Source of the DNA: Owenia fusiformis
Taxonomy: Eukaryota > Annelida > Polychaeta > Sabellida > Oweniidae
Length of the DNA stretch: 64,000 bases
Direction: 5' to 3'
Assembly (NCBI GenBank): GCA_903813345.2
Contig: CAIIXF020000010.1
Location: 14,691,181 to 14,755,180 of the forward strand
Part shown: positions 1 to 64,000 of the stretch, one piece after another
Layout: every line of letters starts with the position of its first letter
How positions within the stretch are numbered: position 1 is the first letter of the stretch
Made by a program: the position numbers and the translations under genes
Notes under the pieces: model-generated
Seen by the model: the letters and a program-made list of their open reading frames with translations, nothing else
The model's database searches: none
What the model was told of the DNA's origin: nothing

Positions 1-1317
1 ATGCGTTCAAGATGGCTGACGGCATGCAGAAGATGTAATCGCTCCTGGAAAAGTGGATATTGTGGCATCTAGAGACTGAGTTAAGTCAATTAAAGTGTTC
101 AAGCAGATGTGTTACGTTGTTGAGCAATACTAGAAGAAGTCTTGCGAGACCTATTGGAGGTTGAAGGCAGGAATTTGCTGATGAAAAGTTCGTGACAACT
201 TTGATGTAAGTGTTGACCTACATTTGTAGAATCATCCGTTAGATACATTCCAGGCAGTTGAGATATATAGTGACGATTATTGGGGAAAAGTAGAACATTG
301 TTTCGTTCTTTTTGGCGTGTGCTTATGTTGCTGAGTGATTCAGAAGCGAGATTAACCCCCCCCCCCCCCTTGTAAGCTGTTGCATTGTGCCGTGGTCACG
401 TGATCAGTCACGTGATTGGGTCCTAGTTGTTACGTCAGCCAGTGATAGGTCGTTGTGGTCAAAGGAGCAATCCTGGGTTAAGAATTATTCATAACCCAAG
501 GAAGCCTCCCGGGTATCAAGCGATCTTGATCAAACCCTCAGAAGACACTCAGGAGAGGAGCTGTGAGAGCCCAGAGTAGAGGAGATCTTGTGAAGTAGAG
601 TTCTTGAGAGTAGCCGTGAAGAGAAGAAATACCCGGAGCGGAGTGAGAGTCCGGAGCAGTAGACGAGGAGACAGTCCTCCTGGAGAAGAGGAGTAGTAGT
701 GAAGAGAAGACGTTACCTGGAGTGAGAGTCCAGAAGCCGGAGTGAGAGTCCGGAGAAGTGGAAGAGTTACTTGGAGAAGAAGAGTAGAAGTACCTGGAGT
801 GAGAGTCCAGAAGCCGGAGTGAGAGTCCGGAGAAGCAGAGAAGAAGTCCTCCTGGAGTTGGAGCAGAAGTCCTCCCGGAGTTGGAGAAGTGAAGTATCCC
901 GGAGTTGGAGAATTCCTCCTGGAGAAGTGAAGTATCCCGGAGTTGGAGAATCCCTCCTGGAGAAGTGGAGTAGAAGTTAGCCAGAGCTTTGAGAGCTGGA
1001 GAAGAGGAGAAGATTGAGAGAGAGATAGAGTCACGCTACCGCAAGTGGAGATCAGAGGAGAGAGAGAGAGAGTTACACTACCATAATTAGAGACAATCAG
1101 AGATAATCAGAGACATTTGTGATTTGGAGTGATTTTGGAGATAATTGGAGCTAAAAGAGACATTTTGTTATTTTACTGTAATATTTGTTGTTAATATATG
1201 TGATAAACGTTAATCCATTCTTGTGTGTTTCTTATCGACTGTACCTCCAGACCACCAAACCAGGTCTGGGCCCACAAGAGTAAAGTAGTAGTTTCTAGAT
1301 CGGCGAGAGTTCCGACA
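1..1317. repeat. Possible LTR-like retroelement end (fossil)
   Basis: No gene is recognised here. A homopolymer C run at about 357-370 is followed by a GC-richer block with E-box-like CACGTGA motifs, then a purine-rich tandem array (about 540-1075) built on short units such as GAGTGAGAGTCCGGAGAAG. After 1317 the sequence returns to the AT-rich host background. The block ending in CCGACA at 1317 could be the 3-prime end of an LTR that starts near 371 (TGTAAG). I could not pair it with a second LTR or a target-site duplication, so an LTR fossil is only one reading. Long open frames across the purine array on the minus strand are repeat artefacts. Confidence 0.3.
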
Positions 1318-2094
1318 ATATATTTATGTCAGACCATCTACAGTATTTTTACCAACAAAACAAAACTGCCTTTCAACCCATGTATATAATATTTCTTGTG
1401 ACATTGATTATATCACATTTATTGTCTCATTTAATAAGACTAATAGGATAGTTTCTAAATAGCAGAAAAACAATGAAATCTAGTGCTGCCATCTTTTATT
1501 CAGCTTTTAATTTGGGCTAGATTTCCATTCACTTACATGCTAAAATCTTGGAAAAGTGGCTTAATTTCATGATTTATCAAAGAGTGTTAGTTGAATCTGT
1601 ATAAAACTTGAATGATATACCACATGATGGCCCTGTTTATGTACATGTTGTGATTAAACATGCAAATGTTGGTTGACATACAAATAATCCAAGGTTTTAA
1701 AGAATTTTAGCATTGCATCATGGAGATTTGGCCCAAGTTTTTTTAAATTGTCATAGAAAATTATTCAAATTACATAACTGTCAAAGCTATTATCGGAGAA
1801 AACATTTCACTGAATTCAAATATGCCATTTAAGAGAAGGTAATGGAAGTCAATAGAGGTTTAATATGCAAATCTCACGAAAAACGAGGTTTAGAGAGATT
1901 TCAAAAGCTATATGGAAACTATACTATTGATCAGAACAATATTTAATAGCATCACTTGGTACAAATATTTAACAACTTAATTGAAGCAAACATTTCCATG
2001 GATTGGTAAAGCTTATGTAAATGGATACATACTATTGTTAATTTATGTAATATTAAGTAACATAAAAATATTATTAACACTTTCCAATCGAATT

Positions 2095-2200
2095 ATACTT
2101 TAGTTGCCTGGTAAGAAATGGCCAATTAATGACGCTGTACGTTTATAAATAAATGGCTCAAAGTCTAACTGGTGATTTGAAATATTAAGAATAAGACAAA
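2095..2200 (+). promoter_or_regulatory. Upstream block shared by the GPCR paralogues (copy 1)
   Basis: A block around AGTTGCCTGGTAA and the following 70 bases recurs upstream of the second (about 3898) and third (about 6558) receptor genes, with the same order of motifs (an AAATGRCCAA-like stretch, then AAATGGCTCAA). It lies about 330 bases before the ATG. Shared ancestry of the duplicated unit is certain; a promoter role is inference. Confidence 0.35.
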
Positions 2201-2430
2201 AATAAAAGTTAAAAGTTGATTTTAACAATATCAGCATCACCTTTTATGAGTATAATGTGACATTTCTTATGGATGATGAAATGAGGAGAATAAATAATCT
2301 TTTACAAATGAGGATAACTATGCAACATTTTATTTTACTTCGCTAAGAATTACAATATTTTACATCTTTGTAAAAAAAAGTTTGAGTGTATCATTTTATA
2401 GATTTGCATGTGTCATCACAAAGTTTCAGC

Positions 2431-3381
2431 ATGGCACTTAACATCACAAATTGTACAGAATCAGAATCAACTAATAATGAGTTTAACACATTTTCTGTAA
2501 TAATGCGGGTTGTATTTTTCATATGGATAAGCGGAGGAAATGGCTTAGTTATAACTACATATTCAAGAAACAAGACATTACAATCTGTCACAAATTATTG
2601 GATTCTAAATTTAGCAGTTGCTGATTTCTTTATGGGATTACTACTAATTGTTGAACTGTTGATTTTTGGAGCTACTACAAACCATGGGACATATTTCCTC
2701 ATTTGTGCAATGATAACATTATTCTACAATATTGGAATATTGATGTCCCTACTGGCCCTACTTGGTGTGACAATTGACAGATACATTGCTATATTTTGGC
2801 CAATGAGGTATCCAGACCTCATGACATACAATAGAGCCAGAATTGCTGCTTGTTCAATGTGGGGTATAGTCATTGGGTACAGCTGTATTTCTATAATAGA
2901 ATTACGTATTAGGCCTGTTTCATCACCAAAAGCAGCACCAAACTGTACACCAGAATATGTTGCTGATTTGTATGTACCAGCATTTTTCTTAGTTGCACTA
3001 ATTATGATCATTCTCTACATACATATCTTCACTGTAGTTCACAAACAATCCAAGATGATCACTCCCCATGGAGACACTAGCACTAAAAAGGGTAGCACTA
3101 AAAAGATTTCAAGGAAGAACTTAACTATCATAAAAACTGCTGTAATAGTCTTAGGAATATTTCTTTTTTGTTGGATACCTGCGATTGTTCTCACTGGGTT
3201 GGTTGCATGGGAATTAATTGCTAAGAATAATTTAGTTTACCTGAGTATATTTGATTATACTAGGCTTCTTAGTGTAAGTAACTCTGGAGTTAACCCCCTT
3301 ATCTACAGTTATAGACTCAAACAATTTCGGAGAGCATTCTGTAAATTGCTTCATATTAAAACTCAAAATATTGAGGAATAG
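2431..3381 (+). CDS. Rhodopsin-class (class A) GPCR, intronless, paralogue 1
   Basis: This is a 316-residue seven-transmembrane receptor in one exon. N-glycosylation sequons lie near the N-terminus (NIT, NCT). TM1 has GNGLV (N37), TM2 LAVAD (D65), and TM3 runs from C92 to the DRY motif at 116-118. TM4 has W144, the ECL2 cysteine is C172, TM5 has P183, TM6 CWIP at 247-250 and TM7 NPLIY at 288-292. The FRRAFCKLL tail is a typical helix 8 with a possible palmitoyl cysteine. The start was chosen at 2431 rather than at an upstream in-frame ATG (2386), because the paralogue at 4265 starts at the equivalent codon and the upstream bases match its non-coding leader. Position 3.32 is tyrosine, not the aspartate of amine receptors, so the ligand is unknown. 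It should act at the plasma membrane through G proteins (family knowledge). Confidence 0.95.
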   Translation: MALNITNCTESESTNNEFNTFSVIMRVVFFIWISGGNGLVITTYSRNKTLQSVTNYWILNLAVADFFMGLLLIVELLIFGATTNHGTYFLICAMITLFYNIGILMSLLALLGVTIDRYIAIFWPMRYPDLMTYNRARIAACSMWGIVIGYSCISIIELRIRPVSSPKAAPNCTPEYVADLYVPAFFLVALIMIILYIHIFTVVHKQSKMITPHGDTSTKKGSTKKISRKNLTIIKTAVIVLGIFLFCWIPAIVLTGLVAWELIAKNNLVYLSIFDYTRLLSVSNSGVNPLIYSYRLKQFRRAFCKLLHIKTQNIEE

Positions 3382-3897
3382 AAAAGAGGGTGACCTCAAA
3401 ATGATGAAATCCTCCAATCTTGAAATAACATCAAATCAGATGGAATAAATGTTGTAACACTGTGTCATTGTGAACTGAAGAGTTAAAAGTGTAAATGTGA
3501 CATTACTAGGTCATTATAATAATTACCTTTATCATAGCACTTCGCATAGGATCATTAACTCACAACTCTGGCTTTTAGGTAGGATAGCATGAAAAAACAT
3601 GGCAAGCAATGACATAAAGTCATTCCATTTTGACTTCATTCCTACTTGTACCTCTGAAAGGTTTCCACGAATCCACATACATACAGGATAGACTTTACTC
3701 TGCATTACAGATTGACAAGAACATTTTTGTTTTATTATTTCAATGTAATCTTAATTGTTATCAGTTACCTTCCCAGTCTATAAGTTACCAGATTAATTGC
3801 TCAGAACAATATCTAATAGCAGCAGTTACCATAAATATTTAACACCTTTTAAATTGAAACAAACACTATCATGAGTCATTTTCGAAAGCTATGCTTT

Positions 3898-3975
3898 TAG
3901 TTGCCTGGTAACAAATGACCAACAATCAATGAAGCTGTATTATTGAGCCATTTTCAAACAAATGGCTCAAGGTCA
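3898..3975 (+). promoter_or_regulatory. Upstream block shared by the GPCR paralogues (copy 2)
   Basis: AGTTGCCTGGTAACAAATG and the following bases match the block at 2100 and, more weakly, that at 6558. It lies about 367 bases before the ATG at 4265. The rest of the 3382-4264 spacer also aligns in patches with the region upstream of paralogue 1 (for example the AATATCTAATAGCA stretch near 3808 and its counterpart near 1940), so the whole intergenic unit was duplicated. Confidence 0.35.
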
Positions 3976-4264
3976 ACTACTCATTTATTTAAAATAATAT
4001 GGATCACACTGCCTAAACATTTAAAGTTGTTATTTTTACAATAAAGAAATGGAATCTGCATCATTGTTTAGGAATATTGCGATCATTTGTCTGCTTTAAG
4101 TAGAATTAAATTCATTGTAATAAACCTTTAACAAATGAGGATATAAGGATCTTTGATGAAAGCTGGGAATACTAAACCATCTTTTAAATTTACACAGCTA
4201 AGATTTACATCTTTGTTGAAGAAGTGCATCATTAGATTTGCATGTATCGTAATAAAGTTTCAAC

Positions 4265-5203
4265 ATGGCATATAACATCACAAACAGTACAGGATCAGAA
4301 GAAATTAATTATGAGTATGACATTTTCTCTGTAACTATCCGAGTTGTATTTACTGTGTGGATATGTGGAGGAAATGGCTTGGTTATAGCTGCATATTTAA
4401 GATACAAGACATTACAATCTGTCACAAATTATTGGATTTTAAATTTAGCCATTGCAGATGTTTTTATGGGATTACAATTTATTGTTGAACTTATGCAAAT
4501 TGGACTTACATATACTTTTGAAAGCCAAGTCAAGTTTTTCCTTATTTGTGCATTTCTAACAATATTCTTCAACATTGCAATTATGATGTCACTACTGGCC
4601 CTACTTGGTGTGACAATTGACAGATACATAGCAATATTTTGGCCACTGAGGTATCCAGACCTTATGACACACAATAGAGCCAAAATAGCTGCTGGTTCAA
4701 TGTGGGGTATAGTCATTGGGTACAGCTGTATTTCAATAATAGAATTACGTATGAGGACTGCTTCACCAGTTTGCTTACCAGAACATACATTTTCTATATT
4801 CACACCAGTATTTATCTTAACAGCATTAGTTATGATCATTCTCTACATACGTATCTTCACAGTGGTGCACAAACAATCCAAAATGATCGCTCCCCATGAA
4901 CAACCTAGTACCAACCAGGAATATGCTAATGTGAAGACGAACTTGATTATTTTAAAAACTGCTGTAATAGTCTTAGGAATATTTCTATTTAGTTGGATTC
5001 CTGTAATTACGATGAGTGGGGTCTATCTGTGGGGCACAATTGCTGAGAATAATTCAGTTTTCCTACGAGTATTTGATTACTCTGGGTTTCTTGGAGCTAG
5101 TAACTCTGGAGTCAATCCTCTCATATACAGTTTAAGACTTAAACAATTTCGAAGAGCATTCTGTAAATTGCTTCACATTAAAACTGAAAATATTGAGGAA
5201 TAG
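4265..5203 (+). CDS. Rhodopsin-class GPCR, intronless, paralogue 2
   Basis: This 312-residue seven-transmembrane receptor is closely related to the gene at 2431. It has NIT and NST sequons, GNGLV in TM1, LAIAD in TM2, C95 at the top of TM3, DRY at 119-121, SWIP in TM6 (serine instead of the usual cysteine) and NPLIY in TM7. The C-tail ends in NIEE as in the other two genes. Position 3.32 is phenylalanine, which again argues against an amine receptor. Identity to paralogue 1 is highest in TM1-2, TM3-ICL2 and TM7-tail, while ECL2 and ICL3 differ, as expected if the ligand pocket and G-protein contacts diverge. There is no intron, and the three genes share one orientation. Confidence 0.95.
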   Translation: MAYNITNSTGSEEINYEYDIFSVTIRVVFTVWICGGNGLVIAAYLRYKTLQSVTNYWILNLAIADVFMGLQFIVELMQIGLTYTFESQVKFFLICAFLTIFFNIAIMMSLLALLGVTIDRYIAIFWPLRYPDLMTHNRAKIAAGSMWGIVIGYSCISIIELRMRTASPVCLPEHTFSIFTPVFILTALVMIILYIRIFTVVHKQSKMIAPHEQPSTNQEYANVKTNLIILKTAVIVLGIFLFSWIPVITMSGVYLWGTIAENNSVFLRVFDYSGFLGASNSGVNPLIYSLRLKQFRRAFCKLLHIKTENIEE

Positions 5204-5284
5204 ATTAACAATCTGTGGCTTAAAGACAACTGATTTAATACAGGGTGACCCCCATAAGTGCAACCCTCTAATCTTGAAATATCT

Positions 5285-5419
5285 CAATTTGATTATTCTG
5301 GGCTTCTTAGCACAAGTAACTCTGGAGTCAATCCTCTTATATACAGTTTAAGACTTAAACAATTTCGAAAAGCATTCTGTAAATTGCTCCACATTAAAAG
5401 TGGAAACACAGAGAATTAA
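5285..5419 (+). pseudogene. GPCR relic: TM7 and C-tail only
   Basis: An open stretch of about 44 codons encodes the end of TM7 (SNSGVNPLIYS) and the helix-8 tail (FRKAFCKLLHIK), ending in its own stop. It is nearly identical to the end of the gene at 4265 and lies 80 bases after it. The leading bases (GGGTGACC..., AATCTTGAAAT) match the 3-prime flank of paralogue 1. No start codon or TM1-6 precedes it, so this is a leftover from a partial tandem duplication or unequal crossover, not a working receptor. Confidence 0.9.
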
Positions 5420-5729
5420 CGTTTATCACTCTATGGCTTAGGGAATTGAATTGATAGCACCACATACCAGACTTGGTATTGTTTTTTAATCATTTCATCT
5501 TAGAATTCAAAATCATGTTCTCTTGAATACCAGAGCATATTCTTTTTTGCTTAATTTTTACATAAAGTGTATCTATCTTATTATAAAATGTTTGATTTTC
5601 TTTTTAGTATTATAACTAAACACAGAAAATAACACATTTTAATACATATCTTGAATAAAACAAAGTGTGTCAAAGTCTAGCCATTTTAGATTGAAATTCT
5701 GGGTTTGGTATATTCATCAATATATTATA

Positions 5730-5951
5730 CAGGGTGGGCAAAATCAATGAAAATTGAGAAGGTATGTTTTGACCCCCATGTCACATAATTGGTTATATTT
5801 CTATATGGAGTTGTTGAAAATGGTGCTATTATATATCATTTTGTTGCAAATTAAATTATCTTTAATATGATATATCATTGTTGGTGTGATTGTTAAAAAA
5901 TAATTATTTATCAGGAATATTGGCTAGGGGGGTGGTTTTTTGCCCAACCTG
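5730..5951. mobile_element. Tc1/mariner-type MITE
   Basis: A 222-bp element is bounded by TA dinucleotides. Its termini are inverted: CAGGGTGGGCAAAA at the left and TTTTGCCCAACCTG at the right, with one mismatch. The interior is AT-rich and non-coding. TA duplication and CAGG-type ends are typical of Tc1/mariner MITEs. Confidence 0.7.
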
Positions 5952-6557
5952 TATATTCAAGGGGTTTTAAAAAGATAAAATCTATCAACTTGTGTGATAA
6001 GGGATTATGCATGCATGTGTTGATTATAATTTTAAAATTATTTGTGTTTTAAAAGGAAATATGTATGCTTGTAATACTTTTCAACCACGATGGAATAAAT
6101 CTTACATGTATATAACGCAAGGTATAAATGTGACATTAATAGACCCCTTAATATTGACCTTCAAAATAGCATGACACTTTATATTCACACATTACTCAGT
6201 TTTCGTTATATTATAAGAATATATATCATACAATTACATGTATAAGCCCTTTCAAACTTTGATTTCCAAGGTACCGGTATATACATGTAGATTGTCTTGA
6301 TTCGAAAGCTGAAATCAATGTTACAAACAACACTTGGTAGACAACCGTTTACCTTACTTTACAAATTGGCAATTAAGTGAGCACCTCTGTATAAATAATG
6401 TTTAATTTCATATTTACCACAGTTTCAGTTTTCAAGACTAATTGCATCCATATCTTCAAATAATAACAGCACTTAGACATAAATTTACCATAAACAAATA
6501 TCAAACACATTAACAGCACAAACAGATTCAAACATTGAGTTGAATGTGAAGTATTTC

Positions 6558-6640
6558 AGTTGCCTGGATACAAATGACAAATTGACAATGCTGAAGTAAT
6601 TTAGACCACCTTTTTAAAAAAATGTAAGTCTAAATGTTTT
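6558..6640 (+). promoter_or_regulatory. Upstream block shared by the GPCR paralogues (copy 3)
   Basis: AGTTGCCTGGATACAAATGAC matches the blocks at 2100 and 3898. Here it lies about 925 bases before the ATG (7483), because later repeat growth, mainly the TAACT-rich tract at 6840-7265, has pushed it away. Confidence 0.3.
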
Positions 6641-6839
6641 AACTACAGTATTTGCATCCAAATCATTCCCTTTTATTAGGAGGCTCGTTGGGGAGCCTTC
6701 AATTTATTTTATATGTATTTTACATATGTTTACACAATATTTTTCTCCACCTTTCCTCGTTCCCTTGAGGAAAGCAAATCTGAGTTACAGGCAATATAAT
6801 GTAAGTCATCTTAGATATAAGCCACCTCTGTTGATGAGA

Positions 6840-7265
6840 TAAAAAGACTAATTCAGTAACTTAGTAAATGAGGTCGCAACTAAGTAACTAACCATCTTAC
6901 TAACTATATTTGTAATTAACTTTATCCAGGTAATTTAGTGACAAGCAAATTACTAACTAACTAGTTATGTAACTAGGTAACTTAGTAAGCAATTCAGTAG
7001 CTTAGTAAATAATAGACTATATAACTAACCAAGTAACTTATCAAGTAACACTGTAACCAATTTACTAAGTACATGTAGCTAACTAATTAACTACTTTATT
7101 CACTTACTAAATAACTACTTTATTCACTTACTAAATAACTAACTTAGTAACCATGTAACTAACTCTGTAACTAACTCGCCAAGTACTGAAGTATTTTGTT
7201 ACTAATTCACTCACTTACTTGCTAGCTTGGTTACTTGATGGTTACTTACTCACTTACAGTATCTA
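6840..7265. repeat. TAACT-rich degenerate simple repeat
   Basis: About 425 bases are dominated by permutations of AACTAAGTAACT, CTTACTAACT and GTAACTTAGTAA on both strands. It is degenerate rather than a clean microsatellite. It lies between the shared upstream block and the third receptor gene and accounts for much of the longer spacer there. Confidence 0.75.
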
Positions 7266-7482
7266 CTATCTACTGGCTAAAAAGTATTTTGGGCCTCCGT
7301 AATATTGCTTGCAATCTTGATGTTTAATTATATCTGACATATTGGACATACTGTGAATAAAACGAATAAAATCAGTGAATAAAACATAACCTGATCATTA
7401 GATATTCATTATCTTTCAACAGATCTATAAAAGTTTATACTACAAAAATAAATTTGTAGTATTACAATACAATTTTAGCATT

Positions 7483-8508
7483 ATGGTCAATGGTTCAGAT
7501 TCATTTAATGAAGATGAAAGTTTTTCACCAACTCATCATGTGATAACCACCATCCGAGTTTTATTTTTCATATGGATATGTGGAGGAAATGGCTTGGTTA
7601 TAGCTGCATATTTAAGATACAAGACATTACAATCTGTCACAAATTACTGGATTTTAAATTTAGCAGTTGCAGATTTTGTGACAGGATTACAACTAATTGT
7701 TGAAATAATAGCTGAAATATTGCCAAATGGAGCCGTGCATTCAATTAAACACACAAGGCCAAGCACAGAGTACTTTCTTATTTGTGCCATTCTTACAATC
7801 TTTTTCAGCTGTGCCATATTGATATCACTACTGACACTACTCGGAGTAACAATTGACAGATACATAGCAATATTTTGGCCACTGAGGTATCAAGACCTTA
7901 TGACATACAATAGAGCCAAAATTGCTGCTTGTACAATTTGGGGTATAGTCATTGGGTACAGCTGTATTGCAATAGCAGAATTACGAATGAGGCCTGTTCC
8001 ATCAGAGATGACATCATCAGCATGTATCCCAGAAAACATTGACTATTTGTATGCACCAGTGTTTACCTTAACAGCCGTAATTATGATCATTCTCTACATA
8101 CATATCTTCACTGTGGTTCATAAACAATCCAAGATGATCACTCCCCATGAAGACACTAGCACCAACCATGAATACACTAGCACCAACCATGAAGACACTA
8201 GCACCAACCATGAAGACACTAGCACTACAAAGATTTCAAGGAAGAACTTGATCATTATCAAAACTGCTGTATATGTCCTTGGAATATTTTTATTTTGCTG
8301 GATACCTACTATAACTGTCAGTGGGTTGTATGTATGGGGTACAATTTCAAAGAATAACTTAGTTTTTCTTAGTATCATGGAATATGCTAAGCTTCTTAGT
8401 ATAAGTAACTCTGGGGTGAACCCTCTTATCTACAGTTATAGGCTGAAACCATTCCGGAGGGCATTCTGTAAATTGCTTCAAATTAAAATTCAAAATATTG
8501 AGGAATAA
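7483..8508 (+). CDS. Rhodopsin-class GPCR, intronless, paralogue 3
   Basis: This is a 341-residue receptor with the same landmarks as its two neighbours: GNGLV, LAVAD, TM3 cysteine C101, DRY at 125-127, WGIVIG in TM4, FLFCWIP in TM6, NPLIY in TM7 and the NIEE tail. It is longer for two reasons. ECL1 carries an insert (about residues 81-96), and the third intracellular loop holds a coding minisatellite in which the heptad EDTSTNH is repeated about 3.5 times (21-bp DNA unit, roughly 8149-8222). Position 3.32 is phenylalanine. The N-terminus has one NGS sequon. The ligand is unknown. It ends only 117 bases from the last visible exon of the opposite-strand ammonia-lyase. Confidence 0.95.
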   Translation: MVNGSDSFNEDESFSPTHHVITTIRVLFFIWICGGNGLVIAAYLRYKTLQSVTNYWILNLAVADFVTGLQLIVEIIAEILPNGAVHSIKHTRPSTEYFLICAILTIFFSCAILISLLTLLGVTIDRYIAIFWPLRYQDLMTYNRAKIAACTIWGIVIGYSCIAIAELRMRPVPSEMTSSACIPENIDYLYAPVFTLTAVIMIILYIHIFTVVHKQSKMITPHEDTSTNHEYTSTNHEDTSTNHEDTSTTKISRKNLIIIKTAVYVLGIFLFCWIPTITVSGLYVWGTISKNNLVFLSIMEYAKLLSISNSGVNPLIYSYRLKPFRRAFCKLLQIKIQNIEE

Positions 8509-8625
8509 ACGTTGACAATGTAGCCGTATGGCATCAAATATTTAACAAGATACTGAGAGTTAAAAGGTTATAACAGCATAATGATTCACCTATTTTTTAT
8601 TTTCATTTTTTCAATTTATACAAAC

Positions 8626-11600
8626 CTTAGTTTTAGGACTTTTATACTTCATATAGGCTGCTATTCCAGCGATCAATCCTCCTCCCCCTACAGGCACCAG
8701 GACATAGTCTACGCTGGGTAACTTCTCTAGTATTTCTAAACTGAAACACAGTAGTAACAGTAGATCACTACAGATAGAAATAGGTTTAGAATCTTAGGTA
8801 AAATATTTCCCTCGTGAATTCTGAAAGTGCAAAGTGTAGTATTACATTAGTGTTATTAGTATTACAGTATTTACCCTATAGTGCCTTGTCCTGCGATCAC
8901 ATCCAGGTCATTGTAAGGAGACAAAAAGGTAACACCATTAACCTGAAATTAACCACATCCATTCTAAAAGGTAAAGGACGATTCTCGGTTTGGAGAACGA
9001 AGTTCATCAATCTAAACTGAGATCTAAATGAGCATTATCCCTGCTTCGGACAAATTTGATTTTTTTACATTAATATAGATTTGAATGTCTTCTTTTGAAT
9101 AGTCATAATTTAAATTGGGTAATATTTCTAGATTTTTCGCAAAAAAAAATATTAGCACAGTACATTGATGAACTTCTCTCCCCAAACTGAGACTTGTATT
9201 TTATTGAATCGTCAAATTGAGCGTTATCCCTGCTTCAGACCAATTTGTTATTTTTACATCTTGTAGATTTAAATGTCCTCTTATATTCATAGTTTAATTT
9301 GGGTAATATTTCTATATTTTTCATGAAAAAAATTATTAGCCCAGGAGACTGTTCTCCAAACCAAGAATCGTCCTTTGCAACTCTACGCCAATATGAATAA
9401 ATCAATACATCTAATAGGTTAACACTTATATTAAGACAATGAACACTGCTGTTTCCAATTGAAGTGTTCTCAATCTAAAGAGTTTATAATAATGATATAA
9501 AATGGGCCTCAAAATGTGATATCCAAAAGTGGGCCTCAAAACGTGACATCAAAAATGGGCCTCGAAGCATAATGTCAAAAATGAGGCTCAAAATGTGATA
9601 TCCAAAAATGGGCCTCACAAATGTTCACATATTGAGGCATTCATTTAAAAATGGAGTCTCTCTTATGTCTCTACACAGACAATCAGTGATGTCCCATTAT
9701 GTTTGCTCATATAGCATCTTTCATACCTGGAATATATCTGAGGTATATAGGGAGACAAACTTATGGGCACAGAATTGCCAATATATTGAGAAAATCAACA
9801 AAACAACCGGCTATAAGGATTGAATGCAATCAGAGACGTCATCAAAAGAAATTCCCACCATGTGACATGAGTGTTGAACCCAGGCAGCCAATCAGATTCA
9901 GAGGAGGTATTTCAATTAAATTTCAATTCTCTGACCATCAAGTTAATAATTCATTTCTCCATACAATCATGAAATTGACACTGTAAATATTGTAATTTTG
10001 ACACTGTAATATTGGTTGCAAATCTGAAAACTAAAGCACATGCCACACAGTAAACCTGCCAAAACTGGAAAAGGGTGAGGAATTTTGACCAAAACATCTA
10101 ACATTAGGATTGAGTACCCAGAGCAAAACAGAGAATTCACCATATACCTCAGCAGTTTCTCTGGCTTTATTTTCACAGTCCAAGCAATCAAGCCCAAATT
10201 GTTGTAATGTGGCCCCCTCCTGTAACAACACTTGCTTCTTCCCCTCGGCTACAATCTCGGGCACAAATATGGTTCCCTTAATTCCCAACGTCTTAAGAGC
10301 TAAATTCTGAAATTCAAAAAATATTGGATAATCATTACATTGCATTATAGCCAGATATTTTCCAATAATTGTTCTTTGGATTTGACATGCATTTCCTCAT
10401 TTAGTAAACCTATGTGGTAATGAAATAATGGCTTCATTATTTCAGGATATCTAGCTGAAAAATAAGTCTTGGTTGCACATCTTTTTGACACGGATAGTTC
10501 AAAGTCTACCATAGAAATTCATCTTATCATTCCCAGTAACTAAGCCAAACTCGGAGTGATAACAAGGCATTAACATGACAAAATGTCACCACCTAGTGCT
10601 CACAATATATGAGTTCAATTATTAAGTCAGATTTGAATTTCTGAGAACTTGTAGGCCTAGATGATTTTGAAAAAATAAATTGTTCAATTTGAAGCAAGTT
10701 GAAAAAAAATTGACCCTGAGAAGGTCATTGAAGGTCAAAATCTTTTTGAAATCTCAAATCTAAAGTCAGATTAGAACTTCTGAAAACTTGTAGATGATTT
10801 TGAAAAAATAATTGGTCAATTTGAAACAAGTTGAAAAAAGACCTCTTAGACCTTGAGAAGGTCATTGAAGGTAAAATCTATAGTCAGATTTGAACTTTTG
10901 AAAACTTCTAGATGATTTTGAAAAAAATATTGGTCAATTTGAAACAAGTTGAAAAAATACCTTCTCCAGGTCAAAAAAGGTCAAAATCTCAAACTCAAGC
11001 CAGATTTGAACTTCTGATAACTTGTAGATGATTTTGAAAGAAAAATTGATCAATTTGAAGCAAACCTTTTGGTGGTGACATAAAAAGCAACACACCCAGT
11101 GATAGCCGCATCATTCCTTTTGCATATTCAAAGCATATGGATCAAAGTCAGCTTAGGACAAAGTTTTAGACATTGCAAAAGTCAGCTAGAAAATGGGCCT
11201 GCTGCTATAAAAAGAACACCTGACCTGACTTTTGTGACTTTTTCCTTTGGGGCTTCCTCAAGAGCAAAGTGTTCCCCTACCCTCTACAATCACCAACGGG
11301 TTGCTGTTCTACACTCAAACCCACATATGACTCAAAGAGTCATGCATGACAAAGAGAGATGAGCCCCTCTCTGTGTGAAAAGAAATGTTGGCCATTTGGA
11401 GAAGTATGAGATGTAATTTGGCGTGAATATGAGTAAGAACTTTATACACCACACCTTCCAATAGCACCTGGTCCCATGCGCTGTTTTTTGAAATGTCTAA
11501 AACCTGGTCCCTAGCTGATTTTGGCCCATTGTCCGAAAGGAATGTTTATTCAGCCAACCATGACCACAAATGGATAAATAATATATCGTTGAAGAGGAGA

Positions 11601-14600
11601 AAATTGGCTTCAAGGACCATGGAACATTGACTGAAATCAATGCAGTCATCACCAGTTTTGGAGTTTTATGATTTATTTGTTTGTTGCCTTTTTTATATGT
11701 ACATACTATACTTCTACTTAATTTGGTGGCCATTTTAATATGGCAGATCTGCCAAATTGTTAAAGTCCGCCAAATTAAGTAGCCATCAAATTCCCCTGCA
11801 ATATTCACCCTTGGTATACGCAGCTAACGAAAATTGACCGGTACGGGTCAAAAGCTGGACCGGTACGGGTTAACGGTTTTATTTGAATTTAAAACAGCCA
11901 TAACTTGCTCAATATTGACTTCCTCGTGTCTAATTTGAAATATATGATGCCTCCCGATGCTTTTCAGTACCCCAATTTTTTACAGATTTTTAAACGGACC
12001 AAAACTCTCTAAATGCGCATTTATGCTCTTTTCTCTCGAGAACGACTGTCTCATTTTCACGATAACTTTTATTTAGTACTTCTAACATATAAGATCTATT
12101 TTTCCCCATCAAGGTATGATGTAAATGACATGCTATTTACATCTTGTGAGTTTCAATGACACACGTTTGATTTTATAAAAAAATGCCAAACTTTGTGACA
12201 AAGAATTTTTATAGCTATTGCCCCGAACCGGTCCGTCTTCTCGCTGCAAGGTATTGCCCCGAACCGGTCCGTCTTCTCGCTGCAAGCAGGAGGAAATTCT
12301 TTGTCACAAAGTTTGGCATTTTTATCATGTTTTTTCCACCAACAATTATTTTGATATTAAAAGCCTGTTTTGACAACGTTGAATGTTAACGTTTGAGTTA
12401 CGTCACATATGGACCAATGTAGTAAAAAATCAAACGTTCCTTTTTGTTATGTTTTCCACACTAACGAACTTTAAGGACATGTTACAACAACGTTCTTTTT
12501 ATACCATCAATAGATGTCTCATGTTTACGTTGCCTCGATGTGTAAAGAACGAAAATTTGCAACGTCTTCTAGCAACTTATATCCTACTTAGAGCAACGTG
12601 ACATGGGCGTCACTGTTTGCTGGATCGATTCTTTTAAAAAGTGCTCTGTTTCGTATAGGGTAAAAATATCGAACAGCAGTGCACTCGGTAGGCTAAGTCT
12701 GTCAAGTCAACTCGCTACTATATATCGGGGGAAATGTGGAACTTTGAAAGTTGGTAACCCTGCTAGGAACGTTAGGTACCCGGTCGACCAGGTACCCGGT
12801 TACCCAGTCACCCGGTTTTTTGCACAAACCCTTTGTCACAATATAATATTTACCATCTACTCTTCCCTTGAAAATATAATCGGTAGGGAATGTACTAAAA
12901 ACCCTTCGACCCTTCGACCCTACGACCTACGACTTACAGGGTGTCAAGAATTTTTGGAATATATTTTTATAAAAACCCTTCGACCTTCTAGATATTTCTC
13001 AGTCCATATGAAGTTGCTGGAAATATTACTTTGTGTATAGAACTTAAGAATCTGTCCCAAGAGAGTTAAAGATATTTAAAGCTGGACTTCGATCGGAGCC
13101 GGCGATATGATTTTGGAAAGGTTTCTAAATGAAGAACGTGACGTCACTTCCGAATCATAGCATTCAAAATAAGTAGCGTTTAATTACTTCCACCATTCAT
13201 AAAATCACGGTGGTCTAGCGGAAGAATGCTCGCTTAGCACGCCGGGGGGCCCGGGTTCGAATCCCGCATTCCCTTTTTTATTTTTTTTAACTAAATGATT
13301 GTTCTTTGACATTACGCAGATAATTTTTTTTATTTACATAAACTTTATATTAGAGCTTGAAAATGTAAAAACAATATATGTCAACATATTGCGTTTTGGA
13401 GCGATGTGCAGGTTTAATGTATTCAACACATTCGAATGTGAACGTTTCTTACCGATCCTCAGTAAAAATATTTGTGCTTTTCCCATCACATTGTAACAGT
13501 GGCGCATCGTGCATATTTTCAGGAGGTCAAATTTTTTATATAGTTTAAAGAGAACCGTCTTTTGATTTTATCAACTTTGATTCAATTTGGATTTGTATAG
13601 TTAAGAATCTAATGCCAACTAAATAAGTAGATTCTTTGTTTTGCATCCTACAAAATCCAAAGCATGCAAGGGTACAAGGAAAATAAACACAAACCGTCAA
13701 GAAAAAGCTTGCAAGCTAGGTCATATCAGGTTCGTATAACCAGCTTTTGCCAACTTAAGTTTTTCAAAAGGATCAAGGGGTGAACATTTGAAAATTTTCA
13801 AGTGGCCCAGAAATCTTGAAAATGCTCAGAATCGTGAAAAATTGTACTGATTTTGAGAGAATATTTGGCCAATGGAGTGGTCCACTTGAACCCACGAATG
13901 TCCCCCCTGAATATATACATTTTAAGGGAATAAAGGTTATTACAAACACATCTATACAACTATATTCGTAAAGGCTAGAGTACCGACAATTGTCGGTACT
14001 CTAGACTCTGATGTGGTGGCACGCTAGAGGACCGACAAATAAATTGTCGGTACGGGAGATATGCTGTGTTTACACGCTAGAGGACCGACAAATATTGATT
14101 TTCGAATTTTCTGGTGCATGCGCAATGCGCGGGGGGATATTTCAGATATCATACGGATATTTTGGGAACAAGTGCAAAACCAGGGGAGGGCATTAGCCCC
14201 GGTTACCCGGGGATTACCAAACCCAGTCAAAAAATGGTAGCCCGGGAACAGGGAATGGTAATCTAGTAAATGTTGAAAACCCAATGAAAAACATGAACAA
14301 GTAAGACGTTAGAGAGCTATTAATGCAGAGTAAACGGCTATATATATTCTAAACAGACAGGATATTTCTCCTGAGCCGATCAGGCGTAGAAAGGGGCGTT
14401 TGCTACCCATTAGATAGAAGAAAATAGCTAGAATGTTTTTTATTTGAAGCTTATCGTATGGTATGAGGTTCCATATCCATCCTCCAAAAGGTATGACCCC
14501 TATATAGTCCATTTAAAAACCTGTGGTATCGTTCTAAATAACCCATAGTTTGCTTCTAGGGTACCTAGTATGCCACTATTTGGTATCAAAATAAAGAGGA

Positions 14601-17600
14601 GTTCAACTTTCATTTGAATTATGAAAATAGCGATGTAGGTCAAAATAGTTCAGAACGTGAGCATGTTTACTACGCGTTTGCCCGTCATATCAGAATTGAG
14701 GAAGTGGTAGCAAACGCGAGTTACAATAAACGGACGCTGATTTCTCAAAAACTAACCTGACTCCCTATAATTTGATGTTGGCCAATCGAACCCCTATATG
14801 GACAGGTGCATTTTGATTTATAACACTATGGGGGTAAGCGTTTCATAGTTGGTCACGAACGCCATATGTGCAAAGTATTGTTATGAATTTTCGAATTTGG
14901 TGTTGGATTACGGTACTCATACCTTATAGCACAATTTTTGATGAAAGTTGCATTTGGCTCCCTTAGTTAATGGCCACGATTCCATCTCGCATGAGAGAGC
15001 TACCAAACGCAAAGTAAACAGTGATATATTCCAAATGAGATATTTCTCCTGTGCCATGGCGTAGTAAGGGTAGAGGTCGACGGGGGCGAAAGCATCCCCT
15101 CCCCTAACTGTATATATCGACCCATTAGATAGAACAAGAAAAGAGCTTTAAAATGTTTTTTAATTGAAGCTTGTAGGACAATTTTGATGGAAGTTGAATC
15201 AATTTTTGTCGAAATAAATTATGGCTCACTACAAGTTAATGCCTGTACGATTCCATACTGCAAAAGAAGCACTATGCCCCCCCCCCCTCAAAAGAAAAAA
15301 GTAGGTCCGGGATTCGAACTCGGGACCGAGTGTGTTCGGGAGGGGTGCACCCCAGTTGTCCGAAACCCAGTTGTCCGAAACCCAGTTGTCCGAAACCCAG
15401 TTGTCCGAAACCCAGTTCTCCGAAACCCAGTTGTCCGAAACCCAGTTCTCCGAAACCCAGTTGTCCGAAACCCACTTGTCCGAAACCCATAACTCCGAAA
15501 AATATAGTCATAATTTACCAGAGAAAGGGGAGACGTACTAAGCTTAGGCCAGTTTCATGCCATGTATTTGGCCAAATTAATGGCATTGACGCATTCTGAT
15601 GTTCATAGATCTCTCTCTCTCACTTGCATCCATTACATGGCATTACCAGAATGGCAGGAACGGGGGATTTATTTTACATTGTGATTCTAAAAAAAGGTTA
15701 TCAAAACACAATATATATTACAGAACAGTTTATCTTATCTTCTTCAATCTCTTTTATATAGGCAAAATAAAATGAATCATTTTAAAACAGATAAAATAAG
15801 TTTACGCATATAGTACTTTAAGAATAAAACAGTATACATATTACGTTGTCAAAATATTTCGTCGCATTTAATTTCTTAGTCTCTGTATTTTATCAAATCG
15901 TAAAAGAACAAAACATTCTTAACTTAATCACTTGGGATCAACTGGAAACGAAGGCAGGCTGTCCTCGTATCAAAATGGATGTTCTCCCATTCGCAAGAAG
16001 TTTCATTTTCGCCATGTACTCACTTCATCCTTTTAATTCAATCTCTATTTCTCGAACAGAGTACGTAAATGAAGAATAAGTTTTGGTTTCAAAAGATGTA
16101 CATGTCAACTTTACTAAATAAATGCCCACTGGCTTGGGAAAGCTATTTTTCCTTTTATGAACGCTCATCACCCATTGGAAAAATGTTGTTCCCTATCAAA
16201 AAAGGCCCATGGGCCATAAAGAAAATTGGTTTAAAAATTGTAGACCCCTATCTATGTATGTTGTGTAAACGCCATTTTACAATGAGAATAACATAATTTA
16301 ACTTTGTTTGTTTGAACATCTATATCACCTGTATATGAACTTTCGTAGGCTAAACATTAAACATTTAACGTCTTGACTTAGCATATTTAGCCTAATTTTG
16401 CAATGATGTCAACGTTATTCCAATGTTATGTTGTGATTCGCAGAGGTTGCGACAACGAGATTCGTTTAAAAAAATTGTATTTTTCAAATAAGATCCCCTA
16501 ATTTTCGGAGAACTGAATTTCGGACAACTGGGTTTCGGAGAACTGGGTTTCGGACAACTGGGTTTCGGAGAACTGGGTTTCGGACAACTGGGTTGACCCC
16601 GTTCGGGAGTCGTCCTCGCTAACCACTAGACTACCAGTGATGAGGTTATCTCTAAAAGTAAAAGTAGTGCATTTATTTATGAAATTGTCGGCTCTCTAGC
16701 AAAAACACGTAGCAGCCACTTGCGTACCGACAATTGTCGGTTCTCTATCTGGCACTACTAGGTGACGATAGAGTGCCGACAATTGTCGGTACCCAAGCAA
16801 ATACCCCTGGACAGTCTCCAGTACCGACAATTGTCGGTCCTGGAGCCACTCCGAATAAACCACTCCGAATAAAACGTAAAATTTATTAGACATAGATATG
16901 AAACATTTCAGAACTAGATAACAGCAACGCGAGGTGGAGCAAATCCCATCAAACTTTTGATCTCAAAATCGTTCAACTACTTTTCAAGTTTTAGTAAAAA
17001 AGTAAAATAAGACGAAAAATTTCGAACGCAATGCGTGGCATATACGTAATTCGCGTGAAAAGTCCGAACGAAATGCGTACGTTTTTTTTTCGGCGCTCAT
17101 ATTTTTGCTGTGTAGACGAACTTTTTTAGAAATTTTTCTACTGAAACATTTTTGCTTGACAATTACCAGCTAAAATGCGTATTTGCGTGCACAGGGAGCT
17201 CAAGTTGGAACTATACGTAATCATTTAGTAAACTGGACTGGGAAATCAGAGGTCGAAGGGTTTTTCAATAAAATATATTCCAAAAATTCTTGACACCCAG
17301 TAAGTCGTAGGGTCGAAGGGTCGTAGGTCGAAGGGTTTTTAGTACATTCCAATCGGTAGATATTAAAATTTATACAGTTTCAGAATTTCCACCGATTTAA
17401 GCATTTTGGTGACAATTTAAGGGTTTCAAAGGCAAAAATAATAAAGACAACATATTTTAGATCTAAGAAGGCATCGTGTCACCATACTTTAAAGAATTCT
17501 CTAAGTTACAGTGAATTCTTGCTGGGCAGCCATTTTTAATTTTCTGGGGCACTAATCAGAAAAACAATACTATAATTGTGATCTACCTCATATTTCCTTC

Positions 17601-18685
17601 AATTTGAGTACAATATAGCCATACACAGCCAATATAATTCGACACCGTTTCGGCATCGAACAAATTCGGCACCGTTCCGGCACCGTTTCGACACCGTTCC
17701 GGCACCAAAACCTTTCGACACCAAAATTTGCTACCAGACTAGTCAGTCCATTTGGTGCCGAAACGTCACCGAAATTTGGCACCGAAACGGTGTCGAAAAT
17801 CAGATTGCATTTTGGGGGTGTACTTTGAAGAGATCAGAAAATTATTGCGAAATCCTACATAAGGTGGCCATTTTGAATTTTACTGGGCCCAAATCAGAAA
17901 AATGATACTATATTTGCATTCTACTCTAAATTACCTTTCATTTGAGTACATGTACAATAAAGCTATAGTTCAGAAAGACAAAACAATACCATATTTGTGA
18001 TCTACCCTAAATTTCCTTCAATTTGAGTATAGTATAGCCATTAGCTATTATACATACTTTGAAAAGATCAGAAAATTATTGCAAAATCCAACATAAGGTG
18101 GCCATTTTGAATTTTACGAGGCTCAATGTAGATAAAAGTTATATTTTTCAGAATTATAGGATATATGTTATACCATACAAGCTTCAGCTTACTGTGGCTA
18201 AACCATGATTCCCACTTGAAGAGGTAATGATTCCTTTCTCAATTCCTGGCTGTGACTTCAATATTGAGAGCTTATTGAACGCTCCTCTAGCCTTGAATGA
18301 ACCTGTCACCTGTTGGGTTTCTGAAAAATGTAATGCCTATACTTAGTTTGATTCGTGTCTGAAAGGGGTTTCAATTCATATTTTGGGAGGGGGGCTTTGT
18401 ACTCTTTGTTGATTTAAGTTCACTTATTTTGACCAATCAAATGAATTCACAGCTCAGATCATATTTGATTTCAATTGGACTGGTAATAAAAAAAATGTTA
18501 ATATGCAGTTGAATAAAGTTCTTTCCTTCATGCTTGACCTTACCTAGTTTGAGATAGACATTAGCCTTTATAAAGTCACTGAGGTAGGAGGAGTGCTCCA
18601 GGGGTGTCTTGTATGTGTAGTCTTTTATTCGATCAGCTGCTGCAGTTATTTTATGGTTGAATGCTTCTAGGTCTATGGCAGCCAT
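8626..18685 (-). CDS. Threonine/serine ammonia-lyase (PLP fold II), exons 1-5, C-terminus missing
   Basis: The enzyme dehydrates and deaminates L-threonine or L-serine to a 2-oxo acid and ammonia using PLP. Five exons join in phase: 18544-18685, 18193-18320, 10148-10306, 8875-8942 and 8626-8740, giving 204 residues from MAAIDLEAF. Seen: SFKARGA with the PLP lysine K57, SSSGNHG (about 81-87) that holds the cofactor, [16 protein letters not shown] and the phosphate-binding [11 protein letters not shown] (about 181-190). All joins use GT donors and AG acceptors. The family is usually about 320-340 residues, so roughly the last 120 are absent. I found no matching exon between 1 and 8625; they lie left of the window or are lost. 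The protein looks closer to the catabolic threonine ammonia-lyase group than to serine racemase, but the two share these motifs. Intron 2 is 7.9 kb and full of repeats. Confidence 0.9.
8971..9378. mobile_element. MITE with 26-bp TIRs and an internal duplication
   Basis: The ends AAAGGACGATTCTCGGTTTG (8973 on) and its inverted partner (ending 9376) match over 26 bases with one difference. The interior is two diverged direct copies of about 180 bp (each with ATTATCCCTGCTTC-like and TTGGGTAATATTTCTA motifs). It lies in the ammonia-lyase intron only about 30 bases upstream (in gene sense) of the exon at 8875-8942. No transposase is seen. Confidence 0.7.
9498..9622. repeat. Tandem repeat, about 30-bp unit
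   Basis: Four to five copies of a unit like AAATGGGCCTCAAAATGTGA lie in tandem with drift between copies. It is intronic, and the open frame crossing it is incidental. Confidence 0.8.
10560..11085. repeat. Dispersed repeat carrying a ~130-bp tandem array
   Basis: The left edge (AAGGCATTAACATG, TGTCACCACCT) and right edge (GGTGGTGACATAAAA) match the two ends of the dispersed repeat at 38605-38695. Between them lie about three tandem copies (roughly 10640-11060) marked by AAACTTGTAGATGATTTTG and CAATTTGAAACAAGTTG. It looks like a MITE-like family whose centre expanded here. Confidence 0.6.
12181..12320. mobile_element. 140-bp foldback element
   Basis: Perfect inverted arms of about 28 bases (AAATGCCAAACTTTGTGACA and its complement) flank two tandem copies of a 31-base unit that begins GCCCCGAACCGGTCCG. 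There is no coding content. The flanking 11400-12180 and 12320-12880 hold no recognised gene; open frames there show no family resemblance. Confidence 0.8.
13204..13273 (+). pseudogene. tRNA-like sequence (Ala-AGC-like), probably pseudo or SINE head
   Basis: A box A (TGGTCTAGCGG, 13211-13221) and a perfect box B (GGTTCGAATCC, 13254-13264) are correctly spaced. The loop CTTAGCACG resembles the anticodon arm of tRNA-Ala(AGC). The T arm pairs at four of five positions and is followed by CATTCCC and a T-run terminator (about 13272). The 5-prime end (ATCACGG) does not pair with the 3-prime acceptor strand and the anticodon stem has a mismatch, so a functional tRNA is unlikely. Confidence 0.6.
13976..14100. 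repeat. Cluster of CCGACAATTGTCGG palindromes (left)
   Basis: One perfect palindromic unit (ACCGACAATTGTCGGT) and two half or spaced copies (GCTAGAGGACCGACAA, AAATTGTCGGTAC) occur within 125 bases. They mirror the cluster at 16684-16850. Confidence 0.75.
14300..15180. repeat. Imperfect direct repeat pair
   Basis: The segment around 14358-14460 (GATATTTCTCCTG, CCCATTAGATAGAA, ATGTTTTTTATTTGAAGCTT) recurs at about 15038-15172 with the same order and moderate divergence. Each is preceded by a GTAAAC...ATATATTC stretch. It is non-coding, and its origin as a duplicated repeat segment is inferred. Confidence 0.55.
15303..16645 (-). pseudogene. tRNA-like sequence split by a transposon
   Basis: Read on the minus strand, box A (TAGTCTAGTGG, 16623-16633) and box B (AGTTCGAATCC, 15310-15320) belong to one tRNA-like unit. 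Removing the insertion at 15343-16600 and one copy of the 9-bp duplication brings them to normal spacing. The T arm (CCGAG-TTCGAAT-CCCGG) pairs at four of five positions. It may be a SINE head rather than a tRNA gene. Confidence 0.6.
15343..16600. mobile_element. Non-autonomous TIR element with tandem-array ends, 9-bp TSD
   Basis: The element of 1258 bp is flanked by perfect direct repeats GTTCGGGAG (15334-15342 and 16601-16609). Its ends are inverted (GGGTGCACCCCAGTTG against GGGGTCAACCCAGTTG, 13 of 16). Each end continues into a tandem array of the 15-mer CAGTTGTCCGAAACC (left about 15354-15500; right about 16508-16595 in opposite orientation). The interior is AT-rich with no recognised protein. 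A 9-bp duplication suits Mutator-like elements. The several overlapping open frames over the left array are repeat artefacts. Confidence 0.8.
16684..16850. repeat. Cluster of CCGACAATTGTCGG palindromes (right)
   Basis: Three intact palindromes and one half copy (TTGTCGGCTCTCTAGC) occur in 165 bases, each in a slightly different flank. The TTGTCGG...CTCTAGC half is the reverse complement of the left cluster's GCTAG...CCGACAA. Confidence 0.75.
17470..18125. repeat. Direct repeats of a ~200-350 bp unit, interrupted by a foldback element
   Basis: Motifs TTTCCTTCAATTTGAGTA, GATCAGAAAATTATTGC and AAGGTGGCCATTTTGAATTT recur in the same order two to three times. The first copy is split by the foldback at 17638-17797. 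Confidence 0.6.
17638..17797. mobile_element. 160-bp foldback element rich in CACCGTTTCGG
   Basis: The ends TTCGACACCGTTTCGG and its exact complement enclose several short direct copies of GGCACCGTTCC / CGACACCGTT in the left half and inverted copies in the right half. It is non-coding. Confidence 0.75.
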
Positions 18686-21021
18686 CTTGGTAAGCTAGTT
18701 ATTATTAATATAAATCACATTTTGCATCAATACATGTATTCAAATCTTAGTGGCTTTAACAGCAGCACTAAGCACATTCAAATCAAATTCTCTACATTGG
18801 CTTTATAGATTCAGATAATTATCAACAAGACACAGACACTAGTAATAGAGAAATCAAAATGGTGGTTTTGATGGAAATTTACGAAGTAGTGTTTGAAATC
18901 TCCCAATGATTTCCGCATGAGAGCTACGAAAGTTCAGCCTTTTTAAAGGTCATTCAAAAATCCCTTGATGCTACTTCATGAATTTACATCTCACTAGAAA
19001 ATATGTACTCAGGGATAAAGACAACTCAGAATCAGCTGATAACTTACAGACTTTCGCAAACAGAGTATGAAGATGTAAGTAGGAAACACAGCTGAGCTGA
19101 ATTGAGTATTTCAATTCCACCCATTACGATTTTTAGAGGCGCATTGTTGACGGCAAAAGAATTTTATATGACAGCAGTACATCCTTGAAAAAGGTAAACT
19201 CTACAGAGCTAGAGTCCATTTCACTGTTTAACTGCATCAGTAAGAGCTAAAAAATAAGAAATCAAAATATCATTTTGCAATACTATATTCCTATTGTACA
19301 TGAATGACATTTGTATATCTTGGATTGCTTCTAGTTTGGCTTATAAAGTGTGTGGCCTCTTATATTTGGATGCTTCTCTGCCATGTTATTTTCAATAAGA
19401 TTAAAGGCTGAGAGCGGGTATAAAAGGCAGATGGAACAGCCCACAACAGCCAAATATGGCAGTTTAAATGTCCAGTTCAAACAAAATGAGAACATTTTCA
19501 AACGTTCTACTATAACAAGACTGGCCACATTAGCACTGATTGGCTGAACAGTGACAGCTTGATTAATAGCTTCACCCGGGTCCAAATCTCTGGGCCTTTA
19601 ACATGGCTGAAATTCTTCAAATTACAAGACGGCACAGGCTTATTGCACAAAAAACTAAAAAATCTGAAATATACAAATGTCATTCATGTGCATTGTGAAT
19701 ATACTTTTCCATATATTATTGCACAATGGTCTCCCAATTTCTTATTTTTGCCGTTCTACTGACGCAATGAAGCAGTGAAATTGACTCTAAGTTCCACGGA
19801 CATCTAATACGTTCTTCGAACTGCCCTGGAACTATATCTATACCAGGACTGGCATCCAGATCCAAGTATTTTTAAGACCGCCGACTCTCGTTGGGCTATT
19901 TATCCCTATTGACTCAGTTGTTCATATAAATTTACGTACCTTAGATGCTTTGTAATCGACGTAGATAGAAAATATTGTTTCCTAAATTGTTCTGAAAAGC
20001 GATAATTATTACTAAATGTACTTTGAACAGGTCGACTGACCAAAAAGTCGGACTTCTGGCACAAGGTCACGTGACCAAATAGAATTTGTATAGATAAAAT
20101 TGATGACGTCACCGCCATCGGTGTAGGTCAGGTCAAAAGTCATCCATCTTGCCATTTGCCCAGCGTATTCTTACCAGTCGACAAAAAACGATGAAATCAC
20201 GTTGAAAATAAAATATACACTTTAAAATTGAGGCTGATTGAATATGACAAGACTCCATTGAATACAGCTGTGCAATTTACAGTCACCAAGATGAGCTAAT
20301 TTCGGAGAGATTCGGTGAGATTCGGGAATTAAAAAAGGTAAGCCCTTCCGGTTTCCCAACTTCAAGTATTTGAAATCCCAGAATTTTCCCAGAAACATTC
20401 TCTCTGACTGTGCTAAGTTCGGTTTGTTCAGTGACATACCTATACATGTACATGTAAAGGGGGGGGGGCACAGTTAGCACTATCTCATAAAATAGTATCT
20501 AAATATAATAGAGAGAAGTCTCTCTATTGTATTACCAACTAATTATAGATCATTGATAACTGTGCCCCCCCCCCCCCCCCCACTGTAACAGAAGTCACAA
20601 AAATTGCCAAGTCAGTGTGGGAATACAATCATTTTCTCTCTAAAAGGAAAATGTCAGGTTTTTAGTGTGCCTTAAGCGCATGAAGTAAGTACCACAGGAG
20701 CTTCGCAAAGTAGTCTAACTAAGTAAAAAACGGGTAACTTTATAAGTTATCAAAACTTACCAAATTATTCTGTAAAAGAACACATGGTCAATAAGTTTCG
20801 CTGTAGCGATATAGAGTTTAATATGCTGGAATTATCTCATTGGAATTAATGTTGCATCGATCGTTGGTATCGCAACTAATGTTATAGATATATTATAAAT
20901 GTTTAAAATGATAATTGTATAATTGAAAATATCATTATTTCCCAAACAATCAAAAGTATTAAAGTTGATTATTTTAATCAGAAAGTGACAGGTCCCCAAA
21001 TGAGATCACGTGATTTTAAAA
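18686..21021. promoter_or_regulatory. Head-to-head intergenic region with CACGTG sites
   Basis: About 2.3 kb separates the divergent starts of the ammonia-lyase (18685, minus) and sorbitol dehydrogenase (21022, plus) coding regions, so it must hold both promoters and any 5-prime non-coding exons. A 12-bp perfect palindrome GGTCACGTGACC lies at 20065-20076 and a second TCACGTGA at 21006-21013, just before the dehydrogenase ATG. Both are bHLH/USF-type E-boxes by sequence; binding is inferred. No other gene is seen. Confidence 0.4.
20459..20581. mobile_element. Small foldback element with G-run/C-run ends
   Basis: A run of G followed by CACAGTTA at the left is mirrored by TAACTGTG and a run of C at the right, with a further internal palindrome (AATAGAGAGAAG / CTCTCTATT). 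It is 123 bp and non-coding, and lies between the two divergent promoters. Confidence 0.6.
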
Positions 21022-24000
21022 ATGGAGATGGCCGGCCACGCCCCCAATATAGCTGCGATTTTGCACGGGAAGGATGATCTTAGATTGGTAATTTCTCATG
21101 TTAATATTTGATGTCATGAATAATTAATATAATATATAATTGAGGATACTCCATAATACATTATACATAACAGATCCACATTTTTCATGCATGCAAATAG
21201 TAGATTTTGACCGCTGAAAACATTGAATTTTATTCAAATTTTTATGTACTTGTACTGCAATTGAAGTGTGTTCCCGGCAGTCAGTGTTATCAATGTTACA
21301 ATTTCCCGTATCTGAATTGGTTATATTTTTCTCTGAAGTCTCAAGCTTATTGGTTAGAACGTATTAATCTTGTTATAATAATTCCAGTTACAATAAAATG
21401 TGTTGTTTGTTTTTGTTGGTTGCTTGTTTTGTTTGTTTGTTTGATTGATTGATTTGCAACATTGTGCATCCTGGCATCATGATCAACAAATGAGTCGACG
21501 CAACTTTTATGAAGAGATATGTGTTACAAATACTGACAATGGATATTTTTAACACGGGTTGACCTTATTGCCATTTTTACCATCTTAAATTAAATATATT
21601 TGTCTTGACATACATGTGATGATATAATGGTGTATTGTAGGAACCATACACAACAGTGGCACCAGGTGACAATGGTAAGGTACAGTCAATACCATAGAGT
21701 AAGAAATGTTATTCAAATAACAAATTCTATCTTATAATAATTAGTTTTACCACTTGGATACTTAAATTTCCATAAACCAGAAATCAGACTTACTAGTCTT
21801 AAAGATTTTTCATTTCCTCTAATGTGCATGCATGTTATGACTAATCATCTATCTTTCAACAGAGGTTCTTCTTGAGATGGGATCAGTTGGTATCTGTGGT
21901 TCAGACCTTAAGTATTGGAAATATGGCAAGTGTGGCAGATTTACAGTCACAGATCCTATGGTCATTGGACACGAGGGGAGTGGAGTTGTTGCGAAGATTG
22001 GAACGGGAGTAACAACATTGAAACCTGGTACTGATAAAAAATCAAATTGTGCCAAAAATCTTAATCAAAGTAGTAATTTTAATCATTATTTTTTTTAACA
22101 CATTATTGTCTTTTTTAACTTGACCTTGACCTGACTGACTGGACCTAGCTTGACACAATATGGTCCAGATTAACTGACTACCATCCTGTCTTGACCTGAC
22201 ATATCTTGTCTTGGTTTGATCTACTAAGGATTGACTTGACAAATTATTACTCATTCAGATAAAATCTGTGTTATATGATGTCCCTAAAAACTGTTTTAAT
22301 CATGCAGGAGACAGGGTAGCAATCGAACCAGGTGTACCCTGCCGTGTATGTAAACTGTGCAAAACAGGACGCTACAATATATGTCCTGATGTTAAATTCT
22401 GTGCCACTCCTCCAGTACATGGGAATCTTTGCAAATATTACACTCATCCAGCAGACTTTTGCTTCAAGTAAGTAGGTCTTGTATTGTATTGAGAGATCAT
22501 TTCAAGCTACATGATTATGATAAAAACAGAAATTCAATTGGCACAGATTAAACACATTTATCTAAAAACAAGCAAAAAAATAGGGATCACCAAAGGGTGA
22601 TCTTATTTCCATGTTATGTTGTTGCTGAACATTAAGTGAATCATGAATTCATCAAGTTCAATTTCCGCCAATCAATATTCATTAGGTTGCCTGAGAATGT
22701 TAGCTTGGATGCAGGAGCCTTGGTGGAGCCATTGGCCGTAGCAGTGTATGGGTGTGAGCGTGGAGGGGTGAAGGTGGGGACCAATGTATTGATCTGTGGA
22801 GCTGGGCCTGTGGGATTACTGTGCATAATGGTAGCCAGAGCAATGGGAGCTAGTACCATAGCTATTACAGGTGAGGTGCTATGTTAGAGGAGGATTCTTT
22901 ACATTCAGAGGTCCATGCATTAATTATTATAGCCTTTGTATATATTATACAGCCTTTACTGAGCCAAATTATGACACTTGTATGGGCCTTCTTAAGACTG
23001 CCACAGGCCCAGGAATAAGATTTAAATCCCCCCTCACTATAGGAAAGTGAGTGGAAGGGGGATGAACTCTTGTTCCCATGTCTGTGGTGACTGTCATTCA
23101 AATCCCAACCAGAAAAAATCCCTTCTATTCTCACAATCTAGGCATTCTTCCCTAATAGGTATTAAACATGTACTGAATTTATTGTGTGCTCCAGATATTG
23201 ATGACCACCGTCTCCAGACTGCAAAAGATCTTGGCGCTGATCATGTGATCAAAGTATTGACCAATGACTGTGAAGCAATGGCAGATGAGATTGTCAAGGC
23301 GATGGGTGAATGCCCGGATGTAGCTCTTGAATGCAGTGGTGCTGACAGTAGTGTAGTAACTGGCATACATGTAGGTTGGAATTGGACATATAATAAGTTT
23401 GAATGAGTAACTCATAACACATTTACCAGCTAGATGTTCTTTTTTTTCTTGAATCAAAATGTAAATGCATGTTTATCTACAAAGATTTAGTCTTCTTAAT
23501 TTCAGTGTATAAAGCACATGTTCATGTACCTATGAGAGTCCAAGATATGTAAATATATGTAGCCATTGCATTTGCAATATAGATCAATAAAATCTACATT
23601 TCTTGAAGGGAATCCATGCAAAACAATCAGTATGAGGAATATAAGGGTCCCTGGTTTTTAGCAATTTATATTTTCATAATGATATGATTTCTTTGTGGGT
23701 AGAATATATTTGGATATTTAGCCTCCTGTTCCAGGCCTGTCAACCTGGAGGAAGTGTTGTCCTGATTGGCCGAGGCTCAATGATGCCCCAGCTCCCTCTA
23801 GTGGCAGCAGCCAGCAAGGAGGTTGATATCAAGGGAGTTTTCAGATATGCTAATTGGTAAGTGAACTATGTTCAATATGCTATATGAAAGTTGTTAGTCA
23901 TTTTGACCTCTCAGTTCCATGTAAGGTAGGCCAAAAGGAGGAATTTTACTAAGCTGTTTTAGCCTTTTACATGTAGGGTTGATATTTCCATCTGGTCCAA

Positions 24001-24824
24001 AGCTTATTTTACTATTCCCACTTTAAATGCCCAGTAAAACTTAAAGGACAACTGAAATAGCTTTTCTCAACTTGCAGCTACAAAAATGCGGTTTTCTCCA
24101 TTGTAAGCCCAACGTAGAGTTCTTGCGATAGCCATTATAAAATAAATGTTAGATAACTGCTAACGGTCATAGATAACGAAATAAAACAAACCGATAAATC
24201 AAATTGGCCCCCACGTGATTAGTAACGTCATATACAAAATCTAGTTTTGGTTTATTGGTTCCATAGTAATCACAACGCCACGGCAACCATAGGATTGTTG
24301 TGTAAACAAATAACAAAACATTTTGGCATTATGACGTCACGATCTAATGGACCAAAATGGGCCACGTGGGGGCCAGTGAGAGATCACGTGGGGGCCAATA
24401 ACGTCACAACCAATTCGAATATTGCTTATTAAGCAGCTATAACGATCGTTAGAGTGAAATAGTTTTCACACTACTGATGAGAAAACATGTCCAAATACAT
24501 CTATCAAAAAATTATATTGATTCCTTTAGGTTAAAAATACCATTTCATATCTGCTTTAACAATTACATTTGGGTCATTTGGAATGATGAACCCAAAACTT
24601 GAAAAATAACTTGAATGTCTCTCTGTTACTTCCTCCATTCACTCCAATTGTGTTAAAATTATTTCAGCTACCCAAAGGCTATAGACCTGCTGAGGAATGG
24701 TAGCATTAACGTGGACAAGTTGATCACCCACCACTTTAATCTAAAAGATAGCACCATGGCTTTTAAGACTGCTATGGATAGAGATGCCAAAGCAATCAAA
24801 GTTATGATACACTGTGACAAGTAA
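21022..24824 (+). CDS. SORD: Sorbitol dehydrogenase (zinc-dependent polyol dehydrogenase)
   Basis: The enzyme oxidises sorbitol to fructose with NAD+ in the cytosol (polyol pathway). Eight exons join in phase with GT-AG introns: 21022-21087, 21641-21674, 21863-22027, 22308-22467, 22686-22870, 23195-23370, 23735-23856 and 24668-24824. They give 354 residues, against about 357 in the human enzyme. Catalytic-zinc residues are C45 (GICGSD), H70 and E71 (GHEGSG). The Rossmann motif GAGPVG is in exon 5, followed by the NAD-selective aspartate in DIDDHR. Late motifs KGVFRYAN and [10 protein letters not shown] match animal SORD. Unlike vertebrate SORD, it keeps the complete structural-zinc pattern C-x2-C-x2-C-x7-C (exon 4, [16 protein letters not shown]). 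The first of two in-frame ATGs, 21022 and 21028, was taken. A possible poly(A) signal AATAAA lies at 25681. Confidence 0.95.
24040..24560. other. GC-richer insert in SORD intron 7, origin unclear
   Basis: This stretch differs from the AT-rich intron around it. It has two CACGTGGGGGCCA-type segments and several ACGTCA motifs, and weakly inverted edges (TTAAAGGACAAC near 24041; CTGCTTTAA near 24550). It could be an old TIR element, but I could not define its ends. Confidence 0.3.
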
Positions 24825-27800
24825 ATCCACATTAAGTGATACTGTAATGATACAATGTGACCAACGAATCCACATCACCTTATATGTGTTGGTGAAATAC
24901 AGGGGCCAAATGATGATATAATATGTGATATTATTTTATTTATGATATTCCATGAGACAGGCCTACTCATATAGGTGATATCTGGAATTCAAGATGTCAT
25001 ATAACATGGGCTATATTCATCCTGCTGAAGACACTGTTAATGAAAATATTGATGTACATATTAATAACTGTTGTTGAAACTAATCAATTCATCGGAATGA
25101 TCATCACTAAAATTATGACAAGATTATATCCATATATCAGTGTGTGAAAGGAACATAAATTCATGTTTGAGTTGTAAAAAGTAAAAAAATTTGTACAACT
25201 CTCGCATTTCTTTTTGGACAAGTGAAAGTTTGAACATATTTTGTTTTTCTACTATGTTGTTCCTTGGTGTTCTTTTAGAAGCAAAACATGATGTACAGTA
25301 TAGCAAATGCTTACTCCAGAAAACTGCCGCTATATTTAACTTTAAGCCATTGCCTATGATTCCAAAGACTTCATCATTCCAGTAAGTAAATAGACACTAG
25401 GACATTGTAGGAGTCTCTACAGTGACTGGGAATCCCCTTTAAATGAAATTGTACATTTAATGTGTATGAGCCTAAGTTCTATAAAGATCAATAGCCCTCA
25501 TTGAGAGCAGCTACAGGGAGTCTATGTTATAAAAACATATATTCTACATATTATCGTATTGTATCATGTATAAGATGCATCATGTATTGTGTATAAGTGT
25601 TTTTCTACATTACCAACAACAATTCATATTTTGTTAATTTTTTAAATCAGTGTTCAAGTGGAAATATCCACCCACAGTGCAATAAATATGTTTGAAAGTT
25701 AAACAAGCTTGTATTGGTTGTTTGAGTATGTGTATTGTCTAACAATACTATAACTGTACTTGTAAGTCTAGTGACCTATATTTTAATAAAAAAATAGTTC
25801 CCTTCTCTTGACCTTTTTTCTCTCATTCCAGATTCATCCACTGCCACCTTGAAAAATGCTAAAAAAAACTCTCACACAAACTAATAATAAAAACATTTGT
25901 CCAGTCCACATTGTATTTATTTATTTTTTAGCTAATATCAAAGATATGATATTGACAATGAATATTAACTCCACATGATACAATGATGAATTTCATAATT
26001 TAAGGCATCAGAGAATGACAATACAATAAATAGAAAATTGGAAATGAATATGTTTCAAAGCAGATGCAATAATTGGAAAAAGAACAGAATTTTCTGTCTC
26101 AGTGCAACCAATTTCTAGTTTTACAGTACTTGCACTATAAACATTTTCAAATTGAAGACATTCAAAATAAAAATACAAGTGTTTACAATAATTCACAAAC
26201 ACTATATATAATGATAATAATAATAAATTAATAATAATGCATGAAAATATATATTGATCAGATCTTGTTACAACAAACTTGGTGTTACCATGGCTATATA
26301 TTTTCCATGATTGATTTTCATTGGTATTCCCCTTCAAATACTTGTAAGCCATTAGAGGTCCTTTAAAAACTTTACACTAAATTCTACATATAAACTATTT
26401 CAATGATTGCTTGACTACCCACCCACTCAAATTTGTTAATAAAACATGTTTTGGACGTGTAACTTTTCATTGGAGAATGGCACCCTAGAAAAATGATTTT
26501 TACTCATCAGTTTACAAAACTGCTCCAAAATGAAACGTATGCCACTATTTCAACCTTAAAACATACTGTTGGTATAAAACTTAAAAGTGAAAATTTCATA
26601 ATGCCATCACAGAATCCCTTTTAAAAGCACTTAAAGTGTTTTTCGAGTTTCTATATTAGCTATAATAGAGTGTCGTCAAGGAGGTAAATAAATATATCAA
26701 TCATGGTAAGAGATTTCTGATGACATGTATAGTGTACTTTACAATAAGGTAAATACATATATAAAAAGTGTACATTCACTCAAAATGTACTTGATGTAAT
26801 GTGTGTGTATAAGTAAGTACAATGATAAATATCAATATTACATATATATCTTTCTTAGAAATAGTCAACCATTAAATTATTCTACACCTAATATGTCTAA
26901 CAACATTATATGTGTTGCACATTTATGTTTCTGTCTAGAAAACTCAACAATGAGAAAACACTGTACATAATAACATCTCAATGTACATGTATATAGTACT
27001 ATCTACATCACAAAATTAGCCCTCTAAAATGCAAGTACTATTCAGATCCCATCATTCTGGCAGTTTGCTTGCAGTGTCATCAGCTCAATGAAGGGAGATC
27101 TCATTTTCTACTATGTGTAGCCCATCACTTAAAGGGGCAACAAGGCCTGTAGAGAGAAATTTTGAAAATTTTTCTTTTTCTGAGCTATCAGGGCAACATT
27201 TGGCTTAACATCTTCTTTGACATACCTATTTTCTTAAAATGTATGGATAAACTATCAATTTCAGCATTAAGAAGTGTAAATTCAGTTCAAAGCTTCTATA
27301 AAGGGAGTCCCGCTTATAGATTTTTAAGATCCATCACGTTTCAAGAGGAATATTAGCTGAAATAATGTTCATCCAGGGGGTTTCTTTGAAGATAATAAAA
27401 ATATATGATAGTCTTGATGAAATATCCAAAATTAAATATACTTTGACACTGGTCCATGATGGTTGAATGGCCCCTCTGCACTAATTGTTGCACCTTTAAG
27501 GTCACGTATTGGCTCAGTGAGGGACCTTGCTTTGTAATACAATACTTAGCTCTCTTACTGACTCAATGAGGGACCTTGCTTTGTTATACAAGTAGACCCT
27601 AACTAAGCTGTGATGATGCAAGCAAACTGACAGTAACAATGTGATGGGGTCTTAATGGTAGCCATGTAAAAATGTTAATAGGTGTCTCCCATTCATAAAG
27701 TTCATATTATTTCTTAAACATAAATGATAATGGTCTGGTTGTTAATGTAAGGTTCAAACTTTCATAAATAAAGAACATGTAATACCAAGAATAAGCCTGT

Positions 27801-29937
27801 GGTAGTAAATTCACTGTCATAAGAGATCCATACATTTAGCATCTTCGCACGCTCCGGTCTTCACTGTGTCCGACGGGAGCTGAGTGAACGAAGATGTACA
27901 TTTAGTGTATTCTTATCCAATTATCGATAGAAGTATGGAAAAATGGGAGTCACCTCTCGCAATAGAGACAATGGCTTTGAATACCCCTAAAAACTCAGAT
28001 CTTTTTTTGTATAAGATCACATGTGGACATTATACCATGTGCAATAAATGGAAAAAAGAAAACATAAACGAAAACAGCATGTGAGGTAATTTGTCACAAC
28101 AGGTAAAGATGTAAAGCTAAAACCAGCAATGTTAATGCGTGTTCTTTATACATTGGTAAAGCTAATGCTAATTTTGAATAACTTAAAATTAATTTTCTAT
28201 CTGAGATGTTAATGAGCAAGTGGCAAATCTCTGATCTCTGAGAATGTAATAATAAGGGAATATTTACAGTGATTTACTGTAGTTTATTAAGGGATGCACC
28301 ATTTGATATTTGGGGGAACTCAACCTCAATACCCTTGACCAGATTTATTTCCTCATACCTTTACCCTGAGTATTTTTGTTTTAATTCTGTAACTAGAAAA
28401 AGATTCAATCTAACCATTTCTAGGTATAGCTAAAACAACACACAGGATGTTTTTAAAACCTAACTCTTAATTTATACAGTTTTCAGACCCAGGACATTTT
28501 TCTGAAAATTTTACGTTCCCTCCAATGATCTCATGGTTGTCCCCTAAGGCACATTTTAGTTCTAGCAATACAGTTTTCGCTTTGTGTAATGCTAACAGTA
28601 TCAACCGTGGGGTGATATGTACTCAGTATGGTGGTGCTTTATTAACATTTTATCGCAAAATTCTGAGGAAATCTTGCATCATGTATAATACATACATTTC
28701 AGATCTATAGAGCAATGTCAAGTAAATTTCACTTCAGTCAATTTGGTTGTTTCGGTATGTTTAAGAAAAAAGAGTTTTGACATCTGAAATCCTGAAATTG
28801 TTACAAATTGGATAAATGTACATTTGAATGTTTTATATTTTTGCAAAAATATACAGATCAGAAATATACTCATCAAATTAATTTTTTTCTGATTAGCATT
28901 ACACAAAGAATGTAAATTGCACATTTGCGCAATGATCTACAAGCATTTAACTAAGCTAAATTTAAGCATCATAGTATATGTATATTCTTTAATCATGATC
29001 ATTTTAGTTACTATAGTAATAATTATGCGCTGTCATGACTACAGCCAAGTATGAACATACTTTAGCAAAATAATCCCAGCTATGGCAAAGAGCAACAAAA
29101 TAACTAGTATAAGGTTTGACTGAGGGAAACCAAGGATGAGATACATCCTTTCCCTGTCATTTCTGGAAGGTTAGAAACAGCTAAGTACATGTACATGTAG
29201 GCCTAGTCATAGACTTGCTTAATAATCACATTTTTGGCATACTAATTGCACGAGTCAGGCTTGACTAAATTGTAAAGCAATCACAGGAAATAAAAATGCC
29301 AACTGTGCATAGAAAAATAACATACCGATACCCTTGAGATAATGGATAAAGTTAAATATTATACTCAGTCTTCTACCATTATGTCAATGCTCCTAGTTAG
29401 TGTTCTACCATTATGTCACTTCTCGGAATCAATCCTCTACCGTAATGTCACTTCTACGAACAGGTGCCAAGTGCCTTTCTGCTGAAAGAGTACATGCTAC
29501 CAATCTGAACTTCTTCAGAATCAATGATTTATTACCACCATAAATAAATGGTACCATTTTATTTCAACTCTAAGTGAGTAGTCCAAATCAGTTTCAATTC
29601 TGAGTGAATGGTACCAACATGTCCTGCTCCGAGTAAAGCCATGGCACTGTGAGAAGATCCAACATGGTAGTTGTTCTGTCATATACCATACCTGTCAACT
29701 TGGACACCTCCAATACAGACATTTCCAAACCTTTCAATATTTTCTAGCGTAACATGGATGGAGATCCTCGTTTGTCGAAATAAAGTAGTTGACAGGTATG
29801 GTGTGATAGTTGTCTCATATTTAATACAACAACATCGCCAAACCACAACATATAATCCTGATTGTTGCTATAGTAGCCCCTAGCCAATCAAATGCCTGCA
29901 TTCCTCCTACATATTAGTCACTATATCTGTTTGAGTA
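24825..29937. other. Convergent 3-prime region, no gene recognised
   Basis: SORD (plus) and the C2CD2-like gene (minus) face tail to tail across 5.1 kb. Open frames here are short and show no recognisable family. Plus-strand AATAAA occurs at 25681. On the minus strand, overlapping AATAAA copies occur near 25914-25925. The C2CD2-like 3-prime UTR could therefore be up to 4 kb and end close to the SORD end (inference). A short imperfect repeat (CTACCATTATGTCACTTCT, three copies) lies near 29370-29460. Confidence 0.4.
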
Positions 29938-30176
29938 TCAAGAATATCGTGACCTTGAGGGGTCATGCATGATTGGATCTCTCTGTGCAACTGGGCTAGG
30001 TTCGGGTGAATGGTCCCCATATTCCCTCTGAGATTGCCTAGAGAGAGAACTTTCCCGCGACACAGATGCACCATCACGCTTCTTTCGCTTAAACAGTTTC
30101 TTGAGGCTATTACTAAATGAGTTGGAGCGTTGCTTCTTCAGATTCTGCTCAGGCACTTGCAAGTGATCTATGTCAT
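29938..30176 (-). CDS. C2CD2L: Last exon: second polybasic module of the C2CD2L-like gene
   Basis: This terminal exon encodes 79 residues and the TGA stop. Its core RSNSFSNSLKKLFKRKKR alternates serines with Lys/Arg runs, the pattern that in TMEM24 binds acidic plasma-membrane lipids and is released by PKC phosphorylation (family knowledge). A serine-rich tail (SRESSLSRQS) follows. The acceptor is TTTCAG before GATGAC (the first G comes from the previous exon). Confidence 0.85.
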
Positions 30177-33100
30177 CTGAAACACAAACGAAAATAATAA
30201 ATATATAAATATCAAAACAGGAAAAACACAGGCAAAAACACAGGTAACATTAACACATGTAACATTAATATAAAGGTAAAAATCAACACAGGTGAAATTA
30301 ATAAAAAGGTAAACATCAACACAGGTGAACATTAACACAGAAGTGAACATCGACACATGTGGAAATAATTAAAACATGGATAAACATCAATACAGGTGTA
30401 AATTAAGCAAGCCATTGAAGAGAAATAAACAGGTAAATGTCAACTTAGGTGAACATTAGCCTAATAGAGATGTAAATATCAAAATGGGTGTAAAGTAATT
30501 AAAAAACACAGTTATAAAGACAAATATACAGGGTGTCCAAGAAGTAACGTCAATGACCCTGGCATTTTGTCATTTATGCTTCAAATGTCATGAAACTTAG
30601 TCAGAATGTTCCTTGTACATTTATAAATATAAATATGAAGTATGGAGTTACTAGCATTTGGCCGGCCGGTTTTATGGTTACCATAGTAACACAAGTGCAT
30701 GGACCCCGGGGCAGCTCTGCAATCTGTAAGATCTTTACACTAGCTTTGAAGTGTACATCTTTTATTTATAATATGACCACAAATATAATGTTTTCAACTA
30801 CACATCATGTATTCATAATATAGCTGTTGCTGGCGTTATATCAGTGTTATATTAAATTTTATCGAATGTTACTCTACATAATCACCACCAAGTTCCACAC
30901 ATCTCTGGTGTCTTCTTACCCGCTCCAAGAAAACTCTATTGAAACCACCAGAGCTCATTTCTGCAAGGGATGACAGAACAGAGCTCTTAAGTTCCTCATT
31001 TGAAGAGAAAGACTGTCCAGCAAGTTTAGCCTTCAGTGCCCCATAAAGATAGAAGTCACTAGGGGCCAAATCAGGCGAATATGGAGCTTGTTCAAGTATG
31101 GGGTATTCCTAGTATCTCAATTACTTCCATGGTGTTCCTGGCCTTGTGAACGGGGGCATTGTCCCAGTGCAGTGAAAGGCACAATCCAGACAGAAAACAT
31201 ATTATGATGTCATAAAGTACTCCAAAGAAGTGTTACCATGGTAACTCCCAATAAACAATAAAACCGTTAAGATTTGAAAAAGTCCCAAGACATTGCATTT
31301 CATTTTTGCCAAAGGTTTTACCTTATAATAACCTGATTTACATAATATTTACCAGGTACATTCTGAACTGCCCCGGGGTCCATGCACTTGTGTTACTATG
31401 GCAACCATGAAATTGGCCAATCAAATGCCAGTCACTCCATACTTCGTATTTATATGTATAAATGTACAAGGAACATTTTGACCAAGTTTCATGACATTTG
31501 AAGCATAAATGACAAAATGCCAGGGTCATTGACGTTACTTCTTGGACACCCTGTAGGCTAACATCGATTAAGGTGAACATCGATAGAGATGAACAATACA
31601 ATAACACAGGGGTAAATATGAACACATGTTACATTAATAAACAGGTGAACATCAACACTTAGATGAGAATAACACTGATCATTAACACTTAATTGATAAT
31701 AAACACACTAAAAGACACACTGAATACAAGAACTGCAAAATTATTTTGATTGGATCTCAATTAGATTCCAATAGGACTTGAAAAGACCAATACTATTTGA
31801 ATTAGCAATTCATTATGAAGCAATAATGCACTGCTATTTTTTAAGATTTCACATGTCTAAATAAGTCATAATTAGCTCAAACCCTTACAGATTAATACCT
31901 AAGATGGCAATAATGAATGTAGTACAACCGAAAATGAACTGTGTAATTAATTGGGCTTAGTACAGCAGAGTGTAGTCTTGCGATGCAGTAAGGTGCAGTA
32001 CAGCATAGTTCAGCTCAGTACAGTACAGTACAGTACAGTACAATACCGTATAGTACAGTTCAGTAAAGTACAGTATAGTAAAGTATATTATGTGTACAGT
32101 ATAACACAGTAGTACCATACCTTATAGCGCAGTATAGTGCGGTATAGCATAGACTATTGGGGATATGGTATGGATTATGGTGCAAATGTTATTACAATGT
32201 CATATCAAAATGTGTGACTACAAGAATAAGGGCCACAACTTACCATGACTTGATTGGGGTAACTAAAAGAAAGCAAGCAGAAAACAAATAAAGCAACATG
32301 CACAAATAGCCATCTATGTCATTCAGTAACCCTACTTCAAGTAACTCTGGCTGTTATCATTTCAAGTAAAAATAATTAAATAAATCAAAATGATTGAGAA
32401 AATGAGAATTAATGTTGAAATTTAGCTAAAATTCAATCCTTCAAGATGACTTATTCTCTCCAACAGAGGGGAGCTATGAGGGGGGGTAATAGATTTTAAA
32501 AATTCAACTGAGCTGAGAATTGTTCAATTTTAAACTACAAAATGAATAAAAACCATTGTCATTAAAGCTTGGTCACTGAACAGATACCACTTTACATACA
32601 AGTAGATTTTTCATGCACCATTTTAATGATTTAATATAGAATGTGCCACATATCATACTGTAAACACATCATTGAATGACAAGCATACACAAAGACAGCA
32701 TTGTTATGCCGTAGCATAGGGAACATACATTCACAATACTAAAGGAACTCTAAAGACTAGATAAGAAATTAATGTCTTCAATCTAATATTCGCTTGATTT
32801 AAGACAATATCTAAATGGGTAGTCTCATGAGATAAAAAGCTTCCCAAATAAGAACCTGTTGTAAAGAAACAAGAAAGTATAAGCTTTGTTAGAATCTGAA
32901 CACAAATTCTCGGTAGAAGTTCATGTGGTGAAAATAACGAAATAATGAAATGTTACCGTGTGTCTACTTAGCAGTTTGTTCTATGTCATCCATCCTGCTA
33001 GGTTACATTGTGGAACGCAGCCAAACACGACAATGAAGGCAACAACATGTCGATGTTGATCTTAGCAGAATTTGGGGAAATTTAGATCGTCCATTTTGCA

Positions 33101-36100
33101 AGCTCACGTGAGTGACATGTGACGCATGTCTGATCACGTGACTAGTTACTGTATCGATCATGTGACTTAATGACGTGTCAATGACGTGTCACCCAACCAT
33201 GTCTTCAAGGAAAACGGAAGTAAATATTTTGGAAAATGTTTTCCGAGCATTTGCTAGTGATTATAGAAGACCCAATTACGCAACGAACGAAACTGCTAAA
33301 TTGTATTTCGTGCCTAACAGGCCCAGTACGCAATGAAAGAAACTGCAAAAGATTGTATTTTTAGTCTGCTTATTGATCTATTGATCCATAAAGACCTGAA
33401 ATGATGCATTCAAATAAGACCGCCTCCTAAATGAAAACACCACACATAAAGTGATGAAAAACAACGAACTAAAGTTGAAAGATCTCAACGTTCGCTACTT
33501 TGTTCAATTCCGGAAGTATCCAGAAGAAGAAGAAATGGGAAATTTTTACGATTTAGATTTTATAACCTCAGAATACTGCCTTCATTGTCGTGTTTGGCTG
33601 AGTTCAACAATGTAATCTTGCAGGAGGGATGACATAGAACAAACTGCTAAGTAGACACACGGTAACATTTCATTATTTCGTAATTTTCACCATATGAACT
33701 TCTACCGAGAATTTGTGTTCAGATTCTAGAGATCTTTCCCTAAAAAAACTGAAAGACACCTTGATTAAGTAATATGAGACACAAAAACACCCTTTAGGAA
33801 AGAAGTGATTAAGCAATACTACCATCAGGGTACATGAACTGATTGAAGCGTACACTAGCGAGAAACCAGCAGCATGAACTAGCTACTGTTCATACATGAA
33901 CAATATAGGTACCACATTAACTTTATTGCTCAAAAAACATTTTAGGCATGATTCATACAGTATCAATTCATCAATACTAGTTCAACTTGAATTTTTATAC
34001 CAGTATTGCAAAAGGATCCAGTATCCAAATTTCCAAACTTTGGCTGTAATATCTGTATGATGGTTTTGAACAGTTTGACAGTGGTATGGGTTTTTGGAAT
34101 TTTACTGATGCACGCCTCAAACAGTTCATATACCCTGACCATATGACAGTTTTACTCTAGTTGTGCTATAAGGAGCTATAGTTACAACATACCCATAGTA
34201 GAATTATCAAATTCTGAATTTGTTGACATGTCCATCAAGGATGCATTATTGTTTTCTGAAAACCATAACAACCATAACCCTTTAACATGCATAATGACCT
34301 CTAGGTTACCTCTCATCTTTCCTATGGACTTGCATTTAGAACAGCTACATCTGCAGGATTACAATGGTTTAATGGGAAATACAACATGCAATTTGATGAT
34401 AGTCACATGGGGTCAACTACAGAGACTCATCATCCCCAATTTTCTAACATTCAATAGTAAATAAGGAAGTAAGAGTTTAAATACAGCACATAATTGACCC
34501 CAAATGCCAGTTGGAATATATGATGAAGCAAACATGATCAGATCACTACAACTACAAGGTCATTCTACTAGGTCAAGGTCATTCTGCTAGGTCAAGGTCA
34601 TTCCACAATAACAAGGTCAATCACCTGGAGTGTGAGCCACACCATTGGGGCCTAAAGCAGAAACGTCCACGCTTAGTACTATTATATGTAGTTCTTAGAA
34701 CACAAGGGGATGTTTCATGAATGTGTCATAGATCACCCTTCCTGATTTCCACTTGTCGTTTACAATGTAACTATGAATGGAGAGGTGTGGCATAATGTTA
34801 TTCACTTCACATATGTTTCAAGAATTGCTCAAAAGCTTGAATCAATACATCATTTTATTCTCTAGATCAAAATTGTTCAGACATTGTGGAAACCTCTCTC
34901 ATATTTCTAAAACACTTTGTGATTATAATTCACAATTTTCAAGAATCATGCCCAAGGTTAAGAATACAATGCATATATGGATTGTAAAGAGAGCGGGTCA
35001 AAATAACTCAAACATCAAATTGGAGTTTGCAATACAATACTAATGAAAATATGGACAAACAATATTCAAAAATGATGTAGTTTAGGAGAATACTTGCATT
35101 TTGACATATGAAAGGCGATATATTCATTTATCAGTATTTCACAAACTTTATTTAATTGTACTTTGTGACATTATGAACATATCATCTTTATAACAACAAA
35201 TTCAAATCTCAAACAAAATACAGCTGGGCAATGTGTGGTTGCTGAAAACATGCTAAAATGATGCATTTACTTGATTTTTCCAAGCAATGCCACTCAACCT
35301 TGAATATGCTCAAAATATGAGGCATGCCAGGGATCCTACAGATTTTTGTAATTTCCATTTTTCCCCTCACCAGGATGTATAGTATAACAGTGATTTAAAA
35401 ATATTATACCATAATACCCAGGACACGTAAACACTATGTATGTGTTATACATAATCATTATTGCTTGCCATCCCAAATTCCCTGACTCATTCCAAATTTT
35501 GCCGACCATGTCATTCCTAAATGCCCCAACTTTTTTTGAAATTTTGGAGCATTTGTGATATTTTCTGACTGTAAAAACCCTGCATTCAATAACTACTGTA
35601 ACAATTCAAGTCAAAAAACTCATAACAGCAAAAATTGTTTTATGCAATAAACATTAACAATTCGGAAACAGAAACTCAACATTTATAAAACAGATGGTAC
35701 TTACCTGTGGTTTTTGGGCCAGTGACCTTCATGGTTGGCGGGCTGAGGGTTCCTTCGCGCATACTTGATGCACGATCTGCACTGTGAGAGCGAGGCTTAC
35801 GCAGGCGACTAAAGCGCTTCTTTAACGTGTTTTTCAAAGATTTGTTCTTCTTATCTATAAAAGAGTGAAGTAGTTAAATTATTTGAACTCCACAAATTAC
35901 TATACACATTCCAAGAATCAACCAGACCTGATGATATCATGAGCATGCTAGGCGGTATCCTGGCTAAGGCACCATGTATCACATAATAGCAACATAAAAG
36001 TTTTGAGGTTTATCTCAGTCATTATCTCAGTCATTGTGATTTATTGTACAATGTGTCTTGCTTTATGTTGTGTTGTACTAAACATTGTGATGGAATACTA

Positions 36101-39100
36101 GTAGTGGGATGTTTAAAACATAACCTGCTTTTTGGATGTCATTTATATTTTCTATGCTAATTTTCTTACAACAACTTTCAAATAAATATTGGAAACAACA
36201 CTAAACTGAAAACATAAAGAGTTTTGTCCCAACAACATATTGTAATAAGCTTGAACAGAAAATGCACTGTAAAAATGAGTGTCGATACTGAAAAAAGTAA
36301 CCATTGTTACTAGAAACTGCTCAGCCAAATGACTCTTTAAACAGAAATAAACTTGAATAAAAAGAGCTAAAGTACTTGCAATGTGATGAACAGGCTACTG
36401 TAGTACTTGTACTTGTCATGTAATACACATCCTAATGTATTCAGAATATGAAACAAGTGATAATGTACTTGTAATGTGATAATAAAAAGCACTACTCCTC
36501 GAATCCCTGAACACATTTAATGTGATTCACATGCTGATATACTTAAAATAGGAAGCAAATGGTATTCTACAGGGTGTCAAATAAGTCTGTTCTCCCCCTT
36601 AACTTTTTTAATTCAGAGATAACATAGGGTTGGTATATATCATCTTAAAGGGAATTTAATTTGCTCATCACACACCAAATTTTAGAGTGATTGGTTAAAT
36701 TCCAAATTTTTTAGAGTATTTTTAGTGATGTCCATATTTCACTTTTTAATAGTCTCCCCCAGCAGCCTGGAGGTTGTTTCATGTACTTGAAATGTAAAAC
36801 TAGTACTAATACTAATAATATACTTGTAATGTGCATATGCTAACATAAATATGCTAATGCACTTCGTCTTGTAATGTGATGTGGGTATGCACTTGAATTG
36901 TGATATGCTAATGCACTGGTAATGTGATGCACTTGTAAAGTAGTGTGTTAATGTACTTGTAATGTGATATGCTTATGCACTTATAATATTATATACTATG
37001 AGGTTATATAATGGTTCATTCTATATATCGTGTTTATACTCGAGTGAGTATATAATATATTCACAAGTGAGCATAGCGAACGAGTGAATATATTATATTC
37101 TCACGAGAGTATAAAATGCACGATATACAGAATGAATCATTATATAATCTTATTATGCCACTCTAAGTTCAATTACAGTTGATTCAAACACAATCATAAC
37201 AATTATAAAAACCATAAAAATATCTCATAGCCAACTCTCGATCCATTTATGACGTCACTTGATTCTAGCAGTTCATGTGGGAACCATTTATGACGTCACT
37301 TGATTCTAGGAAATCATGTGTAACAAAACATACACCTCGTTCTTCGGTCAATATTCATTAGTTCCCAGAATGCACTTCTACAGTGGTATACTATGAGGTT
37401 ATATAATGGTCCTTTCTGTATATCGTTTTTATACTCGAGTGAGTATATGATATATTCACAAGTGAGCGCAGCGAACGAGTGAATATATTATATTCGCACG
37501 AGAGTATAAAATGCACGATATACAGAATGAACCATTATATAATCTTATTATGCCACTCTAAGTTTAATTACAGTTGATTCGAACACAATCATAACAATTA
37601 AAAAACCATAAAAATATCCCATAGCCAACTCAATAATGCTCTCGAACCATTTATGACGTCACTTGATTCTAGGAAATTATGAAAATTTTCATGATTTTTT
37701 TATTCATTAGTTCCCAGAATGCACTTCTACAGTGGTATACGCTGGAGTGTATACGGAGGAGTTGTATACGATGACGATATACCACTCTCCACTGTATATC
37801 GTTGTTATAGACCCATGTTATACAACTGTAATTGGACTTAGAGTGGTATAAGCTGGAGTATATACGGAGGAGTTGTATACGATGACGATATACCACTCTC
37901 CACTGTATATCGTTGTTATAGACCCATGTTATACAACTGTTATCGGACTTAGAGTGGTATAATAATGTATTTGTTATGAGATATCCTAATTCACTTAAAC
38001 TGTCATATGCTAATATACTTGCAATGTTATATGCTAATGTACTTCTAATGTTTAATGCTAATGTATTTGTAATGTTAAATGCTAATGCGCTTATAATATC
38101 ATATGCTAATATACCTGGAATGTTATGCACTTGAACTGTTATATGCTATTGCTAATGTTTTTGTAATGTTAAATGCTAATGTGCTTATAATGTCATATGC
38201 TACTGTACTTGTAATGTGATATGCTAATGCACTTACATGTACTATATGCTAATGTACTTGTAATGTGGAATGCTAATGCACTTTTAATATTATATGCTAA
38301 TGTGCTTGTAATGCTACTTCTCTATATGTATGTATAAGTAATGGATCTAAGTATAAAGTGTTACATGCAGTAGGTCTACTTACTTTGCACAGTGGGAGTG
38401 ACTCGTTCAGTACTAGTGGAACTCACTAAAAGACAGGGACACACATTTATGGGTTAGTGCAAACAAATCAGCTATATTTTTGCAAGATTATTAGAGTTTG
38501 ATAGGAAGGTTACCATGGTGACTTGATTGTTCATTGTGACATCATATTTATTCACTATGGTTATTATTATTATTATATTTATTGGTAGCAGCTCATTGCA
38601 TAATAAGGCATTAACATGCAAAATGCCACAACCTGCCATTTGTTACAGGCACCAACCATCGAACTTCGACCGCCATCAGCTTCAGGTGGTGACATAAAAT
38701 CAATGGTGACAAAATAGCTGATCATGGCAACAATGTGATTCACCATGTAGGAACACAATGTATTATCACCATGCCAACACAATAGTTCATCATGGTAACT
38801 ATGATTCACCATGGAGGAATATTTTGCCATGTACACAAAATTATATTTCATGACAGATCCATCATTCCCAGTTCCAAATATCGAGTATCCATGGCAACCA
38901 ACTTACCAGTGAATAATCTTGCAAAGGAATGTTTAAACATACATGAACATAGACATAAGATGCATGCTTTGGCTAGTGATAAGTGAACTATACTTTCACA
39001 TTTGATAGTTTATTACTAATTTAATTGCCAAACAAACACATTTTGATTTTATTATGGAGAAAAACAATGTATTATACATATAAGGGTACACAATGGGGTT

Positions 39101-42100
39101 AACCACATAGCAATATCATTGGCCTGAACACAATTTTAAGGGCTTAATATTCACTTTGCTTTCAATAATAGCACATTATTAGATGTGTCAAGGCACAATA
39201 TCCTATACCACCTATGATAGCTTAGACTCAATTTGACTTATTGACGAAATATTTCAAATTTTATTTTGCATGTTTCAGTGGGTCGATATCTTCCCTCATA
39301 TACAAAGATGTGCGGTTTGTCTTATTTTTGTAAGAAGATAGCAAAGATAGGGTTTTTCTAGAGGCAACATAGGTGCAGAACTCAGAGGCAGAACACAAGG
39401 ACTAACAGTGGGCCTATCCTAGGTGGTTAGCTGTATGTTCATATGTACCACTAAAACACTGGAATATGATGATGTCTAAGTAATAATTTAGACCAACTGC
39501 AAGTATGGAAAATGCCAGCTTAAAATCACAGAACAAATGTTAAATATAAAATAATATGAATGTATAGTATAAGTATATTATTGGACAACAACATTTGAAC
39601 TTTATATCCTATTTATATGTGATAATATACTTAAACACTTTCCCATATGCCATTGAATCTTAATTTCAATGTCTAAGTCACTGTCTAAAATTCTGTATTA
39701 GTGGCACATCAGGCCCATAACCAGGGGGAAGGGTTTAGGGGTTTGAGGAATCCCCCTTGGACAAAAAATTCTTTCAAATTATCATGCAGTTTTTCACCAT
39801 TCTGAACAGTGATTTTGGGCCAAAGTTGTCAGATGTGACCCCCCTTTGGCAAAACCTGGCTATGGGCCTACACATCTCTATTAGATTTAACATTCTACAA
39901 TCACATCAGGTCAACTTACCAGCACTTGTTGCTGACAGTGCATCTTTGTCTTCTGTTGGGGAACTGTCTGTCATCTGCAATAAACACATAAACATTAGAA
40001 TATTTAGACTGGCAGAACTGGTTGAAGTTAAAATAAAACAAGTGTAATCTCGGGTACTTTCAGTGTTGTAATACCAGGTGTAAGTTGATGTTAATTAGTA
40101 ATACATAAGTAATTTCAGGTATCTCATCTTTAATTTCAGGTTTCATACAATGTCAGGTTCTGTTATTTCAAGTTTGGGTCTTGTCATAGTAGCTAGAACA
40201 GCCACCTTGGAATCATTTAATATATTTGATTATTCTTTCTCAAGAAAATTATGGATCACCATGTATAACATGAACCCCTAGTGGCTGTCCGGGGTACTTT
40301 TTCTGGTATAAAACATCTCACCAGGCCACTCACAGGAAATAAATTATTATTTAGGTACAATTTTGTTGAACACACGAGAAAGCAGGTCCAAGGTAAAAGC
40401 CTTATAAATATTTGTTTCCTCCAGAGTAGCACTGTAATATAGCTTTAACCTAGCTTTGATGGAACACAATAATGCATACAGAAAAAAATATAGGTGTTAC
40501 ATTGGTAAACATTTAAATACTTAATGTATGGGAATAAATACAAGAAGCGCGAGCTGTGACATCATTTATACCTTTAACAGATAGTTAATAATAAGTCCTT
40601 TGAACTGCATTAATTATTTCCAGAAATTGAACATAAAATACAAGTAGGGGCTTCAATCAACGAGGATAATATAATGTAACTCAATCATCCACCGTGGCAT
40701 CACATTGATCTATTATAGCAACAACCATCAATTCTTTCAAAGGGTTTCCACACAACACATCATGCATGTGTCTCAACCACACTCTAAGTTCCTAACTATA
40801 GAGCCATGCAAACTGGCATACAGTAAAACTTGTAATGAACATTTCATCATAAGTCCATATTGAACAAAGTTGGGTGCGAGTAGTTTTCCCATTCACCGAT
40901 ACGTTAATGAGCCCACAATGGTAACATCCAATACCAATACTGACTAAAAATAATGAACACCTTTCCAGGACCATCTAGCTGCTCACTATGCATTACATAC
41001 GTTTTACTGTGATTTTGATGACACTTCATGAAGTCTATCTATCTATCTATCTACATTCTCATGCAGATCAAGCAACAGTTTTACGTGGTTGACTCAAATA
41101 TCAATGTGTCAATTTTCAGATGAATAAAAATCATTTCTTTTCAGCTAATAATTAACCATTGAAATTCAAATATGGGAAATTATATCAGCATTAAACTAAT
41201 TAAACATTGACATTTAAATATGGAATATCATCAATGCCCATGACCTTTAACTAAGAGAATCAATTCCTTTTAACTAATGGTATCATTCCTTTTAAAATTA
41301 CAAAATCACATTGATATTTTGCCAATGCCTCTCACTAACTACCAGCTTCACCTTGATGACTGGTATTTCCTTATTTGCCAATAAAGAGAGCATTAAATAT
41401 ACAGATAAATTGAATTTAATACCAAAATACTTTAATGCTAAAATTTAAAATAAGAACTTGAATCTGGCATTCTTTCTGTTTGTAGTGTTTAATTATTTGT
41501 TACATGTTTGAAAGTTGAAATTAGATAAAAATTTTCTGCAAGCTTGTTGGCATGACACGATGTCATATGACATAGCACTAAAATACTGGACATCTGTTAA
41601 TTTATCAGTACCCTTTTCAAGTATAAATAACATCATAGTATGATAGCAACGTACTTAGAAATAGAACAGCACATACCAATTACTGTACTGCATTCAAAAA
41701 TATTTTAAATAAAATTCTACAATTGCACATTTCAATTTTCAAAAACAGAAACTTTGCTGAGATAAAACGCATGGATATAGGCTGCAATAAATGCAAACAA
41801 ATCATTAACATGCAAAATGTTACCACCTGCCATTTGTTACAGATGCCAACCATCATCCACAAAAAGTTAGAGACTAATTTACAATATTTCAATACTTCTG
41901 GTGGTGATGTAATAGAACCCTTCCGCTGTAACACTATTAACATCCCTCGAAAACATGCACATTTCTCTAATACACACTGTATGAAATAATGCAATCATCA
42001 CGCAATTATAATGATGCTGTGTGTTATTATCTGTTTTAAAGAAAGAACACAAAGATGCTTCAAAATGCTTAGTTCATTATCATCATGCTCAAATGGAGCA

Positions 42101-45100
42101 TTGGAGTTTAAAGAAATTTTAAGTTTTCAAAAGATTTTGGTGTTATAGTGGTGTAGTGATGAAATCTAGTGTTGAGATTTTTCACTATGGGTTTGACTCC
42201 AAGCTGTATTAGGCAAGTTGTTTTTTCACCAAAATCGTATTATCTAAATGTTTTGTGCGCCTCACCCGCTGTACTGACGTGATGACAAGCGTGCTAGTAC
42301 GAGTGGGAGTCCTTGGTCGAGAGTCTCTCTGAGTGGTTAGTTGTCGGACGGCAGTATCAGCCACAGTTTCATCCCCATTAACTTGTACAAGCTCTGTAAA
42401 GTGATGCAAGCAAATCTGCTGTGTTAGGTTAATCAATCATAAAAATGCATACAAGCACACAAATGTGACCCACTGCATAATGCATTCATTCACCCCTTTT
42501 TGTGAATAGTAGATTTTCCTGTTGGATTTGTTTATTCAATGCAAAAAGGGGTGTGAGGATGTCGTCTGCAGTGTTGACTGGGATGCGGGGTTCACATATT
42601 GTACTTACACGAGCAGGAAGTGTGGTACTTTTGTTGAAGTCAATTGGTTGCATTTGATCTGAAACACAGCAGTTCATTATAGCATGATATAGACCCACTA
42701 ATTAATTTCTAAATTAAGACACGCCCATTCAATTTCCAGCATTTCTGATTGGTTAATGAGTAATGAATATTCAACTCGCTGGCTGTATTGATGATCAATG
42801 TTTACACCTCCTACGACCTAAACTAATTCAAGGTCTGGGATTTTAGGACCTAATTTAGATAATTGTGTCGCCTTAACTTGAAATAAGTCATATCAAATAG
42901 ACAAATCGCAATACAAAATCTGCAGCCCTTCCAAATGAAAGAAATACATCTTAAAGTATTATACCATGCAAACAAGCGTTCAACCAAATGCAACCAAAAC
43001 TACTGTAGTAATAAATCAGTCATTCATTTATGATATAAACTTTACAATTACTGAACATATATTTTCACTTATTTCGAATAAAATAAGCAGTGCAGGGTGG
43101 AGCATTTGTGACGAAAATAATTAAGTTAAAACTTTTTCAGAACAAGGTGAGGATAAGCATGTATTGTACAAAAGGTGTCCAAATGCAAAGCAACTCATGT
43201 GAGTAGAATAAAAAGAATTATAAATGCATAATAATAATAAAATTACAAGTAACACAAATGATGGAAAAGGGCAGCAAAAGGTCATGTTGAGCTAAAGAAA
43301 ATACAAAGGAAATAATAACAAAGCACCTCAATCCGCTGTTCAAGCACTGAGACGTATCTCTGAGCTAGCTTGGAAAACATAAAATACAAATAAAAAGAAG
43401 AAAAGTTAGATTGAAGATAGGTAGGTGATATTAGGTTGGGTGAAATAAGCTTACTAGGGAGAGGGAAGGAGAGCAACAATTAAGGTCATGATTTACAGGA
43501 AAACTAGAAATTTTTGCATGCTATTGAAAATCTAAAAAAATAATAATAATTTTGTGAATTTTCACAAGGGCACCATTTTTCATCTAGCTAATGCAGTATA
43601 CCTATGAAAAGTTTCTCCTATTTTTGGTAAAATCAAGATATTTTTGAAAATGGAAAAAATGGCTAAAGTTTGTTGCATGAAAATTTCTAGTTTTACAGTT
43701 TTCTATAGCCGAACAGCTCCTCCAGGTGATGATGTGCTAAGAGATAGAATAGGAAAAAAAAGGAGGGCTATGTTTCAATGCCATGATGGGTATAACTTGG
43801 GGTTACCAAAACATAAAGTATGACAATGGACATCTTGAACCATCACCTATTATCTCATTGATTTCAATATATTATAAATGGGATGAGAGGCTCAAGCACA
43901 GAATGGGTCTTTGAGTTCATTTATAATTTGAAACTGAATTTGGACTCATGGGCATGGCAGTCATCTTTTTAATGCAATCAAATAAAATTTAATTAAATGT
44001 AATAGACAAATAAAGGCTATATGGCCATCATGACATTTTAACATAAGAGGCTCCCAATGGGTAACTTTTTAGCTTTTTCCATGAGTGCCCCTGAAGGTAT
44101 GAGATAAACTGTTACCCGATGTTATGGATGATTCATACGAGTCGGAAACTTTCCGAGTTCTGTTGCCCACGGGAGAGGTGGATACCCCATCTGTTCGACC
44201 AATGTCTCGTTTGATTACCAAATTTGGAGAATCTGTAAAATTTTAGTTTTGCAATACACAACATGCTTTTAATACTTCAACTGTGCAACCAACCACAGAT
44301 TAGAAACTTGCTGCCATGGTAACGGTTTCATCTTATTATTGCGATGGTAATTAACACTGCTGTTAAAACTGAGTTTGGATATATTACAATATGCATGCAA
44401 TATGAGCTAATGTTATATTTCAATTTTTTGCTATTTTGAACACAGAATTCAAACTTATTTGAAATGGAATGCAACTACAACAAATTGAGTAAATATCATG
44501 ATCTTTTGTAGGTTTAAATCAAGTAAAGAGCCTTAAACAAAAACACACTCAAAATGAAGCTACATTAATACCTGTTAAGTGATTACCATGGTGTTAATTC
44601 ATTGGATGTATATACTACATAAAACAACTATGACATACATGTAAATACACATTCAATGATTTTATTTCTTGCTCAAAAAGCAACCAATTCATGAGAATCA
44701 TAAAGTTACTACATCGTATCAAATAAGTACCGTTTATAGATGTTTCATATTTCATATCTCGTGGCCGTTCAGTTGTGGTGGTAGTCGTGGTGATGACTGT
44801 GCCACTTGGTGTGACATGTCGTGCTGTCTCAACTTGTCGCCGTGGTGATGACAAGTCTTCGTTCTGGTACAAGGCAGCTTCAGCTGGTTCAAGGAACAAA
44901 AACTAGAACAAGAAGAATTTGGAAGTATTATAAATGTAATTCAAACATGACCATGCTCTATTTGAATTTCTCAACCAATTAATTCAATTTTACACAAGGC
45001 ATGAACATGCAAAATGTCATAAACTACCGTATTATCTCTATTAAACGCACAGTGCGCTTAGCAAATTAGAGAGTGTGCGTTTAATAGAGATAATACGGTA

Positions 45101-48100
45101 TGTAAGGCAATGTACCTCTATTGTGATGGATCCAGAAACGACTTCAGTCTTGTCAGGTCTTGGCAACAGAGGGATGATCTGTCGACTGCTGGGGTTGCGA
45201 CGTAGCTCTTCCATGTGGACAATGTTACAACCAAGGAAGTCCTCTGGAAGATCATAATCCATCTCAAAAACTGCTAGTTTATTTCATTCATTTTTAATTC
45301 TGTACTACACATTTACTCTTATACAATTCCATAACCATAACTGATTGCTAGTATTGCTGATGTCATTAATTAGCAAGTAAATCATCAAATAGACTAGTAC
45401 AGACAATGATACATAACAGAATATTAAATATATATTGCTTGTTCAATTATCATATAGAAAAGATCTGTAGGAACAGCCTAGTATGTTATTCTGTTATTCT
45501 GTAATGATCATTGAATTTAGAAATTGAAATTTTGGTAACTGGTCAACTCGTACCCAAGACAAGTCATACCCAAGTCAAGTCGTACCCAAGACAACTCGTA
45601 CCCAAGTATATATTTTGTTTTGAATCAAGCATTGGACTGGGAATGTGAATAGATATACATATTATAATTGAAACATACTGTTCAGAATTTTGAACTGAGT
45701 GTCAATATTTTATATTGGCCACAGATTCAGGATGTTCAAGTGAAGAGACATATGTTTATAATCATTTTTCAAAATATTATATGTTTATGAGTGTTTGGAA
45801 CAAGTGTCAGATTTAATGTTGTAATTATATTTATTTATATATATGTTTGACAAAAAATGTTGAGAACAAGCGCTTCAAGCACTTCTTTTATTTAATAAAA
45901 AAAATGGTTTACTGATCCATTGAGAAAAAATGTCGTCTAAATTCAAAAAAATATTGAGGCTTATTTGATTCACATTATAACATGAAAGCATTACAAACTC
46001 AATTTCTTCCCTAATATGCACCCATAATACTGAAAATAAGCTTGGGTACGAGTTGTCTTGGGTACGAGTTGTCTTGGGTACGAGTTGACTAGGAAGCGAA
46101 ATTTTGATTCCTAATACTGGCTGTATATTTTGCCTGCAACTTTCAAATTCATAGTAATTTTCACAACCATACCTCCTGGTGGTTTTTCCCTATCATACAC
46201 TTCAAACATAACTTCACTTGTGTTGTCTCCAAGGTCACTGCAATAAACAACAACAACAGGCATAAATGTTTTATCTCATCGCAATAGCCGTGCCCCATTT
46301 GTCTTTATCCTTCCAAACGGCAGATAAGAGGGGCTCTGGTATACCAGAATGGTTTATCTCTCTTTTTTAAAAATATAAATGTATTTTGCAACATGTATAT
46401 ATGTTGGATAAAAAATTTACAAAAAAAACTAACAGGTATGCGCATATTACAGCAATTCACAAAAACAACTAATTTCTACTCCAGTATATACATATACAGT
46501 TCTGCTAAAGCATGTTTCAATTGATGGTTAGGATTTAGTCCCCTCCCATCCCATCTCTAAATACAACCAGAACAACGGCAACGCCAAAGCGTAGCGAATC
46601 CCATCGAACAGCCATGGGTGGCATTTTTACAAACAAAGTATATAGCAAAAATGGCAGCCATTTTTCAAAATGGCTGCCATTTTTCAAAATGGCCATTTTG
46701 AAAAATGACCGCCTTCTACCAAAAGTGTCATTAGACAGTGTGCCATGCTGACAGTATTCACATACCAAATATGAACAAAATCGCTTCACTACTTTTCGAG
46801 TTATAGTAAAATACGTTAAAATGGCGGCCATTTTTCAAAATGGCCGCCTTCTTTCAAAAGTGTCATAGGACAGTGTGACATGCTTATAGTATTCACATAC
46901 CAAATATGAACAAAATCGCTCCACTACTTTTCGAGTTATAGTAAAATATGTTAAAATGGCAGCCATTTTGAAAAATGGCCGCCTTCTACCAAAAGTGTCA
47001 TCAGACAGTGTACCATGCTTATAATATTCGCATACCATATATGAACAAAATCGCTTCACTACTTTTCAAGTTATAGTAAAATACGTTAAAATGGCGGCCA
47101 TTTTTCAAAAAAAATTTCAAAACGGCTGCCTTCTACCAAAAGTGTCATAGGACAGTGTGTCATGCTTATAGTATTCACATACCAAATATGAACAAAATCG
47201 CTCCACTTCTTTTCGAGTTATAGTAAAATACGTTAAAATGGTGGCCATTTTTCAAAATGGCGGCCATTTTTCAAAATGGCCGCCTTCTACCAAAAGTGTC
47301 TTTAGACAGTGTGCAATGTTTATAGTATTCACATACCAAATATGAACAAAATCGCTCCACTACTTTTCGAGTTACAGCAAAAATCGCAAAATAACGAGTA
47401 AAGGCCGCCATTTTTCAAGATGGCTGCCATGTGCTACTTTAATATCTACATTTCTAGCTTTATTAATGTCCTATATAATTTTTCTACATCTAAAACATAT
47501 TGCTACTACAGTTTTACATATTGCACCTAAATTACTGTAAATTCGGCACTAAAATGGCCGCCATTTTGAAATGAGCGGCCATTTTGAAAATCGGCTTTCG
47601 AGCAGAACTTCTACATCCATAGGCTATATGTGTACAAAATATGAACAAAATCGGGCCAACGGTATTTGAGTTATTGCCCGGACGGACGGACGGACGTACA
47701 GACGGACGGACGGACGGACGGAGGCGTTCCCTATATCCCTCCGAACTTCGTTCGATGGGATAATTACGGTAGTGTAACATTTTTCAGAGTCCCAAGATCA
47801 ACTGACTTAATGTTAACCTTTACCATGCTGCCTTATTTCAGCAAATATATCCCACGCAACTGGCTTATTTTTCAAAGAGTGCAAAAAATGATATACCTGG
47901 ACTAAATAATTAATATCTCAATAACTACTGAATGAATCTGGATAAAATTTTCACAAAGGGAAGATACAGTGGCCTGGCTCATGAAAAAAATGTTCTCATG
48001 AATTTTTTCGTACATTAACACGACTGGGCATAAATATACCATGAATACTCCTCCGGAATCGGCCGCTCCGCCTCTTCGTCTGGTCAGAATCCAAATCTGA

Positions 48101-51100
48101 ATTTGCAGCGATCGAATGTTCAATTTTTCAATTCAGAAAATATTCTAGTTTCTATTTTCGATGACCGTTATCGGCTTCCAAGAGCCTAAAGAGCTCGAAA
48201 TCGTAATCCATTTCCTCCACATTTTCGTTGTGATCGTATTTGTCCACCATTTTGTACGATCCGTTCACTAAAAACGACTAAAACACTGTTTAAATTGTTG
48301 AATTGAGAATTATTTTTCGAAATATCGCCATTTCTAGGTCAACAGGAAGTCATGTTAGGCACTGAATAAATCGGGCAATCTAATTGGACAATACGAATGG
48401 CGCGAAAAAGTAAAGTTTTTAAAAGTTTGAAATCGGGCGTACGGGTCCGCCGGCAGTTGTGAGAGACATTTTAGTCTCGGCGGACGAGTCCGCCGGCAGC
48501 ACGCTAAAGGTTAAATGAAGAAGTGGAACACCTTTGTTAGTGGAACACTTTTCAGAGTCCCAAGGCAAACTGACTTAATGTTAAATGAAGAAGTGGAACA
48601 CTTTTTAGGGGTACCAGTGCTACCAAAGGTTTTCCACCTAGACAGGTTTTACTGTACTTACAATAAGAAGTGTTCATCCCAGAAAGGATTGACGGTGCTC
48701 TTGACTACACTGGTTGTATGTTTCTGTAGGGGCTCATCTAACTCTATGACAACATAGGGATCTGTTGAACCTTCAAACAAACACTATTGATTTTCAAAAC
48801 TTATACCAATCACTATCATTTCAATGATCCTATAAATAAGTACAATGGGCAATTTCCTATTGGCCAATAAATCAGTTCATTATTATTCAATGCATTTGAA
48901 AGTATTTATATCCATCTGATATATTTAATTTTTCATTTTTAGAGAACAACTTTTGAGCCATAAATATGTGAGACTGTGAGAGGTACATGTTCCCAACAGA
49001 GATTTTTTGATACAAAAGTAAATTGAGTATTTTCTGAGAAATGGTGTTCACTAGGGACAAGTGCTCACTAGAGAGGAATGTTTACTTAGGTGTTTACTAG
49101 ATAGAGGTGTTGACTAAAGAGAGGTGTCTACTATGACAGGGTTTGCTCTAATAAGACTAATAAGCAATCTTACCATAATCTGCCTGTCGCAGTCCATTGG
49201 CTTTTATGATCTTAACCAGAAGTCTTCTATTTCCTGGTACTTTGGCGATGTTCTGCAAATATCAATGAAGAATATGTCAATCAAACAATAGAGAAATTCT
49301 TAGACATGTATTTTTCAACATAACAATAATTATAAATACCATATCTAAAATTAAGCTTCTATGACCAAATATATATACTGCTCTTGATCAAGACAAATAC
49401 ATTTATATGAGATTGAGGTGTGTATAAAATATTTATTTTTACACTGTTGACTAATGTCCAAAAGTCAAGAAAAGAATTTGAAGAATTTATGAAAAATCGT
49501 TCAATGTTGTTGGTAAGATAATTACTGCATGCTCCAGAAAGTGAAGATAACATAATGTACATGTATATGTACAGAAATGATCAAATGCATCTACTGACAT
49601 GATCATATGAATGTTTAACCTTGCATTTACCACCTACAGAAATTGTACTACATTTCATACATTCTTTAATTCTAATACATTACACCAAATTCTACAAATG
49701 TGATATGCAAGACAGCTTAAACAGCATTCCACAACAATTGAATTACAATTATACGAGGGGTGATCAATAAGTAATGGACGCTTTTTTACACAGATACTTC
49801 TTATGGACCAATCCCTTTGATTTTCCTACCAGTGATACATCATTCAATTATCTATCAATTCTTAAGATTTGAAGACAAAATATATAATACATGTTGATAT
49901 ATCCTTATTTCTGTGAAGGAGGTACAGGTACCCCGGGACCAACATTTATGTCACATACTCAGTTTTTAGTCAGTTTGGCAAATTTCAGTTAGATTTAAAC
50001 TTTTTTTTATATGCAACAAATGTTGTGTTATTTGAAATATTTTGCTGACTGGTAACACACAAACAGTAAGTATTGTGATGTCAGAGTGTTGTATGGTCGG
50101 GGTTTGCAGGAATTGACCTTTTGCGATCAGAATTCAGGAATTTTGTTTATGGATACTGTTGTCATGTATTTCGTCTTATTGGTGTGACGTCATATAGAAA
50201 TGATATTAGACATGATGGAATCACGAAATGGCGGACACTTGGCAGTTTTGAGCTAAAAATATTGTCGTTTCTTTTATGAAAACTATGGGTCGGATATTTC
50301 CCAGGTATGCCGATTTGACTAGATCATGATTATTTCTATATATGTGCGAAGTTTGGGTGAAATTCATACTAAACATTGATGCCTATAAGCGCCCCCCATT
50401 TTTGTCAAAATCGGGGGGCGCTTAACCGCTATCTATCAACAAAGCATAAGATATAGAAGATAATCTCTCAAAATCAAACATCTAAAGCTGGGTGGCCTAA
50501 TTGTGACGTCACTACAAGATAGAATCCATTCGGTGATCGCAAATCATCAATTTGAGGAAGCATTGTGGAAGAAGAAGTTGGTGAGAGAAGGGAACACCCT
50601 ACTCCATATGGACAATGCACCTGCCCACAGATCTCAAAATGTTCAGAAAACAATATCCCTGGGCCTAAAAAATTGAGCCCTTGGCCAATGCACCATATTG
50701 TCCAGATCTGCCCACATGTGACTTATTTATTCTTATAGTACTTATTTCTATAAAGAAGGGACGCAGGTTTATTGACATTGATGAAATAAAACAACCCGTG
50801 CAACTGCATCTTGCTCCCATTTGTCAGAGAATGGATTCAGCCTTGTCTCTTGAGTTAAGAGGATGAGGAATTGTGTACATGTAGCACTTGATGGAACCTA
50901 TGTAGAGGGCCCTGTAGAATGAATGTGGCATGAATACCACAAAGTGATAAAATATTCAAAATCAACTATGGCATAACAAAATGGGGTAATTCATGACCAT
51001 AATGGTTTGTTTTGTTCAGCCTGCATTCAACTGCGTTGCATGTTAAGCAAGCTAAAATAGCTTCAGAATGTTTGACGTCATGTCGGTCCCGGGGTACCTA

Positions 51101-54100
51101 TACCCCCTTCACGGAAATAAAGAAATAGCAAAATATATTACATGTCTTGTTTTCAAATCTTCAGAGTTGATAGATAATTGAACGATGTATCACTGGTAAG
51201 AAATTCGAAGGTATTGGTCCATAAAAAGTATCTGTGTAAAAAAGCGTCCATTACTTATTGATCACCCCTCGTATATTATACAATACATGTAATACAAAAT
51301 ATCTAATATTATCATACTCAGTCACCATAGCAACAATTACAATGATTCCTTCATATAGTTAATAACTTAGGAATAAATCAATGTAAAATAAAATTTTAGA
51401 CACTATACATACTTTGCACTATAAATAGTGTCAATTGATAGAGCATTTTGGATTTTTTGCCAAGTCAATACCATAATTTACCAGAAAACAATAACAATAG
51501 AAAATATAATAGACAATAGACAAAACGATAGACAAAATATCTAAACCATTCCTGACTATTATGCAGATATTCAGTGAGATACACAGATGCATTATCTACA
51601 TACACATGGCAGCTACATTTGTATTTGAACTGGAAACTACAAGCATGGTTGGCATAACAACCAGCAATTGTGTTGTCATAGTAACAATCTAGATCCTCTG
51701 CCTGCAAACATTACTCAAATACTTGAACTTAGCTGAAAGGATGTTTCAGAGATATAGTGAGATGCAACATCCATACTTCATGAATCACGAACAGAGGAAG
51801 GGGGTAAAGATAAGCCATGATATATACAGGTCCCCAAACACAAGACATATGACCCCTCCCCCAAAATAACATTAGATATATGGATTGTAATACATCATTT
51901 TTTGTAGAAACAAGATCTCATGACTCATATAGGAAAACTTAAGACTAACAGGGTAAGGTACAGCCCCTCATTAAATATGAGTTATAAGAGGTATAAAAAC
52001 AATAAGGTATAAGATATTTTAGTATCCATGACAACCCCATGACAACAAATATTCATCTCAAATATTAAGTGTGAAAGCAAACAACAAATTGTAACTGTAG
52101 ACTGGATAGTTGTAAGGGTTTAAATTCTTGGTACATGAATATTTACCACAAAGCCATTAAATGAAGGTCAAAATGCCAAAAATAAATACTGGTATTATGT
52201 ATAATACTAGATCAAAGTTAAAAACTGATGCATCATGTTATGACATATTTCAAACAATGTCATATCTTTGGGTGTATCGCTAGTAAAAATCATAATACAA
52301 ACATTAAAATCATGTAGAACCTTATCTTATCTTATTATTTCAAATCAATTAAGCCAATCAAAAAGTGATTCCCATGTCGTCTATTAATGTCAGCAATGTG
52401 CATTTCAACTAAAAAATATATAAAAATTAAAGAGATCCATACTGTAAATCATCTCCTTACTTAAACATGATGCATATGCTATTACTAAAGTAGTGTAGTG
52501 CATGGTACCAATTTTGGGAGAATATGTAAAAATAAGAGCTTGATGCACTGACCCAATAAGCTTAAACTATGATCTAGTTTATAGCACATAATATATCAAT
52601 GCAACTGGCGCCTAGGGTTTAGCAATTACGAATTATGAACTTCTTGTTACAACATTACATAAAGTGAGAGAGAGGTCTTATTAAGGTTACATCATGAAGC
52701 AGATTTCATACTTCATTGAAGCCACTTGTACTCATACACCTGGATTAACTGTGAATAATAATCAAGGAAATATTTCAAAATACTCATGTGAGGAACCGTA
52801 CATCAAAACCCTTTCCAAGTTGGCACTACACCATTTTTGATATGAAGTCATTCTTGAATGAATGTGTTATATTTCAAATCAGATTGAACTTTTTGTTATG
52901 AAATGATTATTCTCTCTCTTACTTTAATAATGTGTCCCTGGGGAAGGGAGGAAAAAGACCCAAGAAGAAAGACGACAGTGTAACATCTTACCATACTTTT
53001 TTCCACTGCCTTTTGGTACTGGAACACAGTCCAAATATATGTCAAATTTCAAAAATATAGAACACATTCCAAAAATGAAGAAAGGTAACTGAACAAGGTA
53101 AAACAAAACATGAGAATGCACCAATGAACTTCAATGAAATGAAAAAAAGTTGGGATATTTCAACAAATTGAGAATTTAATATCGTATAGACATAACACTA
53201 ATATTCAAGAATAAACTTTTCAAACTTATTATCGAGACAAGGAACATATACATGCATGATCCCCCCTGAATGAATTAAAATTAAGTGCAAAACATGTACA
53301 AACAGACCAGGCATTATTCGTGTTTTTTTTTAACCCAGTACCAGATCATATGTGAATTAAGAGGTATGAGAAAGAGCATAACAGACGGACACAGAAACGG
53401 TTACATGTTTATATCCATTTACAATCTTTATCTTCTAAGATTTCTAATTCATTAAATAAACAAAAGCACTTATTCAGCACAGAAATACAACTTATTCAGC
53501 AAGAAATCCCCATAGCCTAATATAGCAACTTGCTGTAAGATATATGTATAAAATTTAGGTTATCCCTTCAGAAGTGATAATCTCTGATCCTCACTAGTGG
53601 GTAAAACAGAAAACTCCCAGTTTGAGGTCATGCTTAAAAGCAATGGGTTATCTCCTATTTACAGAAGTGTGTGGTAATTAAGATTTCCTGCAAATCTCTA
53701 CACCAGTGAAACTAATAGTTCCTGTCTAGAAAAACTAGTAAATACTAGTGAATCTTCAGCCTAAGGTTATAATACCCACATTTGAAAATAGATCTGTCTA
53801 ATGGCGATGAATTACATTTTGATTCAACTCTATGCTTGCAACTTTTGTACATTCTTCGAGAGATAGCAGAGGCTGTGGTAATACCATGATGCATGGATGG
53901 TTTGTTATGATTCATTTATATTTTTAGAAACCATTTAATCTACTAAATAAAGTTATCTGGTACTCTGCATACTTTTCACATTTCTTCAATGTTTTCTTAA
54001 ATTCAAAAAGATTCAAATGAACACGTTTAAATAAACAATAATATGCATGCTTGTACTTTCTGTTGAACAATAATTTGAATTGAATTGAATAATCTGAATT

Positions 54101-57100
54101 CAAATAATGGACTGATTTTATCACTTGTTTTCTTAAAAAAAGTTCAGAAAACTGTTTGGGAAATTCTAATGAAAATTATGTAAATAATTGATATCTCCCC
54201 AGTCCCCATCAAATAATCAAATGTAGACTAAATTGATTGATTTTAACATGAGGGTATGTTTGAGACCCTCTTTTCTAATAGCGAATCAGTAAAGAAAACA
54301 CAAGGGGCAAATGTGTAGACCTACTGGAATTACAAAGAGCACACCATTCAAAATTTGTTTTCAGGAGTTTTCCCCTTGTTTTGTAATACTAAGAAACCCA
54401 TAATGCCCATATTATCTTATTTTCAGAAACATTTCAGAAATGTCTGTAAGTAGCAACCTTCCAGCCTCTCAACTAGCATCATTGTATAGTATACAATTAT
54501 TGACCTCTCCAGAGGTTTACTGTCAAAATTATATCCCGAGACTGTAAACCGAGACCGTAGGTCGAGGTTTACAGTCGAGGGATATAATTTTGACAGTAAA
54601 CCGAATGGAGAGGTCTATAATTGTTTTGTTAGTCCAAAGAATATCTTAGATTTTCTGACCCTTGAAGTTGACTTGAAGTTGGATCCAGACCCTCGAGACG
54701 TTCATGTTGTATTTCAGTATATCGGCAGTAAGTTCTCTCAATGGAGTCAAATTACTCTCCTGGGCGAAGTCCACTAAAAGCTTTGTACAAAGTTTTAGAT
54801 TTTTCTTCGTATTTTGACTGTCTTTACTCTCTAAGAGACTAATAATATCCTCATCTTTAACATTTTTGAAACGGCTAGTGCTAGCGGTGGCCATTTTATC
54901 GTCTGATAATGACGTCATTTTAGTGGAATGCTGGGAATATTATTCACCGGCAATGCATTGCGCGGTGTACAGTTAAAATTATTCACCGCTCGTTGACCAA
55001 TCAAAATCGAGTATTTCAACTGAGGTACTAACAATAAAAAATGTACGATGAGGGTTAAATCCTTTACAAATCACTTGTCTGTTGGTACCTCCTTTTTCAT
55101 TCTAAAACCTCACATCTTAAAACAGTTTCACTTGGAATGTTGAAAAATATTTTTTATTTTATTTTGAAATTTATTTTTCAGACCAGAATAAAATGGAGAA
55201 CACGCAGTCTGTTTCTTTTTTCATAATAATACCCACTAGACCAACAATAAACTTGTAGAGCCTATTAGCAATAACCTCTATTGCAGAAAATAAAAATCTT
55301 ATTCTGACAGTACTGCAGTATGTGGAGCTAAAAATATTCTCAGAAAAAACTGCAAACTATTGGTATGTATAAATAGTTAAGACTATCTAAGAGCACAAAT
55401 CTTTAACGAATCTTTCATAAATCTCTTATACTCGCAGATAATGTTTATTTAGTCACTATAACAATATCGCATTTATATCTACATTCTAATTGGTTAAATG
55501 AAAAAAAGGATATAAAAAATCTCTTAGAAATATTGTATGTTATCTCACAAGATAGAGCTCCATGATGTTTTATTACCACCCACATGGGAACCCAATAGAC
55601 TACAAATAGGAATATCATAGACCCAGGATCATAGACCACAAGTTGCATGTAAATCTTACACTTAGTATGTACATTGTATGTTATTGGGTATATTCACAGA
55701 ATTTGTATCAAAATAGCATTAGGACGTACTATTACTAAGCAGTAATATTCGGTAAAGGTGAAATAGATTGTAATTTATGCAAATGTCTGTAAAGGTTAAA
55801 TTTTAGCTGTAGAAGTAATGAACGCAACATCAGAAGAGGGCATGGTAGGACGGCATGGAGTTGATTCCCTTCCAAATTAAATCACATGGCCTATTTTAAA
55901 ATCCCTGTTTACGTTCCTCAACAGTTGTTCAATAATTATGAAAAAAGGTTCTACCTCTCAAATCAGTGGACCAACCGTGACAGAGGGTACCCCTCATCAT
56001 TGCCCCTTTATATGAATATCACCACTTAATGGTGGAGACTATATCTGGAAAGCGGAAGGTATCTGGGAACCAGATTCTGAGATTTCATACCAAAATATAA
56101 ACATTTCAAATGTTCTGTTCCTCTCTAGATGCCATGGTTACCTAACTTTAACCCCAAAAAGGCTAAGCAAACTGGATAATTTTCAAACCACACAACCATA
56201 ATAAAACTGCCCTGAAAATTTTTCAGCCTTTCTTATTGAAGAGCTAAATTGCCGAACCTCCTGAATGAAGAGCTCAACCTGAAAATTCTGGCATTTTCTA
56301 TGTGTTTCTGTATATATTAGATAGGTTTTACTTAATAAATTAGACAGGCCAGATAAGTTTAACTATATATTAGAAGCAAATCTCTATCATATCACCTGTT
56401 TTGTATTTTTACCAGTACTCACATGGAAACAAACAACGCTAATCTTTTTCTGGAAAGATAAATTGTATTTTTGGCATTGCGAGACACTGTAACCTTTGTT
56501 ACAACTTTCTTACCACAAAAACAAAAATGTTTGAATCTTTTTCCAAATGAAATGATTGGACATTACTTCTCCACCATAGTGTCTTCCCACATGAAATTTC
56601 CATATTCCCATGTAGTCTTATATGGTATTTCTTGAAGGAAAGAGTCTTCAAACATGAAGTACCCCTATCATATATAAGTGGCAAATACAACACCTGAAAT
56701 ATCTCTTCTCAATGTTCCAGTCCATGACTGACATGTACAGTACTAGGAACTGAAAGTTTATGTAGAAGAATAAAGCAAGAGCTTTACTTATGAATTATTT
56801 ACACCTGAGAGTTCCAATCAAACATCTAGAATTTCAAGTCCCAAATGACAACGTTCACAACATCAAAAGCCATTGAACTACACATATCCCTGCATACAGT
56901 AACTTAGAAATCGTGTCCAACTATCCAAAGTTGTTGAAATATGTTGTTCATTTTTCTTTGATTTCACCCCTCCCCTACCCCTTAAAATTTAATGTCTTGG
57001 TAGATGAATATGTGCACATTGATTCAGAGGACATAATACGTAGTCCAGCATTTATGGCTTCGATATCACTAATCCATGATGTTTGACATTTAGGCTTCAA

Positions 57101-60100
57101 GAAAATATGATAATTTTCTACCAAATCCTAGGAATCAAACTTGAATGAGCACAATGAATACAAAATGGTGGTATACCCCATTCTTCCAAATGTACATTTT
57201 TCAACACATTATAATATTTGGACACAATCCCTCACTCAACACACTTTCAACTTGAACATACAATTTGAATTCAAATCCTATAGCTATTTCCATATAACAG
57301 TATATACCAAATAGGACAATGTACATTTAACACACATACTACCGAACAATGAGAATTGAGATGCAACATGTAATATTTACTCTTTGATAAGTATTCCGAA
57401 ATTGGCGCAGTGTTGGAGGCTAAAACAAGAAAGTTAGTGGATGAAACCTAACTTTGTGGGGAAAAGTGAATATAGTTACAAAGATAAATCAGTCAAAAAT
57501 GCAAACATTCTTCAAATGAAGATAATTCGCAACACAAAATATAAATATTGAATGTTAACGTGAAGGTGTTTTATTCTACAGCATTGTGTTAAATGTTTCA
57601 CTCACATTCAGGTTAAATGTAATGATTGTAAAATCAATTTAATCAAATATGATTTTTAATCTGATTATCTAAACTAAATTCTCATTGGGAGCTCAATATA
57701 AGAGTACAGTAACACCTGTTTATATGTACACTTTCCAAAGCGTACACTTCAGAATGTGAACACTTTATTTGTGTGTTCAATTGACTCTTTGTTCAGAGCC
57801 TGTATCTTGGTAACCTATCAATGAAGTGAATAAGTTAAACAAATCTCAATATTGTTCGATATAGACAGGTTTTACTGTACATGTGTACATGGATGAGTTA
57901 AAGGAAAAATGAGTATGATGGGCAGAGTATGGTATAAGCTTTATCTATGATGTGAACTAAATTATGTGAAATCTAATCTATTCAAACAATTACTTAAACT
58001 ATAGATATGAGTTTCAATCATCATTACTTCAAATCATGAGAAGAATAAGCATTATTTTAACAAAAATCCTGTTCAAAGCTCAAAAATTAAATCCTTTCAG
58101 CTGTAATTCACAATTCCATATATCACTCAGCTGACCAATCAGAAACGAGAATTTCAGAAAACACTTACTGCACTATGGAGATGAAGATCGTCAGTCTTTT
58201 GGATAACCTCATTGACTGGAAAATTTGGCGTCATCATTGAGGCTGGAGAGTTGGGTGAAGTAGGCGGACTTCCATAAAAACTTCCCATGGTTCCTTTACT
58301 GACGTTTAGGATTGTCACAGCACTATGGATGGCTTTAATAATGGCAGTTTCCACTCGGCTAATGTTGAGATCATAATTCTGGAAGAGAACAAAACAATAT
58401 CTTTGATAACAGTGCACATCCAGTAATGATGTCAAAATAAATTTAAGTGAATGATTAAGTTTGTAAAATTCTAACACAAGAAAACCTACAATTGTGCACA
58501 TTTTGAAACATAATTTGGATACATTAAATAAAAATAAGAGTAATTTTAATGAAAAATTCTTTGACAGATGTTTGTCTCCGCAGTCCAATCAGATATATAA
58601 TTTGTGACATTCTGCTCATACAAGTCAAATAACATTGTTTCCATTTAAAAAATCTGAGGCAGGCAGATATACTTATTGCTCTGGGTTCCTTTGAGATTTA
58701 ATTTGTGACATTCGAGAACTTTTTTTTTCATTTTTTGCAGTGGTACCTGGCTATGTGGCTTGATGCGTAGCTTCATCTCAGGTGCACCATGTAAAGAGAC
58801 AGCAAGTGAGACATTGTCATTCTCCATACTGGCAACTGTCTTCACCTGAAGTAAAACAATGTAAAGCATAATGCATTAATATCAAATAATGCTGTAGTTT
58901 TATGATTACCAACTCAACTTGGCGGGATATAAGTTGATTGAACATATTGGAATTTATATGGCTGACATACCGTCTTTCAAAACTATATAGGAAATAAGGG
59001 TTCCCTTTTACTTGGAAGTACATGGAAGGTTGGAAAGGAAGCAATAACTATGATGCATTGTTTTCAGACATTGAGTACAGAAAAACCTGCCTCAGTTGAA
59101 CATCTTTGGTACCTCTAAAGGATGTTCCACTTGGGAGGTGTTTAACATTAAATCAGTTAGTCTTGGAACTCTGAAAATGTAAAACCTGTCTTTGTGGAAC
59201 ATCTTTGGTCTTGGAAGGTGTTCCACTTGTAGAGGTTCATTTAACATTAAGTCAGTTGGTCTTGGGACTCTGAAAATTGTAAAGCCTGTCTTATTGGAAC
59301 ATCTTTGGTCTTGGAAGGTGTTCCACTTGTAGAGGTTCATTTAACATTAAGTCAGTTGGTCTTGGGACTCTGAAAATTGTAAAGCCTGTCTTATTGGAAC
59401 ATCTTTGGTCTTGGAAGGTGTTCCACTTGTAGAGGTTCATTTAACATTAAGTCAGTTGGTCTTGGGACTCTGAAAATTGTAAAGCCTGTCTTATTGGAAC
59501 ATCTTTGGTCTTGGAAAGTGTTCCACTTGTAGAGGTTCATTTAACATTAAGTCAGTTGGTCTTGGGACTCTGAAAATTGTAAAGCCTGTCTTATTGGAAC
59601 ATCTTTGGTCTTGGAAGGTGTTCCACTTGTAGAGGTTCATTTAACATTAAGTCAGTTGGTCTTGGGACTCTGAAAATTGTAAAACCTGTCTTATTGGAAC
59701 ATCTTTGGTCTTGGAAGGTGTTCCACTTATAGTGTATAGAGGTTCATTTAACATTAAGTATGTTGGTCTTGGGACTCTGAAAAATGTTTCATTAACAGAG
59801 TTGTTCTATATCTAGAGATGTTCCATTCAACAGGTTTTCCTGCACTTTATTTTGACAGCATCGATTGAATTCTTGGAAAATAAGCAATTATTCTCTGCAG
59901 ATGACCTTGCATAGTTGACTCTGATTTCAATACTATTTAATCTTCCAGTGAGTCTATTTATACTGCCAGGTGCCTAGATTTATGCTCTCATTCTATTGTA
60001 TATTTAGCAACATTATTGATGTTTCACTCATGGAATCTGATGGAAAACCAGGTAGATTTAATATTAATTCTTTGTATCATTCACCCAAAGTGATCACATG

Positions 60101-62547
60101 ATCAACAGACTTGAGTCTGCTCATGCAATATCACTAGCCTTCCATTCACCTAACTAGTGATGATACTTTGATAGTTAACACTCCATTGCCTTGATATATA
60201 TCCATGATTGATGGGAGGAGTAAGACATGGAATATGCAATATCAGGGATAAAAAATGGAATTAGAAAGGTAATCTAATAGAATTTATATACTGGAATTAG
60301 GAATGAAGAAAAGAAGAAACGTGGAATATATAGGAAAATGAGGGTCTTAGAAATAAGGATTATGCAATATGAAGGATCGAATTAGTAAATAGAATATGAG
60401 AAATATCTACCCAGGCCTGACAAACTAAACATATATCAGAGACAGCCACGAGTTCAGCTTTAAGGCTTTAAATTGCAGAATTCACAGTTCCCATTTTTCT
60501 GTTTGACTAACTGACAAACACAATTTCCCTAATTAAGGTCAAGGGTCAGGGATATGATACAACACCAAAATCAAAGTGAATCTTGGAATTGTTCTACAAA
60601 CTTACACTTGATATATCACATAAGAATTTAGGAAACACATTAGACATTTATCATTTATTATGTATGCTAACAACATGTTCTATATAATTTGGAAACATTT
60701 TAATGAGAAAACAATCATACATATATATGCAAATTTATACTTTACTTACTACATGTACTCTGTACCCTTGTACTATAATACATTTGTATGGGAAATAAAC
60801 ATTTAATGTACCATTTGCATTCGTTCGACTTCACTTCTTAAAAGAGAGCTTCGTGTTCACTCTTTCAGTTTACAATAAATCTCTGATCTCATCAAGCCAA
60901 TCAGAGTTCGTCGTCGAAATACGGATGACTTTCTATATGGTCATATCCTCTGACATTCCGCATAGTTAATGAACATGTATTTAGCACATGTTCCTTCCAC
61001 TTTGCTGATTGATTGAGAAGGGGTCAGCGTGGTAGATTTGAAATGATTTATTACCTGTGCTGTCACAGGCACCAATCATCGGGGTAGGGCTACTAAACTG
61101 TTATATAGTCTAAACTAGGCAGAGTGTAGTCTATAACTAGACTTTGCGCGCAGGGTACATTTAATGAGACAACAACGACACATACACATACCCATATCAC
61201 ACTTATGACTAAAAACACGAACTATATTCTTTGGAAAATAATCAATTTATGAGAAAACAAACCTTTATCATCACCTGAATGCAATAACAAAAACATAAAT
61301 ATAACAAAATGTGAGAAAATATTTAAGGAAAGAAAGAAAACTAAGTCTAATCTTATTTTGGTCCATTCTTTGATTTATATGAAGGACATTTCTTCATCTT
61401 AAATCTTAAATAACTTAAATTTCTCAAAAACACAAATTAGGTTTGAATAAGAAACATAATGGGGTCCTTTTTATAAAATTTGAACATTTTACTCTCTACC
61501 TTTTGCTACCAATAAATTTAATAACCAACCAGAACAACAGCAACGCCAAAGCGTAGCGAATCCCATCGAACAGCCATGGATGGCATTTTTACAAACAAAG
61601 TATATAGCAAAAATGGCAGCCATTTTTCAAAATGGCCACCTTCTACCAAAAGTGTCATTAGACAGTGTGCCATGCTTATAGTATTCACATACCAAATATG
61701 AACAAAATCGCTCCACTACTTTTCGAGTTATAGCAAAAATCGTAAAATAATGAGTAAAGGCCGCCATTTTTTAAGATGGCTGCCATGTGCTTCTTAAATA
61801 TCTACATTTCTAGCTTCATTAATGTCCTATTTAATTTTTTTACATTTAAAACATATTTCTATTACAGTTTTACATATTGCACCTAAATTACTGTAAAATC
61901 GGCACTAAAATGGCCGCCATTTTTAAATGAGCGGCCATTTTGAAAATCGGCTCTCGAGCAGAACTTCTACCCCCATAGGGTATATGTGTACAAAATATGA
62001 ACAAAATCGGGCCAACGGTATTTGAGTTATTGCCTGTACGTACATACGGACGTACGTACGGACGTACGTACAGACGTACGTATGGACGGAGGGACGGAGG
62101 CGTTCCCTATATCCCTCCGAACTTCGTTCGATGGGATAATAAGTCATCAAGCCCCTGCCCAAATCTCCATTTCTTTCCTTAACTAATGCAGGGCAAATAT
62201 GAATAGGTGAGGCAAAAATTGAGTTGAGGCAACAACCTCAGTCACACAGTCTCTGTTGAAAAAATGTCTGCACTAATATTTTTGTACTTGCCTCGCCTGC
62301 CTCATGTTAGCTACCCCCACCCAGCCACCCCCCCCCTTCCTGATGCAATGTTAGAGAGACTGAAGTAGGTGGCAAAACAGGGGTGTGATGTAAGACTACA
62401 CAATAACTTTAAATGTGTTCCACAAACCTCTGCATTGAGTTTCTCTATGCTGACACTGCAGTTAGTTACAGAGATGGTGTCCATAATTTGGTGAAGCACC
62501 CCAACCATGAATGAGAGTTCCTTTGTCTCAATCTTTGCACGAATATT
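29938..62547 (-). CDS. C2CD2L: C2CD2/C2CD2L (TMEM24)-like SMP-C2 lipid-transfer protein, 5-prime end off window
   Basis: Vertebrate C2CD2L is an ER-anchored protein that moves phosphatidylinositol at ER-plasma membrane contacts. Sixteen exons join in phase: 62428-62547, 58747-58845, 58169-58378, 57381-57419, 49174-49252, 48662-48761, 46173-46237, 45116-45243, 44731-44902, 44116-44232, 42494-42658, 42266-42393, 39920-39974, 38384-38425, 35705-35854 and 29938-30176 (635 residues plus stop). Domain order is end of the SMP domain, C2 domain, a Ser/Thr-rich linker with the family signature TAVRQLT...PTRTSTLVI, and polybasic C-terminal segments. The linker strings TPSGTVITTTTTTT and TAVRQL closely resemble human C2CD2L (recalled, not searched). 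The ER-anchor and first SMP exons must lie beyond 64000. C2CD2 and C2CD2L arose within vertebrates as I recall, so this is probably the pre-duplication orthologue. Confidence 0.9.
30190..31690. repeat. AACACAGGTGAACATTAA minisatellite, split by a mariner element
   Basis: Degenerate tandem copies of a 15-20-bp unit (AACACAGGTGAACATTAA, AATAAACAGGTGAACATC) run from about 30190 to 30528 and resume at 31554 to about 31690. The mariner at 30529-31553 sits in the middle, so the array is older than the insertion. Confidence 0.75.
30529..31553 (-). mobile_element. Mariner-type element, transposase remnant, ~200-bp TIRs
   Basis: The 1025-bp element is flanked by TA on both sides. The ends begin CAGGGTGTCCAAGAAGTAAC and are inverted over about 200 bp (left to about 30730, right from about 31350) with moderate divergence. 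On the minus strand, HWDNAPVHKA (about 31145-31175) and then APSDFYLYGALKAKLAGQSF (about 31010-31069) are the second and third catalytic-Asp regions of a DD34D mariner transposase, ending in GDYVE. The first two thirds of the enzyme are missing, and stops lie between the two blocks, so it is dead. Confidence 0.9.
31985..32125. repeat. CAGTA-type simple repeat
   Basis: CAGTA/CAGTAC/TAGTA units occur in tandem, clean in the middle (about 32015-32040) and degenerate outwards. Confidence 0.85.
32890..33728. mobile_element. Non-autonomous TIR element, ~150-bp TIRs
   Basis: Arms 32890-33040 and 33579-33728 are inverted copies with roughly nine in ten bases alike (for example AACACAAATTCTCGGTAGAA, TGTCTACTTAGCAGTTTGTT). 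The 540-bp centre is rich in CACGTGA and TGACGTGTCA motifs and holds no recognised protein. The flanks are compatible with a TA target. Confidence 0.85.
34550..34625. repeat. AGGTCAAGGTCATTCTGCT tandem
   Basis: Three to four near-identical copies of a 19-base unit containing AGGTCA half-sites lie in tandem. The AGGTCA content resembles nuclear-receptor half-sites, but in a simple tandem this carries little weight. Confidence 0.7.
35705..35854 (-). CDS. C2CD2L: Internal exon: first polybasic module of the C2CD2L-like gene
   Basis: This 150-bp exon encodes NKKNKSLKNTLKKRFSRLRK followed by PRSHSADRASS and a Pro/Thr segment. Being 150 bp and in phase 1 at both ends, it can be skipped without changing frame. 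It resembles the last exon (SLKNTLKKRF against SNSLKKLFKR), so the protein can carry two membrane-binding polybasic stretches. Confidence 0.85.
36780..38320. repeat. ATGCTAATGYACTTGTAATG minisatellite, interrupted at 36994-37962
   Basis: Degenerate tandem copies of a unit of about 22-28 bases (ATGCTAATGTACTTGTAATGT) occupy about 36830-36990 and 37970-38310. Open frames across it, including a 153-codon one on the minus strand, are repeat artefacts. Confidence 0.75.
36994..37962. mobile_element. Composite insertion with duplicated foldback units
   Basis: Two direct copies of about 300-390 bp (from TATGAGGTTATATAATGG at 36998 and 37391) each contain a palindromic core around TATACTCGAGTGAGTATA / TCACGAGAGTATAAA. 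They also contain CATTTATGACGTCACTTGAT. They are followed by two 118-bp copies of a GTGGTATACGCTGGAGT-type unit (37730-37960). It splits the minisatellite around it. The family is not recognised. Confidence 0.55.
38384..44232 (-). CDS. C2CD2L: Linker exons of the C2CD2L-like gene
   Basis: Exons at 38384-38425, 39920-39974, 42266-42393, 42494-42658 and 44116-44232 encode the low-complexity, Ser/Thr- and Pro-rich linker between the C2 domain and the polybasic end. The block VNGDETVADTAVRQLT then SRPRTPTRTSTLVITS is the best family signature. The exon at 42494-42658 was taken to end at a GTGAAT donor, because only that phase joins to the acceptor at 42393. A stronger GTAAGT donor at 42608 would give a shorter exon in another phase. 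Confidence 0.75.
38605..38700. repeat. Dispersed repeat (AAGGCATTAACATGCAAAATG family)
   Basis: About 90 bases, including CATTAACATGCAAAATGCCA, CCTGCCATTTGTTACAGGCA and GGTGGTGACATAAAAT, recur at 41795-41915. Parts recur at 10560-10600 with 11065-11085, and at 44995-45020. Confidence 0.65.
41034..41054. repeat. (TCTA)n microsatellite
   Basis: Five tandem TCTA units. Confidence 0.9.
41795..41915. repeat. Dispersed repeat, second copy (AACATGCAAAATG family)
   Basis: It matches 38605-38700 through CATTAACATGCAAAATG, ACCTGCCATTTGTTACAG and GGTGGTGATGTAATAGA, with drift. It is intronic. Confidence 0.65.
44731..49252 (-). CDS. C2CD2L: C2-domain exons of the C2CD2L-like gene
   Basis: Five exons (49174-49252, 48662-48761, 46173-46237, 45116-45243, 44731-44902) encode one C2 domain. 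Its strands are RLLVKIIKANGL, DPYVVIELDEP, TVNPFWDEHFLF, VMFEVYDREKP, EDFLGCNIVHMEEL and the closing SGSITIEFLFLEP. Only some of the acidic calcium-loop residues are visible, and the loop 3 region (YDREKPPGEDF) is short, so calcium binding is uncertain. The exon at 45116-45243 must start at AGGACTTCC, because an upstream AG would bring in a stop. The last exon runs on into the linker motif TPSGTVITTTTTTTERPRD. Confidence 0.85.
45025..45100. mobile_element. 76-bp hairpin element just inside a 5-prime splice site
   Basis: A perfect inverted repeat of about 27 bases (TACCGTATTATCTCTATTAA...) has a 22-base loop. It begins 15 bases into the intron downstream of the donor of the exon at 45116-45243. 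By structure it is a tiny foldback MITE. Confidence 0.85.
45535..46097. mobile_element. Second non-autonomous element with tandem-array ends, 9-bp TSD
   Basis: This 563-bp element is flanked by perfect direct repeats GAAATTTTG (45526-45534 and 46098-46106). The left end carries four copies of a 16-17-base unit (CAACTCGTACCCAAGACA) and the right end three copies in opposite orientation. The interior is AT-rich and non-coding. Its architecture copies that of the element at 15343-16600, though the repeat unit is unrelated. A Mutator-like origin is inferred from the duplication length. Confidence 0.8.
46563..47764. repeat. AAATGGCCGCCATTTTTC family element with expanded core
   Basis: It starts with AACGCCAAAGCGTAGCGAAT CCCATCGAAC and ends with CGAACTTCGTTCGATGGGAT, so ATCCCATCGAAC is inverted at the two ends. 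The core is about five tandem copies (135-154 bp apart) marked by ATGAACAAAATCGCTCCACT and AAAATGGCCGCC palindromes. A GGAC microsatellite (47678-47721) sits near the right end. The short sister at 61528-62143 has one core copy. Confidence 0.75.
47817..48510 (-). mobile_element. Small piggyBac element with TTAA duplication
   Basis: TTAA flanks both ends (47813-47816 and 48511-48514). The termini are inverted: CCTTTACCATGCTGCC against CCTTTAGCGTGCTGCC, followed inside the right end by TCCGCCGGCAG repeats. On the minus strand a short frame (48152-48250) starts MVDKYDHNENVEEMDYDFEL, an acidic N-terminus like that of piggyBac transposases, then stops. The rest of the transposase is gone. The insertion interrupts a dispersed unit whose intact form (GACTTAATGTTAAATGAAG) lies at about 48570-48590. 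Confidence 0.85.
49754..51271 (+). mobile_element. Mariner-type element, second family, transposase remnant
   Basis: The 1518-bp element has TA duplications and inverted ends starting CGAGGGGTGATCAATAAGTA that match over about 190 bp, reaching the CCCGGGACC / GGTCCCGGGG motifs. On the plus strand, LLHMDNAPAHRSQ (about 50600-50640) and APYCPDLPTCDLFIL (about 50684-50728) are the second and third catalytic-Asp blocks of a mariner transposase. They lie in different frames, and the N-terminal two thirds is not recognisable. Its terminal sequence is unrelated to that of the mariner at 30529, so two families invaded this gene. Confidence 0.9.
50386..50424. repeat. Perfect hairpin inside the mariner
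   Basis: TAAGCGCCCCCCATTTT and AAAATCGGGGGGCGCTTA are inverted with a 4-5-base loop. It is GC-rich in an AT-rich setting and could be a tiny foldback insertion. Confidence 0.7.
54485..55030 (-). mobile_element. Crypton-like tyrosine-recombinase fragment with palindromic flank
   Basis: A minus-strand frame (54646-54918, 90 codons from ATG) contains SRFKNVKDEDIISLLESKDS and NTKKNLKLCTKLLVDFAQE. These resemble the N-terminal region found in Crypton and ZMYM/QRICH1-like recombinase-derived proteins. No catalytic R-H-R-Y part is present. Next to it, 54490-54630 forms a long imperfect palindrome (GGTTTACTGTCAAAATTATA and its complement). The upstream side (54930-55010) has ATTCACCGGCAATGCATTGC. 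It reads as an internally deleted element. Confidence 0.5.
58169..62547 (-). CDS. C2CD2L: SMP-domain C-terminal exons of the C2CD2L-like gene
   Basis: Exons 62428-62547 (40 codons), 58747-58845 (33) and 58169-58378 (70), all phase 0, encode the end of the SMP lipid-binding barrel. The stretch DLNISRVETAIIKAIHSAV aligns with STIEELIKDAIVSTQPA as I recall it from human C2CD2L, and SLAVSLHGAPEMKLRI with the preceding strand. The third exon runs into a Pro/Ser loop (PPTSPNSPASM) before the C2 domain. A 13-codon exon (57381-57419) links it to the C2 exons. Confidence 0.75.
59095..59800. repeat. Satellite with an exact 100-bp period
   Basis: Copies are marked by TTAACATTAAGTCAGTTGG at 59241, 59341, 59441, 59541 and 59641, plus diverged copies at each edge, about 6.6 units. 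Inner copies are almost identical. Single copies of the unit lie at 47785-47816 with 48511-48660, in reverse orientation. Open frames across it are artefacts. Confidence 0.95.
61528..62143. repeat. AAATGGCCGCCATTTTTC family element, short form
   Basis: It has the same left end (AACGCCAAAGCGTAGCGAAT) and right end (CGAACTTCGTTCGATGGGAT) as the element at 46563-47764, but only one core unit. A GTACGGAC microsatellite (62034-62099) replaces the pure GGAC tract. Both copies have the same orientation and lie in introns of one gene. Confidence 0.8.
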
Positions 62548-62571
62548 CTAAATAAGGAAGCAAAAGAAGCA

Positions 62572-64000
62572 AAGTTAGAAACAATTGGTACATCAGGCAT
62601 TGTATATTCATGTTAAAGCATGAAAATATTGTTATCATAAATTGTATTAAAAATACTATGCTTTTTGAATGGCATTTTATAAGTTAGAAACAATCGGTAC
62701 ATCAGGCATTGCATATACATTTTAAAGCATGAAAATATTGTTATCATAATTGTATTAAAAATACTATGCTTTTTGAATGGCATTTTATAAGTTAGAAACA
62801 ATCGGTACATCAGGCATTGCATATACATTTTAAAGCATGAAAATATTGTTATCATAATTATATCAAAAATACCATGCTTTTTGAATGGCATTTTATAAGT
62901 TAGAAACAATTGGTACATCAGGCATTGTATATACTGTACATGTTAAAGCATGATAATATTGTTTCATAATTGTATTAAAAATACTATGCTTTTTGAATGG
63001 CATTTTATAAGATAGAAACAATTGGTACATAAGGCATTGTATATACTGTACATGTTAAAGCATGAAAATATTGTTTTCATAATTGTATTAAAAATACTAT
63101 GCTTTTTGAATGGCATTTTATAAGTTAGAAACAATTGGTACATCAGGCATTGTATATACTGTACATGTTAAAGCATGAAAATATTGTTTCATAATTGTAT
63201 TAAAAATACTATGCTTTTTGAATGGCATTTTATAAGATAGAAACAATTGGTACATCAGGCATTGCATATACATTTTAAAGCATGAAAATATTGTTATCAT
63301 AATTGTATTAAAAATACTATGCTTTTTGAATGGCATTTTATAAGTTAGAAACAATTGGTACATCAGGCATTGTATATACTGTACATGTTAAAGCATGAAA
63401 ATATTGTTTCATAATTGTATTAAAAATACTATGCTTTTTGAATGGCATTTTATAAGATAGAAACAATTGGTACATCAAGCATTGCATATACATTTTAAAG
63501 CATGAAAATATTGTTACATAATTGTATTAAAAATACTATGCTTTTTGAATGGCATTTTATAAGTTAGAAACAATTGGTACATCAGGCATTGTATATACAT
63601 GTTAAAGCATGATAATATTGTTTCATAATTGTATTAAAAATACTATGCTTTTTGAATGGCATTTTATAAGATAGAAACAATTGGTACATCAGGCATTGTA
63701 TATACTGTACATGTTAAAGCATGATAATATTGTTTCATAATTGTATTAAAAATACTATGCTTTTTGAATGGCATTTTATAAGATAGAAACAATTGGTACA
63801 TTAGGCATTGTATATACTGTACATGTTAAAGCATGAAAATATTGTTTTCATAATTGTATTAAAAATACTATGCTTTTTGAATGGCATTTTATAAGTTAGA
63901 AACAATTGGTACATCAGGCATTGTATATACTGTACATGTTAAAGCATGAAAATATTGTTTCATAATTGTATTAAAAATACTATGCTTTTTGAATGGCATT
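62572..64000. repeat. Satellite with a 107-113-bp period running off the window
   Basis: About 13 copies of a unit marked by GTTAGAAACAATTGGTACAT, TTAAAGCATGAAAATATTG and ATACTATGCTTTTTGAATGG. Length variants come from TACTGTACATG insertions. It starts 25 bases upstream (in gene sense) of the first visible C2CD2L-like exon and continues past 64000. Long minus-strand frames across it are artefacts. Confidence 0.95.

Follow-up and report, generated by a model that had tools for sequence, protein, structure and literature searches.

Two array-ended foldback-type elements in Owenia fusiformis and their relationship to Mutator-like transposases

Within a window of 64,000 nucleotides from Owenia fusiformis, the whole stretch of DNA analysed here, two structures designated A and B have ends built from short tandem repeats in inverted orientation. 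This raises the question of whether they are transposons and, if so, which type of enzyme moves them. The original prediction was of two transposons mobilised by Mutator-like enzymes. With a probability of about 0.85, A and B each represent a foldback-type family of Mutator-like elements (MULEs), both as non-autonomous copies. Coordinates are those of the window and refer to the forward strand unless indicated.

Element A (15343-16600; 1258 bp) is non-coding, of foldback type and a member of a many-copy family. It lies between two copies of the 9-bp target-site duplication (TSD) GTTCGGGAG, at 15334-15342 and 16601-16609; the coordinates and duplication first proposed for A were correct. The left end opens with the terminal motif GGGTGCACCC, a perfect 10-bp palindrome (15343-15352), followed by an array of nine 15-bp units with up to three mismatches (CAGTTGTCCGAAACC; 15353-15487). 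The right end consists of six inverted 15-bp units (16501-16590, reverse strand) and a terminal motif that reads GGGGTCAACC on the inward strand (16591-16600, reverse strand). Both arrays were detected by TRF, and the inverted arms span 15343-15440 and 16503-16600. The centre had been described as AT-rich, which is hardly the case at 33% GC compared with 35% for the window, and the longest stop-to-stop frame entirely inside it is 83 aa.

The joined flanks of A matched two places in the genome as an empty target, each with one 9-mer and one mismatch in 31 positions. The left flank (15290-15342, reverse strand) continues at 16601-16640, and its related copies without the insertion at these two places are empty-site paralogs in which GTTCGGGAG occurs once. 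We take this left flank to resemble a tRNA-derived SINE; ARAGORN found no tRNA gene. A is itself enclosed by a third inverted-repeat element, C (12887-17350), with the TSD AATCGGTAG at 12878-12886 and 17351-17359.

Element B (45534-46097; 564 bp), the start of which was corrected from 45535, is assigned as a non-autonomous MULE to the clade of the coding elements L064 and L066 described below. The 8-bp TSD GAAATTTT is present at 45526-45533 and 46098-46105. TRF identified a left array of four 16-bp units (CAACTCGTACCCAAGA; 45544-45607) and a right array of three inverted 16-bp units (46040-46087, reverse strand), so that inverted arrays are present in both elements as predicted. The centre of B, at 26% GC, is AT-rich. 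A 9-bp duplication had been proposed for B as for A; the ninth base, a G, belongs to the element itself at the left junction, where it is the first base, and is a chance flanking G at the right. A search with the joined flanks of B for an empty site matched only the window's own right side. The non-coding character proposed for both elements was upheld, since tblastn of three MULE transposases against the whole window gave no match at E ≤ 1 and frames in the centre of A do not exceed 83 aa. Tandem repeats are abundant in the window, with 62 TRF rows.

A and B both belong to repeat families. The exact 15-mer of A occurred 942 + 853 times and the exact 17-mer of B 336 + 336 times in 498 Mb, and the reversed-pattern controls occurred 0 times. 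Copies were sampled from places on contig C1 among the matches listed, together with the A and B of the window. Beyond the window this gave 19 places for A (13 paired and 6 one-sided) and 20 for B, all paired, the B sample being confined to places with arrays on both strands and single-strand arrays being left out. For the TSD count of A, 8 of 20 places were dropped (the 6 one-sided places, and L023 and L027, each without one terminal motif). Perfect 9-bp TSDs were present in 9 of the 12 measurable A copies, with 8 of 9 positions matching in one more; one copy had 8 bp and 1/12 had no clear TSD. For B, 12 of 21 copies had perfect 8-bp TSDs and three more matched at 7 of 8 positions, while two had perfect 9-bp TSDs and 3/21 had no clear TSD. 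Cross-paired flanks yielded no perfect TSDs (0/132 for A, 0/420 for B) and, with one mismatch allowed over 8 bp, 2/420 for B. The 9-bp duplication therefore stands for A and was rejected for B, where the family-wide counts at the corrected boundary favour 8 bp; in each family the length is consistent in most copies. Both lengths lie within the 8-10 bp that characterise MULEs.

Variable numbers of tandem units in inverted ends characterise foldback-type elements, and among ends with at least three units A copies had 5-13 units (27 ends) and B copies 3-9 (40 ends). Again for ends of three or more units, the outermost unit was exact at 25 of 27 A ends compared with 70 of 146 other A units, and at 33 of 39 B ends compared with 49 of 131 other B units. 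The resulting p-values (3e-5 and 7e-7) do not count as independent support, because the copies are related and the consensus began as the repeat unit given in the original prediction. Arrays of this kind might also be ordinary minisatellites in chance inverted pairs, as the richness of the window in tandem repeats (62 TRF rows) would allow. Such an origin is, however, scarcely credible given the paired orientation, the fixed terminal motifs, the TSDs at family-wide boundaries and the empty sites. Moreover, the terminal motif was present on 6/6 one-sided A arrays examined, which consequently look like truncated elements, or elements with the other end beyond the approximately 1 kb read, rather than free minisatellites. 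The minisatellite explanation was rejected on the TSDs at family boundaries and the motif on one-sided arrays. In the copies examined, the elements thus withstood both checks named with the original prediction, against an inconsistent duplication length and against arrays standing alone as minisatellites. Both structures are genuine non-coding transposon copies with array-built inverted ends, as had been proposed, on the strength of TSDs across copies and the empty sites of A.

A search of the genome with PF10551 gave eight matches. Three intact elements with inverted 16-bp arrays, L064, L065 and L066, carry ORFs of 601, 601 and 586 aa, respectively, in which the MULE and FLYWCH domains both score above the Pfam cut-off. 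They are bounded by perfect 8-bp TSDs (GTACATAG, GTTAATTT and GTTTGAAA, respectively), giving an 8-bp TSD in 3/3 coding elements with both ends resolved. We take the D of DGTF, the D of DFE and the E of EGWH/EGYH as the DDE triad, and these putative acidic residues are conserved in 5/5 aligned proteins. FLYWCH was also above cut-off in the L076, L077 and L082 pieces and was not found in L068. An N-terminal FLYWCH together with a MULE domain, one criterion for Phantom, is present in the B clade, to which alone this result applies. PHD-like matches in the B-clade transposases fell below cut-off (19.1 vs 24 bits), and L064 and L065 carry 91-92-bp minisatellite arrays upstream of the ORF.

Repeat units were compared by circular edit distance against 2000 shuffles, over 12 pairs and uncorrected. 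The B unit lies at distance 1 from that of L066, with 0/2000 shuffles as close, and the B end is 83.6% identical to the L066 end over 73 bp (E 6e-17). Among the 60 of 1977 rows listed, B matched L064-L066 in terminus and array and not in the centre. B is thus linked to MULEs because transposase-bearing elements have a near-identical unit and similar termini, and on these sequence comparisons a Mutator-like enzyme is shown to stand behind at least B. The 8-bp TSD of B would also suit a hAT-type element, since hAT elements likewise make 8-bp duplications. This is nonetheless highly improbable, as three elements carry MULE-domain genes between ends that resemble those of B and have 8-bp TSDs; a hAT identity was rejected on the MULE domains of L064, L065 and L066.

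For A the connection is indirect. Over the same 12 pairs, uncorrected, the A unit lies at distance 3 from that of an L068 array, reached by 0.1% of shuffles, and at distance 4 from that of an L081 array, reached by 0.85%. L081 presents GGGGATAACCCC and then a 15-bp array, next to a MULE fragment that scores above the cut-off (29.0 bits); its second (right) end was sought and not found. The A-like array of L068 runs in the opposite orientation, and the outer ends and TSD of L068 were sought and could not be resolved. The original prediction had suggested a search for larger copies with a MULE transposase. In the longest copies of A, four of 2.65-5.1 kb, no match to three MULE proteins was obtained. 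No MULE transposase was found in the A copies fetched (L017-L035), and none of the 11 matches to the L081 transposase piece was near an exact A end among the at least 92 listed; as compared by eye, the smallest separation was approximately 55 kb. No coding A copy was found among the copies and L081-piece matches examined, and the slices of approximately 0.9 kb read for three further L081-like fragments contained no array of the A or L081 type. One of these fragments, L089, has a different 15-bp array of 3.1 copies.

These results leave room for A to belong to another superfamily with foldback ends, A and B being convergent and only B a MULE. P/Galileo, for example, has a THAP-domain P transposase and a 7-8-bp TSD. 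The absence of a MULE match from the A copies fetched and from the vicinity of the listed A ends would fit such an assignment, as would A and B units no nearer than shuffled sequences (a distance of 7, which 55% of 2000 shuffles also reach), and Galileo, as described, shows that foldback ends exist outside MULEs (PMC3688188). The assignment is nevertheless improbable. The 9-bp TSD of A is a usual length for MULEs and speaks against P/Galileo, its unit and its palindromic terminus of GGG type are similar to those next to the MULE relic L081, and the ends of Muta1 are also described as starting with an imperfect palindrome of 10 bp, after which come 12-bp repeats (PMC5225508). MULE membership of A is likely, resting on a similar unit and terminus beside a decayed, MULE-linked cousin. 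The units of A and B had been called unrelated; this holds between the two, but similar units lie next to MULE genes in both cases, the resemblance being strong for B and moderate for A.

Across lineages, the shuffle test indicates no relationship between the 15-bp and 16-bp unit groups, and within the 16-bp group the distance between the L064 and L077 units is reached by 5.5% of shuffles. Both observations suit repeated, independent origins of array ends within the MULEs of this genome, as opposed to one array-ended ancestor with drifting units. The coding relative L076 (620-aa ORF, approximately 50% identical to L064) also suits independent origins, having no such array beside its ORF over approximately 1.5 kb on the 3' side and 1.8 kb on the 5' side. 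Against this, most L064-clade units are mutually close and have the core GAGTTG(A/T)C in common, despite transposase pieces only approximately 40-61% identical to that of L064; repeated origin is a possibility to which we give somewhat less than even weight. The L066 and L083 units are identical, and three of four transposase pieces are 91-97% identical. Units differ at 2-5 of 16 positions where transposase pieces are approximately 40-61% identical, a range in which the core GAGTTG(A/T)C is conserved, and are unrelated where identity is approximately 25%. Tentatively, one genome may hold a graded series of array-ended MULE lineages, with end unit and transposase diverging together. If so, the tandem unit would be a written record of changing transposase-DNA recognition, and a joint shift of array and DNA-binding domain would give rise to new families.

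Under the MULE reading of both elements, each end carries, as observed, a short terminal motif beginning with G and then an inverted run of 15-16-bp units. A full-length relative would supply MULE transposase in trans, which would bind the units via its N-terminal zinc-finger part, pair both ends, cut, and join them across a target staggered by 8 bp in the B clade and by 9 bp in A. Stagger and repair would leave the TSDs observed, by a chemistry presumed from MULE biology. In these copies the arrays gain and lose units with the outermost nearly fixed, which is consistent with this unit being the critical recognition site. We infer that the arrays serve as transposase-binding sites, a role described in 2013 as untested for the tandem repeats of Foldback and Phantom elements (PMC3688188). 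One genome here yields matched arrays, transposases and TSDs, and MULE lineages with graded units; the shared core and nearly invariant outer unit in these matched sets make the binding-site question easy to test. Array-ended non-coding foldback elements are tied in a single genome to MULE transposases, as shown for B and likely for A.

Drosophila FB and sea-urchin TU have inverted ends made from tandem repeats, and A and B resemble them in this, by description and not by sequence. Foldback elements are mentioned in Drosophila and sea urchin in one account (PMC4079207). The architecture had been regarded as rare, but is already published for animal MULEs, the ends of mosquito Muta1 and Muta5 and nematode Tm1 being described as tandem repeats of 12-15 bp, with TSDs of 8-10 bp (PMC5225508, PMC3169594); it is a known style, neither rare nor new, and A and B probably add members to this array-ended MULE type. 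Muta1 and Muta5 of Aedes aegypti are described as MULEs grouped with Phantom, with TSDs of 8 or 9 bp and hundreds of non-autonomous derivatives of varying repeat number; Muta5 has a 15-bp subterminal tandem repeat in nine copies plus an 8-bp terminal motif, and Muta1 is termed a type-2 foldback element (PMC5225508, PMC6446971). A and B are like these in their tandem-repeat ends and 8- or 9-bp TSDs, but the unit sequences differ, and one TSD length dominates in each family whereas Muta is described with 8 and 9 bp within one family. The B-clade transposases (586-620 aa) are longer than the 504 aa given for Muta1 and contain an additional PHD-like stretch at the N-terminus, which scores below the Pfam cut-off.

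Tm1 of Meloidogyne (Mutator/Foldback), which is reported to have an inner purine-rich motif D, is comparable in its asymmetric terminal motifs, 13-15-bp tandem units, TSDs mostly of 9 bp (8-10 bp in 45/53), a FLYWCH and MULE transposase in rare coding copies and many short derivatives; it differs in its 496-aa transposase from seven exons and its unit (PMC3169594). Rehavkus, as described, resembles the B clade in its MULE-like enzyme, internal minisatellite and long terminal inverted repeats (TIRs), and its PHD finger may have a counterpart in the below-cut-off PHD-like stretch, whereas the B clade has FLYWCH and an 8-bp TSD, and the Rehavkus minisatellite precedes the 3' TIR while the 91-92-bp one of L064 and L065 lies 5' of the ORF (PMC6446971).

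Element A (15343-16600) is bounded by two copies of GTTCGGGAG and element B (45534-46097) by two copies of GAAATTTT, each pair representing a target-site duplication (TSD), in a window that forms part of contig C10 of the 498-Mb genome. Tandem arrays in inverted orientation are present at both ends of each element, as originally predicted, with a unit of 15 bp in A and 16 bp in B; the start of B, previously placed one base late, is corrected to 45534. Exact genome-wide searches yielded 942 forward and 853 reverse matches for a 15-mer of A and 336 on each of the two strands for a 17-mer of B, with none for reversed-pattern controls. A and B are thus repeat families.

Copies were sampled at 19 A and 20 B places, all on contig C1, together with the two in the window. 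TSDs of A were counted at 12 of 20 places, after leaving out six one-strand arrays and two lacking one terminal motif, the short outermost stretch preceding the array. Nine of these were perfect at 9 bp, one matched at 8 of 9 positions, one was perfect at 8 bp and one gave no clear TSD. The 21 copies of B yielded 12 perfect TSDs of 8 bp and three with 7 of 8 matching, in addition to two perfect at 9 bp, one with 8 of 9 matching and three with none clear. When the left flank of one copy was paired with the right flank of another, no perfect TSDs arose for either A (0/132) or B (0/420), and 2/420 B pairs matched at 8 bp with one mismatch tolerated. On these counts and controls, the length of the TSD is for the most part family-specific, at 9 bp for A and 8 bp for B; the consistent 9-bp duplication originally predicted for both therefore holds for A and is not borne out for B, either in its copies or in the GAAATTTT repeats that flank it. 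Arrays occurring alone as plain minisatellites had been named as evidence against the prediction. That reading of the A arrays is contradicted by the A terminal motif at the start of all six one-sided arrays examined. Read over roughly 1 kb, these may be truncated elements or have their other end further away.

The flanks of A joined by a single GTTCGGGAG were found at two further places in the genome, with one mismatch in 31 bases each (reversed control, 0). These look like paralogous empty targets and show that 9 bases were duplicated when A inserted. For B, the only match in the same genome search was its own right side. The stretch hosting A we take to resemble a tRNA-derived SINE; ARAGORN called no tRNA gene within it. 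Both lie within element C (12887-17350), an inverted-repeat element 4464 bp long that is flanked by a perfect 9-bp TSD, AATCGGTAG, and whose ends span about 100 bp and contain short CCCTTCGA-type tandem repeats. A 25-mer from its end matched 183 + 193 times genome-wide with up to 2 mismatches (control, 0). Since C encloses A, the likely order of insertion is C, the SINE-like stretch, then A. The palindrome CCGACAATTGTCGG occurs four times within C (13976-14004, 16719-16749, 16767-16797 and 16813-16857). Immediately beyond its left end, a short 16-bp array of AGGTACCCGGTTAACC (12774-12817) is perhaps the lone end of another array-ended element. Long satellite-like tandem arrays occupy 62572-64000, 59098-59787 and 46691-47382, with units of 112 bp, 100 bp and 135-147 bp respectively.

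A Pfam search of the genome for Mutator-like element (MULE) transposases gave eight matches, and wider regions around them were examined. Three loci hold complete elements with inverted 16-bp arrays, a perfect 8-bp TSD and a single long ORF whose FLYWCH and MULE domains exceed the cut-off: L064 (2385-6260; 3876 bp, 601 aa), L065 (1603-6453; 4851 bp, 601 aa) and L066 (4895 bp, 586 aa). The N-termini of L064 and L065 are PHD-like at a score under the cut-off, that of L064 matching the Pygopus PHD in the PDB (E 0.007), and the acidic residues read as a catalytic triad are kept in five aligned proteins. L068 carries a 420-aa MULE gene and inverted 15-bp arrays, and a search for its exact ends and TSD yielded neither; at one side of this element, two distinct 15-bp arrays stand back to back (3432-3574). 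L077, L079, L082 and L083 hold relatives that are damaged or incomplete and carry 16-bp arrays; within the regions examined, an inverted pair was found at L079 only. Inverted pairs of such arrays were absent from the TRF output for L067, L069, L070 and L071, though short 16-bp arrays occur at L071.

The unit of B is one base from that of L066, closer than all 2000 shuffled units, and its first 73 bases are 83.6% identical to the L066 end (E 6e-17). Both B terminal motifs resemble those of L064/L065, and among the matches listed (60 of 1977) similarity to L064-L066 is limited to the terminus and array. These likenesses make a non-autonomous element of this MULE clade the best reading of B.

The Mutator-like enzyme originally proposed thus finds coding relatives for B; A is linked less firmly, through likeness of array and terminus to the MULE remnant locus L081. 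There, GGGGATAACCCC is followed by a 15-bp array and the remnant on the other strand; A starts with GGGTGCACCC or GGGGTCAACC, the array next. The A unit lies at distance 4 from the L081 array (0.85% of shuffles) and at distance 3, in opposite orientation, from the inner L068 array (0.1%), each being one of 12 pairs, uncorrected. The inner L068 array itself nearly matches the L081 unit in reverse orientation. A search for a second L081 end found none, and no A copy examined matched three MULE proteins. Setting 11 matches to the L081 transposase piece against the 92 exact A ends listed revealed no autonomous partner, the nearest lying ~55 kb from an A end. Less than 0.9 kb from an L081-like MULE fragment, locus L089 has 3.1 copies of a 15-bp array, TCTGGCAGCCTCTAT (284-329), perhaps a further unit lineage.

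Units and transposases were compared in a small set, with no formal correlation test. L064 and L065 are two copies of one MULE with 99% identical transposases, and their arrays hold 7.6/6.8 and 10.4/6.6 copies by TRF; the arrays thus appear to evolve more quickly than the gene. Between L066 and L083 (transposase pieces 66%, 91%, 93% and 97% identical) unit distance is 0. It is 2 between L064 and L079 (61% over the covered part), and L064 and L066 (55%) differ at 2/16 unit positions. L064 and L077 (pieces 42% and 59%) stand at distance 5, reached by 5.5% of shuffles, and L064 and L068 (about 25%) at 7 or more. The 16-bp units share the core GAGTTG(A/T)C. Titles and abstract openings in the open-licence literature yielded no report tying unit change to transposase change within one genome. 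The outermost unit was exact at 25/27 A ends and 33/39 B ends, against 70/146 and 49/131 of other units; since the copies are related and the consensus started from the originally predicted unit, the difference counts as a trend rather than a demonstration of function.

The inverted arrays, terminal motifs and TSDs, the empty targets of A and the coding relatives of B are all observed. In the proposed mechanism, the zinc-finger part of the transposase would read the array units, and the enzyme would bring both element ends together and make staggered joints of 8 or 9 bp.

The architecture had been considered rare, yet tandem-repeat ends are described in the parts of the literature consulted. 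In mosquito Muta5, a 15-bp unit is repeated nine times and accompanied by an 8-bp motif at the end, and TSDs are 8 or 9 bp long; 10/12 Muta families with long TIRs carry tandem repeats of 9-15 bp, and Muta1 is termed a type-2 foldback element (PMC5225508). The root-knot nematode element Tm1 combines units of 13-15 bp with TSDs mostly of 9 bp and a FLYWCH+MULE enzyme assigned by its authors to Phantom (PMC3169594), which is placed with Muta in group 20 of a MULE tree (PMC6446971). A survey of bivalves records MULEs across the molluscs that it covered, array ends not being discussed in the portion consulted (PMC10294476). A and B are accordingly ordinary in kind, well supported, and apparently new as families.
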